DNA of 64,000 nucleotides from Corallium rubrum (Eukaryota > Cnidaria > Anthozoa > Scleralcyonacea > Coralliidae). Made by a program: the position numbers and the translations under genes. The DNA is taken from positions 11,293,199 to 11,357,198 of the forward strand of contig OZ036002.1 in the NCBI GenBank assembly GCA_964035015.1, given 5' to 3'. Under the pieces are notes generated by a model. That model made no database searches and was not told where the DNA came from. It saw only the letters and a list, made by a program, of their open reading frames with translations. Position 1 is the stretch's first letter. The number at the start of each line of letters is the position of its first letter. Of this stretch, positions 1 to 64,000 are shown in pieces.

Positions 1-261
1 TTGACCCGGGATGGTGTAAAGTGTCGGCAATATGATAATTTGTGTCCAATCTCGTACCCAGGCGCTTACGAACGTGTCTTTGGCGCCAATTTTGTTAGTT
101 GTCAAATCAGACTCTTGTGTAAACATGGCAAGTTCGAGCGCTCGAAAAGAAAAGAATTGTCAACTTTCATGAATCATGGCAGTGGTCTAGTGACAAGATA
201 GAATATTCGACAGTCTGTCTCAGAAGGACTACAAAACTGAGACGGACTACAAAACTGAGAC

Positions 262-709
262 GGACTACAAAAATGTCGACTTCAATTCAGATGTCATTGC
301 CTTGTTTTCTCGCTTACGCGAACGATAATAATAACTGTAATTTCTATAGCGCTTACAACTATCAAACATTCTGAAGGGCTTTACAAGATTAGAATACAAA
401 AATTGCTACAGTATATGCATGATAAAACGAGAAACAGTTGTCTCTATAGTAAAAGTAACAAATAAACTTATTATAAATTATATGACATCGTAAAAAAGTG
501 TGTTTTTAAAAGACTTTTAAAATTATTAATGTTTGCACAATTTCTAATGTTCAGTGATAATGAGTTCCATGCTTCAGGTCCAGCATATGCGAACGCCATA
601 TTAGATATGGTACTGAAATGGACTACAAGAATGTCGACTTCAATTCAGATGTCGTCGCCTTGTTTTCTCGTTTACGCGAACGAATAGGCGAGAATACAAG
701 GCAACGACA
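262..709. repeat. Direct repeat with small palindrome
   Basis: About 64 bp starting GGACTACAA and containing TGTCGACTTCAATTCAGATG occurs at 262-325 and again, slightly diverged, at 620-685. The second copy runs into an inverted copy of its own end (about 651-709), giving a short hairpin. Its origin is unknown. Confidence 0.6.
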
Positions 710-894
710 ACAGAAAAAATCGAAATTTTCTTACGACGTTTTTCGACATCACTAGCCATGGTGTTTGCCATGTTGTTTAGTGGATAATAATCGACCACAG
801 GACTGGACACCAGAGCTCTGCATGCTCGGACAAAAAAACATTCCAAACCGGATTGGGGAAAAAAGCAACCAACCCAGGTTCATGCAAACACGAA

Positions 895-2030
895 AAAAGA
901 ATAACCCGGGTTGGCGAGCTAACCCGGGCGGTAATCGGTAAAAATGGCACTGGAAAAAATGGCACCGCGAAGGTTATCTGTTTCACTGGCAAGTTTCAGT
1001 GAATGCTTCTTAACAATAGCTGTTGCAGTGCTTTCGAAACGAAAAGGAGAGAATTAAGACATTAATTCTACCATGTTACTGGGATGACTCATTCGCGTCT
1101 ATTTTTAAAAAGCATTCACGGAAACGGCAAAAGCGCTTCGTTACCGTTTGACCGACAATTGCTTTTTGACCGACAACTTGCGTTGGCGATGGTCGGCATT
1201 TGAATGAGTCATTGCGTATTGTTGAAGAGTATCACGGAAGCGTGTTGACAATGGTTTGCAGTTGAATGGGTATTGTTGATTAAGCCCTCGGGAGTTGCTT
1301 GGACCTTTGTATCCACATATTTGGCATATATGTTTCAAAAATAGGCATAGCATGATGCAAGTTGTTTTTAGAAAAAAGAATTGTGGGATAGACCATAGAC
1401 GTATATAAATATAGCGTAACCTTAGCATGTTATTTGTCTGCCCGTATTCATTGGTATTCGTAACACGTGCAGGGATTACATAAGTGAAATGAAGTTATTG
1501 CAAGCAACAAGGAAGGAATGAAACTTTGCTTCGTTGGTTACATGTACACCAAACAGGTTTCCAAACCAAATCACGTTCGTTGGAGATGTGTAATCAACCA
1601 CAACCACTCTTGATCAACTGCCTGAAAGACGAACATTCATGTGTCTCAGCCCTGGTTCTTCAAGATGAAATAGGAAATGAACGAGAACTAAACGGGTTTA
1701 CCGTGATCTTCAGGAAATCTTTAGGTGCTGCGAGAAACATTCGGCTTAGTGATTTATAAATTTCTATCTAAATACATGCATGAAAACATGGTAATTAGTG
1801 AATTAAAGCATGCAAATTTGCAACAAAAGTAGATATTTATTAGGAATAAAATATTATTAACAATAATCGATTTTTTTAGATCTTGTGTCTATTTCGTATC
1901 TCGAGTTTTCAAAGGATTTTTCAGCGGTGCCATTTTTTCCGTATTGTCAACCTTGTGGTGCCATATTTTCCGATACCATTTTTTTCGCCATTTGACCTGG
2001 GCTGGCTCTCAACCCGGGCTCGTGTAAAGG
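895..2030. mobile_element. Possible degraded TIR element
   Basis: Segments rich in AACCCGGG and 'TGGCAC...AAAAAATGGCACC' at about 895-970 recur in inverted, decayed form at about 1925-2030. The spacing suggests a roughly 1.1 kb non-autonomous DNA transposon. No target duplication was identified, so this is tentative. Confidence 0.3.
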
Positions 2031-2079
2031 CCCCCTAGTAAGTGGCGACCCCATATTCCTATACATTTACACATATTTA

Positions 2080-2338
2080 ATTTCGGGGAGATACCACATT
2101 AGGTCGTGACATCATTTTTCTCTATAATTATTAATTTTTGGAAGATACTCACATTAAGAGGTGTCCCCGTATTTTTTTTATTTACGCATATTTAATCTCG
2201 AGGAGATACCCGCATTAAGTGGTGAACACATTTTTTTCTGTAATTTTTAATTTCGGGGAGCTACTCATTAGATGGTGAACTCATTCTTTTATAATTCTAA
2301 TTTTGGGGAGATACTCGCTCTGTGTCGTGACTCTATTT
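2080..2338. repeat. Degenerate 50-60 bp tandem repeat, about 5 copies
   Basis: The motif 'AATTTCGGGGAGATAC...ATTAAGTGGTGA...' recurs at about 2080, 2140, 2199, 2258 and 2308 with many differences. The last copy (GATACTCGCTCTGTGT) is the empty target into which the 1.7 kb hAT derivative inserted in units U2-U4. Confidence 0.7.
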
Positions 2339-2550
2339 TAGTTCTTTCCGATTTCTTTTAAGAGATATCCACAAGTGTTGTGGTAAAGTTTAAATACAGA
2401 ACTTGACCTTTTTTTACTTGAAACCAGACTACAATTAGTATAGGTAATCATATGATAACGAGTACAATTAGCCGTTAGGCGAGTGCAATTTGGCATAATT
2501 TTCAAATATCACGAGTAGTTAATTGTACGAGAAAAATCATATGATTACTC

Positions 2551-2883
2551 ATTATATGCATGACAAAATTACGACACGTACGCTTGGTACTCACTCACGC
2601 CTTTAAAAACATCTTGTTTCATTACTTGACAAGAAACATGTTCACTCTGGGTGCTCTCTGTACTCATTTCAAAATATTTACATGGAATTTTTAGTTCATA
2701 GTGCACCACAAGTTGTTGGAAATGTGAAAACTTTCCATTGCAGAATTGGCCGCCATTTTGAATTTTATTGTCAACATCGTTCCCAGGGCCTTCTCTACTT
2801 TTATTAATTGTACTGCAGTGCAATTAAAATAATTGTACTCCCCTCAGCCAATCAGAATGTAGTAATTTTGTCATGTATATAAT
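2551..2883. mobile_element. MITE with 22-bp TIRs (unit U1 copy)
   Basis: About 330 bp bounded by inverted repeats starting ATTATATGCATGACAAAATT. It is preceded by a conserved 'GAGTACAATTAGCCGTTAGG' region that may be part of a longer element. The interior holds no recognisable protein. Sister copies lie in U2 and U4 and all descend from one insertion. Confidence 0.6.
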
Positions 2884-2911
2884 AATAAATAATACCATGC
2901 ATCAGGGATAT

Positions 2912-3421
2912 AAATACTTTCCTACGGTACGTAGGACGTAATTCTATTTTAATTTGGTCTATTTCTGTACATAGTTTGTTTTTTATATGTTATTTCTTTG
3001 TATATTACTGCATGTTCGCTCTGTTCGGGGAGCAGGGCTGGTTATCTCGGTCCCGACCCAGATTTCCTGTCAAGTTTTCCCAGATGTGGGTTTTTTATCA
3101 GACAGGTTTTTCCTGGCCTTCCTGATGCCAGCCAATTGTGTAACAGTGCATAGCTAACTTCCTCACCTATATCTTGCAGTATACTTGTATATTTTGTCAT
3201 TGGTTGTTTCTGCATGTATATCGCGCTTGTTTGTTTCTTTTTATTCTTTGTATATAGTTTTCTTGCATGCCACCATTCATGTAATCTATCACACATATTT
3301 CGTAGAATGTCTACGTGTAGTCTAGCAATGTTTTATTAAAGAGTTGTTTGTCTCCAACACTGGACCCTGCAGCAAGATTCTCCACACTCCCAGTTGTCGT
3401 GTGCGTTGTAGAGTAATGAAT
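2912..3421 (+). mobile_element. Solo terminal segment of tyrosine-recombinase element
   Basis: A 510-bp block starting AAATACTTTCC and ending GTAATGAAT matches the A2-B2 end of the recombinase element at 18,588-19,236. U2 (about 16,114) and U4 (about 41,754) show the empty site 'GGGATATTATGATT'. Here the block sits between GGGATAT and TATGATT with no sizeable target duplication. It lacks the recombinase gene and an internal piece including the TATA-like box. The sequence shows both ends directly; calling it a solo remnant is inference. Confidence 0.7.
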
Positions 3422-4020
3422 TATGATTAAATGTCCCGAAAGCCGAGGGAGGGTGTGTGGACGTCACGAAGGCCGCAGGCCTGAAGGACTTTAACACAGC
3501 TTCACGAAACCCAAGGTTTTAGGGGAATTTAATCACTAATATCCCGACATGTCATGGTATTAGTTTGTAATACCATGATTGACGAGGTAATATAATTAGC
3601 ATTGTTTGGAATTCTTTTAGGAACTAGAACGTGTAACACAAATATAGCTGATAGATTTTGTGTGAACAAACTGAACATACTAACGCGACAAATTTACTCA
3701 AGCTTAATGTCCTATATGGGTAGTGAAATTCAATGGTCTTTTGATGTTCGCTCATGCATCTTAATGAGGGAAAAATTAGAAATTTTCTTCCAAACCAGGA
3801 AAACCCCGAAAATTACAGCTTAAATCTCTCTGTAAAAACAAAAGAAACGGAAATAATCATGGTATTAGTATCTATAAACTCCCTCCATTTTAAATTTAGT
3901 TGGTTACTGTAAAAAATAAAACAAATTCCAAAGAATCAAACATCAGAATTTGTTTTACTTTTTACTTTTTGAAATTATCGGGTGGTAATGATAATTACTG
4001 TAACCACTTAACTTTCTAGA
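3422..4020. repeat. R module of the tandem unit (U1)
   Basis: About 600 bp beginning TATGATTAAATGTCCCGAAA. Related copies lie at about 16,115-16,715, 19,237-19,840, 28,785-29,285, 31,813-32,410 and 41,752-42,350, with a partial copy at about 43,640-43,990. Units U2 and U3 each hold two copies, one on either side of the recombinase element. Not recognisably coding. Confidence 0.75.
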
Positions 4021-4416
4021 TTAATCTTATAGTTATTACAGATAGCTTTCTGCGTCAATAACATGGGTTTAATTTCTACACTGTATTAAGCTAAGTAAAA
4101 GACATTGAATTAAATCGAAATTGAGTGAAACGAAATAGCTGATAAAGCCCCATAATAACAGATGCAGATGCAAAGGAATGCAGATGAAGGATAAAACGTG
4201 GATGAAAAATGTAGATTAGAGAATAAAATGTAGATGAATTAAAAAATACGAATGTAGATAAATGCGGATAAAAAATCAACCCAAAATAAAATCATAAACA
4301 TCTTAAACTATCACACTTTTCGGCTGACTTCGTCTGTGGATATACAAAATCATGAAATGTTCCCTTATTGGTACTTACCATACAAAATCATGAAATGTTC
4401 CCTTATTGGTACTTAC

Positions 4417-4548
4417 CATCATCATCATCATCATCATCATATAAATAAGAAACAGAGAAATATGATTTCTCGAATTCTTTAAATTCCTTCTCGAGTACTT
4501 CAAACTCCTTCAATAATACTTCAATCTTCGTCTCACGTTTTCCGCCTT
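4417..4548 (-). CDS. Type C exon of exon-repeat gene (U1)
   Basis: Internal exon read on the minus strand, 132 nt. The acceptor is 'TTTATATGTAG' and the donor G|GTAAGT. It carries 2 nt, 43 codons and 1 nt, so it is phase 1 at both ends. The peptide is strongly charged: GGKRETKIEVLLKEF, then a heptad-like E/K/F stretch consistent with a coiled coil, then seven Asp from a GAT run. Sister exons in U2, U3 and U4 are 120, 120 and 108 nt. All keep the same splice sites and frame, so the indels are multiples of three. I do not recognise the protein. Just left of the donor a 44-bp segment including a second GTAAGT is duplicated. The gene context (exons D, C, B alternating leftwards) supports one repeated gene; expression is unproven. 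Confidence 0.65.
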
Positions 4549-5008
4549 CTACATATAAACAAAATTATTATATATACCGTTGGGCACTGTTGTGATATTG
4601 ATGCATCTGAAAACTCTATAATGATGATGAAGTGTCAACAAATTTAGCTTTTAAAAAACTAATTGACAACGCTATTTATGTAAGAAAATTTTTATCTAAT
4701 AATATCCATAAAAATTTGAAATGTAACACAAAGAAAAGACTAAAATTATTATTTATAAATTGATAATACTACTATAAAAGGCGGGATATAAATAAATAAA
4801 AAAACCGTAAGAAAGAGACAGAAAAGAAGACCAATTTGCGAAGAAGAAGAAATAATTAAAAAGAAAATTAAGAATGGCCGAATGAGGACGCAAATTACTT
4901 TAAGCTGTGTACATATGTTCACCTTTCATATGTTCACAATATATGCAACTATTTACAAGACAATTAGGCAAAAGACCAAACAAGATAACATGATTAACAG
5001 TTGCAAGA

Positions 5009-5182
5009 TAACAGACGTTCGGTGGACGTTCGTCAAGCTCCATTACTCAGAAAATATTTCTGAGACCCCAGACAGCTGGGTTCGAACCTGCATTAGGAGG
5101 TTGCAGATTCGAACCCTGTCTGGGGTCTCAGAAATCTTTTCTGAGTAATTGAGCTTGACGAACGTCCACCGAACGTCTGTTA
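5009..5182. mobile_element. Foldback MITE, near-perfect palindrome (U1)
   Basis: About 174 bp that fold back on themselves. The outer 32 nt of each arm, starting TAACAGACGTTCGGTGG, are identical, and the inner arms match with few mismatches. GGTTCGAACC/GATTCGAACC near the centre resembles a pol III box B on either strand. Unit U4 has a full copy; U2 and U3 share a deletion of most of the left arm. Confidence 0.75.
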
Positions 5183-5603
5183 CATTACACCAAGCTCGCA
5201 AACGTACCACATGCATTACATATATACGTACAACTATCATGTCACATTTACAAGATACTGACGAATAGAATGGGAAATGCTTAGTGTGTACAAGATTGCG
5301 GTGCCCTGACGAGTAACCGTTGAGCGGCTGGCTCTTTAAGGTAGCTTTACATTCTGGGTGTTACTTTTTTTGTGGCAGACACAGAAACGTGGGCTCTGGG
5401 AACGAGAATACCAGCGATGTTTTTGACGACAAGGATTTTGGCGGCTTTTTGACGACACCATGTTTGTGAAGAAAAGCAATGAGCAATCCGCAGGCAGATA
5501 CAATTGTGTGTCCTGACGTGCTAGCGGCTAGCTTGTCAGCAAGCTTTATAATTTTTCTTGTACGTTTCTGCAGAATTGATAGACAGTCACATAAACGACA
5601 TAG

Positions 5604-6993
5604 GCTCTGGCGTTGTCGCATCATCATCATCACCATCATTTATTCGCCAAATAATAATAGGATAGTAGATAAAATTAAAGTGCTATAGAAGATAATTGGC
5701 AAGAGGACCTCATGAAACCATAAGGCTATTATAGAAGAGGTCCCCTCGTATAGATTTGATATTATTTAAATTTTATAATAACGAGTGGTGTATGCAAATA
5801 TAACGAATTCAGGTATTTTCGCCCATTAAGTAGTAAATGAAAAGTTTCTTATGGAAGGAGAATATAGAAGCTGAGTTGGTAACTGAAGATGGTAGAGAAT
5901 TCCAAATTTTTGGACCTAAGTGAAGAATTGTAAATTGTTTAATATTTGTTCGACATGTGTGGGACATGTAATCTGCTGCATATCTAGTATTATAATTATG
6001 TACTTGACTATTAGTTAAAAATAAATCAAGGAAAAACGACGGTAGCAAACGATGGTGATATAAAAACATAAATTTAGCAATATGGAATGAATTTACTTTA
6101 TAGATATCTAGAATTTTTAAGTGGATAAATAAGGGTGCTGAATGGGCTCGGAAATCTGAATTCGTTATGGCACGCACCGCTCGTTTCTGAAGAAGAAGAA
6201 TTCTATGTAAACTAGTGACGTATGTAGATGACCAAACTATGTTACAGTAATTAAGATAAGGATAAATCAGAGTGTAATATAGAGACAATTTTGTCTTAGT
6301 GGATAATTCGAAACGAGATCTATAAATTACTCCAATAGATCTTGATATTTTTTTACACACGTAATTAATATGAGATTTCCATGCAAGGTTCTCATCTATA
6401 TAAATACCCAGGAATTTCACTACTTGCTCTTGTTTAAGACATTGATTGTCATAAACAATAGGCAAATTGATATTGATTAACTTTTGTTTTGGTTTAAAAA
6501 TAATATAACTTGTTTTTTTTATATTAATAGAAAGCTTATTGGATTTCATCCATTTGTCAATATCAATTAATTCTGTGTTTAATACAGAAATTAGCTGTTT
6601 TGGATCTGAGTGAGAATAAAAAATGCTAGTGTCATCTGCAAAAAGCAAAGACTCCGCCATTCTCGTAGCATTAGGTAGATCATTAATATAAAGTAAAAAG
6701 AATAAAGGGCCTAACATAGAGCCCTGAGGTACACCGCAACTTATTATTTGCTTGGAGGAACTGGTCTCCTTAATTTGCACAAATTGTTTACGATTAGAAA
6801 AATAGCTCTTAATCCATTGCAGAGCTACACCACGGATACCATAATGTTCTAGTTTAGCAAACATAATTTCGTGGTTTAAGGTATCAAACGCTTTTGAAAG
6901 GTCCAGAAATACACCGACAGTGATTTCTTTTTGGTCTATGGCTTTTTTTTTTGGTCTATTTCTTTTTGGTCTTTGGGCTCTGGCATTGTCGCA
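5604..6993 (-). mobile_element. 5'-truncated CR1/L2-like LINE with target duplication
   Basis: The inserted DNA is about 5621-6976. It is flanked by 17-bp direct repeats, GCTCTGGCGTTGTCGCA (5604-5620) and GCTCTGGCATTGTCGCA (6977-6993). U2 and U3 carry the uninterrupted site. The 3' end on the minus strand ends in a GATGATGATG-type short repeat, as in CR1/L2-like elements that lack poly(A). The 5' end falls inside the reverse transcriptase domain and carries several copies of a 'GACCAAAAAGAAAT'-type filler. Confidence 0.85.
5809..6975 (-). pseudogene. LINE reverse transcriptase, C-terminal part
   Basis: Non-LTR reverse transcriptase that would copy element RNA into the genome by target-primed reverse transcription. 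The open frame begins inside the RT domain at motif A (VGVFLDLSKAFDTLNH). It then shows GVPQGSMLGPLFFLLYINDL (motif B region), the catalytic LLFADDTSIF (motif C, FADD), KFLGIYIDENLAWKSHI, and the C-terminal landmarks NYNTRYA and GPKIWNSLPSS, which are typical of CR1/L2/Jockey-group LINEs. The endonuclease domain and the N-terminal fingers are missing, so the copy cannot be autonomous. The frame is uninterrupted to the stop, so the insertion looks fairly young, younger than the split of U1 from U2/U3. Reading continues upstream of 6975 into target DNA and is not part of the protein. Confidence 0.85.
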
Positions 6994-7232
6994 TTGAGAA
7001 TGGAAGCGATGTTTTCGACGCAAGGGATCTTGGCGGCTTTTTTATACGATCTCCGTAAAGCGAAGCGTTCGGCAGGTAAAAACAACTGCGCAAAATTGCA
7101 GTGCCCTAACAAGTTAGAGACTAGATCGTAAGGCACCTTTATGCTACGGTGCCCTGACAAACCAGTCGCTGCTCTGACGACTTGTTAGATAGTTTCATAT
7201 TCAGGGTGTTGGACACAATCGTACGCTAGGCC

Positions 7233-7436
7233 GTGGCACCTGTAAGCCACGGACACAGAAGCGTGGGCTCTGGAAACGAGAATGCAAGTGACTTTTTTGA
7301 CGCCAAACAGGGCACCGCTCTTCAGGACTTTGTCCGCTTCAAAAATATTTTTGCCGTGTTGGTTAAAAACATAATTGCAGATGATAAAAAAACGTTTGCC
7401 AAACTCATCCAACTTGGCGCTAATGACATAAGGTAA
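7233..7436 (+). other. Conserved open segment, possible plus-strand exon
   Basis: A 67-codon open frame recurs at 21,851-22,054 and 34,423-34,632 with a few amino-acid changes. It includes ALQDFVRFKNIFAVL and KKTFAKLIQLGANDIR and ends at an AG|GTAAAC donor-like site. An ACACAG acceptor-like site lies near 7261. Related but decayed copies of its 'GGGCTCTGG...AACGAGAAT' start occur upstream at about 5389. The opposite strand is also open, and conservation could simply reflect recent duplication, so coding status is uncertain. Function unknown. Confidence 0.25.
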
Positions 7437-8447
7437 ACACCAACAAAATTAAAATCGTCAAGAGAGATGTTATGTTGAGTTTGACAACAATGAGCAAAAT
7501 TTGGGAGTCAATGAGCGAGGCATTTCTTTCTCATCAAAGGCTATATATACCCATATATTTTCAGGTTTGCATATAAAAATGTCGGCATTTTGGAAGGAAA
7601 TGCAATATGCTTCACAACACTTAACGCGTCATATTTTAACAACAAGCGATCTCAACATGTGAATTCAGTTTTTTACGTGAAAAAGGCTACGCAAACGTCC
7701 TCCTAAGCTGCGAATGCAGCCGCATACTGTGGCTCGGTCCTCCCAAAGAGCAACGTCCGCGACCCAGTGAAAAAAATTCCATACTGATAACGTCTATGTC
7801 AGAATACATGCATCGTGTCTGATTGGCTATTCTGTTAACAATCGAGAGAAATTTAACACACACATTGACAAGAAGTCACGCTCGATGCCTAGAAAAATGT
7901 TCGATTTCAATGGGAATCTAACAATTTATCGCAAATGGAAAGAATAACTATTTGTTTTCTTTAATGACAAAAACTAGGCATTTGCCTTGAAATTTAACAC
8001 AGAAACGGCGTTGGCGTTAATTTTGGTCAGGTCCAAGCCATGCACCAGTGATTTTATTTATTCGCGTATATATGATCACAGAATAATCAACCAATCAGAA
8101 GCGATGCTCGCATTCTGGGAATATTAACATCATCAAGTATGGAATTTTTACAGTTAAGAGACAGACGTTATTTTGGAGAAAGAACGAGCACACAGTACGG
8201 GGCTGCTGCCACAGGCTAACGACATCCAGGCTGAAAACTAAATCCGAAAAGTCGGAGTATAATTTCATTATTTGTGTTCGGATTCCTACAAGCTTGTATT
8301 TCACTCGAAGATGTTGCGCGTAAATAACGTAACATTATTTAATATCTATTAAAATATTCTAATTTGCTTCTTGTCGTTATGGTTCTTCACTTTTAACTTT
8401 TAAGCAAGACTCATATTTATCATGTTAACAATTTCGAAATGCCTTAC

Positions 8448-8504
8448 CCGAAAATCCACGTTTAAGATAATCCACCTTTTCCTCAAGGCTTTTTAAAGTA
8501 AGTC
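8448..8504 (-). CDS. Type D exon of exon-repeat gene (U1)
   Basis: Minus-strand internal exon, 57 nt. The acceptor is 'ATCCATTTTTAG' and the donor G|GTAAGG. It carries 2 nt, 18 codons and 1 nt, so it is phase 1 at both ends like types A, B and C. It encodes LTLKSLEEKVDYLKRGFS, an amphipathic charged segment. U2 and U3 carry the same exon with E-K-V-D changed to E-K-L-V. In U4 the block containing it has been inverted. Unknown protein. Confidence 0.55.
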
Positions 8505-9309
8505 CTAAAAATGGATTGATATTGCATCAAAAGTGAAGTGCTGCGAGTTGCTACCATTTACTATTTAGTAGTAAAATACTTGTTATCGTCCGAAGCATTT
8601 TCAATTAAAGAGCTTAAGCATGCGACGTTTTCCTCAACATGGACGTCACGCGTGTGGAATCGAGCCATTAAAGAGTGATGGCGTCAGCACTCTTGCTTGA
8701 AGTGAAGTGAAGAACAGCAATCTATGCAGTTTTAGGTTGTTGATTTGCAGCAATGACGGCTGTTGCCATCTTTGGTGGCTCAATTTTGTGCGCGTGACGT
8801 GGGTGTTGACAGTAACCTCGCATGCTTAAAATGTTAAGTGAAATCATCTGGCACAATGGTGTGGAATGTCATATAAAAATTAATGAACAAAGAGTCGTTT
8901 TAATACACTGTCTGCCCCTCGAAATGTCGCTTAGCCTTTTGTGGCCTTGATATATACTTCCAACAACAAATAGAGTTGTGTTTGATATAATAGTATAGTA
9001 GAAAAATATACTTCTCTTTAATAAATCAACATATTCCAGCGCCAAACAATGCCAGGCGTAGCGTAGCGCCCAATTTAATGATGCCTGCCGCTGATCGGTA
9101 GACATTGCGTATACCGAAGATCATCGCCCACGAAATCCTAAATCGAGTTTGTGAACGCATATAAACTTGGCCCAGACCTCGTCAAGATTAGTGAGCTGCT
9201 CGCCTCACGGCTCGCAGCAAAAACGACTCATTTATACCGAAATGAAAAGTATAACGTAAAGAACCCAATAAAGACTGCAACCGCAAGGAAATTTTTATGG
9301 TTTTCAACA

Positions 9310-9710
9310 ATTCCAACAGACAACGGAAAAAACACCACAACCAGTAGATGGCGGAGCAGAAAATTTTATAATTTTTATAAATCGCCAATTGTACGTATTT
9401 CCATTACCAAAGCTGGAACTAATCAGCTGTGTAAAGGGATGAGACTGGACAATTTGAGACATCGCGGGTAGAGGCCACTGTATCAATTTCAAATTCTTCA
9501 TCTTAGAACAGCGTTAAGTAATAAAAACTACCTTGGCTACAGTACAACAGACAACGGAAAAAACACCACAGCCAGTAGACGGCAAAGCAGAAAATTTTAT
9601 AATTTTTATAAATCGCCAATTTGTCTTGTCATTGCCAAAGCTTGAACTAATTAGCTACAAACTTAAAGGGATAAGACCGGACAATTAGAGACATCGCGGG
9701 TAGACTGCAT
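9310..9710. repeat. Two-copy tandem duplication of about 235 bp (U1)
   Basis: The segment starting CAACAGACAACGGAAAAAAC occurs twice in a row and ends near 'CATCGCGGGTAGA'. The same doubled state is seen at about 23,370-23,780 in U2, while U4 (about 55,540-55,710) has one copy. No coding signal. Confidence 0.7.
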
Positions 9711-9728
9711 GAGACGCAACGAAGTCCT

Positions 9729-12101
9729 CATGTCCGCTACCCTGGGTGCCAGAGGTTTTTCGACGCTCGTGGGGGATAACGGGGACACACGAGGAAGCCA
9801 GGCGGTAAAGTGGGAGGGGCCAACCCGGAAGGCGAGCACGAAAAACCTCTGGAACACCGAGCCGTGTTTTACTGTTTTGATTTTGAAATTTGAAACCTCC
9901 GTACTCAGGGGCCGTACGGGTAATGATATTTTAACAATCCAGAGTCAACTCTACTTTGTATTTCTGAAACAAGTAATAATGCTATCGTCTCGACAGTCTT
10001 CTATACATTAGACCACTAAAAATGGATCAAATCTAATAAAACTGGTTTGATTTTAGTTCGGGCGACGTAACGCTGCCCGATATTCACTATAGACTTTCAA
10101 ATCCGCCATCTGTTACTTGTCATGCAGACACTCAGACAGTTATAACTTCTAAACTATGCATTATTGAAGGTTATCCGGAAAACGCGGACACGGACACGCG
10201 GACATGGAAAACGCGGACATGGAAAACGCGGACACTTGTATTTTTTCATTGTAAACGCATATCTTGAGTAATACAAGATGTTAATATTCGGGGTCTGTTT
10301 TATACTTTATTTTTTCAAATTCTCGGATGGTATAAACGGCTTTTAGTTTTAGATACCAGCTGCGGCTTTATTTATATCTGCGGTCGTAAATATAGCCTAA
10401 TCCTCTCAGTACGGCTATATTTGCGGCATTTTTTGCTTCGTTTTATATACATTCAATGCAAATCAGTGTATTCAGTGAATAAGATCAATGTTGCCCTATA
10501 GGTCCAACTGATCTAATAAGAAACGATTAAGCGCATTTGACCAGCAGACTCATTACGCCTTGGCATTAGCTGTTGCGGTTACCCAGCCGGTCGTCTTAAT
10601 GTCTGTATTTATGTTTGTAACGTGTATGGAAAAGTTATTAAAATAAAATAAAATAAAATAAATAAATACATAAAATAAACGGCAGGCTGGAAGGTTGGAG
10701 AAAACGTGCTTCAGATTGTTAACGTATTTGCATCCCTCCATCATTATTTCTAATATTTTATCTTTTTTTATATAATGTAATGACTTTAAAACAATTAATC
10801 CTTTGGTAAGGGGGCAATAAAAGAATTGTTACCCACTCACTCACTCTCTTTCATCCCCTCCATTGTACACTCCCTCCCTCTCTCTCTCTCCCCTTCTCCC
10901 TAGTCCCTTCATGCATAAAGTTCTCTCTCTAAAATTACACAAATAAAGCTCAGTCGAACTGAAAAGCTCTCATGAATAAAGTCAAATGTAAACATAGTTT
11001 CCTGGTTTAAATGTTTACCAGCGGGAAAGAGAAAATAAAATAATTTTATCCCTTTCTTGTAAAGTCTGTCAATTCTTCCTTTGATAACATGAATTACATG
11101 TAATCACGTGATCGCGATCCTTTTAAATTAGCAGGTTTGGAATTATAACTCATGACAAAATTATAAAAAAAGATAGTGTTATAATTGACGGTACCGAAAA
11201 AGATGGAGGCGGTATATTCAAGCACAATGCTTTGCGACATCAAATCAGCTCAAATAACATCAAAATATCCTTAAAATATACTGATATAACTAAACATTGT
11301 TTATCATGCTAAGATGGATTAAGTAAGCCTTCATTCCTACCAAAGTTAATCGTTTTAAAACCCTATCTTCCAATAATTCTGCAAGAAACAAAATTTAATG
11401 CACGCAAAGGATTGTGGTTAATATATTTTCAATGACGAAGACGTCTCGTCGCTGATCAAAGAAATCAACGGACACAACACGAGCATTACAGCATTTTTCG
11501 GGAAAGTCGTGTAGCCAATATCATAAAGCTCTTGACACATAGCTGCAACCAGTTGGAAAATTAGAGATTTATCCAAAACCAGTTGGTAACATGGCAAAGA
11601 CATCACGCTGTTGCATGAAATTGAACAGACATTCAGCGCTTGATTCTCACTGAGCTTGGCAAACCTCGGGGAAATGCTTTAAAACATTATGCACACACTC
11701 AGAGAAATCTTTGCGAGAAAGTAAAGTCATTTTACCAAAGATACCTTTGTTTACATGTAAAACGATCAACCAACAGCAGAATTGTTTGAGTTGCGTTAGT
11801 GAATCCTATCAAATTCGAGACTAGAATTGACACGTCCAAATTTTAACATAAGCGTTCGATATTCAATAAAACAGCTCGTTAGATATGTCTTTCTATTTTG
11901 ACCAATCAGAATTTACATCCAAATTTCTGACTAAAAATGTCACCTTAGTATTTTGATTGGTTCGGCGGGATCAGAGGAATCGCGCTCTGGTCAAGAGGTT
12001 CTTCCCGCTCGCCCTTTTACTCCCTCAAATATCCCCTATAATCCCCTGCTAACCCCCCTGCGAGCGTGGAAGAACCTCTGGCACCCAGGGTACATGTCCG
12101 C
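9729..12101. mobile_element. 2.36 kb TIR element with 9-bp target duplication
   Basis: The element spans 9738-12,092. The terminal inverted repeats begin TACCCTGGGTGCCAGAGG, and the target duplication is CATGTCCGC (9729-9737 and 12,093-12,101). The junction after U2 (about 23,795) carries the uninterrupted 'CATGTCCGCTTGTTAGG'. A 9-bp duplication is typical of Mutator-like elements, among others, but no transposase is present. The interior holds only AT-rich DNA, an AAATA run near 10,640, pyrimidine-rich tracts and a GGAAAACGCGGACA repeat near 10,190. It is absent from the other junctions, so the insertion is young. Confidence 0.8.
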
Positions 12102-12640
12102 TTGTTAGGGGAGAAAATGACAGCATGCCTCAGTATATTGCTGCAACAGAACATGGCATGTATGCAAATTACGCCTACTTTGTTTGACGTCATCTTATCA
12201 ACATTTAAGAAATACAAACTTCAACACAACAATAAATGAAAGCTCAAATCAAAAAATACTTTAACATTTAATTATACACTTTACATAGAATCAGTAATAT
12301 CGTATTTCGGGTAATTGGAACTTTAGGGAACAAAGAAATTATGGGTTGGCTAAAATGGTGCGGAGTTCCAATTTACAAAAAAAGAGAGAAAAATGGCAAG
12401 CAACATGCAGACATTTGAGCAGGACTCCGTAGTTTTGTACGTATATTATCTTAGCATAGCGACCAACCAATCTGCCCCAACCAAAGATAATTGTGAACTT
12501 TTCTCAGAGAAAAACGTTCAGTGGTAGGGTGGAAGGCAACTCGCTCCTCTTTCTGTCAGTTACGACACTCCCTAAGACCTTACCCCAGGGTAGACACTCA
12601 CATTAGCCCAACATTGCTACTTAACTGATCTCTCACTTAC

Positions 12641-12694
12641 TACGTTTCAGTTCTTCATAATCCCTCTTGAGACGTTTGTACCTCCAGCGTAAGT
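12641..12694 (-). CDS. Type B exon of exon-repeat gene (U2)
   Basis: Minus-strand internal exon, 54 nt. The acceptor is 'TTTCTTTAAAG' and the donor A|GTAAGTG. It carries 2 nt, 17 codons and 1 nt, phase 1 at both ends. It encodes LRWRYKRLKRDYEELKR, a short basic and acidic helix-like segment. Three other copies (two in U3, one in U4) have 54, 45 and 42 nt with diverged ends but the same LRWR start, frame and phase. Their donor sequences differ in place, yet each restores phase 1, which is hard to explain unless the exon is or was translated. Confidence 0.6.
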
Positions 12695-13153
12695 CTTTAA
12701 AGAAATTAAAAAACTGATTTTAATATCATAAAAACATTCCTTCTCTGAAGACGCAGCTGGAAAAAAAACATGCATTATACAACCTTCAGTTATAAGAAGT
12801 ACAATATAATTCCAACGTGAAACAAAATATAGGTCAAGATCACATAATCCCTCTACATGTAAAATCGTCTGAAATTATAAGACGCCATACCAACAGACGA
12901 ATATAGTTAATCTCAATATATCTATTACTTTACAGGTATAGTCAGTTATACAATAGATAGCCTGTAGTAAACAGGTTTTGTGGGCAACCATTTAAAGGAT
13001 AAGCCATAGTGTATAGTGCTAGCCTAGTTTTAAAGTAAAAACCGGTCAAGTTTTCTATTACAAAGTAAGGTTACGAAACACTTGTAGATATCTTTTAAAA
13101 GGTTTATTGGAACAATAAAAAAATTAGTTCACCCCCTAATGTGCAAAAATCTC

Positions 13154-13156
<3 letters not shown>

Positions 13157-13199
<43 letters not shown>
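13157..13199. repeat. (AC)n microsatellite (U2)
   Basis: About 21 CA dinucleotides. The same locus has about 23 in U3 and about 32 in U4. Confidence 0.95.
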
Positions 13200-13202
<3 letters not shown>

Positions 13203-13479
13203 CGAAGAATGAATCCAAAGAAAACGATTTCCGAAAAGCAAAATAGATTTCTTGACTAGTATATCAGTAAATAATCTATATTACATTATCGCCATGAAAA
13301 CTTTCAAAGAAATAAATCTATAGTACATCTACCATATCTAATATTCTATACACTATACATATAAATATGTATATTTTGCCACAACAGTAAATTGTCCAGT
13401 CAAAAATCTTGATTTATACCACGTGATCAGTCAATTAAACATCGAATTACTCCTCACTTCATAGTATTAAAGTGATTTA

Positions 13480-13790
13480 CCTCGCCACAGCGAGGAATAT
13501 AGTTCGTGTACCACGCGTAAATGCCACGCACGATTCACGAAGCTGTCAACAATGGCCGAGTTTGGCGGGACAAGAAGACGTTTCGCCTGAACATTCAGAT
13601 GTTGACAAGATTGTTCCGTTACAAGAAAATAAGAATTCAGGAAATACAATCATCCAGAAGCCTTGAGACGACACTTAATATCAACAGAATGGAAACAGAC
13701 AATAAAAAGCTGACAAAAGTTAAGCTAAATTTATTAACATTATTTAAGCTTTTTTTTAATTCTTTTATAATTCTAATTTCGGGGAGATAC
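13480..13790. other. Conserved non-repetitive segment of the unit
   Basis: Both strands are open for 60-100 codons at 13,467-13,790, and the same holds in U3 (25,718) and U4 (39,100). The plus frame begins MPRTIHEAVNNGRVWRDKK. No domain is recognisable and the copies are too similar to test for coding constraint. A minus-strand CGAG|GTAAATC donor-like site lies near 13,480. I make no gene call. Confidence 0.25.
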
Positions 13791-14126
13791 TCGCTCAGTC
13801 AGGGGCGAAACTTAAGGGGGGGGGGGGGGGGGAGGGGGTGACACCCCCCCAAAATACTACAAACCACGATTTGCAGGGCAATCGGAGTAGAAATCCCGAT
13901 TTGCAGGGCAATCGGAGTAGAAACCCCGATTGGCAGGGCAATCAGAGTAAAATTTAGAAAATGGGCAAAAAGGTTATGATTACATTTACGTCTAGAAAAA
14001 ATAATGCATGACGATTATACTTTTATCAGTTTTATGCACGATCACCATCAAGAATTCTGTATATTATTACGAATTAGTAATAAGTGACCTTAGTCCGTGA
14101 ACGTACCGGTAGTCCAGCTGTGCATG

Positions 14127-14298
14127 CAGTGGCGGATTAAGGGGGGGGGGGGGGCTGACTGGGCTACAGCCAGGGGCCCGCGGCCTCACGGATCCTAGGG
14201 GGGACTTCCCCAGGCCCCTACGTGCAGTGCAAGAAGGGGCCTGGGGGGCCCAATCAGAAATATAGCCAGGGGCATCAGGTACCCTTAATCCGCCTCTG
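14127..14298. mobile_element. hAT-type MITE nested in hAT derivative (U2)
   Basis: A 172-bp element with TIR CAGTGGCGGATTAAGG / CCTTAATCCGCCTCTG and a perfect 8-bp target duplication TGTGCATG (14,119-14,126 and 14,299-14,306). The interior is GC-rich with a poly-G run. Copies at the same site are 26,375-26,544 (U3) and 39,756-39,934 (U4). Confidence 0.9.
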
Positions 14299-14337
14299 TG
14301 TGCATGCGTACTAGTATATTTTTTAGGAAACGCGTGC

Positions 14338-14970
14338 GCTGTAGCTATAGTGTTTGAGATTTGCAGATTCATGGAGACGGCTGAATGCTTATTACCCAGT
14401 GAACTCTATATGTTATTACCTGCTTCCAAAGTTGAACCTGAAGTACTCCTGTCTGAGCTAGACATTTTTATTACCATAGTTTCATCGAAACAACCCAGCT
14501 CCGTGCAGGAGGCTGCCAAGTACGTCCATCAAAATAAAAGGACATTTCCAACCGTATGCAAAGCCTATCAGCCTTTGCTTCAGTAATGCACCAGTTTCTG
14601 TTGCAAAGGATGAGCGAACTTTCAAGGTGCTGTTACACGATGCGATTTTTCTTGCAACTTGCAACAAATCACTGAATGTTGTAAGTTGCATAAAAAATCG
14701 CACCGTGTAACACCCTGTAGCAACTTGCGATTTTGTCATTTTTGCCATGTTGGAAGTTGCAAGAAAAGTTGGATGGGCTCTACTTTTTGCTGCAACTTAC
14801 AACAAAAATCGCAAGTTGCTGAACGTGTAACACCCTTCCTGCAACTTGCGATTTTTTTTCCATATGTATCGTGTAACAGCACCTTCAGTAAGCTCAAAAT
14901 TGTTAAGAACTGCCTAAGATCAACAATGAAAGACAAACGTTTGAACGACTTGATATGTTCTTGCTTGTGA
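14338..14970 (+). pseudogene. hAT transposase C-terminal dimerisation region, interrupted
   Basis: Remnant of the last part of a hAT transposase, an enzyme that cuts and pastes DNA with CAGRGGCG-type ends. The frame from 14,350 reads KVEPEVLLSELDIFI and KRTFPTVCKAYQ, then suffers a one-base frameshift near 14,574. The next frame reads NAPVSVAKDERTF, where MITE 14,625-14,884 is inserted. Beyond it the frame resumes SKLKIVKNCLRSTMKDKRLN (14,888 on) to a stop at 14,970. The order FP...C, APVS.A..ER(T/S)FSKLK...LRSTM..RLN is the hallmark of the hAT dimerisation domain. The catalytic RNase H core is absent. Dead in all three units. Confidence 0.8.
14625..14884. mobile_element. MITE inserted in hAT transposase remnant (U2)
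   Basis: A 260-bp element with TIR AGGTGCTGTTACACGA and 3-bp target duplication TCA (14,622-14,624 and 14,885-14,887). The inside is built from repeated GCAACTTGCGATTTT and GTGTAACA(C/G) motifs. A 3-bp duplication suggests PIF/Harbinger; no transposase is present. Copies: 26,871-27,130 and 40,261-40,520. Confidence 0.85.
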
Positions 14971-15244
14971 AAAGGATCTCACCGACAACATCGATTAAAA
15001 GTTGTTCTGAGTACTTGGTCGAAAATTAAAATGCGCAAATTTCCAATAAAACCGATTAAATAAGTACTGCCGCAATATGCTTTTCTGTATTATAGCTACG
15101 TAAATTCAATTCAACAATTTTTTTCATGATCTTGTTAATTAATATTTATTTTGAACTCTATGTATTGCTAATTGCCATCATACACCAGACAATAGGAATT
15201 TAGTCCAAATGCATGTAGATTGAGGCAGGCTTCCGTATATGGGA

Positions 15245-15290
15245 AGCACGGTTGGTGTGTGCTCTTAGGGCGCTGCCTCTCACCAATAGT
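15245..15290. repeat. Fragment similar to tRNA-like SINE head (U2)
   Basis: 'GCACGGTTGGTGTGTGCTC...CGCTGCCTCTCACC' matches the first 45 bp of the SINE at 20,944. The 5S-like part does not follow. A similar fragment lies at 40,880-40,920. Confidence 0.5.
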
Positions 15291-15755
15291 TAATTCCGAT
15301 ATGTGTCGTATGGTGGCTGCCTGAAGTGCCTTTGATATGCCTTCGACTCGGCCATGTTAAAATTTCAATGTGTAAATTGCTTATGAAAAGCCCCTTGTAC
15401 GTACAGTATACATTTCGATAAATTTTACATATGGAGCTGTAGGGCACCATAGATTTTAACAGGGCAGTATTACCCTACACCCCCCCCCCCCCCCAACGGA
15501 AAAGGGCTAGTTTCGCCCCTGCTCGCTCTGTGTGGTGACTCTATTTTAGTTCTTTCCGGTTTCTTTTAAGATATATCCACAAGTGTTGTGGTAAAGTTTA
15601 AAATATAGAACGTGACCGCTTTTTACTTTAAACCAGACTACAATTAGTATAGTACTCATATGATAACGAGTACAATTAGCCGTTAGGCGAGTGCAATTTG
15701 GCATAATTTTCAAATATCACGAGTAGTTAATTGTACGAGCAAAATCATATTACTC

Positions 15756-16088
15756 ATTATATGCATGACAAAATTACGACACGTACGCTTGGTACTCACT
15801 CACGCCTTTAAAAACATCTTGTTTCATTACTTGACAAGAAACATTTTCACTCTGGGTGTTCTCTGTACTCGTTTCAAAATATTTACATGGAATTTTAAGT
15901 TCATAGTGTACCACAAGTTGTCGGAAATGTGAAAACGTTCCATTGCAGAATTGGCCGCCATTTTGAATTTTATTGTCAACATCGTTCCCAGGGCCTTCAA
16001 TATTTTTATTAATTGTACTGCAGTACAAGTAAAATAATTGCACTCCTCTCAACCAATCAGAATGTAGTCATTTTGTCATGCATATAAT
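15756..16088. mobile_element. MITE with 22-bp TIRs (unit U2 copy)
   Basis: Same element as at 2551-2883, at the orthologous place in U2, with the same terminal inverted repeats. Confidence 0.6.
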
Positions 16089-16114
16089 AATAAGTAATAC
16101 CATGCATCAGGGAT

Positions 16115-16715
16115 ATTATGATTAAATGTCCCGAAAGCCGGGGGGGGGGGGGGTGTGGACGTCACGAAGGCCGCAGGCCTGAAGGACTTTAACACAGCTT
16201 CACGAAACCCAAGGTTTTAGGGGAATTTAATCACTAATATCCCGACATGTTATAGTATCAGTTTCTAATACCATGATTGACGAGGTAATATCATTAATTA
16301 GCATTGTTTGGAATTCTTTTAGGAACTAGAACGTGTAATACAAATATAGCTGATAGATTTTGTGTGAACAAACTGAACATATTAACGTGACAAATTTACT
16401 CAAGCTTAATGTCCCATATGGGTAGTGAAATTCAATGGTCTTTTGATGTTCGCTCATGCATCTTAATGAGGGGAAAATTAGAAATTTTCTTCCAAACCAG
16501 GAAAACCCCGAAAATTAGTAAAAACAAAAGAAACCGAAATAATCATGGTATTAGTATGTATATACCCACTCCGTCTTAAATTTAGTTGGTTACTGTAAAA
16601 AATAAAACAAATTCCAAAGAATAAAATCGGAATTTGTTTTATTTTTGACTTTTTGAAATTGTCGGGTGGTAATGATAATTACTGTAACCACTTAACTTTC
16701 TAGATTAATCTTATT
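16115..16715. repeat. R module, upstream copy (U2)
   Basis: Follows the empty site of the recombinase element directly (GGGATAT then TATGATT). It carries a poly-G stretch near 16,140 where U1 has GAGGGAGGG. Confidence 0.7.
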
Positions 16716-17601
16716 AGAATTATAGAAGAATTGCTTCACCCTACTGATCATCATCTCTATACAACTGGATTGCTCATCCTTTATGGGATGTAATCAGCAG
16801 TAACCATTTTGAAGCCACTGGCGGCCATATTGGTACTCCAGGTCCAGTGTACACCGCAGGCCTGAAGGACTTTAACAAACACGACGTTTTAGGGGAATTT
16901 AATCACTAATATCCCGACATGTCATGATATTAGTTAGTAATACCATGATTGACGATGTAATATAATTAGCATTGTTTGGAAAATATAGCTGAAGAAATTT
17001 GTTTAAAACTATGTGCCTATGCAACGAAGTTTTCAAGTTGGGGAAAATAACATTAAAGTAAAGTTTGAGATGACTTCTTTCAATTGTGAAAGTTTCAGGG
17101 CGAAACATTGAAGGAAAGTATGTTGTATTAACGTTTGAAAAATAGGGTTTTGTCGCAGGATGCTGAGACATATTTTATTCCACAACTAATGACATCACCA
17201 GGGCCTACATGAATTCTTATTGTCATCAAACAAACTGTTCAAAACACCCTTTAGAAAATTAAATTCTCAGGGAAAAGTGTTCACAAAGATGTGTAAAATT
17301 TATTCATATCGAGTTATTCATTTTAAAATATACATAGCCGATGCCGTATCAAACTTGGTCATCTTAACAGTGATTAGGAATATACTGTCAATTTTTGACA
17401 ACTTATACATGTTCGTGAATAGTTCACTTATGAAACTTAAAATGTCTGACTACAAAATGACAAAATGACTGCATTTTTCTGTTTATGTACACGGCATTGT
17501 GCCACGAGCTTAGAATGCAAAAAAACTTGAGATCTGGGTCGAGTGACACCATTAGTTGTGCATGCAGCTATGCCAACTATTCTCACTGAATAATTAATTA
17601 G
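16716..17601. repeat. Q module of the unit (U2)
   Basis: About 0.9 kb shared with U3 (29,286-30,177) and U4 (42,350-43,260) but absent from U1. It begins with 'TTAGAATTATAGAAGAATTG', contains a partial R-like segment (16,852-16,985), and ends where the recombinase frame opens. Short open frames on both strands are shared by the copies but have no recognisable domain. Confidence 0.65.
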
Positions 17602-19236
17602 CTCAGAGCGGTAAAAATTAACTTTCCTGTTCCGGTGGATTTAGTTTCTTTATATCTTTTTGATAAAGTTTCTTCTAGTGCTTCAGCCTCGTCTCTTGCT
17701 TCTGCGGTCTATGGCATTCGATGGGCTCACCACATCGCCGGTCTGGAATCACCAACCGATCATTTGTTCGTCAAGCAAATTTTGGAGGCAGGCAAACGCT
17801 TGTATGGTAAACCACGCCAGCCTCGGAAACCGATTTCCTTGGATACTTTGCGGGAAATCGTTCTCAAGTTTGGCACTGTTCGGGCCTCTTTGTCCGACCT
17901 GCGTCTTTGCTTTATCTTTCTTGTAGGGTTTGCAGGGTTTTTGCGATGTGATGAGTTAATTCATATTCAACGTAAACACGTACATGTCCTCGAAGATCAC
18001 ATGGAAATTTTTATTCCTTCTCGGAAAAACGATAAGTATAATCCTGGGCACAGAGTGTTCATTGCCAAAACTTCCCATATTACATGTCCCGTTGACATTA
18101 CGCTTAGATATTTGCACTTGTTACCAAGTTGTTCTGATCAATTTTTGCTATGTCGTTTGACGTGTACCAGGAAAGGCTACGTAGCCCAAAAGCGGGCCAT
18201 TAGTTATTCTAGGGTTCGTGAAATAATGTTGCAGGCCCTCAAAAGTATTCTCCCTGATGTTTCCGGCTACGGTACCCATAGTCTCAAGAGAGGCGCAGCC
18301 TCAGCTGCTTGTAATTCCGGTTCTGTTACCGCAGAACAAATTGATCTGCATGCGGGGTGGAAGTCGACGCTTTCACAGCGTTTGTATGTTGAAAATAGTC
18401 TTGATAGTAAATTAGCTGTGTCTAAGTCTTTGAAGTTATAACTTTAATATATGTTTCACCTGCCTTGCTTTGTCTCGCCTCGTTTCCTTGTCTTTGTAGC
18501 TTTCGGGAGCTGTTTGTCTCCAACACTGGACCCTGCAGCAAGATTCTCCACACTCCCAGTTGTCGTGTGCGTTGTAGAGCAATGAATAAATACTTTCCTA
18601 CGGTACGTAGTGTAGTAGGAAAGTGTATTCATTATGGCACTCGCTGCATGTATTCCCAAGAGGATGCTGGGGCGGACCCCGTGGTCAGAAGAGCACTTAT
18701 ATAAAGAGCAGTACCACGTTGCAGAAGTCACTCGGTTAACAGTGTCGGTCGTCAAACTTGTATTTTAATTTGGTCTATTTCTGTACATAGTTTGTTTTTT
18801 ATATATTATTTCTTTGTATATTACTGCATGTTCGCTCTGTTCGGGGAGCAGCGCTGGTTATCTCGGTCCCGACCCAGATTTCCTGTCAAGTTTTTCCCAG
18901 ATGTGGGTTTTTTATCAGACAGGTTTTTTCTGGCCTTCCTGATGCCAGCCAATTGTGTAATAGTGCATAGCTAACTTCCTCACCTATCTTGCAGTATACT
19001 TGTATATTTTGTCATTGGTTGTTTCTGCATGTATATCGCACTTGTTTGTTTCTTTTTATTCTTTGTATATAGTTTTCTTGCATGCCACCATTCATGTAAT
19101 CTATCACACATATTTCGTAGAATGTCTACGTGTAGTCTAGCAATGTTTTATTAAAGAGCTGTTTGTCTCCAACACTGGACCCTGCAGCAAGATTCTCCAC
19201 ACTCCCAGTTGTCGTGTGCGTTGTAGAGTAATGAAT
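17602..19236 (+). mobile_element. Tyrosine-recombinase element with split direct repeats (U2)
   Basis: The recombinase gene is followed by an 80-bp repeat B1 (18,508-18,587), a unique block A2 (18,588-19,156) and a second 80-bp repeat B2 (19,157-19,236). B1 and B2 both start AGCTGTTTGTCTCCAACACT and end AATGAAT. A2 holds a TATA-like ACTTATATAAAGAG near 18,698 and a late TTTATTAAAG signal. YR-B1-A2-B2 is the right-hand architecture of Ngaro-type (DIRS order) retrotransposons. The expected left part (A1, gag, RT, RNase H) is missing, so this copy is 5'-truncated. Confidence 0.6.
17635..18441 (+). CDS. Tyrosine recombinase, 5'-incomplete (U2)
   Basis: Site-specific recombinase that would join circular element DNA to the chromosome through a covalent 3'-phosphotyrosine. 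The frame is open from 17,602, after a TAG, and has no ATG. The N-terminal SAM-like region is seen from VDLVSLYLF to HHIAGLESP. The catalytic domain follows: FLRCDEL (Arg I), a KNDKYNPGH beta-hairpin region, THSLKRGAAS (HxxR box), LHAGWKS (His/Trp box) and the nucleophile in RLYVENSLDSK. At the fourth position of the HxxR box there is Lys, followed by Arg. It resembles recombinase-like proteins that are numerous in corals. B1-A2-B2 follow directly. The frame is intact apart from its start, which may lie in an upstream exon or have been lost. Confidence 0.8.
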   Translation: MDLVSLYLFDKVSSSASASSLASAVYGIRWAHHIAGLESPTDHLFVKQILEAGKRLYGKPRQPRKPISLDTLREIVLKFGTVRASLSDLRLCFIFLVGFAGFLRCDELIHIQRKHVHVLEDHMEIFIPSRKNDKYNPGHRVFIAKTSHITCPVDITLRYLHLLPSCSDQFLLCRLTCTRKGYVAQKRAISYSRVREIMLQALKSILPDVSGYGTHSLKRGAASAACNSGSVTAEQIDLHAGWKSTLSQRLYVENSLDSKLAVSKSLKL

Positions 19237-19840
19237 TATGATTAAATGTCCCGAAAGCCGAGGGAGGGTGTGTGGACGTCACGAAGGCCGCAGGCCTGAA
19301 GGACTTTAACATAGCTTCACGAAACCCAAGGTTTTAGGGGAATTTAATCACTAATATCCCGACATGTCATGGTATTAGTTTGTAATACCATGATTGACGA
19401 GGTAATATAATTAGCATTGTTTGGACTTCTTTTAGGAACTAGAACGTGTAACACAAATATAGCTGATAGATTTTGTGTGAACAAACTGAACATATTAACG
19501 CGACAAATTTACTCAAGCTTAATGTCCCATATGGGTAGTGAAATTCAATGGTCTTTTGATGTTCGCTCATGCATCTTAATGAGGGAAAAATTAGAAATTT
19601 TCTTCCAAACCAGGAAAACCCCGAAAATTACAGATTAAATCTCTCTGTAAAAACAAAAGAAACGGAAATAATCACGGTGTATTAGTATCTATAAACTCCC
19701 TCCATTTTAAATTTAGTTGGTTACTGTAAAAAATAAAACAAATTCCAAAGAATCAAACATCGGAATTTGTTTTACTTTTTGAAATTATCGGGTGGTAATG
19801 ATAATTACTGTAACCACTTAACTTTCTAGATTAATCTTAT
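19237..19840. repeat. R module, downstream copy (U2)
   Basis: Second R copy in U2, starting exactly at the end of B2. The flanking duplication around the recombinase element points to unequal crossing-over between filled and empty units. Confidence 0.7.
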
Positions 19841-20187
19841 AGTTATTACAGATAGCTTTCTGCGTCAATAACATGGGTTTAATTTCTACACTGTATTAAA
19901 TATAGGTGCTAAGTAAAATACACTGAATTAAATCGAATTGAGTGAAACGAAATAGCTGATAAAGCCCCATAATAACAGATGCAGATGCAAAGGAATGCAG
20001 ATGAAGGATAAAACGTGGATGAAAAATGTAGATTAGAGAATAAAATGTAGATGAATTAAAAAATACGAATGTAGATAAATGCGGATAAAAAATCAACCCA
20101 AAATAAACATCGTAAACTATCACACTTTTCGGTTGACTTCGTCAGTGGATATACAAAATCATGAAATGTTCCCTTATTGGTACTTAC

Positions 20188-20307
20188 CATCACGATCATA
20201 TGAATAAGAACCAGAGAAATATGATTTCTCGAATTCTTTAAATTCCTTCTCGAGTACTTCAAACTCCTTCAATAATACTTCAATCTTCGTCTCACGTTTT
20301 CCGCCTT
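20188..20307 (-). CDS. Type C exon of exon-repeat gene (U2)
   Basis: 120 nt, minus strand, 2 nt plus 39 codons plus 1 nt. Acceptor 'ATATGTAG', donor G|GTAAGT. It encodes GGKRETKIEVLLKEF, the E/K/F heptad region, and a tail SYSYDRD in place of the poly-Asp of U1. Four codons shorter than the U1 exon, with the frame kept. Confidence 0.65.
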
Positions 20308-20769
20308 CTACATATAAACAAAATTATTATATATACCGTTGGGCAATGTTGTGATATTGATGCATCTGAAAACTCTATAATGATGATGAAGTGTCAACAA
20401 ATTTAGCTTTTAAAAAACTAATTGACAACGCTATTTATGTAAGAAAATTTTTATCTAATAATACCCATAAAAATTTGAAATGTAACACAAAGAAAAGACT
20501 AAAATTATTATTTATAAATTGATAATACTACTATAAAAGGCGGGATATAAATAAATAAAAAAAACGTAAGAAAGAGACAGAAAAGAAGACCAATTTGCGA
20601 AGAAGAAGAAATAATTAAAAAGAAAATTAAGAATGGCCGAATGAGGACGCAAATCAATTTAAGCTGTGTACATATGTTCGAACCTTTCATATGTTCACAA
20701 TGTATGCAACTATTTGCAAGACAATTAGGCAAAAGACCAAACAAGATAACATGATTAACAGTTACAAGA

Positions 20770-20868
20770 TAACAGACGTTAGAAGGTTGCAGATTCGAAC
20801 CCTGTCTGGGGTCTCAGAAATCTTTTATGAGTAATTGAGCTTGACGAACGTCCACCGAACGTCTGTTA
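20770..20868. mobile_element. Foldback MITE, left arm deleted (U2)
   Basis: Same element as at 5009-5182, but the left arm is cut from after ACAGACGTT to AGAAGGTTGC. The right arm and its terminal GTCTGTTA are intact. Confidence 0.75.
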
Positions 20869-20943
20869 CATTACACCAAGCTCGCAAACGTACCACATGC
20901 ATTACATATATACGTACAACTATCATGTCACATTTACAAGATA

Positions 20944-21258
20944 GTGGCACGGGTGGCGTGTGCTGTTAGAGCGCTGCCTCTCACCGCTTTAGTTAAGCCC
21001 TGTTGGACGGGGTTAGTATTTGGATGGGTGACCATCTGGGAATAACCCCGTTCTCGGACTTAAATTTCATGTGAGTAGAGTTTAGTTGGTCTCTCCTGTG
21101 CTTCGAGGGTTTTTCGCAGGGTTCTGCGGTTTTCCTCCCTCCGTAAAATCAACACTTAGGTCTTAGTTTATGTCGTGCACTTTTAACGTGAGCCTCTGGC
21201 TCGGATGATTGGGCGACCACATCCTGTGCTTACGACGTTAAATAAATCATTACTCATT
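20944..21258 (+). mobile_element. tRNA/5S-rRNA chimeric SINE (U2)
   Basis: About 315 bp inserted where U1 (5254) and U4 (45,214) have none. The head, GGTGGCGTGTGCTGTTAGAG..., resembles a tRNA with box A. Positions 20,991-21,055 match the 3' half of 5S rRNA, including GTTAGTATTTGGATGGGTGA and CCATCTGGGAATA. An unrelated body follows, and the tail AAATAAATCATTACTCATTA is AT-rich. Chimeric tRNA/5S heads are known from the DeuSINE group. Transcription by RNA polymerase III is expected from family knowledge. Confidence 0.75.
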
Positions 21259-23027
21259 ACCAATAGAATGGGAAATGCTTAGTGTGTACAAGATTGCGGT
21301 GCCCTGACGAGTAACCGTTGAGCGGCTGGCTCTTTAGGTAGCTTTACATTCTGGGTGTCACTTTTTTGTGGCAAACACAGAAACGTGGGCTCTGGGAACG
21401 ACAATACCAGCGATGTTTTTGACGACAAGGATTTTGGCGGCTTTTTGACGACACCATGTTTGTGAAGAAAAGCAATGAGCAATCCGCAGGCAGATACAAT
21501 TGTGTGTCCTGACGTGCTAGCGGCTAGCTTGTCAGCAAGCTTTATAATTTTTCTTGTACGTTTGTGCAGAATTGATAGACAGCCACATAAACGACATAGG
21601 CTATGGCATTGTCGCATTGAGAATGGAAGCGATGTTTTTCACGCAAGGGATCTTGGCGGCTTTTTTATACGAAGCGAAGCGTTCGGCAGGTAAAAACAAC
21701 TGCGCAAAATTGCAGTGCCCTAACAAGTTAGAGACTAGATCGTAAGACACCTTTATGCTACGGTGCCCTGACAAACCAGTCGCTGCTCTGACGACTTGTT
21801 AGGTAGTTTCATATTCAGGGTCTTTAATTGCCACAATCGTACGCTAGGCCGTGGCACCCGTAAGCCACGGACACAGAAGCGTGGGCTCTGGACACGAGAA
21901 TGCAAGTGACTTTTCTGACGCCAAACAGGGCACCGCTCTTCAGGACTTTGTCCGCTTCAAAAATATTTTTGCCGTGTTGGATAAAAAGATAATTGCAGAT
22001 GATAAAAAAACGTTTGCCAAACTCATAAAACTTGGCGCTAATGACATAAGGTAAACACCAACAAAATTAAAATCGTCAAGAGAGAGATGTTATTTATGTT
22101 TAGTTTGACAACAATGAGCAAAATTTGGGAGTCAATGAGCGGTGCATTTCTTTCTCATCAAAGGCTATATATACCCATATATTTTCAGGTTTGCATATAA
22201 AAATGTCGACATTTTGGAAGGAAATGCAATATGCTTCACAACACTTAACGCGTCATATGTTAACAACAAGCGATCTCAACATATGAATTCAGTTTTTTAC
22301 GTGAAAAAAGCTACGCAAACGTCCTCCTAAGCTGCGAATGCAGCCGCATACTGTGGCTAGGTCCTCCCAAAGAGCAACGTCCGCGACCCAGTGAAAAAAT
22401 TCCATACTGATAACGTCATATGTCAGAATACATGCATCGTGTCTGATTGGATATCCTGTTAATAATCGAGAGAAATTTAAAACACACATTGACGTCACGC
22501 TCGATGCCTAGAAAAATGTTCCATTTCAATGGGAATCTAACAATTTATCGCAAATGGAAAGAATAACTATTTGTTTTCTTTAATGACAAAAACTAGGCAT
22601 TTGCCTTGAAATTTAACACAGAAACGGCGTTGGCGTTAATTTTGGTCTGGTCCATTAAGCCATGCACCAGTGATTTTATTTATTCGCGTATATATGATCA
22701 CAGAATAATGAACCAATCAGAAGCGATGCTTGCATTCTGGGAAAATTAACGTCATCAAGTATTGATTTTTTACAATTAAGAGACAGACGTTATTTCGGAG
22801 AAAGAACGAGCACACAGTACGGGGCTGCTGCCACAGGCTAACGACATCTAGGTTGAAAACAAAATCCGAAAAGGCAGAGTATAATTTCATTATTTGTGTT
22901 CGGCGTAAATAACGAATAACATTATTTAATATCTATTAAAATATTCTAATTTGCTTCTTGTCGTTATGGTTCTTCACTTTTAAGCAAGACTCATATTTAT
23001 CATGTTAACAATTTCAAAATGCCTTAC

Positions 23028-23084
23028 CCGAAAATCCACGTTTAAGATAGACCAACTTTTCCTCAAGGCTTTTTAAAGTAAGTT
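23028..23084 (-). CDS. Type D exon of exon-repeat gene (U2)
   Basis: 57 nt, phase 1 at both ends, donor G|GTAAGG, acceptor 'CATTTTTAG'. It encodes LTLKSLEEKLVYLKRGFS. Same frame and length as U1. Confidence 0.55.
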
Positions 23085-23369
23085 CTAAAAATGGATTGAT
23101 ATTACAAGTGTTAATTGTATGACTGAATCTAACACTAACATGCATGCTTGGTTTAAAAAGCATATGCATGATATAAACTCACACAAAAACAAGTTTATAT
23201 AAGAACATTAAACCTGTGGTTTCGCTACCCAAGTTCAGTACCAGTACAACAATATGCCAGTTAAAAAACGACTCATTTATACCGAAATGAAAAGTATAAC
23301 GTAAAGAACCCTTAAGCAGATTGCAATAAAGACTGCAACCGCAAGGAGATTTTTATGGTTTTCAACAAT

Positions 23370-23780
23370 TCCAACAGACAACGGAAAAAACGCCACAGCC
23401 AGTAGACAGCGAAGCAGAAAATTTTATAATTTTTATAAATCGCCAATTGTACGTATTTCCATTACCAAAGCTGGAACTAATCAGCTTTGTAAAGGGATGA
23501 GACTGGACAATTGAGACATTGCGGGTAGAGGCCACTGCATCAATTTCAAGTTCTTCATCTTAGAACAGCGTTAAGTAATAAAAACTACCTTGGTTACAGT
23601 ACAACAGACAACGGAAAAAAACACCACAGCCAGTAGACGGCAAAGCAGAAAATTTTATAATTTTTATAAATCGCCAATTTGTCTTGTCATTGCCAAAGCT
23701 TGAACTAATTAGCTACAAACTTAAAGGGATAAGACCAGACAATTAGAGACATCGCGGGTAGACTGAGGCCACTGCATGAG
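23370..23780. repeat. Two-copy tandem duplication (U2)
   Basis: Same duplicated segment as 9310-9710. In the orthologous place at the end of U3 (37,737) the second copy and about 440 bp are deleted. Confidence 0.65.
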
Positions 23781-24326
23781 ACGCAACGAAGTCCTCATGT
23801 CCGCTTGTTAGGGGAGAAAATGACAGCATGCCTCAGTATATTGCTGCAACAAAACATGGCATGTATGCAAATTACGCCTACTTTGTTTGACGTCATCTTA
23901 TGAACATTTTAGAAATACAAACTTCAACACAACAATAAATAAAAGCTCAAATCAAAAAATATTTTAACATTTAATTATACACTTTACATAGAATCAATCA
24001 GTAATATCGTATTTGAGGTAATTGGAACTTTAGGTAACAAAGAAATTATGGGTTGGCTAAAATGGTGCGGAGTTCCAATTTACAAAAAAAAAAAGAGAAA
24101 AATTGCAAGCAACATGCAGACATTTGAGCAGGACTCCGTAGTTTTGTACTTTTGTACGTATATTATCTTAGCATAGCGACCAACCAATCTGCCCCAACCA
24201 AAGATAATTGTGAACTTTTCTCAGAAAAAAAACGTTCAGTGGTAGGGACGACACTCCCTAAGACCTTACCCCAGGGTAGACACTCACATTAGCCTAACAT
24301 TGCTACTTAACTGATCTCTCACTCAC

Positions 24327-24380
24327 TAGGTTTATCTTCTTCATAATTCCTCTTGAGATGTTCGTACCTCCAGCGTAAGT
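24327..24380 (-). CDS. Type B exon of exon-repeat gene (U3, copy a)
   Basis: 54 nt, 2 nt plus 17 codons plus 1 nt, acceptor 'TTTAAAG', donor A|GTGAGTG. It encodes LRWRYEHLKRNYEEDKP. It lies about 600 bp downstream (minus-strand sense) of a second type B exon, made by a local tandem duplication. Confidence 0.6.
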
Positions 24381-24611
24381 CTTTAAAGAAATTAAAAAAC
24401 TGATTTTAATATCATAAAAACATTCCTTCTCTGAAGACGCAGCTGGGGAAAAACATGCATTATACAACCTTCAGGTATAAGAAGTACAATACAATTCCAA
24501 TTACGTGAAACAAAATATAGGTAAAAATTACACAATGCCTCCTCACACCCAAACCCGTCCCAGGTGTCCATAATAGCCAGAGTATGAAATTATAAGACGC
24601 CATACCAACAG

Positions 24612-24917
24612 ACGAATATAGCCTCCTCCGCAGGCAACTCTGCGTCTTCCCACTTTGCGAGCAATAGTGGCAACTGTGTCTTCCCACTTTGCGAGTATAG
24701 TGGCAACTGTGTACACTTCCCACTTTGCGAGCAAACCAGATTACAAGAGAAAGACTCTTACTTCTTTCTTTGGTAATCTAGCCTGCGTGCAGACGCTTGT
24801 ATTTCCGGTGATTAATTGGTACACAGTTGCCACTATACTCGCAAAGTGGGAAGACACAGTTGCCATTATTGCTCGCAAAGTGGGAAGACACAGAGTTGCC
24901 TGCGGAGGAGACGAATA
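24612..24917. mobile_element. Foldback MITE with subterminal 33-bp repeats
   Basis: Arms 24,622-24,714 and 24,819-24,909 are inverted copies about 92 bp long, starting CCTCCTCCGCAGGCAACTC. Each arm contains two or more units with CTTCCCACTTTGCGAG and AGTGGCAACTGTG. ACGAATA flanks both ends (24,612-24,618 and 24,911-24,917). Non-coding and present only in U3. Confidence 0.75.
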
Positions 24918-24936
24918 GTTAATCTCAGAAGTTTAC

Positions 24937-24981
24937 CTTCTTCATAATCCATCTTGAGATGTTCGTATCTCCAGCGTAAGT
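24937..24981 (-). CDS. Type B exon of exon-repeat gene (U3, copy b)
   Basis: 45 nt, 2 nt plus 14 codons plus 1 nt, donor G|GTAAAC. It encodes LRWRYEHLKMDYEE. Three codons shorter than copy a, but phase 1 is kept at both ends. Confidence 0.55.
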
Positions 24982-25400
24982 CTTTAAAGAAATTAAAAAA
25001 CTGATTTTAATATCATAAAAGCATTCCTTCTCTGAAAACGCAGCTGGGAAAAAAAACATGCATTATACAACCTTCAGTTATAAGAAGTACAATATAATTC
25101 CAACATGAAACAAAATATAGGTCAAGAACACACAATCCCTCTACACGTAAAATCGTCTGAAATTATAAGACGCCATACCAACAGACGAATATAGTTAATC
25201 TCAATATATCTATTACTTTACAGGTATAGTCAGTTATACAATAGATAGCCTGTAGTAAACAGGTTTTGTGGGTAACCAGGTAAAGGATAAGCCATAGTGT
25301 ATAGTGCTAGCCTAGTTTTAAAGTAAAAACCGGTCAAGTTTTCTATTACAAAGTAAGGTTACGAAACACTTGTAGATATAGCCTAATGTGCAAAAATCTC

Positions 25401-25403
<3 letters not shown>

Positions 25404-25450
<47 letters not shown>
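25404..25450. repeat. (AC)n microsatellite (U3)
   Basis: Orthologous to 13,157-13,199. Confidence 0.95.
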
Positions 25451-25453
<3 letters not shown>

Positions 25454-26374
25454 CGAAGAATGAATCCAAAGAAAACGATTTCCGAAAAGCAAAATAGATT
25501 TCTTGACTAGTATATCAGTAAATAATCTATATTACATTATCGCCATGAAAACTTTCAAAGAAATAAATCTATAGTACATCTACCATATCTAATATTCTAT
25601 ATACTATACATATAAATATGTATATTTTGCCACAACTGTAAATTGTCCAGTCAAAAATCTTGATTTATACCACGTGATCAGTCAATTAAACATCGAATTA
25701 CTCCTCATTTCATAGTATTAAAGTGATTTACCTCGCCACAGCGAGGAATATAGTTCGTGTACCACGCGTAAATGCCACGCACGATTCACGAAGCTGTCAA
25801 CAATGGCCGAGTTTGGCGGGACAAGAAGACGTTTCGCCTGAACATTCAGATGTTGACAAGATTGTTCCGTTACAAGAAAATAAGAATTCAGGAAATACAA
25901 TCATCCAGAAGCCTTGAGACGACACTTAATATCAACAGAATGGAAACAGACAATAAAAAGCTGACAAAAGTTAAGCTAAATTTATTAACATTATTTAAGC
26001 TTTTTTTTAATTCTTTTATAATTCTAATTTCGGGGAGATACTCGCTCAGGCAGGGGCGAGACTTAAGGGGGGGGGGGGGGGGGGGGGGACACCCCCCCAA
26101 ATTACTACAAACCCCGATTTGCAGGGCAATCGGAGTAGAAATCCCGATTTGCAGGGCAATCGGAGTAGAAACCCCGATTGGCAGGGCAATCAGAGTAAAA
26201 TTTAGAAAATCGGCAAAAAGGTTATGATTACATTTACGTCTAGAAAAAATAATGCATGACGATTATACTTTTATCAGTTTTATGCACGATCACCATCAAG
26301 AATTCTGTATATTATTACGAATTAGTAATAAGTGACCTTAGTCCGTGAACGTACCGGTAGTCCAGCTGTGCATG

Positions 26375-26544
26375 CAGTGGCGGATTAAGGGGGGGGGGGG
26401 CTGACTGGGCTACAGCCAGGGGGCCGCGGCCTCACGGATCCTAGGGGGGCCTTCCCCAGGCCCCTACGTGCTGTGCAAGAAGGGGCCTAGGGGGCCCAAT
26501 CAGAAATATAGCCAGGGGCATCAGGTACCCTTAATCCGCCTCTG
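26375..26544. mobile_element. hAT-type MITE (U3)
   Basis: TIR CAGTGGCGGATTAAGG with 8-bp duplication TGTGCATG on both sides. Same insertion as 14,127-14,298. Confidence 0.9.
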
Positions 26545-26583
26545 TGTGCATGCGTACTAGTATATTTTTTAGGAAACGCGTGC

Positions 26584-27216
26584 GCTGTAGCTATAGTGTT
26601 TGAGATTTGCAGATTCATGGAGACGGCTGAATGCTTATTACCCAGTGAACTCTATATGTTATTACCTGCTTGCAAAGTTGAACCTGAAGTACTCCTGTCT
26701 GAGCTAGACATTTTTATTACCATAGTTTCATCGAAACAACCCAGCTCCGTGCAGGAGGCTGCCAAGTACGTCCATCAAAATAAAAGGACATTTCCAACCG
26801 TATGCAAAGCCTATCAGCCTTTGCTTCAGTAATGCACCAGTTTCTGTTGCAAAGGATGAGCGAACTTTCAAGGTGCTGTTACACGATGCGATTTTTCTTG
26901 CAACTTGCAACAAACCACTGAATGTTGTAAGTTGCATAAAAAATCGCACCGTGTAACACCCTGTAGCAACTTGCGATTTTGTCATTTTTGCCATGTTGGA
27001 AGTTGCAAGAAAAGTTGGATGGGCTCTACTTTTTGCTGCAACTTACAACAAAAATCGCAAGTTGCTGAACGTGTAACACTCTTCCTGCAACTTGCGATTT
27101 TTTTTCCATATGTATCGTGTAACAGCACCTTCAGTAAGCTCAAAATTGTTAAGAACTGCCTAAGATCAACAATGAAAGACAAACGTTTGAACGACTTGAT
27201 ATGTTCTTGCTTGTGA
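26584..27216 (+). pseudogene. hAT transposase remnant (U3)
   Basis: Same frameshifted and MITE-interrupted dimerisation region as in U2, with one Ser-to-Cys change in LLPACKVEPE and otherwise near-identical. Confidence 0.75.
26871..27130. mobile_element. MITE in hAT remnant (U3)
   Basis: TIR AGGTGCTGTTACACGA, target duplication TCA. Same insertion as 14,625-14,884. Confidence 0.85.
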
Positions 27217-27467
27217 AAAGGATCTCACCGACAACATCGATTAAAAGTTGTTCTGAATACTTGGTCGAAAATTAAAATGCGCAAATTTCCAATAAAACCG
27301 ATTAAATAAGTACTGCCGCAATATGCTTTTCTGTATTATAGCTACGTAAATTCAATTCAACAATTTTTTTCATGATCTTGTTAATTAATATTTATTTTGA
27401 ACTCTATGTATTGCCAATTGCCATCATACACCAGACAATAGGAATTTAGTTCAAATGCATGTAGATT

Positions 27468-28784
27468 AAATGTAAAGATCAATTTATTCACAATAAAAAC
27501 CATGTTTATAAAAACTACATGAAGTATAAGTACAAAATAACATTATAATAAAAACTATATTTACATTAAATTTCAGAATGTCTGTTCGAGTGTTTTCAAT
27601 TTGGCCTCTTCAAGAAGATGTTCTTTCACCACTAACCATGATTTGTCAGGTCGTGGATTATAACCAAATAGGGGACCGTATTCAACGATGTTGTTCCACC
27701 ACGTTGGCAGCTGCTGTAATTTACCTGCACCAGCAAGATCATCAGCAAAGGCTGCCTGCGTCACCTTAGAATCTGGTTCCTTGATTTCACGAAGTAATGG
27801 TGTGATACCGATCGCATATATTGGCATAGCAATAGGATCACCCTGAGTAGTACCCTCAGCAGACGAAATTTCCTTCCCTCCTTGGACAAATAAACGAGAT
27901 GGACTCTGGTAGCAGTTGATGGTATAAATTGCCAGAACTGGACATAGATATTGAATATTATGCAACAATACCTTTCTATTAATCGAGTTAAATGCATTTG
28001 CTGCATCAACAAGGAGAATGGCATCAGACTCATCTTGGTCGAACGCTTGCGTCATGGCATGGACTGCGGCTTCACACCCAGATCGTTGTCCAGCACAGAG
28101 TTGCTGTGGACCTGCGCATTGAACAATCTGTGACTTAACTGTGGCAGTGACAGTTTTTCCAATTATTCTACGAATAATTTCTCCGATTCCTATTGGACGC
28201 ACACCTGGTAGCTTATCCAAAGGAATTAATCTGCATGACAGATATGCTTCAATACTAGTTGACCCATCCTCCTGAATCTCAAGTGTACGTGTTGCCAGAT
28301 TTCGTGCCATGGATGCAATTGTTTCTCGTAATTCTTTCCCTGTATAGTCATAGTTTTTCGAAACAAGAATATGTCTCCATCCAAGAGCATCTAACCCGGA
28401 GGGCCCAGCAGCACCTTTAGTATACATAGCTGCTCTTGCTACAGATGCTTCATCTATATTCGCAAAAACTGCTGGATCAACAAAAGGAACTTCGCCTCTC
28501 ATTAAAGTTGACTCATCAGCAGGTTGAGATGCAGGATGTTTCTTCAACAACTCTTCAAGGACTTCGTTGGAAAGGGAGAGCACACCTCCTGAATTGGTCT
28601 CATCGAGTAGTCGCATTGCAGCATTCACTTTCCCCTCCAACATCAACTTGGAGAAAATCTTGGAAACTTGCTCTGGAGTACGAGACCGTCTCGTCGAACA
28701 ACAACTTTCTTGAATATATCTAGCTTCTCTGACCAACTTATCAAAATCACCTGCCTGCCACAGAATCATACGTCTAGAAAACTC
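27468..28784 (-). mobile_element. Reverse-transcriptase segment replacing about 1 kb of U3
   Basis: Compared with U2, bases corresponding to about 15,228-16,200 (hAT right end, MITE, start of R) are missing, and this 1,317-bp block lies in their place. On the minus strand it starts inside a protein and ends about 15 nt after an AATAAA (27,488-27,483) without poly(A). No target duplication is visible. This looks like insertion of reverse-transcribed sequence at a deletion or break. Confidence 0.65.
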
Positions 28785-28787
28785 CAC
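27573..28787 (-). CDS. Non-LTR-like reverse transcriptase, incomplete
   Basis: RNA-dependent DNA polymerase domain in one uninterrupted frame, stop at 27,573. Motifs in order: GAAGPSGLDALGWR; CRLIPLDKLPGVRPIGIGE (finger region); AILLVDAANAFNSINR (motif A, catalytic Asp); EGTTQGDPIAMPIYAIG (motif B); AAFADDLAGAG (motif C, catalytic Asp pair); and WWNNIVEYGPLFGYNP with a DKSWLVVK block (thumb side). No endonuclease, integrase or RNase H is seen. The first codons at the right end (28,787-28,785) lie in flanking DNA, and the first Met is at about 28,769. From family memory similar proteins are common in corals and sponges and are longer at both ends, so I judge this copy truncated. The clade is not assigned. 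Confidence 0.75.
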   Translation of the reverse strand: MEFSRRMILWQAGDFDKLVREARYIQESCCSTRRSRTPEQVSKIFSKLMLEGKVNAAMRLLDETNSGGVLSLSNEVLEELLKKHPASQPADESTLMRGEVPFVDPAVFANIDEASVARAAMYTKGAAGPSGLDALGWRHILVSKNYDYTGKELRETIASMARNLATRTLEIQEDGSTSIEAYLSCRLIPLDKLPGVRPIGIGEIIRRIIGKTVTATVKSQIVQCAGPQQLCAGQRSGCEAAVHAMTQAFDQDESDAILLVDAANAFNSINRKVLLHNIQYLCPVLAIYTINCYQSPSRLFVQGGKEISSAEGTTQGDPIAMPIYAIGITPLLREIKEPDSKVTQAAFADDLAGAGKLQQLPTWWNNIVEYGPLFGYNPRPDKSWLVVKEHLLEEAKLKTLEQTF

Positions 28788-29285
28788 GAAACTCGAGGTT
28801 TTAGGGGAATTTAATCACTAATATCCCGACATGTTATAGTATTAGTTTGTAATACCATGATTGACGAGGTAATATAATTAGCATTGTTTGGAATCCTTTT
28901 AGGAACTAGAACGTGTAATACAAATATAGCTGATAGATTTTAATTTTAAATTTACTCAAGCTTAATGTCCCATATGGGTAGTGAAATTCAATGGTCTTTT
29001 GATGATCGCTCATGCATCTCAATGAGGGAAAAATTAGAAATTTTCTTCTAAACTAGGGAAGCCCCGAGAATTAGAGATCAAATCTCTCTGTAAAAACAAA
29101 AGAAACCGAAATAATCATGGTATTAGTATGTATATACCCCCTCCGTTTTAAATTTAGTTGGTTACTGTAAAAAATAAAACAAATACCAAAGAATAACATC
29201 GGAATTTGTTTTATCTTTTACTTTCTGAAATTGTCGGGTGGTAATGATAATTACTGTAACCACTTAACTTTCTAGATTAATCTTA
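28785..29285. repeat. R module, partial upstream copy (U3)
   Basis: Starts at CACGAAAC because the first part was lost with the reverse transcriptase insertion. Confidence 0.7.
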
Positions 29286-30177
29286 TTAGAATTATAGAAG
29301 AATTGCTTCACCCTACTGATCATCATCTATATATATACAACTGGATTGCTCATCCTTTCTGGGATGTAACCAGCAGTAACCATTTTGAAGCCACTGGCGG
29401 CCATATTGGTACTCCAGGTCCAGTGTACACCGCAGGCCTGAAGGACTTTAACAAACACGAGGTTTTAGGGGAATTTAATCACTAATATCCCGACATGTCA
29501 TGATATTAGTTAGTAATACCATGATTGACGATGTAATATAATTAGCATTGTTTGGAAAATATAGCTGAAGAAATTTGTTTAAAACTATGTGCCTATGCAA
29601 CGAAGTTTTCAAGTTGGGGAAAATAACATTAAAGTAAAGTTTGAGATGACTTCTTTCAATTGTGAAAGTTTCAGGGTGAAACATTGAAGGAAAGTATGTT
29701 GTATTAACGTTTGAAAAATAGGGTTTTGTCGCAGAATGCTGAGACATATTTTATTCCACAACTAATGACATCACCAGGGCCTACATGAATTCTTATTGTC
29801 ATCAAACAAACTGTTCAAAACACCCTTTAGAAAATTAAATTCTCAGGGAAAAGTGTTCACAAAGATGTGTAAAATTTATTCATATCGAGTTATTCATTTT
29901 AAAATATACATAGCCGATGCCGTATCAAACTTGGTCATCTTAACAGTGATTAGGAATATACTGTCAATTTTTGACAACTTATACATGTTCGTGAATAGTT
30001 CACTTATGAAACTTAAAATGTCTGGCTACAAAATGACAAAATGACTGCATTTTTCTGTTTATGTACACGGCATTGTGCCACGAGCTTAGAATGCAAAAAA
30101 ACTTGAGATCTGGGTCGAGTGACACCATTAGTTGTGCATGCAGCTATGCCAACTATTCTCACTGAATAATTAATTAG
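29286..30177. repeat. Q module of the unit (U3)
   Basis: Near-identical to 16,716-17,601. It contains the same short open frames without recognisable domains. Confidence 0.65.
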
Positions 30178-31812
30178 CTCAGAGAGGTAAAAATTAACTT
30201 TCCTGTTCCGGTGGATTTAGTTTCTTTATATCTTTTTGATAAAGTTTCTTCTAGTGCTTCAGCCTCGTCTCTTGCTTCTGCGGTCTATGGCATTCCATGG
30301 GCTCACCACATCGCCGGTCTGGAATCACCAACCGATCATTTGTTCGTCAAGCAAATTTTGGAGGCAGGCAAACGCTTGTATGGTAAACCACGCCAGCCTC
30401 GGAAACCGATTTCCTTGGATACTTTGCGGGAAATCGTTCTCAAGTTTGGCACTGTTCGGGCCTCTTTGTCCGACCTGCGTCTTTGCTTTATCTTTCTTGT
30501 AGGGTTTGCAGGGTTTTTGCGATGTGATGAGTTAATTCATATTCAACGTAAACACGTACATGTCCTCGAAGATCACATGGAAATTTTTATTCCTTCTCGG
30601 AAAAACGATAAGTATAATGCTGGGCACAGAGTGTTCATTGCCAAAACTTCCCATATTACATGTCCCGTTGACATTACGCTTAGATATTTGCACTTGTTAC
30701 CAAGTTGTTCTGATCAATTTTTGCTATGTCGTTTGACGTGTACCAGGAAAGGCTACGTAGCCCAAAAGCGGGCCATTAGTTATTCTAGGGTTCGTGAAAT
30801 AATGTTGCAGGCCCTCAAAAGTATTCTCCCTGATGTTTCCGGCTACGGTACCCATAGTCTCAAGAGAGGCGCAGCCTCAGCTGCTTGTAATTCCGGTTCT
30901 GTTACCGCAGAACAAATTGATCTGCATGCGGGGTGGAAGTCGACGCTTTCACAGCGTTTGTATGTTGAAAATAGTCTTGATAGTAAATTAGCTGTGTTTA
31001 AGTCTTTGAAGTTATAACTTTAATATATGTTTCACCTGCCTTGCTTTGTCTCGCCTCGTTTCCTTGTCTTTGTAGCTTTCGGGAGCTGTTTGTCTCCAAC
31101 ACTGGACCCTGCAGCAAGATTCTCCACACTCCCAGTTGTCGTGTGCGTTGTAGAGTAATGAATAAATACTTTCCTACGGTACGTAGTGTAGTAGGAAAGT
31201 GTATTCATTATGGCACTCGCTGCATGTATTCCCAAGAGGATGCTGGGGCGGACCCCGTGGTCAGAAGAGCACTTATATAAAGAGCAGTACCACGTTGCAG
31301 AAGTCACTCGGTTAACAGTGTCGGTCGTCAAACTTGTATTTTAATTTGGTCTATTTCTGTACATAGTTTGTTTTTTATATATTATTTCTTTGTATATTAC
31401 TGCATGTTCGCTCTGTTCGGGGAGCAGCGCTGGTTATCTCGGTCCCGACCCAGATTTCCTGTCAAGTTTTTCCCAGATGTGGGTTTTTTATCAGACAGGT
31501 TTTTTCTGGCCTTCCTGATGCCAGCCAATTGTGTAATAGTGCATAGCTAACTTCCTCACCTATCTTGCAGTATACTTGTATATTTTGTCATTGGTTGTTT
31601 CTGCATGTATATCGCGCTTGTTTGTTTCTTTTTATTCTTTGTATATAGTTTTCTTGCATGCCACCATTCATGTAATCTATCACACATATTTCGTAGAATG
31701 TCTACGTGTAGTCTAGCAATGTTTTATTAAAGAGCTGTTTGTCTCCAACACTGGACCCTGCAGCAAGATTCTCCACACTCCCAGTTGTCGTGTGCGTTGT
31801 AGAGTAATGAAT
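30178..31812 (+). mobile_element. Tyrosine-recombinase element with split direct repeats (U3)
   Basis: Recombinase followed by B1 (31,084-31,163), A2 (31,164-31,732) and B2 (31,733-31,812). Duplicate of the U2 copy, offset 12,576 bp. Confidence 0.6.
30211..31017 (+). CDS. Tyrosine recombinase, 5'-incomplete (U3)
   Basis: Second copy of the recombinase. It differs from the U2 protein at only three residues that I can see: Arg to Pro in YGIxWAHH, Pro to Ala in KYNxGH and Ser to Phe in LAVxKS. It keeps FLRCDEL, THSLKRGAAS, LHAGWKS and RLYVENS, so all catalytic positions match the U2 copy, including Lys in the HxxR box. The open frame begins after a TAG and has no ATG. As in U2 it is followed by B1-A2-B2. 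Activity is doubtful because the left part of the element is missing in both units. Confidence 0.8.
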   Translation: MDLVSLYLFDKVSSSASASSLASAVYGIPWAHHIAGLESPTDHLFVKQILEAGKRLYGKPRQPRKPISLDTLREIVLKFGTVRASLSDLRLCFIFLVGFAGFLRCDELIHIQRKHVHVLEDHMEIFIPSRKNDKYNAGHRVFIAKTSHITCPVDITLRYLHLLPSCSDQFLLCRLTCTRKGYVAQKRAISYSRVREIMLQALKSILPDVSGYGTHSLKRGAASAACNSGSVTAEQIDLHAGWKSTLSQRLYVENSLDSKLAVFKSLKL

Positions 31813-32410
31813 TATGATTAAATGTCCCGAAAGCCGAGGGAGGGTGTGTGGACGTCACGAAGGCCGCAGGCCTGAAGGACTTTAACACAGCTTCACGAAA
31901 CCCAAGGTTTTAGGGGAATTTAATCACTAATATCCCGACATGTCATGGCATTAGTTTGTAATACCATGATTGACGAGGTAATATAATTAGCATTGTTTGG
32001 ACTTCTTTTAGGAACTAGAACGTGTAACACAAATATAGCTGATAGATTTTGTGTGAACAAACTGAACATATTAACGCGACAAATTTACTCAAGCTTAATG
32101 TCCCATATGGGTAGTGAAATTCAATGGTCTTTTGATGTTCGCTCATGCATCTTAATGAGGGAAAAATTAGAAATTTTCTTCCAAACCAGGAAAACCCCGA
32201 AAATTACAGATTAAATCTCTCTGTAAAAACAAAAGAAACGGAAATAATCACGGTGTATTAGTATCTATAAACTCCCTCCATTTTAAATTTAGTTGGTTAC
32301 TGTAAAAAATAAAACAAATTCCAAAGAATCAAACATCGGAATTTGTTTTACTTTTTGAAATTATCGGGTGGTAATGATAATTACTGTAACCACTTAACTT
32401 TCTAGATTAA
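31813..32410. repeat. R module, downstream copy (U3)
   Basis: Near-identical to 19,237-19,840. Confidence 0.7.
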
Positions 32411-32763
32411 TCTTATAGTTATTACAGATAGCTTTCTGCGTCAATAACATGGGTTTAATTTCTACACTGTATTAAATATAGGTGCTAAGTAAAATACACT
32501 GAATTAAATCGAATTGAGTGAAACGAAATAGCTGATAAAGCCCCATAATAACAGATGCAGATGCAAAGGAATGCAGATGAAGGATAAAACGTGGATGAAA
32601 AATGTAGATTAGAGAATAAAATGTAGATGAATTAAAAAATACGAATGTAGATAAATGCGGATAAAAAATCAACCCAAAATAAACATCGTAAACTATCACA
32701 CTTTTCGGTTGACTTCGTCAGTGGATATACAAAATCATGAAATGTTCCCTTATTGGTACTTAC

Positions 32764-32883
32764 CATCACGATCATATGAATAAGAACCAGAGAAATATGA
32801 TTTCTCGAATTCTTTAAATTCCTTCTCGAGTACTTCAAACTCCTTCAATAATACTTCAATCTTCGTCTCACGTTTTCCGCCTT
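32764..32883 (-). CDS. Type C exon of exon-repeat gene (U3)
   Basis: 120 nt, identical in layout to the U2 exon at 20,188-20,307 (offset 12,576), with phase 1 splice sites at both ends. Confidence 0.65.
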
Positions 32884-33345
32884 CTACATATAAACAAAAT
32901 TATTATATATACCGTTGGGCAATGTTGTGATATTGATGCATCTGAAAACTCTATAATGATGATGAAGTGTCAACAAATTTAGCTTTTAAAAAACTAATTG
33001 ACAACGCTATTTATGTAAGAAAATTTTTATCTAATAATACCCATAAAAATTTGAAATGTAACACAAAGAAAAGACTAAAATTATTATTTATAAATTGATA
33101 ATACTACTATAAAAGGCGGGATATAAATAAATAAAAAAAACGTAAGAAAGAGACAGAAAAGAAGACCAATTTGCGAAGAAGAAGAAATAATTAAAAAGAA
33201 AATTAAGAATGGCCGAATGAGGACGCAAATCAATTTAAGCTGTGTACATATGTTCGAACCTTTCATATGTTCACAATGTATGCAACTATTTGCAAGACAA
33301 TTAGGCAAAAGACCAAACAAGATAACATGATTAACAGTTACAAGA

Positions 33346-33444
33346 TAACAGACGTTAGAAGGTTGCAGATTCGAACCCTGTCTGGGGTCTCAGAAATCTT
33401 TTATGAGTAATTGAGCTTGACGAACGTCCACCGAACGTCTGTTA
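33346..33444. mobile_element. Foldback MITE, left arm deleted (U3)
   Basis: Identical deletion derivative to the U2 copy at 20,770-20,868, which shows that U2 and U3 share a recent common ancestor. Confidence 0.75.
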
Positions 33445-33519
33445 CATTACACCAAGCTCGCAAACGTACCACATGCATTACATATATACGTACAACTATC
33501 ATGTCACATTTACAAGATA

Positions 33520-33834
33520 GTGGCACGGGTGGCGTGTGCTGTTAGAGCGCTGCCTCTCACCGCTTTAGTTAAGCCCTGTTGGACGGGGTTAGTATTTGGA
33601 TGGGTGACCATCTGGGAATAACCCCGTTCTCGGACTTAAATTTCATGTGAGTAGAGTTTAGTTGGTCTCTCCTGTGCTTCGAGGGTTTTTCGCAGGGTTC
33701 TGCGGTTTTCCTCCCTCCGTAAAATCAACACTTAGGTCTTAGTTTATGTCGTGCACTTTTAACGTGAGCCTCTGGCTCGGATGATTGGGCGACCACATCC
33801 TGTGCTTACGACGTTAAATAAATCATTACTCATT
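33520..33834 (+). mobile_element. tRNA/5S-rRNA chimeric SINE (U3)
   Basis: Copy of the U2 SINE at the same site, present through the segmental duplication and not a separate insertion. Confidence 0.75.
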
Positions 33835-35605
33835 ACCAATAGAATGGGAAATGCTTAGTGTGTACAAGATTGCGGTGCCCTGACGAGTAACCGTTGAGCG
33901 GCTGGCTCTTTAGGTAGCTTTACATTCTGGGTGTCACTTTTTTGTGGCAAACACAGAAACGTGGGCTCTGGGAACGACAATACCAGCGATGTTTTTGACG
34001 ACAAGGATTTTGGCGGCTTTTTGACGACACCATGTTTGTGAAGAAAAGCAATGAGCAATCCGCAGGCAGATACAATTGTGTGTCCTGACGTGCTAGCGGC
34101 TAGCTTGTCAGCAAGCTTTATAATTTTTCTTGTACGTTTGTGCAGAATTGATAGACAGCCACATAAACGACATAGGCTATGGCATTGTCGCATTGAGAAT
34201 GGAAGCGATGTTTTTCACGCAAGGGATCTTGGCGGCTTTTTTATACGAAGCGAAGCGTTCGGCAGGTAAAAACAACTGCGCAAAATTGCAGTGCCCTAAC
34301 AAGTTAGAGACTAGATCGTAAGACACCTTTATGCTACGGTGCCCTGACAAACCAGTCGCTGCTCTGACGACTTGTTAGGTAGTTTCATATTCAGGGTCTT
34401 TGCCACAATCGTACGCTAGGCCGTGGCACCCGTAAGCCACGGACACAGAAGCGTGGGCTCTGGACACGAGAATGCAAGTGACTTTTCTGACGCCAAACAG
34501 GGCACCGCTCTTCAGGACTTTGTCCGCTTCAAAAATATTTTTGCCGTGTTGGATAAAAAGATACATGTAATTGCAGATGATAAAAAAACGTTTGCCAAAC
34601 TCATAAAACTTGGCGCTAATGACATAAGGTAAACACCAACAAAATTAAAATCGTCAAGAGAGAGATGTTATTTATGTTTAGTTTGACAACAATGAGCAAA
34701 ATTTGGGAGTCAATGAGCGGTGCATTTCTTTCTCATCAAAGGCTATATATACCCATATATTTTCAGGTTTGCATATAAAAATGTCGACATTTTGGAAGGA
34801 AATGCAATATGCTTCACAACACTTAACGCGTCATATGTTAACAACAAGCGATCTCAACATATGAATTCAGTTTTTTACGTGAAAAAAGCTACGCAAACGT
34901 CCTCCTAAGCTGCGAATGCAGCCGCATACTGTGGCTAGGTCCTCCCAAAGAGCAACGTCCGCGACCCAGTGAAAAAATTCCATACTGATAACGTCATATG
35001 TCAGAATACATGCATCGTGTCTGATTGGATATCCTGTTAATAATCGAGAGAAATTTAAAACACACATTGACGTCACGCTCGATGCCTAGAAAAATGTTCC
35101 ATTTCAATGGGAATCTAACAATTTATCGCAAATGGAAAGAATAACGATTTGTTTTCTTTAATGACAAAAACTAGGCATTTGCCTTGAAATTTAACACAGA
35201 AACGGCGTTGGCGTTAATTTTGGTCTGGTCCATTAAGCCATGCACCAGTGATTTTATTTATTCGCGTATATATGATCACAGAATAATCAACCAATCAGAA
35301 CCGATGCTTGCATTCTGGGAAAATTAACGTCATCAAGTATTGATTTTTTACAGTTAAGAGACAGACGTTATTTCGGAGAAAGAACGAGCACACAGTACGG
35401 GGCTGCTGCCACAGGCTAACGACATCTAGGTTGAAAACAAAATCCGAAAAGGCAGAGTATAATTTCATTATTTGTGTTCGGCGTAAATAACGTATAACAT
35501 TATTTAATATCTATTAAAATATTCTAATTTGCTTCTTGTCGTTATGGTTCTTCACTTTTAAGCAAGACTCATATTTATCATGTTAACAATTTCAAAATGC
35601 CTTAC

Positions 35606-35662
35606 CCGAAAATCCACGTTTAAGATAGACCAACTTTTCCTCAAGGCTTTTTAAAGTAAGTT
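35606..35662 (-). CDS. Type D exon of exon-repeat gene (U3)
   Basis: 57 nt, identical peptide to U2 (LTLKSLEEKLVYLKRGFS), donor G|GTAAGG. Confidence 0.55.
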
Positions 35663-36159
35663 CTAAAAATGGATTGATATTACAAGTGTTAATTGTATGA
35701 CTGAATCTAACACTAACATGCATGCTTGGTTTAACAAAAGGTCCGCTATGCGTACATGTATCTGCGCCATATACCCACCACTGTGAGAATCACTTGTCAA
35801 GATCTTGTAAGATCTTGTGCGATCTTGGAAAATCTTGTAAGATCTTAAGAAAAACCTTATAAGATTTTTACACGTAGATCTTATAAGATTTTATCGAGAT
35901 CTTATAAGATAATTAAACATCAGAGAAAGTACACGTTCAATTCTCTGACCAAAATAATTTATCATGACTCACAAAAAACTGTGGTAGATCGCAGTCAAAA
36001 GTTTACTATAAGTCACGTTAAAAATACTTACCAGTTTTATCAGCAATATCCCCTATGTGCGAAATGTTTTAGTGCAAAGCTTTGTCGTAAATATAGAATT
36101 TAATGGCTAACTGAAGATATATCCCAATACAGCTGTTGAGCCGGACACCGCGGGTCTAA

Positions 36160-37165
36160 AGTATACCCCTGAATCGCCTGTAGGTTTGTGCCATTTTGGA
36201 AACTTATACCGTTAGATAGAGCGTTAAGTCCGTACAACAAATGTGAATTTAAAAAAATCGTAGAATAGCAACGGAGAAAAATCTATTGAACTGAGATGAG
36301 CGCCAAATATCAAATGTCAATTATCGGGTCAAACGCAATCATATTTAAAGTATCCCTGAATCGTCTGTAGGTTTGTGCCATTCACGAAACTGTCTTCTAC
36401 AGTTCGATAGAGCGTTAAATACTCTACAACACATGTGAATTAGAAAAAATCGTATAGAATAGAACCCTGAAAAATCATAGTGTTTTAGTCAAAAACTTTG
36501 TCGGAAATATAGAATTTAACGGCTAACAGCCGTATTGGGATATATCTTCATTGCAGTTGAGCCGCCCGCGGATACCGCGTTTTAAAGTATACCCCTGAAT
36601 CGTCTGTAGGTTTGTGCCATTCACGATACTTCAACAGTTATATAGAGCGTTAAATTTTGTACAACATATGTGAATTAGAAAACATGGTATAGAATAGCAA
36701 CGGAGAAAAGGCTATTTGAACTGACGTGAGCGCAAATATCAAATATCAAATTGCATTATTACGCTATTTACTTGACATACGGTCAAACCACGTCATATTT
36801 AAAGTAAATGCCTGAATCGTTTGTAGATTTGTGCCATTTGGGAAACTTATACGGTTAGATAGAGCGTAAAATTCTGTACAACGTATGTGAATTAGAACAA
36901 ATCGTATAGAATAGCAACGGAGAAAAATCTATTTGAACTGAGATGAGCGCAAATATAAAATTGCATTATTATGCTATCACTTGGCGTACGGTCAGACGTA
37001 ATCATTTTAAAGTATTCCCGAATCGTCTGTAGGTTTGTACCATTCACGAAATTCGTACAGTTAGATAGAACGTTAAATTATGTACAAGATATGCGAATTT
37101 GAAAAAATCGTATAGCATAGAACCCTGAAAATCGTAGTATTTTAATCCAAAACTTTGTTGCTTCG
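36160..37165. repeat. Core tandem repeats of element 1
   Basis: Five units anchored by 'CTGAATCGTCTGTAGGTTTG' at about 36,169, 36,353, 36,593, 36,811 and 37,017. Each contains a GATAGAGCGTTAAAT segment and a TCGTATAGAATAG segment. Non-coding. Confidence 0.8.
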
Positions 37166-37249
37166 AAGGACTTCGTGATATGGCGGACGAAATATTATAC
37201 AGCACAGCACACACTACAGGTCAGTGGTTACCCAAAAAAGCTAACACAC

Positions 37250-37458
37250 ATACATACATACATACATACATACATACATACATACATACATACATACATA
37301 CATACATACATACATACATACATACATACATACATACATACATACATACATACATACATACATACATACATACATACATACATACATACATACATACATA
37401 CATACATACATACATACATACATACATACATACATACATACATACATACATACATACA
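37250..37458. repeat. (CATA)n microsatellite
   Basis: About 52 tetranucleotides, the array end of element 1. All six-frame peptides here are artefacts. Confidence 0.95.
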
Positions 37459-38261
37459 CACACACAACACGATAGCAATATATCTGCTGCGCAGATACAA
37501 AAAGCATATGCATGATATAAACTCACACAAAAACAAGTTTATATAAGAACATTAAACCTGTGGTTTCGCTACCCAAGTTCAGTACCAGGACAACAATATG
37601 CCAGTTAAAAAACGACTCATTTATACCGAAATGAAAAGTATAACGTAAAGAACCCTTAAGCAGATTGCAATAAAGACTGCAACCGCAAGGAGATTTTTAT
37701 GGTTTTCAACAATTCCAACAGACAACGGAAAAAACTCAGTATATTGCTGCAACAAAACATGGCATGTATGCAAATTACGCCTACTTTGTTTGACGTCATC
37801 TTATGAACATTTTAGAAATACAAACTTCAACACAACAATAAATAAAAGCTCAAATCAAAAAATATTTTAACACTTAATTATACACTTTACATAGAATCAA
37901 TCAGTAATATCGTATTTGAGGTAATTGGAACTTTAGGTAACAAAGAAATTATGGGTTGGCTAAAATGGTGCGGAGTTCCAATTTACAAAAAAAAAAAGAG
38001 AAAAATTGCAAGCAACATGCAGACATTTGAGCAGGACTCCGTAGTTTTGTACTTTTGTACGTATATTATCTTAGCATAGCGACCAACCAATCTGCCCCAA
38101 CCAAAGATAATTGTGAACTTTTCTCAGAAAAAAACCGTTCAGTGGTAGGGTGGAAGGCAACTCGCTCCTCTTTCTGTCAGTTACGACACTCCCTAAGACC
38201 TTACCCCAGGGTAGACACTCACATTAGCCCAACATTGCTACTTAACTGATCTCTCACTTAC

Positions 38262-38303
38262 CATCATAATACTTCTTGAGACGTTGGCACCTCCAGCGTA
38301 AGA
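38262..38303 (-). CDS. Type B exon of exon-repeat gene (U4)
   Basis: 42 nt, 2 nt plus 13 codons plus 1 nt, acceptor 'TTATTTAAAG', donor G|GTAAGTG. It encodes LRWRCQRLKKYYD. The most diverged B exon, but the LRWR core and phase are kept. Confidence 0.55.
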
Positions 38304-38766
38304 CTTTAAATAAATTAAAAAACTGATTTTAATATCATAAAAACATTCCTTCTCTGAAGACGCAGCTGGGGAAAAAACATGCATTACACAACCTTCAGTT
38401 ATAAGAAGTACAATATAATTCCAACGTGAAACAAAATATAGGTCAAGATCACACAATCCCTCTACACGTAAAATCGTCTGAAATTATAAGACGCCATACC
38501 AACAGACGAATATAGTTAATCTCAATATATCTATTACTTTGCAGGTATAGTCAGTTATACAATAGATAGCCTGTAGTAAACAGGTTTTGTGGGCAACCAG
38601 GTAAAGGATAAGCCATAGTGTATAGTGCCAGCCTAGTTTAAAGTAAAAACCGGTCAAGTTTTCTATTACAAAGTAAGGTTACGAAACACTTGTAGATATC
38701 TTTTAAAAGAAGGTTTATTGGAACTATAAAAAAATTAGTTCACCCCCTAATGTGCAAAAATCTCAA

Positions 38767-38767
<1 letters not shown>

Positions 38768-38832
<65 letters not shown>
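38768..38832. repeat. (AC)n microsatellite (U4)
   Basis: Longest of the three orthologous CA arrays. Confidence 0.95.
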
Positions 38833-38835
<3 letters not shown>

Positions 38836-39755
38836 CGAAGAACGAATCCAAAGAAAACGATTTCCGAAAAGCAAAATAGATTTCTTGACTAGTATATCAG
38901 TAAATAATCTATATTACATTATCGCCATGAAAACTTTCAAAGAAATAAATCTATAGTACATCTACCATATCTAATATTCTATATACTATACATATAAATA
39001 TGTATATTTTGCCACAACTGTAAATTGTCCAGTCAAAAACCTTGATTTATACCACGTGACCAGTCAATTAAACATCAAATTACACCTCACTTCATAGTAT
39101 TAAAGTGATTTACCCCGCCACAGCGAGGAATATAGTTCGTGTACCACGCGTAAATGCCACGCACGATTCACGAAGCTGTCAACAATGGCCGAGTTTGGCG
39201 GGACAAGAAGACGTTTCGCCTGAACATTCAGATGTTGACAAGATTGTTCCGTTACAAGAAAATAAGAATTCAGGAAATACAATCATCCAGAAGCCTTGAG
39301 ACGACACTTAATATCAACAGAATGGAAACAGACAATAAAAAGCTGACAAAAGTTAAGCTAAATTTATTAACATTATTTAAACTTTTTTTTTAATTCTTTT
39401 ATAATTCTAATTTCGGGAGATACTCGCTCAGTCAGGGGCGAAACTTAGGGGGGGGGGGGGGGGGGGCCCCCCCCCCCCCAAAATACTACAAACCCCGATT
39501 TGCAGGGCAATCGGAGTAGAAATCCCGATTTGCAGGGCAATCGGAGTAGAAACCCCGATTGGCAGGGCAATCAGAGTAAAATTTAGAAAATCGGCAAAAA
39601 GGTTATGATTACATTTACGTCTAGAAAAAATAATGCATGACGATTATACTTTTATCAGTTTTATGCACGATCACCATCAAGAATTCTGTATATTATTACG
39701 AATTAGTAATAAGTGACCTTAGTCCGTGAACGTACCGGTAGTCCAGCTGTGCATG

Positions 39756-39934
39756 CAGTGGCGGATTAAGGGGGGGGGGGGGGGGGGGGGCTGACTGGGC
39801 TACAGCCAGGGGGCCGCGGCCTCACGGATCCTAGGGGGGCCTGCCCCAGGCCCCTACGTGCAGTGCAAGAAGGGGCCTGGGGGGCCCAATCAGAAATATA
39901 GCCAGGGGCATCAGGTACCCTTAATCCGCCTCTG
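39756..39934. mobile_element. hAT-type MITE (U4)
   Basis: TIR CAGTGGCGGATTAAGG, 8-bp duplication TGTGCATG, expanded poly-G. Confidence 0.9.
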
Positions 39935-39973
39935 TGTGCATGCGTACTAGTATATTTTTTAGGAAACGCGTGC

Positions 39974-40606
39974 GCTGTAGCTATAGTGTTTGAGATTTGC
40001 AGATTCATGGAGACGGCTGAATGCTTATTACCCAGTGAACTCTATATGTTATTACCTGCTTGCAAAGTTGAACCTGAAGTACTCCTGTCTGAGCTAGACA
40101 TTTTTATTACCATAGTTTCATCGAAACAACCCAGCTCCGTGCAGGAGGCTGCCAAGTACGTCCATCAAAATAAAAGGACATTTCCAACCGTATGCAAAGC
40201 CTATCAGCCTTTGCTTCAGTAATGCACCAGTTTCTGTTGCAAAGGATGAGCGAACTTTCAAGGTGCTGTTACACGATGCGATTTTTCTTGCAACTTGCAA
40301 CAAATCACTGAATGTTGTAAGTTGCATAAAAAATCGCACCGTGTAACACCCTGTAGCAACTTGCGATTTTGTCATTTCTGCCCTGTTGGAAGTTGCAAGA
40401 AAAGTTGGATGGGCTCTACTTTTTGCTGCAACTTACAACAAAAATCGCAAGTTGCTGAACGTGTAACACCCTTCCTGCAACTTGCGATTTTTTCCCCATA
40501 TGTATCGTGTAACAGCACCTTCAGTAAGCTCAAAATTGTTAAGAACTGCCTAAGATCAACAATGAAAGACAAACGTTTGAACGACTTGATATGTTCTTGC
40601 TTGTGA
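39974..40606 (+). pseudogene. hAT transposase remnant (U4)
   Basis: Same broken dimerisation region: KRTFPTVCKAYQ, then a frameshift, a MITE, and SKLKIVKNCLRSTMKDKRLN. Confidence 0.75.
40261..40520. mobile_element. MITE in hAT remnant (U4)
   Basis: Same insertion as 14,625-14,884. Confidence 0.85.
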
Positions 40607-40879
40607 AAAGGATCTCACCGACAACATCGATTAAAAGTTGTTCTGAATACTTGGTCGAAAATTAAAATGCGCAAATTTCCAATATAACCGATTAAATAAG
40701 TACTGCCGCAATATGCTTTTCTGTATTATAGCTACGTAAATTCAATTCAACAATTTTTTTCATGATCTTGTTAATTAATATTTATTTTGAACTCTATGTA
40801 TTGCCAATTGCCATCATACACCAGACAATAGGAATTTAGTCCAAATGCATGTAGATTGAGGCAGGCTTCCATATATGGG

Positions 40880-40920
40880 AAGCACGGTTGGTGTGTGCTC
40901 TTAGGGCGCTGCCTCTCACC
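40880..40920. repeat. SINE-head-like fragment (U4)
   Basis: Sister of 15,245-15,290. Confidence 0.45.
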
Positions 40921-41395
40921 AATAGTTAATTCCGATATGTGTCGTATGGTGGCTGCCTGAAGTGCCTTTGATATGCCTTCGACTCGGCCATGTTAAAATT
41001 TCAATGTGTAAATTGCTTATGAAAAGCCCCTTGTACGTACAGTATACATTTCGATAAATTTTATATACGGAGCTGTAGGGCACCATAGATTTTAACAGGG
41101 CAGTATTACCCTACACCCTCCCCCCCCCCCCCCCAACGGAAAAGGCCTAGTTTTGCCCCTGCTCGCTCTGTGTGGTGACTCTATTTTAGTTCTTTCCGGT
41201 TTCTTTTAAGATATATCCACAAGTGTTGTGGTAAAGTTTAAAATATAGAACTTGACCGCTTTTTACTTTAAACCAGACTACAATTAGTATAGTACTCATA
41301 TGATAACGAGTACAATTAGCCGTTAGGCGAGTGCAATTTGGCATAATTTTAGAATATCACGAGTAGTTAATTGTACGAGCAAAATCATATTACTC

Positions 41396-41728
41396 ATTAT
41401 ATGCATGACAAAATTACGACACGTACGCTTGGTACTCACTCACGCCTTTAAAAACATCTTGTTTCATTACTTGACAAGAAACATTTTCACTCTGGGTGTT
41501 CTCTGTACTCATTTCAAAATATTTACATGGAATTTTTAGTTCATAGTGTACCACAAGTTGTTGGAAATGTGAAAACGTTCCATTGCAGAATTGGCCGCCA
41601 TTTTGAATTTTATTGTCAACATCGTTCCCAGGGCCTTCTCTATTTTTATTAATTGTACTGCAGTACAAGTAAAATAATTGCACTCCTCTCAACCAATCAG
41701 AATGTAGTAATTTTGTCATGCATATAAT
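41396..41728. mobile_element. MITE with 22-bp TIRs (unit U4 copy)
   Basis: Same element as at 2551-2883, at the orthologous place in U4. The U3 copy is missing because the segment was replaced by the reverse transcriptase insertion at 27,468-28,784. Confidence 0.6.
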
Positions 41729-41751
41729 AATAAGTAATACCTTGCATCAGG

Positions 41752-42350
41752 GATATTATGATTAAATGTCCCGAAAGCCGAGGGAGGGTGTGTGGACGTC
41801 ACGAAGGCCGCAGGCCTGAAGGACTTTAACACAGCTTCACGAAACCCAAGGCTTTAGGGGAATTTAATCACTAATATCCCGACATGTTATAGTATTAGTT
41901 TGTAATACCATGATTGACGAGGTAATATAATTAATTAGCATTGTTTGGAATTCTTTTAGGAACTAGAACGTGTAATACAAATATAGCTGATAGATTTTGT
42001 GTGAACAAATTGAACATATTAACGTGACAAATTTACTCAAGCTTAATGTCCCATATGGGTAGTGAAATTCAATGGTCTTTTGATGTTCGCTCATGCATCT
42101 TAATGAGGGAAAAATTAGAAATTTTCTTCCAAACCAGGAAAACCCCGAAAATTTGTAAAAACAAAAGAAACCGAAATAATCATGGTATTAGTATGTATAT
42201 GCCCCCTCCGTCTTAAATTTAGTTGGTTACTGTAAAAAATAAAACAAATTCCAAAGAATAACATCAGAATTTGTTTTATTTTTTACTTTTTGAAATTTTC
42301 GGGTGGTAATGATAATTACTGTAACCACTTAACTTTCTAGATTAATCTTA
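41752..42350. repeat. R module, upstream copy (U4)
   Basis: Preceded by the empty recombinase-element site 'GGGATATTATGATT'. Confidence 0.7.
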
Positions 42351-43267
42351 TTAGAATTATAGAAGAATTGCTTCACCCTACTGATCATCATCTCTATACA
42401 ACTGGATTGCTCATCCTTTATGGGATGTAACCAGCAGTAACCATTTTGAAGCCACTGGTGGCCATATTGGTACTCAAGGTCCAGTGTACGCCGCAGGCCT
42501 GAAGGACTTTAACACAGCTTCACGAAAACCGAGGTTTTAGGGGAATTTAATCACTAATGTCCCGACATGTCATGATATTAGTTTGTAATACCATGATTGA
42601 CGAGGTAATATAATTAGCATTGTTTGGAAAATATAGCTGAAGAAATTTGTTTAAAACTATGTGCCTATGCAACGAAGTTTTCAAGTTGGGGAAAATAACA
42701 TTAAAGTAAAGTTTGAGATGACTTCTTTCAATTGTGAAAGTTTCAGGGTGAAACATTGAAGGAAAGTATGTTGTATTAACGTTTGAAAAATAGGCTTTTG
42801 TCGCAGAAAGTTGAGACATATTTTATTCCACAACTAATGACATCACCAGGGCCTACATGAATTCTTATTGTCATCAAACAAACTGTTCAAAACACTCTTT
42901 AGAAAATTAAATTCTCAGGGAAAAGTGTTCACAAAGATGTGTAAAATTTATTCATACCGACTTATTTTTTTTAAATATACATAGTCGATGCCGTATCAAA
43001 CTTGGGCATCTTAACAGTGATTAGGAATATACTGTCAATTTTTGACAACTTATACATGTTCGTGGATAGTTCACTTATGAAACTCAGAATTTCTGACTAC
43101 AAAATGACAAAATGACTGCATTTTTATGTTCATGTACACGGCATTGTGCCAAGAGCTTAGAATGCAAAAAAACCTGAGATCTGGGTCGAGTGACGCCATT
43201 AGTTGTGCATGCAGCTATGCCAACTATTCTCACTGAATAATTAATTAGCTCAGAGCGGTATAAATTA
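42350..43267. repeat. Q module of the unit (U4)
   Basis: Matches the U2 and U3 Q modules up to 'AAATTAACT' at 43,267, then diverges. The recombinase element that follows in U2 and U3 is absent. Confidence 0.65.
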
Positions 43268-43640
43268 ACTCGTCACGCCTTCTCTGTCACATTACCTCGC
43301 ACGACGTTGGAGGGTTGCGTTTCACCCACCCCCTCCCCTGGTGGCGGTGGCGCTCTTCACCCTCATTAACTTTCTTTGTTTACCTCTTGCCACAACAGTC
43401 GCAGATCTCGCCCGTAACTTAATTACCGCGATATGATAATTGGTATATATTCAGTGAGGATATACTACTATTTTAATGATATCTCAAATTTTAGGAGGAA
43501 AAGCATGGTTTTCAAACGCTAAATAAACATACTTCCATTTAATTGTTTGTCCTAAAACTCTTACAGTCAAAAGAAGCGATATCAAACAATACTTTGATGC
43601 TGTTATGTCCAACTTGAAAATTTCGTTGCATAACTTTAAC
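43268..43640. other. U4-specific segment in place of recombinase element
   Basis: A pyrimidine-rich stretch (43,310-43,350) and AT-rich DNA without recognisable gene. R-module similarity resumes near 43,640. Confidence 0.4.
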
Positions 43641-44391
43641 TGTGATAGATTTTGTGTGAACATTATTAACGTAACAAATTTACTCAAGTTTAATGTCCCA
43701 TATGGGTGGTAAAATTAAATGGTCTTTAAATGCTCGTTCATGCATCTTAATGAGGAAAAAATTAGAAATTTTCCTCCAAACCAGGAAAATTAGAGATTAA
43801 ATCGCTCCGTAAAAACAAAAGAAACCGAAATAATCATGATATTAGTATGTATATACCCCCCTCGGTTTTGAATTTAGATGGTTACTGTAAAAAATAAAAC
43901 AAATACCAAAGAATAACATTGGAATTTGTTTTATTTTTTACTTTTTGAAATTGTCGGCTGGTAATGATAATTACTGTAACCACTTAACTTTCTAGATTAA
44001 TCTTATAGTTATTACAGATAGCTTTCTGCGTGAATAACATGGGTTTAATTTCTACACTGTATTAAATATAGGTGCTAACGAAATAAAATACACTGAATTA
44101 AATCGAAATTGAGTGAAATGAAATAGCTGATAAAGCTCCATAAAGAGTAACTACAAAACGCAGATGGTAGATGCAAATGAATGCAGATGAGGGATAAAAC
44201 GTGGATGAAAAATGTAGTTTATAGAATAAAATGTAGATGACTTAAAAAACACGAATGATAAATAAATGCGGCTAGAAAATCAACCCAAAATAAAATCTTA
44301 AAACATCGGCGCGTATATAACCATCACACTTTTCGGTTGACTTCGTCAGTGGATATACAAAATCATGAAATGTTCCCTAATTAGTACTTAC

Positions 44392-44499
44392 CATCATCAT
44401 CAATCGAGAATTCCTTCATGTCGAATTCTTTAAACTCCTTCTCGAATACTTCAAACTCTTTCAAGAATTCTTCAATCTTCGTCTCACGTCTTCCGCCTT
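44392..44499 (-). CDS. Type C exon of exon-repeat gene (U4)
   Basis: 108 nt, 2 nt plus 35 codons plus 1 nt, acceptor 'ATATGTAG', donor G|GTAAGT. It encodes GGRRETKIEEFLKEFEVFEK, then a charged stretch and a DDDD tail. Eight codons shorter than U1 and diverged at many bases, yet splice sites, frame and charge pattern are kept. This is the best evidence that the exon has been under selection. Confidence 0.65.
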
Positions 44500-44964
44500 C
44501 TACATATAAACAAAATTATTATATATACCGTTGGGCATTGTTGTGATATTGATGCATCTGAAAACTCTAATGATGATGATGAAGTGTCAATAAATTTAGC
44601 TTTTAAAACTAATTGACAACGCTATTTATGTAAGAAAATTTTTATCTAATAATATCCATAAAAATTTGAAACGTAACACAAAGAAAAGACTAAAATTATA
44701 ATTTATAAATTGATACTACTACTATCTACTATAAAAGGCGGGATATAAATAAATAAAAAAACGTAAGAAAGAGACAGAAAAGAAGACTAATTTGCGAAGA
44801 ATAAAAAATAATTAAAAAGAAAATTAAGAATGGCCGAATGAGGACGGAAATTAATTTAAGCTGTGTACATATGTTCACCTTTCATGTGTTCACAATGTAT
44901 GCAACTATTTACAAGATAATTAGGCAAAAGACCAAACAAGATAACATGATTAACAGTTACAAGA

Positions 44965-45141
44965 TAATAGACGTTCGGTGGACGTTCGTCAAGCTCAATT
45001 AATCAGAAAAGATTTCCGAGACCCCAGACACCTGGGTTCGAACCTGCATTAGAAGGTTGCAGATTCGAACCCTGTCTGGGGTCTCAGAAATATTTTCTGA
45101 GTAAGTGAGCTTGACGAACGTCCACTGAATTACGTCTGTTA
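44965..45141. mobile_element. Foldback MITE, full-length diverged copy (U4)
   Basis: Both arms are present, with several substitutions relative to U1. With U1 it defines the ancestral, undeleted state. Confidence 0.7.
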
Positions 45142-45373
45142 CATTACACCAAGCTCGCAAACGTATCACATCCATTACATGTATACGTACAGTTACAATG
45201 TCACAGTTACAAGACAATGACCAATAGAATGGGAAATGCTTAGTGTGTGTAAAGAGATTGCGGTGCCCTGACGAGTAACCGTTGAGCGGTTGGCTCTTTA
45301 GGTAACTTTACATTCTGGGTGTCACTTTTTTGTGGCAGACACAGAAACGTGGGCTCTGGAAACGAGAATACCA

Positions 45374-45760
45374 GTATTTCGTTTCTTGGACAAATTCTGT
45401 ATTTGTTAAACCGAATTTAGAGTAAACCCAACGACACGCTACACCTCGCGCTACACAAATATATTGAAGAAACTAAAACATAAGGAACGCGGGCCCACAC
45501 AACGGCTGGAATCGAGCCTACTTTTCTTTCCGACTAAATATACCGTTTTTTTAAAGTCAGTTAAATTATAAAAGAACTACCAAATGCTTTTCCGTGCAGG
45601 ATACTCTGATCCAAACACTAACAAAACAAACGTACAGTTGTTATCATATCGAAGAAAATTCTCGACCTCTAACTTTTTAATGTACGGCTAATATGGATAA
45701 AGGTGGAAATAAAGATTTCTCACAACGTTATGATCATTCACAATCAAAAGTTAAAAAAAT
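45374..45760. repeat. Left copy of a dispersed duplication
   Basis: 'AGTATTTCGTTTCTTGGACA' to about 45,760 recurs at 47,403-47,515 and 48,006-48,210. TIR elements E1 and E2 lie between or inside the copies. The junction at 45,373 is where U4 leaves the common unit; similarity resumes at about 48,780. Confidence 0.6.
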
Positions 45761-46841
45761 ATAATAGTAATACTATTGGAGAGTAAAAGCTCAGTTTAGA
45801 CGTCGCTCTTGTGTCGAGTCAAATCTAATTATTTAGCTTAAATCCCATCACAAATTCACCACAAGTCCAGCGTATGAAGACAATGTCAAATCTATAAAGC
45901 TAAACTCGGTTGGACTATCTAACACAAGAATGGTGTGGATTCATAGTCATAGTCATGTAAAATGTGGCCAGTTCTATGGGTCGTTTTCACTCACGTAATC
46001 GGTGGCCCCATTGGGGTGGTAAAACAATATAAAATTTTTGAATAAGAATAGAGCTAAATTCCCATAGGATAAAGATGGTACACCAATATGGCCGCCATTT
46101 CATTGTTTCGGTACACTAATATGGCCGCCGTGACGTCAGATGAAAATTATAGCCATAAGTAAACAAAAAAAGGAATATGCAAGGGTTTGAACTGTAAGAA
46201 GCTTCGACAAAAACAACAACAAACAAGCTCAACGAATGCTTAACTCGTAGAAAAAACACGGTGATTTGTACTTATGAAAACACAGCAAAAAGGTGTGATC
46301 AGTTCACGTTATAAAAGCGACTTAGTGAAATAAAAATGTGTATAGATACCTCTTGTATTCTTGCCGGATAAAGTCACTTATCTATATAGAGCATAACGTC
46401 CACGAGCTCTCTACATTAATCCAAAATATTCCGGATTAAAAAGCTATATACTTTTCTTTTTCGGAGTTTTAGATCGTTTCATGCACACTGAGTAGCTTTT
46501 TACGGCCAAATATGTTTCAAAACATGATCGAGACGCTGAGATGGCTGACTATGGTAGTTGCAAATACTTTTCACTGTTTTTCGACATTCAGAGTTGACTT
46601 TTTACCTAATTTTTTCTCCGTTTAATTCGGCAAAACAAAGCCAAAAAATGTTTCGGCTTGTCAACTTCTTCATTTCGCTTGCAGTTCAGTGCAGTTACGT
46701 CATCAAAATGTTAGAAGTGAAAATGTGATTGGTTGTTGAGTCACCAAAGTGCTAGTAGAAGAAATGTGATTGGCAGTTGACGCATTTCGAGAGAATTTGT
46801 ATGTTCATCTTGATTCCAGCCGTTGTGTGAGCCCGCGTTCC
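45484..46841. mobile_element. TIR element E1
   Basis: About 1.36 kb with inverted termini GGAACGCGGGC(C/T)CACACA followed by ACGGCTGGAATC (left 45,484-45,513, right 46,812-46,841). No coding region is recognised. It includes 'CAATATGGCCGCC' repeats near 46,088 and 46,122. Confidence 0.6.
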
Positions 46842-47990
46842 TTCGCCCCCACACACCGGCTGGATCAATCGTCGACACAATTTGACCATGACGTCACACG
46901 TGCCTTTTTAGTTCATTAGTATTCATGCGAATCTCCTTCATAATGGCGCGATATTTTAGGCGTTAGCCTACAAACAACACTCAAATCATTGCCCTGATCT
47001 TTAGTAAATTCATCATCAATAAATCTTTGCAGTGCCAAGTCTGTCTCTTCTAGACAGAGTTTTGATACAGGTTTCCAGTGCTCGAAACCGAAATTAGTCT
47101 TGTAAACAAATCCGTCTCGAATAAATAATTGCCAATTTCACAATAAATAAAGATACGAGTTGCTTTATTACTCCTTCAGTATGTGAAATATATTAAGTTC
47201 AGATTTTTTGTTGATAAAATATGATGACGAAGATGATACGCGTCAGTTTGGTAGACATGGGACAGCCTGACGGTGTATCAAGTTAGGTATCAACATCGAA
47301 TAGGTGGAAGTTGTTAACATCGAACTTACAAATCTAGTCTACGAAAAGAAGATTTTGATCAGTTAATCGAAAAATTATTACATTCTCACTGGAGCGTGGT
47401 CACAGGTATTTCGTTTCTTGGACAACTTCTGTATCTGTTAAATCGAATTTAGAGTAAACCAAACAACACGCTACACCTCGCGCTACACAAATATATCGAA
47501 GAAACTAAAGCATAAGTTGGCTTTTTATGTCTAATATCTTACCCGTATGTCGCTGGCAAAGCTTTGTCGATCACGCCACAAATAGTTTGTTGCTAGGGTA
47601 TGAAATATTTTTATTGAGATCTCAGATCTGCTGCTCTATCTGCATTTGAAATAAACCTGTCTGCAGTTTTAATATACTCAGTCGGCAGATTAACTTATAA
47701 CCAAGACATACAGCTCTTTCCAAAAGAAGGCTCTCTACCTAGTTACTCACTTAGAATCTGACAGATTCTCAATAATAAATATCGCTTTTAATAATTATAT
47801 CTAATAGCTTTTCTTTGAAGACTGGAAGCTATGCTAGATTTACTAACATTCGCTATTTTTGTAGAACATTTAACATGTGACCGCCTTAAACCAATCACCA
47901 CGTTACCCTCGAAATATTGTGGGCTCCTTTTCTATTGATCGAACCGGACAAAGGACTCGGCCATTGATCCAGCCGGTGTGTGGGGGCGAA
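46842..47990. mobile_element. TIR element E2, abutting E1
   Basis: About 1.15 kb with inverted termini TTCGCCCCCACACACCGGCT followed by GGATCAAT. Its ends are related to those of E1 (shared CACACAnCGGCTGGA), and a further GGAACGGGGGCTCACA follows at 47,991. The two are arranged directly end to end. Non-coding as far as I can see. Confidence 0.6.
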
Positions 47991-48190
47991 GGAACGGGGG
48001 CTCACATATCGTTGGGTTTTTTTTTAAAGTCAGTTAAATTATAAAAGAAATACCAAATGCTTTATCGTGCAGGATACTCTGATCCAAACACTTACAAAAC
48101 AAACTTACAGTTGTTATCATGTCGAAGAAAATTCTCGACCTCTAACTTATTAATGTACGGCTGATATCAATAAAGGTGGAAATAAAGATT

Positions 48191-48780
48191 TCTCACAAAG
48201 TTCTGATCATTCATATTCTGGGCAAAAGAGTGTTACTTGGGCCACAGACTGCACAGAGTTGCCTGTGGGGTAGGCTAAAGGTTTTCAGTCGTAAAAACAT
48301 GAGCTCACAAGATTCCTATAATTTCCGCGAGTATTTATCGAATCGTTACTTTTCTTTCGTTTACACCTAAGGAAAACATGTCTCCCAAAAAGTACGCATG
48401 GATTTCATGAATAAACCAAAAATGACAAAGATATTCTATTTTTTGTCAAAAATATGACTTAAAATTTCATTAAAACGGCCATAAAGTCATTAAGATTTGC
48501 TCAATTGAGAAACGCATGCGTACGTTTTTGCACATAACAATTCTGGCTCTAGTGAAACTTCTTCAGTTAGCAAAACTTTTAAGTTGGCGGAAATTATAGG
48601 TTTTTTCTTATCTCAATGACGTCACAATGACATCACTGTATGACGTCATCAAATGGAAGAACTTCATTCATATATACTACGTGCAGAATATCTAGCATGG
48701 GGATCAAATTTGTAAAGCTCTGGAAGCTCTGTGGTCAAATCAAGTTTGCCTTAGCAATGGTCAAAATAAATATGTCTGAA
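48191..48780. other. Stretch without recognised feature
   Basis: AT-rich DNA between the duplicated segment and the return of unit similarity. I see no gene. A fragment 'CACAGAGTTGCCTGTGG' resembles the end of the foldback MITE at 24,622-24,909. Confidence 0.4.
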
Positions 48781-48816
48781 CAGCCTTAACAACATGCGAT
48801 CTCAACAACATGGAAT

Positions 48817-48887
48817 AGGCCGTGTCACGAATTAGAGCATCATGGGATATATTTTGGTTTTGGAGGTATATTCAAAATTCAAAATGG
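48817..48887. repeat. Left TIR of ISL2EU element
   Basis: Inverted copy of 53,346-53,416. It runs from AGGCCGTGTCACGAATTAGA through TTCAAAATTCAAAATGG, so it contains the first start codon of the plus-strand gene (ATG 48,884) and probably its promoter. Confidence 0.85.
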
Positions 48888-48976
48888 CGGCAGCGCGCAA
48901 TGATCAGCGCTTTCTACTCGTGTGCGTTCCCAAGTTGTACTTCTCAAGAGACCGTGAAAGCAGCCCGTTTAAACAG
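48884..48976 (+). CDS. First exon of ISL2EU plus-strand gene (candidate)
   Basis: The ATG lies just inside the left TIR. 31 codons starting MAAARNDQRF run to CAG|GTTAGT, phase 0. The next in-phase acceptor is at 49,123 (TATCAG|CCA), which joins to MVNVCC of the THAP exon. An alternative frame here reads CAFPSCT, itself reminiscent of a THAP start, so the exon's role is unsure. Confidence 0.45.
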
Positions 48977-49123
48977 GTTAGTAACTGTAACTATTTTTGT
49001 CTATTATGTCTATAAATTATGTACTCTAAACATCGTGGCTAGTGCCGTAGTGGCGAACTTCAGAACTTGAAGAATCGCTCAATCGCCATGTGAATTTCTT
49101 TTATGCTAGTTCATTGATATCAG

Positions 49124-50832
49124 CCAGTTCACATGGTGAACGTTTGCTGTGCTCCTGGTTGTACTAATAAAAGTACCCGTGATAAAAATGTTTCTTATCA
49201 TCGCGGTTTCCCGCAAATAAACAACTACAAAGGAAATGGCTTCGATCTATTAGGCGCGAAACTTTGCAAGTTAATCAGAGCACAAGGGTTTGCATCGCTC
49301 ACTTCAGGAATAGCGAAAAGTCGTCCAAGACTGATGTGCCATATGTTAGAAGTCCATCACTCGTGCCAAAACCAAAGCAGCCTCGTAAACTAGTAACTAA
49401 GATTTCCAGTGATAATGGTATAAATGTAAATGATATTGATAGCCTTGAGGTCATTGGGGATGAAAGTACATCTAGTATGAATCAAGATGATGACCCTGAA
49501 GAACAAATGGACGGCGATTATGAAACATTAGGTGATAAAGTAACCAACTTGGATGAAAATATGCACGCTGAGAGTGATGATGATGATGATGAATACTTGC
49601 CTACTCAAATACAACCGATGAGGTTAGAACACATCTATGGAAATGACAAACTTATCCGCCTCTATACTGGACTACCGAATACTACGACGTTTCATATTTT
49701 ATGCGATAACTTAGGTGTGCCAATCAATAATTTACAGTACTGGGGAAGACCTACGACATTTCCAGACGGGAACAAAAGAGGTCCTCCACGAAAGCTTTGC
49801 CCACATGATGAGCTACTGCTTACCCTTATGAGGCTGCGTTTGGCCTTGCTAGAGGAAGATTTAGCTTTTCGATTTGGAATCTGCCAGTCATTAGTTTCAC
49901 AGCTTATCAACACAAGGACTGCTGTGTTGTACAATCGCCTTGCTGTAAACACAAACTGGTGGATTTCCCGAGAAGCTAACAAACAGCTCATGCCTACAGC
50001 TTTTCAAGAGAAGTACCCCTACACACGAGCAATATTTGATGCCACAGAAATTTTTATTCAGAAGCCATCTGACCTTGGTTGCCAAAGCACAACATGGTCC
50101 AGCTACAAACGCCATTCTACAGCCAAAGGTCTGATTGTAGTGGCTCCACTTGGTGGTGTCATGTTTGCTTCAGAACTGTACACTGGCTCCATATCAGATA
50201 AGGAACTTGTTGTCCAGTCTGGGGTGTTCAATTATATCGAGGAAGGGGATGATATAATGGCTGATCGACGCTTCACTATTGAAGATTTGTTAGATGAAAA
50301 AAAGGCCACCCTTAACATGCCACCATTCCATTCAAAAATGGCAAAGTACAGCTGTCAAAACAAGAGATTATATCAAGCAGGCAGATTGCTGCAAATGTTG
50401 CGAGTTCATGTTGAACGTGCTATTGGTAGAATGAAACATTACAGGATCCTTAACTCAGTTTTCCCCCTCAAATGCAGCAGATCACTAAGCATGATTTTTC
50501 AGATATGTGCTTACCTTTCAAATTTCAATGGCCCATTAGTTGAGCTTCCACCATCTGTCATTGCAGAGTACAAGGTTATTCCTGCTAATATAGTTCTAAA
50601 CAAGCCTTCTGCTTCTGCAAGAAACCCTTCTGTTTCAACCAAGCCTTCTGTTTCAACCGAGCCTAATTCTGTTTCAACCAAGTCTTCTGTTTCAAACAAA
50701 TCTTGTTCAAATGGTTCCACACCACTAACACCTCGAAAACCTTTAATGGTGTCTACACCTGCAGTTTCTAATATAAAGCATTCCGATGGTGTTGGTGAGA
50801 ATTTGGAACCCCTGCTAGAACAGTTATTTTAA
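49124..50832 (+). CDS. THAP-DDE transposase of ISL2EU, one frameshift
   Basis: DNA-cutting enzyme that would excise and insert the element. The N-terminal THAP zinc finger (C2CH) starts MVNVCCAPGCTNKS and continues NVSYHR. A 2-nt excess (GG at 49,205-49,206) breaks the frame at the usual HRFP motif. The next frame reads FPANKQLQRKWLRSIRRE and STRVCIAHF, supplying the last Cys and His. It stays open to the stop. An acidic linker (poly-Asp near 49,580) follows, then a helix-turn-helix-like region, then the DDE_4 catalytic core: IFDATEIF (Asp at 50,038), DDIMADRRF (Asp at 50,263) and RVHVERAIGRMK (Glu at 50,413). The tail is rich in SVSTK repeats. If the GG is real the copy is inactive; a small intron or a sequencing error are alternatives. 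Confidence 0.8.
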
Positions 50833-51229
50833 CTAACTGTTTACCGTGGGGTGGAGTTTCTAAAGGTGGTCATGTAACTTTTTCAAATACATGTACCATT
50901 GATAATATGCTTAACATATTCTTTCACTTATTCCTCATGCAGCCTTTGGTGTTAGACAGATTTCGAAGCATGGGTTCTTCTTTTGCCATTGCTCTGACAC
51001 GTGCCTTTGATTACTTTAAACAAAGAGAGTGGGGAGAGGTGAAGCTTGCTTGGGTGTCCCAGTGGATTCCAGATGATTACCATGGCCATGATGATTTGTA
51101 TGGTGATGAGGAGGAGTACTTTGTCAGCAAGTTGGGAGATCTAATGCAAACCACACAGAAGTCAACCTGTAATAACCCTAATTGCCCTAAATCAGAGATC
51201 CAGCACACTACAAATAGTATAATGATCAG
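50800..51229 (+). CDS. USP-like cysteine protease, first exon (ISL2EU)
   Basis: The open frame overlaps the end of the transposase gene by about 35 nt in another frame. It reads LTNCLPWGGVSKGG, then FSNTCTIDNML, a Cys box like that of ubiquitin- or SUMO-specific proteases (nucleophile Cys at 50,892). After that come FRSMGSSFAIALTRAFDYF, WVSQWIPDDYHGHDDLYGDE and a CNNPNCPK zinc-knuckle-like pair of Cys. The exon ends ATCAG|GTAATT at 51,229. The true start is unclear: it may be joined by splicing or be internal to a polyprotein. I know of no such domain in the ISL2EU family, but I cannot search. Confidence 0.5.
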
Positions 51230-51375
51230 GTAATTAATGTCAACAGAGTGGCTTAGCAAACATTTGCCTGCACTGGGACCATATCTCAATACAATAGTGT
51301 AAGACTCCTGGAGGATAATTATTAGGATACTAGTTAGCCTTCTTATTCAAATATTTGTAATTTTCTTTATTTTAG

Positions 51376-51885
51376 ATCCCACAAGAGCTGTGAAGATACC
51401 AACAATGGAACAACTTTCTACAGCATGCTTTCAGGAATGTTCCAAGGCTACTCAGATAGTTGCTCAGTATTATTGCCAACAGAAAGTAGCACATTAGATG
51501 ACTTGGTGTTTAGTGAAGTAGCCCCAGAAGGAATGTGTCCAGGTGGAAGAATTTATCAACCTAGATTATTTGTAAACCAGCCTCCACCCATTCTACTTAT
51601 TTACCTGAGTCATCTTGTAACACAGAAAGTAATTGCTCACATTTCAGATTTACCTCGACAAATTATATTATATTCTTCATGTACATATAATCTTATGGCA
51701 TGTACATTTGGGTCCCAGGGCATTTTACTTAAGCTATGTATCTTGACAAACCATGCGTGTCAAATTCTGGTTGGTATTTCTATAATGACTTGCCCCAAAC
51801 TCTGATATACCAAGGTAAAAATCCTCCCAAAACACCAATAACAGGGACAATGTCTTATTGTGTTTATGTTATAACCACTTTATAA
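51376..51885 (+). pseudogene. USP-like cysteine protease, second exon, broken
   Basis: It follows the acceptor TTTATTTTAG and joins in frame across the 146-bp intron 51,230-51,375. It reads TTFYSMLSGMFQGY, STLDDLVFSEVAPEGMCPGG, PPPILLIYLSHLV and YNLMACTFGSQG. The frame then slips by one base, and the other frame gives HFT, a TAA stop (51,730), AMYLDKPCVSNS and GWYFYNDLPQT, ending at 51,885. G-HFTA...WYFYND is a classic His box of USP-type proteases. Cys box, His box and following Asp are therefore all recognisable, but this copy is inactivated at the His box by a frameshift and a stop. Confidence 0.5.
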
Positions 51886-52074
51886 GTTCCAGTGTAATTA
51901 ATGTTGAAATTTGAATATAAATATATGACAGTATTGTGCACTTTATTTTCAATTATTGTAAGTCATATGTAAATCAGTACTGACAAATATATGAACACTA
52001 CATGAGTGGTGCCTACAGATTTTATAAATATTTAAAAAACTATTTCTTGTATGGTCTGATATTTTCTTTCAGTA

Positions 52075-52396
52075 TCATAAGTGTTGTGGAAATGTAAACA
52101 CTATTCTCCATGTCTGAAACCATGTTGACAGTGGGTTGTTGGTGAAAATATTGTGATCTTGCTTCTGGGGGAAGGGATTAAAAGTTTCCATCTTTTTAAA
52201 CTGTCTTGACTTGCTGTGGGCCCAGACATGTTTTTCCAAATGGAGATCACTCATGGGAAGTGGACTTATTTTTTTCGGTCGTGGATCAAGCCAGGAACAG
52301 CAACCAGAAGTGACTGACTCAGGCAACTTGTCTTGGCTGAATAAGTCCTCCAAGGCATGCAAAATGGCAGAAACATGCACACAAGACTCTGAAAGA
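52075..52396 (-). CDS. SWIM-domain protein, last exon (ISL2EU)
   Basis: Minus-strand exon 3 after acceptor CTCCTTAG|TCT. It begins LSESCVHVSAILHALEDLFS, the CxH half of a SWIM zinc finger, then SGCCSWLDPRPKK and a charged tail, stop at 52,075. In the three-exon model (134 + 348 + 322 nt = 804 nt) the frame is exactly kept and gives 267 residues. The YqaJ nuclease known from other ISL2EU second proteins is not seen here. Confidence 0.65.
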
Positions 52397-52647
52397 CTAA
52401 GGAGCAAATTTCTTGAATTTTACTGAAGCCTAATTCATAGACATAGTATTGTGAAGAACAGTTTGAAGCACTGCTCAACCATAGAAATCTTGACAATATT
52501 CCCAGTACTTTATTCAGTTATGATGTGTATTCTATTTTCTGAGGTGTAAACATACCTTGCACACTGCACAACAAAAACAATTTAAAATATAATATAATGA
52601 TAATCACATTATTTAAATATTAGCTTTACCACATTTGTTTAGCTTAC

Positions 52648-52995
52648 CCTGCTGTATATTCACAATGTGCCATTTTTATTTCTTGTAAACCAGTGCAGTA
52701 AATATAAACACGGTAAAGTCGGTCTTTCTTCATCGTTGGTCTCACCATGCCTCGGTAACATTGGATGTCATTATGCCATTCTACAACAGTCACATGCTTC
52801 GAACGATACAAGTTATGTCCTTGGCTGAGAGCTCTAAAATCACCCTGACATCCAGTAGATATTGCTACTCTATCTACGAGGTAGTTATAAACAACAGTTC
52901 GCACCACTCTGAAGCCCTTAGCTCGTATGTAAGTTGGATCTGCAATCCACCCCGACGAAGGAATAAAGCCAGGTAATGGTGCTGATAAGACTTGA
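52648..52995 (-). CDS. SWIM-domain protein, middle exon (ISL2EU)
   Basis: 348 nt with acceptor 'GTTCAAG|T' and donor CAGG|GTAAGC. It reads LPGFIPSSGWIADPTYIRAK, VVRTVVYNYLVDRVAIS, then MVRPTMKKDRLYRVYIY and KMAHCEYTAG, the CxC half of SWIM. Here the second Cys is Tyr (TAT), which would remove a zinc ligand. SWIM fingers bind DNA or protein. In ISL2EU this protein accompanies the transposase. Confidence 0.65.
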
Positions 52996-53215
52996 CTTGA
53001 ACAGTGTTATCTCCTTCTCTGCTGACTAAATTTATCTGTGATGGTGTCTCTCGAGTAAGAAGTGTCAGGATCCTTTTATATTATCAAAGATTTCGCAATA
53101 AAATCAAGGAAGACATTAATTTCTGCCCATTAATATTTATATTCTACATTCACGGTTCATTAGCATAAACACGTCCATTCAACGCAATATTAAGTTTTGG
53201 TAGCAATCATCTTAC

Positions 53216-53349
53216 CTTTCAACTACTTTTTTTACACCAGAAACCTTTTCGTTTCTCAGACGCAAGAAGTTTCGCAAAATATCGCAGTGTAATGTGAACA
53301 GAATCTCCGCGGTAACTCCGGGATGTATTTTATTACACGCCACCACCAT
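53216..53349 (-). CDS. SWIM-domain protein, first exon (ISL2EU)
   Basis: The ATG (53,349) lies just inside the right TIR. It reads MVVACNKIHPGVTAEILFTL, then LRNFLRLRNEKVSGVKKVVE, and ends AAAG|GTAAGA, phase 2. The gene runs toward the plus-strand genes (convergent). Confidence 0.6.
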
Positions 53350-53416
53350 TTTGAATTTTGAATATACCTCCAAAACCAAAATATATCCCATGATGCTCTA
53401 ATTCGTGATATGGCCT
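53346..53416. repeat. Right TIR of ISL2EU element
   Basis: Inverted copy of 48,817-48,887. It contains the start codon of the minus-strand gene (53,349-53,347) at exactly the same distance (67 nt) from the end. Confidence 0.85.
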
Positions 53417-54150
53417 ATTCAGTTTTTTACGTAAAAAAGGCCACGCAAACGTCCTCCTAAGCTGCGAATGCAGCCGCATACTGTGGCTCGGTCTTCAAAA
53501 GCAACGTCCGCGTCCCACTGCAAAAATTCTATACTTATGACGTCATATGTCAGAATACATGCATCGTGTCTGATTGGCTTTCTGTGATCATACAAATTTA
53601 TAAAATTTAACATCGATGCGTAGAAAAACCTTCGATTTCAATGGGAATCTAACAATTTATCGCAAATCGAACTCGTTCTGGAAAGAATAACTATTTGGTT
53701 TTTTTAATGACAAAAACTAGGCATTCACCTTGAAATTTAACACAGAAATGGCGTTGGCGTTAATTTTGGTCTGGTCCAAGCCGTGCACCAGCGATTTTAT
53801 TTACTCGCGTATGATCACAAAATAATCAACCAATCAGAAGCGATGTTTGCATTCTGGGAAAATTAACGTCATCAAGTATTGAATTTTTACAGTTAAGAGA
53901 CAGACGTTATTTCGGAGAAAGAACGAGCACACAGTACGGGGCTGCTGCCACAGGTTAACGACATCCAGATTGAAAACTAAAACCGAAAAGGCGGAGTATA
54001 ATTTCATTATTTGTGTTCGGATTCCTACAAGCTTGTATTTCACTGGGAAGATGTTGCGCGTACATAACGTAACATTATTTAATATCTATTAAAATATTCT
54101 AATCTCGTTATGGTTCTTCACTTTTAAGCAAGCCTCGTATTTATCATGTT

Positions 54151-55195
54151 AACTAGAAATACATGAATGCAACAACCCCTCGCCCGCTTTTATTAAATGG
54201 TTTTTTGAAACACCCACCCACCCACCTACCATGATTAAAATAAGCACATCTGATATACAACCAATAATAGCCCAATATAAAAACAAACAGATATAAAAAC
54301 AAATAATCCTCAAGATAAGTCTATAATTTATAAGATGACTAAACTGATTTAACATTTCAAAGCAAAACTTATAGATTTCATTATTAAATTCTGGTTGTAC
54401 AAAATATGTTTTTAAGTTTCAAAAGGTATTATTTTTAACAAGCTTTAAATGGCTTCCCCTTGCATACATGTTTTGCAAAGGCAGAATTAAATGTCAACAG
54501 CTCAAAAATTACATTTATAAAAGAGTCCAGGATAAAAACAATTCGGTAAACAGACAACGTTTCAGTCGAAAATTTGGAAATACAGCCAAAAAAATGGCCA
54601 AAGCCCATGAGTATTTAATAACAAAAGGTGATTGCAATGCCAATAAAATCATCACGTCTACATAAGCTTATAAAGGTAGTGTTTTAAGTTAGCTTTAGTT
54701 AAGCTGATTTATGGTTTGGACGAGCAAAGGGAAAGCACGAAAACGTGAAGCAGTATATTGTTTAGGTTAAGCGAAAACTTTAAAACAAAATCCTACCGTT
54801 AACTTTTGACCACGGAATCACTGTAACTCAGATCGAGTTTTTGTTTACCATACGTCGTTTGGTTTCTTCAAGTTCTCTGGTTTCTCTTCAAGATATATTA
54901 AACGGGTTGTTCGTATCCTTCTTTTCTTCGTGCTCCATTTCGTTTCGTTTAAATAAACGAAAGGAAAATACTATTTCATTTGCTTGAGAGTTTATAGTTT
55001 TCTGCGTCGCTAGTCACCAGTGTCCAACAATTCTTACCGCGTGACACCGTCCCGAACATATATATATATAAACTATTTCCGAGATTACGTCTTCCTTCCC
55101 TTTTTCTCCACGCGTGTAAAATGGACTCCACGCATGTCGAGATTAGCACCCTCACCGGGCTCCGGGCCGTCGGCCCTCCGCCCGGCTCGGGGACA
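54151..55195. mobile_element. Unclassified 1.04 kb insertion in U4
   Basis: It splits 'CATGTTAAC' from 'AATTTCGAAATGCC', which are joined in U1-U3 (for example 8421-8440). No inverted termini are visible. The right end is GC-rich (55,139-55,195) with CCGGGCCGTCGGCCC. It contains a 65-codon basic open frame (54,468-54,665) that I do not recognise, starting MFCKGRIKCQQLKNY. A TA microsatellite lies near 55,060. Confidence 0.5.
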
Positions 55196-55213
55196 ATTTC
55201 GAAATGCCTTACC

Positions 55214-55299
55214 AAGATAGATTCAGTCATACAATTAATACTCGTAATATCAATCCATTTTTAGGACTTACTTTAGAAATGCTTCAGGGAAAGATGAAG
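55214..55299. other. Inverted block containing type D exon (U4)
   Basis: About 86 bp are flipped relative to U1-U3. On the plus strand 'CCATTTTTAG|GACTTACTTT' now reads LTLEMLQGKMK, while the donor CTTACC remains in the original orientation at 55,209. Exon D is therefore lost from the minus-strand gene in U4. Confidence 0.7.
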
Positions 55300-55539
55300 T
55301 AACACTAACATGCATGCTTGGTTTAAAAAGCATATACATAATATAAACTCACACAAAAACAAGTTTATATAAGAACCTTAAACCTGTGGTTTCGCTACCC
55401 AATTTCAGTACAAGGACAACAATATGCCGGTTAAAAAACGACTCATTTATACCGAAATGAAAAGTATAACGTAAAGAACCCTTACGCAGACTGCAATAAA
55501 GACTGCAACCACAAAACGATTTTTATGGTTTTTCAACAA

Positions 55540-55710
55540 TTCCAACAGACAACGGAAAAAACACCACAGCCAGTAGACAGCGAAGCAGAAAATTTTATAA
55601 CTTTTATAAATCGCCAATTGTACGTATTTCCATTACCAAAGCTGGAACTAATCAGCTTTGTAAAGGGATGAGACTGGACAATTTGAGACATCGCGGGTAG
55701 AGGCCACTGC
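55540..55710. repeat. Single copy of the 235-bp segment (U4)
   Basis: Matches the first copy of the duplicated segment at 9310-9710. The undoubled state is probably ancestral. Confidence 0.6.
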
Positions 55711-55777
55711 ATCAATTTCAAATTCTTCATCTTAGAACAGCATTAAGTAATAAAAACTACCTTGCTACAGTACTTAC

Positions 55778-55828
55778 CTAAAATTTGGAGCCATTTCAAG
55801 AATACCCATCTTTCTTCTTCCGTCAAAA
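55778..55828 (-). CDS. Type A exon of exon-repeat gene
   Basis: 51 nt on the minus strand, 2 nt plus 16 codons plus 1 nt, phase 1 at both ends. Acceptor 'TTTCTTTTTTTAAG', donor G|GTAAGT. It encodes LTEEERWVFLKWLQIL. It is the right-most exon of the series. The corresponding place in U1 and U2 was altered by the two-copy duplication, and the exon is gone there. Upstream exons to the right were not found. Confidence 0.6.
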
Positions 55829-57891
55829 CTTAAAAAAAGAAACATAAAATGGTCTGAAAATGCATCTATTACGAGAATTATGTTTTAAAACCACACCATT
55901 TAAAAAACTAAAACTCCGGTCAAAAAATACATCAGTAAAAAGCTTTAAATTGTCATGTCTAAAAATGTTGATGGTTTCACGATATCTGCTTTCGTTTTCG
56001 AGAAATAACGTTTTCATTTTCGTGTTTTTGTGCTTCTGAACGCCGCATTAACGATATATTTTGTCTGCTCGAAATTGGTGCTCAGTGGACATTTCTTTTC
56101 AATTCTGACGTCATTGAGCGCTAGAAACAAAAGAAAAGCACTCAGACTATGTGCACGCGACAACGTTACCGAGCGTTTTTAAATTTCTCGTTTTCAACTT
56201 CATCGTTTTGGCCTTCTGATTATAGACGGTACTTATATAGGAAACGCGTTTGTGTTATATGCAAATTTGCAACCACTTTTGACTCAACAGAAATTGGATC
56301 CTATGACTTATTTTATCCTTTCTTTTTTCAGTAATATTGGGTCTTAGCTTGTCGCACAATTCAATAAAATGCTTCCTGCTCATTCTATTGAAATAAAGCG
56401 GTTCTCGACCATTAGTTACTTGACAGACTATGTATTTGTTATTACTTGGGCTACTGTGGTGGTAGCCGAGTCTAGGTTTCGGCTCCGTTTGTTGTTGTTT
56501 TTGGGGTTTTTCGCCACACAAAATTGTATTATTGCATTATCCCGTCAGGCCTTGCGAAACTGTAAAGGCATGTTGCGTGCTCGATTTTTTCACGTTTTTT
56601 CGAGTTTTTTTGCCTTTGATCGAGTCGGGTTGAGGTGTTTTCCGACGGTATTCGTGAATTCATGAGTAGTTGATCAGTAATGTTGCTGACAAGGTTTGTC
56701 CATGAAGACAGAATAGATGAATTTATTACAGACATGAAAAAATGCCAAATGATGTGTTGACATCAGCACCTACTACTTAGCTAGTTTGACTTGAGGACTA
56801 GACATAGGCGTACCTGACCAGTTACGTTTGTTGTTGTTTATTTTTGTTGGGGGGTTGTGTTGGGTTTGTTGGGGTTTGTTTGTGTTTTTTTTTGGGGGGG
56901 GGGGGGGGGGGGCAATACGATGATCGACTGTCGATTATTAGATCGTATTCAACATACGATCATGAATATTTAACAGCAATATTACCCGAATTTACCCGAA
57001 ATTTCTTTCAAAAAGTGCCCGAAATTTTCATTTTTAAAATGGCTTTCTCCTTGTTTGAATAGCTTTACCTTTTGGAAGTGACCGAGTTATAGTTAATCAG
57101 TTAAAGCGGCTGACAATTGTCTTCATCATAAACATGCTTACAAATACTTTATAATGTTTACAACTGCACACGCCAGCGATCGCGGTAGATCTAGTACGTA
57201 AAATATGACGAGCTATTTCAAAACAGGTTGGCCCTGGCCTTGCTGCTTTATAGTCCGACAACTACAAAATGCAAGTATAATAACACGCACCGAATAGAGC
57301 AAATATCGGTAAGATATCAATATGTGAACTGTTCAGTGCATGTCTAGATATCGGTGTCGTGTGTCGTATTACATTTGGAAACGCGTGTTTCAATGTTTAA
57401 ATATTTTCTGTTTGTCCGAATTTAAATAAATTCTATATCAAAATGATCGCTTGATTCTGCCGAATCCGACACTATAGGTTTTGTCTACTAAATATATTAG
57501 ATCCGTTGTTTAATTTTCAAAAAACGGCCTTGTTTACATTTATATTACATTAGCTAACCTTCGGCGCTTCCTGCACCGCTGCAGTTCATATAAGACCATA
57601 GATTCTATTTGTGAAATTCTATGCAAATATGCAATGCATTGCCATTGCCACGTAGTCTTGCTAGAGTACGCACAGGCTACGCGAAGCTTTCAGAAATCAG
57701 TAGCCTGAGTGAACGCCTTGAGCTGGCGTCTTGTTAATGATGTTGTGTTAACAACCTTACCAAAGATACCAGTTAAAGACCAAGGTCTCAGAGAAGAAGA
57801 TTGTCATTTAAAATTTTAGCCGCCATCTTGAATTTTCAGCGTTTCAAGATTTTGATGTAGTTTTCACCTGTTCACACGAGAATAAACAAAT
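55829..57891. other. Unique region right of the tandem array
   Basis: It holds no confident gene. A minus-strand frame at 56,255-56,521 reads GREPLYFNRMSRKHFIELCD, weakly reminiscent of a Harbinger transposase N-terminus, but without the catalytic part. A T/G-rich tract and poly-G run lie at 56,830-56,912. No promoter could be placed for the minus-strand exon-repeat gene. Confidence 0.35.
56894..56912. repeat. Poly-G tract
   Basis: An uninterrupted G run preceded by a TTTGTTGGGGTTTG-like region; may form G-quadruplex structure. Confidence 0.8.
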
Positions 57892-58299
57892 GCTATGCGT
57901 ACATGTATCTGCGCCAAACCCACCACTGTGAGAATCACTTGTCAAGATCTTGTAAGATCTGTGTGATCATGGAAAATCTTGTAAGATCTTAAGAAAAATC
58001 TTATAAGATTTTTACACGTAGATCTTATAAGATTTTAGCGAGATCTTATAAAATAATTAAAGATCAGAGAAAGTACACGTTCAATTCTCTGGCCAAAATA
58101 ATTTTTTATCATGACTCACAAAAACTGTGGTAGATCACAGTCAAAAGTTTACTATAAGTCACGTTAAAAATACTTACCAGTTTTATCAGCAATATCCCCT
58201 GTCTCCGAAATGTTTTAGTGCAAATCTTTGTCGGAAATATAGAATTTAATGGCTAACTAAAGATATATCCCAATACGGCTGTTGAGCCGGACACCGCGG

Positions 58300-59770
58300 G
58301 TCTAAAGTATACCCCTGAATCGTCTGTAGGTTAGTGTGGCATTTTGGAAACTTATACCGTTAGATAGAGCGTTAATTCTGTACAACAAATGTAAATTCAA
58401 AAAAAAATCGTAGAATAGCAACGGACAAAAATCTATTTGAACTGAGATGAGCGCCAAATATCAAATGGCAAGTAGGTTTGTGCCATTCACGAAACTGTCT
58501 TCTACGAGTATTTAACGCTCTATCTAACTGTTACAGTTAGATAGAATGTTAAATACCCTACAACATATGTGAATTAGAAAAAATCGTATAGAATAGAACC
58601 CTGAAAAATCATAGTGTTTTAGTCAAAACCTTTGCCGGAAATATAGAATTTAACGGCTAACAGCCGTATTGGGATATATCTTCATTGCAGTTGAGCCGCC
58701 CGCGGATACCGCGTGTTTAAAGTATACCCCTGAATCGTCTGTAGGTTTGTGCCATTCACGAACATCAACGGTTATATAGAGCGTTAAATTCTGTACAACA
58801 TATGTGAATTAGAAAACATGGTATAGAATACCAACAGAGAAAAGGATATTTGAACTGACGTGAGCGCAAATATTAAATATATCAAATTGCATTATTACGC
58901 TATTTACTTGACATACGGTCAAACGCGGTCACATTTAAAGTAAATCCCTGAATCGTCTGTAGATTTGTGCCATTTGGGAAACTTGCACGGTTAGATAGGG
59001 CGTAAAATTCTGTACAACGTATGTGAATTAGAACAAATCGTATAGAATAGCAACGGAGAAAAATCTATTTGAACTGAGATGAGCGCAAATATCAAATTGC
59101 ATTAATATGCTATCACTTGGCGTACGGTCAGACGCAATCATTTTAAAGTATTCCCGAATCGTCTGTAAGTTTGTGCCATTCACGAAATTCGTACGCGTGT
59201 TAAAGTATACCTAATCGTCTGTAGGTTTGTGCCATTCACGAACATCAACGGTTATATAGAGCGTTAAATTCTGTACAACATATGTGAATTAGAAAACATG
59301 GTATAGAATACCAACAGAGAAAAGGATATTTGAACTGACGTGAGCGCAAATATTAAATATATCAAATTGCATTATTACGCTATTTACTTGACATACGGTC
59401 AAACGCGGTCACATTTAAAGTAAATCCCTGAATCGTCTGTAGATTTGTGCCATTTGGGAAACTTGCACGGTTAGATAGAGCGTAAAATTCTGTACAACGT
59501 ATGTGAATTAGAACAAATCGTATAGAATAGCAACGGAGAAAAATCTATTTGAACTGAGATGAGCGCAAATATCAAATTGCATTATTATGCTATCACTTGG
59601 CGTACGGTCAGACGCAATCATTTTAAAGTATTCCCGAATCGTCTGTAAGTTTGTGCCATTCACGAAATTCGTACAGTTAGATAGAACGTTAAATTATGTA
59701 CAAAATATGTGAATTTGAAAAAATCGTATAGAATAGAACCCTGAAAATCGTAGTATTTTAATCCAAAACT
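58300..59770. repeat. Core tandem repeats of element 2
   Basis: About eight units of 180-240 bp. Blocks 58,731-59,212 and 59,213-59,694 are almost identical (482-bp period), showing a very recent duplication of two units plus. A 24-bp palindrome (GTATTTAACGCTCTATCTAA... and its inverse) at 58,508-58,558 is unique to this copy. Confidence 0.8.
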
Positions 59771-59882
59771 CTGTCGCTTCGTGATATGGCGGACGAAATA
59801 TTTGTTACACCACAGCACACACTACAGGTCAGTTGTTCGTGCGTGCGTGTGTGTATGTATGTGGGTTAGCTTTTTTGGGTAA

Positions 59883-60291
59883 CAAGCACAAGCACAAGCA
59901 CAAGCACAAGCACAAGCACAAGCACAAGCACAAGCACAAGCACAAGCACAAACACAAACACAAACACAAACACAAACACAAACACAAACACAAACACAAA
60001 CACAAGCACAAGCACAAGCACAAGCACAAGCACAAGCACAAGCACAAGCACAAGCACAAGCACAAGCACAAGCACAAACACAAACACAAACACAAACACA
60101 AACACAAACACAAACACAAACACAAACACAAACACAAACACAAACACAAACACAAACACAAACACAAACACAAACACAAACACAAACACAAACACAAACA
60201 CAAACACAAACACAAACACAAACACAAACACAAACACAAACACAAACACAAACACAAACACAAACACAAACACAAACACAAACACAAACAC
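59883..60291. repeat. (CAAGCA)n/(CAAACA)n microsatellite
   Basis: About 68 hexanucleotides in blocks: CAAGCA (59,883-59,949), CAAACA (to about 60,004), CAAGCA (to about 60,077), then CAAACA. The long open frames here (KHKHKH and the like) are artefacts. Confidence 0.95.
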
Positions 60292-60320
60292 GATAGCAAT
60301 ATATCTGCTGCGCAGATACA

Positions 60321-61007
60321 AAAACAAAACAACACAGTTGAAAACAATAGTGAAAACGATTATCAGATATCGTTTCTAGTAATAAAAACGTCAACTGACA
60401 CCCCTTTCATCTGTTTTCGGGTGAACACGTCGTGAAAACGATGCTTTTTGAAACGCGTTTCAAATGAAAACTCTCGGAAACGACACTGTGTGCACATAGC
60501 CTCAATAACGCCAAAATTCAACGAACGCCCGCAGTGACCAACGTTGGTCCGTCAAAATGACGCCGTCAACAAGTAAAATATACGAATGCGAGAACGTTAT
60601 TTTTTGAGAACAAAATCAGATTTACTAGCTATACCTATGAGCATTATTCAGCATGTTAGTTATAGGCCTTTCATTTAAATATAATCTATTTTTTTATGGA
60701 AGTTCCCTACTGTATTAAAGTACATACAGACCGTCTACAGCCCTTTGGTTTCTGTATATATTGCATAAGGTCAAATAATTGATAAGTCTTCACAATTTTT
60801 AATTTGTCCAATTAGTTTCCAAAATATCTCACTTTCAGCATTAAAAAATCTTTATTTGAAATATCCTGCTAAAAAATTTCATGAACTACAAGGAGTCAGA
60901 TTCTTTATAAACAAACACATTGAGCTTGTCATCTCAACATTTATAACTGAATATGAGAGCTTTTTACATGATTGTAGTCAAAATGTGATTGGTTTTCTCC
61001 CTGCGAT
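60321..61007. other. Stretch without recognised feature
   Basis: AT-rich. I see no gene, repeat or splice-supported exon. Confidence 0.5.
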
Positions 61008-61022
61008 CAATCAATCATTATT

Positions 61023-61053
<31 letters not shown>

Positions 61054-61097
61054 CAATCAATCATTATCAATCAATCAATCATTATCAATCAATCATT

Positions 61098-61168
<71 letters not shown>

Positions 61169-61190
61169 CACCCATCCATCCATCAATCAA
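61008..61190. repeat. (AATC)n microsatellite
   Basis: Tetranucleotide array with a few ATTATC interruptions, ending in CCATCCATCC. Confidence 0.95.
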
Positions 61191-61742
61191 GATCTTTATA
61201 CTCTATCGCTCCTATAACAACGTCCAAGAATGAGCATACCCTCAGACGTCCAAACCCCAGTCAAACACGGGACTGACTTAACCGCATTTGACTCGAGGTT
61301 TTGACGTCTCTCCTTGATGAAAGGTTTAACTATTTTTAAAGATAGAAATAATTCCTATACTAATAATATCTTCAGAAATTGTCGAATTCCTTTCATTTAC
61401 CACATTTGTTATGCATGTAGCCCGCCAAAATTACGCCTGTAGCCCGCCAAAATTATGCATGTGCCCCGTCAAAATAACGCGTGGGCATGTTCATGCAACT
61501 CGCGTAAACAAAAATCTTCATTTAGTAAAAAAAATCGGCCAAACTGAGATTGAAACAATATACAGCATTCCTGAAACGGAAAAAACTTTCCGCAGATATT
61601 TTGCCCTGAACATGGCAAAAGTAAGATTTTAAAAACATGGCAGGCAGAAAAGAGTCTGAGTCCGAAGAACAGTTGTGATGTAAGATCGGACCGAAGTATT
61701 TTCGTTGTTTTACTTGGTTTTCGCCGTAATCAGTCGGTAGAA

Positions 61743-61975
61743 ATGCCCTCCCGGTGTGTTGTATTCGGATGTTATAACAAACCAAGATCCTGAGAAAGAC
61801 ACAAAAGCTGTGAAAAATACGACTTTGGGTGAATTTTGTTAACTGGAAACGCGCAAAATGAGAGCCATCCAGCACAAGTTGTCTGTTCTAAATATTTTAA
61901 GCCAGAAGATTTTGTTCGAAAAGTTGATATGCCTCCATTGCCTGGGCAAGAAAAGTTTGTAATCCCGTAGCTGAA
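61743..61975 (+). pseudogene. THAP zinc-finger remnant
   Basis: It starts ATG CCC TCC..., reading MPSRCVVFGCYNKPRS and then a stop. After several frame changes it reads VVCSKYFKPEDFVRK and MPPLPG. C-x4-C at the start and C-x2-(H)-F-KPEDF at the end are THAP landmarks, with the last zinc ligand His replaced by Tyr. It is too damaged to be a gene and may be a fragment of a THAP-type transposon or a host THAP gene. Confidence 0.5.
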
Positions 61976-62920
61976 AAGAAATAATATAGGAATAACTCCC
62001 TAGCCAAGCGTACTTGCCGGAGGTGATCGCGAAGATGATAACGGAAAACCAACTTTTCGAACGAAAGCTTCTGATATGAAATATTTAGACTATTTACAAC
62101 TTGTGCTGGAAGGCTCCCGGTTAATTTGTATCGTTTGACTTCGCTTTGTAGCCTTTGTTACTGTATTCACGTGTTGCTATAAAAATGAAAACTTGATACA
62201 GCTATATACGAGTAAAGACTGGCAACAGACGCTGTGCTTTTTGAGAATATACGCTAATTATATTGAGGCCTGAAGTAGTGAAAAGTTGAGTTTGGGCGAA
62301 TTTTGTTAAGAGGAATTGAAACGCGCAAACTGTGAAACTGCTTGAAGTATTTATTGTCTTCTGTGCGTTTTTTAAACTTTCAAAGAAGTCTGTTATACAC
62401 TGTATTTATCTTTTTCACTTGAGATTTTGACTGGTAAGCAGCCAAAGCTGCACTTGACTTTTTCATCTTTTAAAAGATTAATGAGAAGTATTTTTTCAAT
62501 ATTCGACAAGATAATCAAGTGCATAAATACAATATACACTTAATGTCTGGTTATGAGGGGAAAAAAAACTAAAGGTTTCCCAAGGGATCAGACAATGCGT
62601 TGAGAGTCGGCCAAAAATGGTCGAGAAATAAAAAAGTGTCGAGATTTCGGCAAAAACAAGTCGAGAATAAAAAACGTCTTGAGATGTTCATTTTTTAATC
62701 ATACTTTTTGAGCTGGTCGAGAATTGATTTCTGACTCGCTGACAGCATGGGGATATCAGATATTTTTTCAAAGGGGGAAATAACCAATCACTTTATACTT
62801 TCTATGGGTAGGTAGGATTGTACTAACTAGTGTATTCTGACGCCAAGCTAGCGAAGATGACGCAATTTCGGATAATAGGTGTAAACTCGCTTTTATATAC
62901 AGCAAGATAACGCTGTCGAT
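61976..62920. other. Stretch without recognised feature
   Basis: AT-rich. Short direct repeats (for example GGTCGAGAA near 62,620) but no gene seen. Confidence 0.45.
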
Positions 62921-64000
62921 TGTAGAGAACGGGTATACGTGAACGCCAGGGCGAGCCAACTTATATAAAAACAATGGTGATGCAGTCGTTCGGCAGTGAC
63001 ATGGCGTTCGGTGACTCGCGTTCCGCGCTAACTATAACCCAATAATGAATCGTCAGATTTTTCGTCAAGTTATACAAATGTCGACTGGTTTGCGTCTTAA
63101 ATTCGGACTGGACTTTGACAACTTTATCGTAAAGTAAGAAAACACTTCAACGACAACGACCACGACAGGGAAAATTAATTAAAAACGACTCATTGAAGCC
63201 TAATTCTTCTTCTACGACGAACCCTCGAGAGGTGGGGTGGGGGGACGCCGGGGGCGGGATTGTATAAACAATCTGATTCTTATGTCTATAATCTGCAGCA
63301 ACTGTATGGCGACATTAACTGGCCAACAATTGGCGCCGAAACGACTTGCAAAGAAATGAAATACTGTGGCTTTTAACACATGTCTGTCGCAAATTAATTA
63401 TCCTTATCCGAAACCCGCTGACATTTTCTAATATTAGCAATTTGAAGTACTGCACCTGGGTGAATTTCGAAAAAAAAAGACGTTTTGTGCTTGAAAGAGT
63501 AGACTGTGAGTATAGTTGACTTACGAGTTTAAGTCACCAAAACCTTTTCAGACTTACAAGCAGAACTATTCAGTCAAAACGTTTTCAATTGACAGTAATT
63601 TCTAGCTTCTTCAAATTAGAACCAGCTGGAACTCCTACGGTACCATGTAATCACTAGACATAAAACCCCGCCCCTGCCCCCCCCCCCCCCCCCCGGGTTC
63701 GCCGACGAGGAGGAATTGGGCTACATTTGGACGTCTTTAATTAATTTTCCCTGTCGTGGTAGTTGTCGCTGAAGTGTTTTCTTACTTTACAATAAAGTTG
63801 TCAAAGTTCAGTCCCAAAAAGAAATAACAGTTCAGAACGTACCAGTCGACATTTGTATAACCTGACGAAAGTCTGACGATTCATTATTGGGTTATAGTTA
63901 GCGCGGAACGCGAGTCACCGGTCACTGCCGAACGACTGCACCCCCATTGTTTTTATATGAGTCAGTTCGCAGTGGCGTTCACGTATACCCGTTCTCTACA
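62921..64000. repeat. Large inverted repeat, arms about 340 bp
   Basis: The arm from 62,921 (TGTAGAGAACGGGTATACGT) is repeated in inverse from 64,000 backwards, through about 63,262 and 63,661, with scattered differences. Poly-G/poly-C tracts sit at the inner ends. The roughly 400-bp centre is non-coding. The pair reaches the last base of the window, so the outer end is unknown. Probably a foldback or TIR transposon. Confidence 0.75.

Follow-up and report, generated by a model that had tools for sequence, protein, structure and literature searches.

A repeated series of short phase-1 exon segments in Corallium rubrum with an excess of nonsynonymous change in one exon type

The exon segments and their splice sites

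The DNA analysed here is a stretch of 64,000 nt from Corallium rubrum, referred to below as the window. An earlier note on this DNA had described twelve short segments on its minus strand, in four types (one A, four B, four C and three D), and we verified the lengths, the open frames and phase 1 at both ends of all twelve (Table 1). The note had also placed transposons in the introns, and transposon genes do sit between the exons. The unit length of 12–13 kb that it had proposed held only in part, as the C-to-C spacings were 15,759, 12,576 and 11,616 nt (11.6–15.8 kb). Several copies were rearranged locally. The 45-nt B segment was an extra partial duplicate with a full B some 600 nt away, the C exon at 4417 carried a duplicated donor region that generates a second GTAAGTACC downstream, with a donor at 4378, and the D of the 5′-most unit was in pieces, one of them inverted. 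Searches with Rfam (gathering scores) and for tRNA found none in the window.

Table 1. Positions of the exon segments and related features in the window
Feature	Position	Strand	Length (nt)	Remarks
Exon A	55778..55828	-	51	phase 1-1; LTEEERWVFLKWLQIL
Inverted D-exon fragment	55247..55296	+		piece of the broken D of the 5′-most unit
Exon C, unit 1	44392..44499	-	108	
Exon B, unit 1/2	38262..38303	-	42	LRWRCQRLKKYYD
Exon D, unit 2	35606..35662	-	57	LTLKSLEEKLVYLKRGFS
Exon C, unit 2	32764..32883	-	120	
Tandem segmental duplicate	28782..35737			98.5% identity to 16198-23159
Partial second B exon	24937..24981	-	45	donor GTAAAC
Exon B, unit 3	24327..24380	-	54	LRWRYEHLKRNYEEDKP
Exon D, unit 3	23028..23084	-	57	
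Exon C, unit 3	20188..20307	-	120	
Tandem segmental duplicate	16198..23159			98.5% identity to 28782-35737
Exon B, unit 4	12641..12694	-	54	LRWRYKRLKRDYEELKR
Exon D, unit 4	8448..8504	-	57	LTLKSLEEKVDYLKRGFS
Exon C, unit 4	4417..4548	-	132	38-nt donor-region duplication just downstream

All twelve segments were bounded by AG and GT and open in the phase-1 frame. The donor was GTAAGTAC in C and A, GTAAGGCA in D and GTRAGTGA in B, except in the 45-nt B. The acceptors that were scored by weight matrix were only moderate (4.3–6.3 bits), and the same scan returned 214 open AG..GT candidates on the minus strand of the window (90 of them listed). Hence the segments are not special by splice score alone; they stand above chance because of their behaviour across copies. 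Reading by eye, we found that six of the 17 B copies and one C required an AG 3 nt further on. A longer B exon, starting in another frame from a stronger upstream acceptor at 38365, was rejected because that frame meets TGA in the copies with GAACTGAAA near the 3′ end (again by eye) and because the third-position pattern described below agrees with the phase-1 frame.

Copies elsewhere in the genome and the ends of the gene

When the 474 Mb genome holding the window was searched for further copies, with match counts that are lower bounds, arrays were found at four sites on contig C18, together with one stray B on contig C39. Actin looked animal-like, but the COX1 of the mitochondrion contained 15 TGG codons, 0 TGA codons and a terminal TGA stop, a combination uncommon in animal mitochondria. 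The stray B consisted of a single 345-bp stretch, and all other C, B and D fragment matches listed were on C18, so that C, B and D lack the genome-wide dispersal expected of a transposable element or its gene. The exon order was compatible across all arrays read, and the family had spread by segmental duplication. In-frame stops in further copies, which the earlier note had held would count against its reading, did not appear: all 11 C, all 9 full-length D and all 17 B (4 of them partial), window copies included, were open. Alignment gaps in B, C and D were multiples of three in 7 of 7 exonic cases versus 7 of 34 in the flanks, a count in which one 50-nt gap was split by hand into 12 exonic and 38 intronic positions. 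Exon A had two other copies (11.668 and 11.930 Mb), and the sole difference within 151 nt was the last exon base. A D copy at 14.823 Mb had lost both splice sites and kept its frame.

We found neither a transcript of the array nor a first or last exon that was convincing, and the 3′ block common to two arrays likewise lacked a convincing terminal exon. A scan of selected stretches for signal-peptide exons (a phase-1 ATG exon with a hydrophobic stretch), which is blind to other kinds of first exon, gave five rows, none inside the window units. One row lay past a leucine-rich-repeat-type (LRR) gene, about 24 kb upstream of exon A; three nested rows, at 11.287 Mb, followed the last B-type exon; and the fifth fell in the 14.9 Mb array. 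We adopted none as first exon, and the row about 24 kb upstream is still a candidate. The earlier note had proposed a single gene growing by tandem exon duplication; its tandemly duplicating coding exons, in regular order and always phase 1-1, stood, and all of them may belong to one gene.

Divergence of the B, C and D exons

To compare exon and intron change in B, we used 11 of the 13 full copies, a set that omits a divergent pair and the four partial copies. Pooled dN was 0.237, dS was 0.060 and intron divergence was 0.069. Variable columns numbered 11, 10 and 3 of 17 at codon positions 1, 2 and 3, and 55 of 189 in the intron (positions 1+2 versus intron, p=3.2e-4). The pattern was sharper in a set of seven copies, picked afterwards on seeing the divergence data for near-identical introns (about 2%) and omitting the 24.4-kb, L018 and L019 copies, whose introns are more diverged, and L013a, a near-duplicate of L013b. 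Here 17 of 34 columns varied at positions 1+2, 1 of 17 at position 3 and 12 of 189 in the intron (positions 1+2 versus intron, p=3.6e-9; versus position 3, p=0.0015; position 3 versus intron, p=1). These and the following B p values do not come from independent events, because the copies are related. Wider flanks of one B pair gave 38 differences in 1,585 over 800 nt on each side, versus 7 in 54 in the exon (p=4.9e-4). In the independent divergent pair, 8 of 51 exon bases differed versus 0 of 204 adjacent intron bases (p=1.6e-6), all six changed codons were nonsynonymous, and the exon was the sole spot with at least 7 differences per 50 in a 3-kb block of 3.4% mean divergence. The differing codons of the four partial copies were also all nonsynonymous. 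Pooled over B, N was 0.181 and S was 0.047; the N:S contrast within B alone was below significance (22:2, p=0.12; 34:3, p=0.05). A test for variability on one helix face gave p=0.093 and was not used as support. Taken from sequence comparison, the pattern in B fits strong diversifying selection on translated exons.

A divergence scan peaked at the unit 1/2 B exon (11/43, p=9e-16). Among its 145 raw peaks, the listed clusters included the B exons and three of the C exons and also many other places, among them gap-rich or repeat stretches, and simple-repeat and other non-exonic places peaked as strongly; the scan alone therefore does not single out exons.

The earlier note had asked for dN/dS in C, and a value near 1 there was the other half of what it had held against its reading. 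Such a value was found: in 8 of the 11 C copies (three repeat other rows), dN and dS were both 0.146 and intron divergence was 0.118, indistinguishable from neutral. The selection signal lay instead in B, which the note had not singled out. D was likewise indistinguishable from neutral (dN 0.110, dS 0.068, intron 0.145), as estimated from 6 of 9 copies (one being a duplicate, and L044 and L045 added later). The C-exon tail was hypervariable (N 0.319, S 0.373), and since both values are high we make no claim of selection for it.

Predicted product, alternative readings and comparison with known systems

Translated, the exons would give a highly charged repeat protein of helical structure, for which we detected no relatives. 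C would supply an acidic helix and a D/S/Y-rich tail, and D and B short charged segments; the unit-4 C peptide, modelled from a single sequence, formed one helix at residues 7-32 of 43. The earlier note had recognised no known protein, and searches of proteins, PDB and Pfam agreed in yielding no convincing relative. Joined exon peptides of 283 aa had no match at E<=1 among 7994 scored protein-collection candidates, and those of 110 aa none at E<=10 among 3311, a negative that is weak because unspliced frames apparently make up most of the collection. An integrase-like frame from the window, searched as a control, matched 26 proteins, one at 99% identity, so the collection seems to hold Corallium rubrum or a close species. 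Three weak matches in the PDB sequence search (best E 0.0035, a ribosome assembly factor) were taken as chance similarity of charged helices, and of 13 Pfam families at E<=10 none passed its own cut-off.

We considered whether the units might be separate small genes of 12-16 kb, each with its own promoter and ends. This has some plausibility while falling short of probable: the units are large and carry transposon genes, and the arrays lie at four places and were spread by segmental duplication. The A-C-B-D-C-B-D-C order, however, runs over unit borders in a single orientation, and none of the five signal-peptide rows, from a scan that misses other first-exon kinds, lies in a window unit. It is unlikely that the segments are dead repeats, disused remnants of a single exon set that segmental duplication has carried along. 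B changes far above the intron rate at positions 1+2 and not at position 3, exon gaps preserve the frame and all 37 copies are open, against which stand the near-neutrality of C and D, some broken D copies and the missing relative in the protein collection; for B this reading is already disfavoured.

A mutational process that targets the B exon, by hypermutation or patchwork gene conversion rather than selection, would suit an excess limited to the exon between near-identical introns and an N:S ratio below significance. It would also suit the C39 copy, whose exon is nearest the 24.4-kb copy (6/54) while its flank is nearer the 12.7-kb copy (2/186). We regard it as improbable, as third positions were not raised over the intron and pooled S lay well under N. 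There is also little likelihood that the LRR gene, which closely precedes the array on the same strand, continues into these exons as its 3′ part. A phase-1 GTAAAA donor does lie near the end of the LRR frame, at about 64425, and the LRR gene and the exon A region were co-duplicated at 11.67–11.68 Mb; yet that donor is weak (6.4 bits), the frame's own stop follows some two dozen nt past it, and the frame is interrupted in the copy adjoining the window, whereas the copy at 11.68 Mb has it open.

Judged from sequence, our preferred reading, with a probability of roughly 0.7, is that the segments serve as translated exons in a gene family that has no known relatives and has grown by tandem and segmental duplication, with a charged helical product in which B is diversifying. 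The duplicated order would be D-C-B, preceded by A. With phase 1-1 throughout, the exons can be combined in any number and the frame is kept, so that gain or loss of a unit would lengthen or shorten the protein. The exons would be spliced into one transcript per array, the protein may form a helical bundle with a role in an arms race, and B could be the surface facing a changing partner (parasite, prey, symbiont or mate). Much more tentatively, we propose a self-extending exon array, a single locus of universal phase-1 exons in which segmental duplication lengthens and re-mixes a recognition protein at exon scale and selection remodels a helix of about 17 residues in every repeat, so that an individual would have many different B helices through copy number and possibly alternative splicing.

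Among the titles and opening abstract lines listed in searches for cnidarian or exon-duplication precedents, none described such a system, and three others were compared. Micro-exon genes (MEGs) of Schistosoma mansoni have exons of 3-81 bp, mostly multiples of three, and encode proteins with a signal peptide (PMC10526429). The array likewise has short multiple-of-three exons and long introns, and the likeness, one of architecture, extends to many very short exons, growth by gene duplication and diversified products (PMC10526429). Unlike in MEGs, the exons measure 42-132 nt in a repeated D-C-B series, and C (108-132 nt) exceeds the 81-bp limit. As candidate signal-peptide exons the stretches scanned gave the five rows described above, none of which could be assigned to the array. 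Bicycle genes of the aphid Hormaphis cornu have about 17 exons per gene, of phase 2, under very strong positive selection (PMC9168663). By description, they share with the array many small internal exons nearly all of one phase and strong positive selection, here in B and not in C or D; they differ in phase, all twelve exons here being phase 1, and in the unit repeated over 12-16 kb (PMC9168663). In snake venom toxin genes, accelerated exon evolution makes coding parts outpace their own introns and UTRs (PMC2711939). Those toxins belong to known families, whereas the effect here falls on one 54-nt exon type of an unrecognised protein that nothing marks as a toxin; coding change faster than intron change is common to both (PMC2711939). 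Flukes and aphids are known to have hypervariable micro-exon genes, and the comparison suggests that such genes may have re-arisen in another lineage via a repeated three-exon unit. Such genes are easily missed because of their long transposon-bearing introns, tiny exons and lack of homologues. As a short exon copied repeatedly within near-identical introns, B comes with a neutral control of its own for reading selection.

Phase-1 exons and their copies

The lengths and phases that the earlier note had claimed for twelve minus-strand segments were confirmed in 12/12 cases (table). Because a splice-score scan of the same strand returned 214 open AG..GT candidates, splice scores alone do not set the 12 segments above chance, and their behaviour across copies is the test. 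When stops were sought in additional copies, none was found, and 37/37 copies read open in the phase-1 frame: 11 of C (four in the window, the others in genome stretches L012, L013, L014, L016, L019, L020 and L038), nine of full-length D (three in the window, with L012, L013, L018, L019, L044 and L045) and 17 of B (13 full, four partial).

Segments and transposon frames in the window
Feature	Position	Strand	Remark
A	starts 55828	minus	1st in transcript order
C	starts 44499	minus	2nd in transcript order
B	starts 38303	minus	3rd in transcript order
D	starts 35662	minus	4th in transcript order
C	starts 32883	minus	5th in transcript order
partial B	starts 24981	minus	6th in transcript order
B	starts 24380	minus	7th in transcript order
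D	starts 23084	minus	8th in transcript order
C	starts 20307	minus	9th in transcript order
B	starts 12694	minus	10th in transcript order
D	starts 8504	minus	11th in transcript order
C	starts 4548	minus	12th in transcript order
reverse transcriptase frame	5809-7041		between segments
reverse transcriptase frame	27573-28814		between segments
THAP/DDE transposase	49186-50832		between segments
integrase-like frame	17602-18441		no Pfam family found
integrase-like frame	30178-31017		relatives carry the name integrase in a source

Exon length was 108-132 nt for C (120 in L038, provided the shifted AG is used), 42-54 nt for B, and 57, 60 or 72 nt for D, the extra 15 nt of the 72-nt form being an in-frame tandem duplicate. 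Judged by eye, the AG was shifted 3 nt onward in six B copies (L013a, L013b, L018, L019 and a divergent pair at 11.291 and 14.904 Mb), giving 51 nt with phase unchanged. Gaps within the aligned B, C and D exons were multiples of three in 7/7 cases, compared with 7/34 in the flanks; here the C 132/120 difference was entered as a 12-nt gap, which the aligner fuses with a 38-nt donor duplication. The D at 14.823 Mb had lost both acceptor and donor, the C at 14.879 Mb had lost its TAG but has an AG 3 nt downstream, and the D of the 5′-most unit was broken, with one piece inverted at ~55247-55296. The 60-nt D exon of L045 (C18:14794450-14794760) lies in a stretch of only 73% similarity; its frame was still open, with phase 1-1 at the matching splice sites, but its peptide has become almost a different one. 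The ~60 nt of intron directly 5′ of B (window 38304-38370 and equivalents) were nearly invariant in most copies and hold a stronger CCCAG acceptor; this stretch may be a splicing signal or a decoy.

A search of the genome itself (474 Mb, 312 contigs; counts are lower bounds) placed C in at least 10 places, B in at least 16 (one a 41-nt fragment) and D in at least 15 (nine full-length and six fragment rows), and reading of the surrounding stretches added one C and two divergent B. On contig C18, arrays were found at 11.28-11.36, 11.63-11.67, 11.91-11.93 and 14.79-14.91 Mb (the last read outside 14.825-14.872 Mb), each with its exons in one orientation and an order compatible with repeated D-C-B. 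The 14.79-14.91 Mb array lies on the opposite strand, and at 11.91-11.93 Mb the intact exons are limited to A, C and B. Two other copies of exon A were mutually identical and, within 151 nt, differed from the window copy only at the last exon base. Contig C39 holds one stray B copy in a 345-bp stretch (L036:9421-9765), with an open frame, a good donor and no other array part in the 20 kb read around it; compared with the window copy at 12694-12641, 10/54 exon and 2/186 flank positions differ.

Nonsynonymous excess in exon B

B has accumulated a nonsynonymous excess. Across 11 of the 13 full copies, the divergent pair being handled separately, dN was 0.237, dS 0.060 and flanking intron divergence 0.069, with at least 16, 18 and 4 changes at codon positions 1, 2 and 3. 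Variable columns numbered 11, 10 and 3 of 17 at these positions and 55/189 in the intron (positions 1+2 versus intron, p=3.2e-4); since the copies are related, the p values refer to columns and not to independent events. A set of seven copies, chosen post hoc for near-identical introns, had more variable columns at positions 1+2 (17/34) than in the intron (12/189, p=3.6e-9) or at position 3 (1/17, p=0.0015), and position 3 and intron showed no difference (p=1). Pooled over pairs, this set gave N 0.181, S 0.047 and intron 0.020. Wider flanks of the 12694-12641 and 11.912-Mb copies differed at 38/1585 positions and the exons at 7/54 (p=4.9e-4). Within a 3-kb block common to the divergent pair (mean divergence 3.4%), only the exon reached seven or more differences per 50. 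It differed at 8/51 positions compared with 0/204 in the identical runs on either side (p=1.6e-6; p ~4e-4 against the block mean, whose count was rounded), and 6/6 changed codons were nonsynonymous, as were all differing codons in 6/6 pairs of the four partial copies. Because synonymous sites are few, N:S within B alone fell short of significance (22:2, p=0.12; 34:3, p=0.05).

For C, whose dN/dS the earlier note had proposed computing, there was no nonsynonymous excess (dN 0.146, dS 0.146, intron 0.118; eight distinct of 11 copies). D gave dN 0.110, dS 0.068 and intron 0.145 (six of nine copies), and the share of variable columns did not differ from the flank in either (C, p=0.46; D, p=0.26). 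In seven C copies the first 25 codons changed little (N 0.055, S 0.074), and the tail was fast in N and S alike (0.319, 0.373).

Encoded peptides and a proposed mechanism

Most C copies encode GG(K/R)RETKIE..LKEFE..EKEFKEF followed by a D/S/Y-rich tail, with a hydrophobic periodicity of 105 degrees in 5/6 variants; a single-sequence model of the 43-residue C4 peptide predicted a helix at 7-32 (mean pLDDT 79.8). The charged B peptide of ~17 residues largely conserves an R-Y..L-K..Y-E pattern, and its variable sites leaned toward one helix face, short of significance (p=0.093). No family or relative of the exon peptides was found in the protein collection searches, PDB or Pfam; the collection was apparently built mainly from unspliced frames, so the missing relatives say little about transcripts.

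The exons are probably spliced and may be joined in a single transcript, whose product presumably has a partner. Phase 1-1 exons could be repeated or dropped with the frame intact, so that segmental duplication of a D-C-B unit would lengthen the protein by one repeat, after which selection would rewrite the B helix. The nearest functional analogues are schistosome MEGs (PMC10526429), aphid bicycle genes (PMC9168663) and venom toxin genes (PMC2711939), and the array would work like these. We do not claim membership, since bicycle genes have another phase and the array has no established signal peptide or sequence relation to MEGs.

Surroundings and host genome

Tandem segmental duplicates make up much of the window (C18:11293199-11357198); the two members of the longest pair, 16198-23159 and 28782-35737, are 98.5% identical. 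The transposons reported between the segments were located as reverse transcriptase, THAP/DDE transposase and integrase-like frames. At 59882-60291 and 37244-37466 lie two long simple repeats, both almost pure, (ACAAAC)n with ~68 copies and (ACAT)n with ~56 respectively; they yield long open frames by themselves. Directly upstream on the same strand lies an LRR gene with ~8 copies of a 141-nt repeat (L009:403-2770, minus strand, ~64.4-66.8 kb on the scale of the window). The copy next to the window has an interrupted frame, but in the 11.68 Mb duplicate the frame runs open over at least 635 residues.

The host actin looks animal-like, and no RuBisCO large-subunit match was found. Mitochondrial COX1 on contig C129 (L040, C129:59766-61106) uses 15 TGG codons and no TGA within its frame, and its stop is TGA; such a mitochondrial code would be odd in an animal and speaks against an ordinary one as host. 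C129 holds several rearranged COX1 fragments besides L040, and the 53-Mb contig C8 carries a fragment with a peptide equal to that of the C129 COX1.
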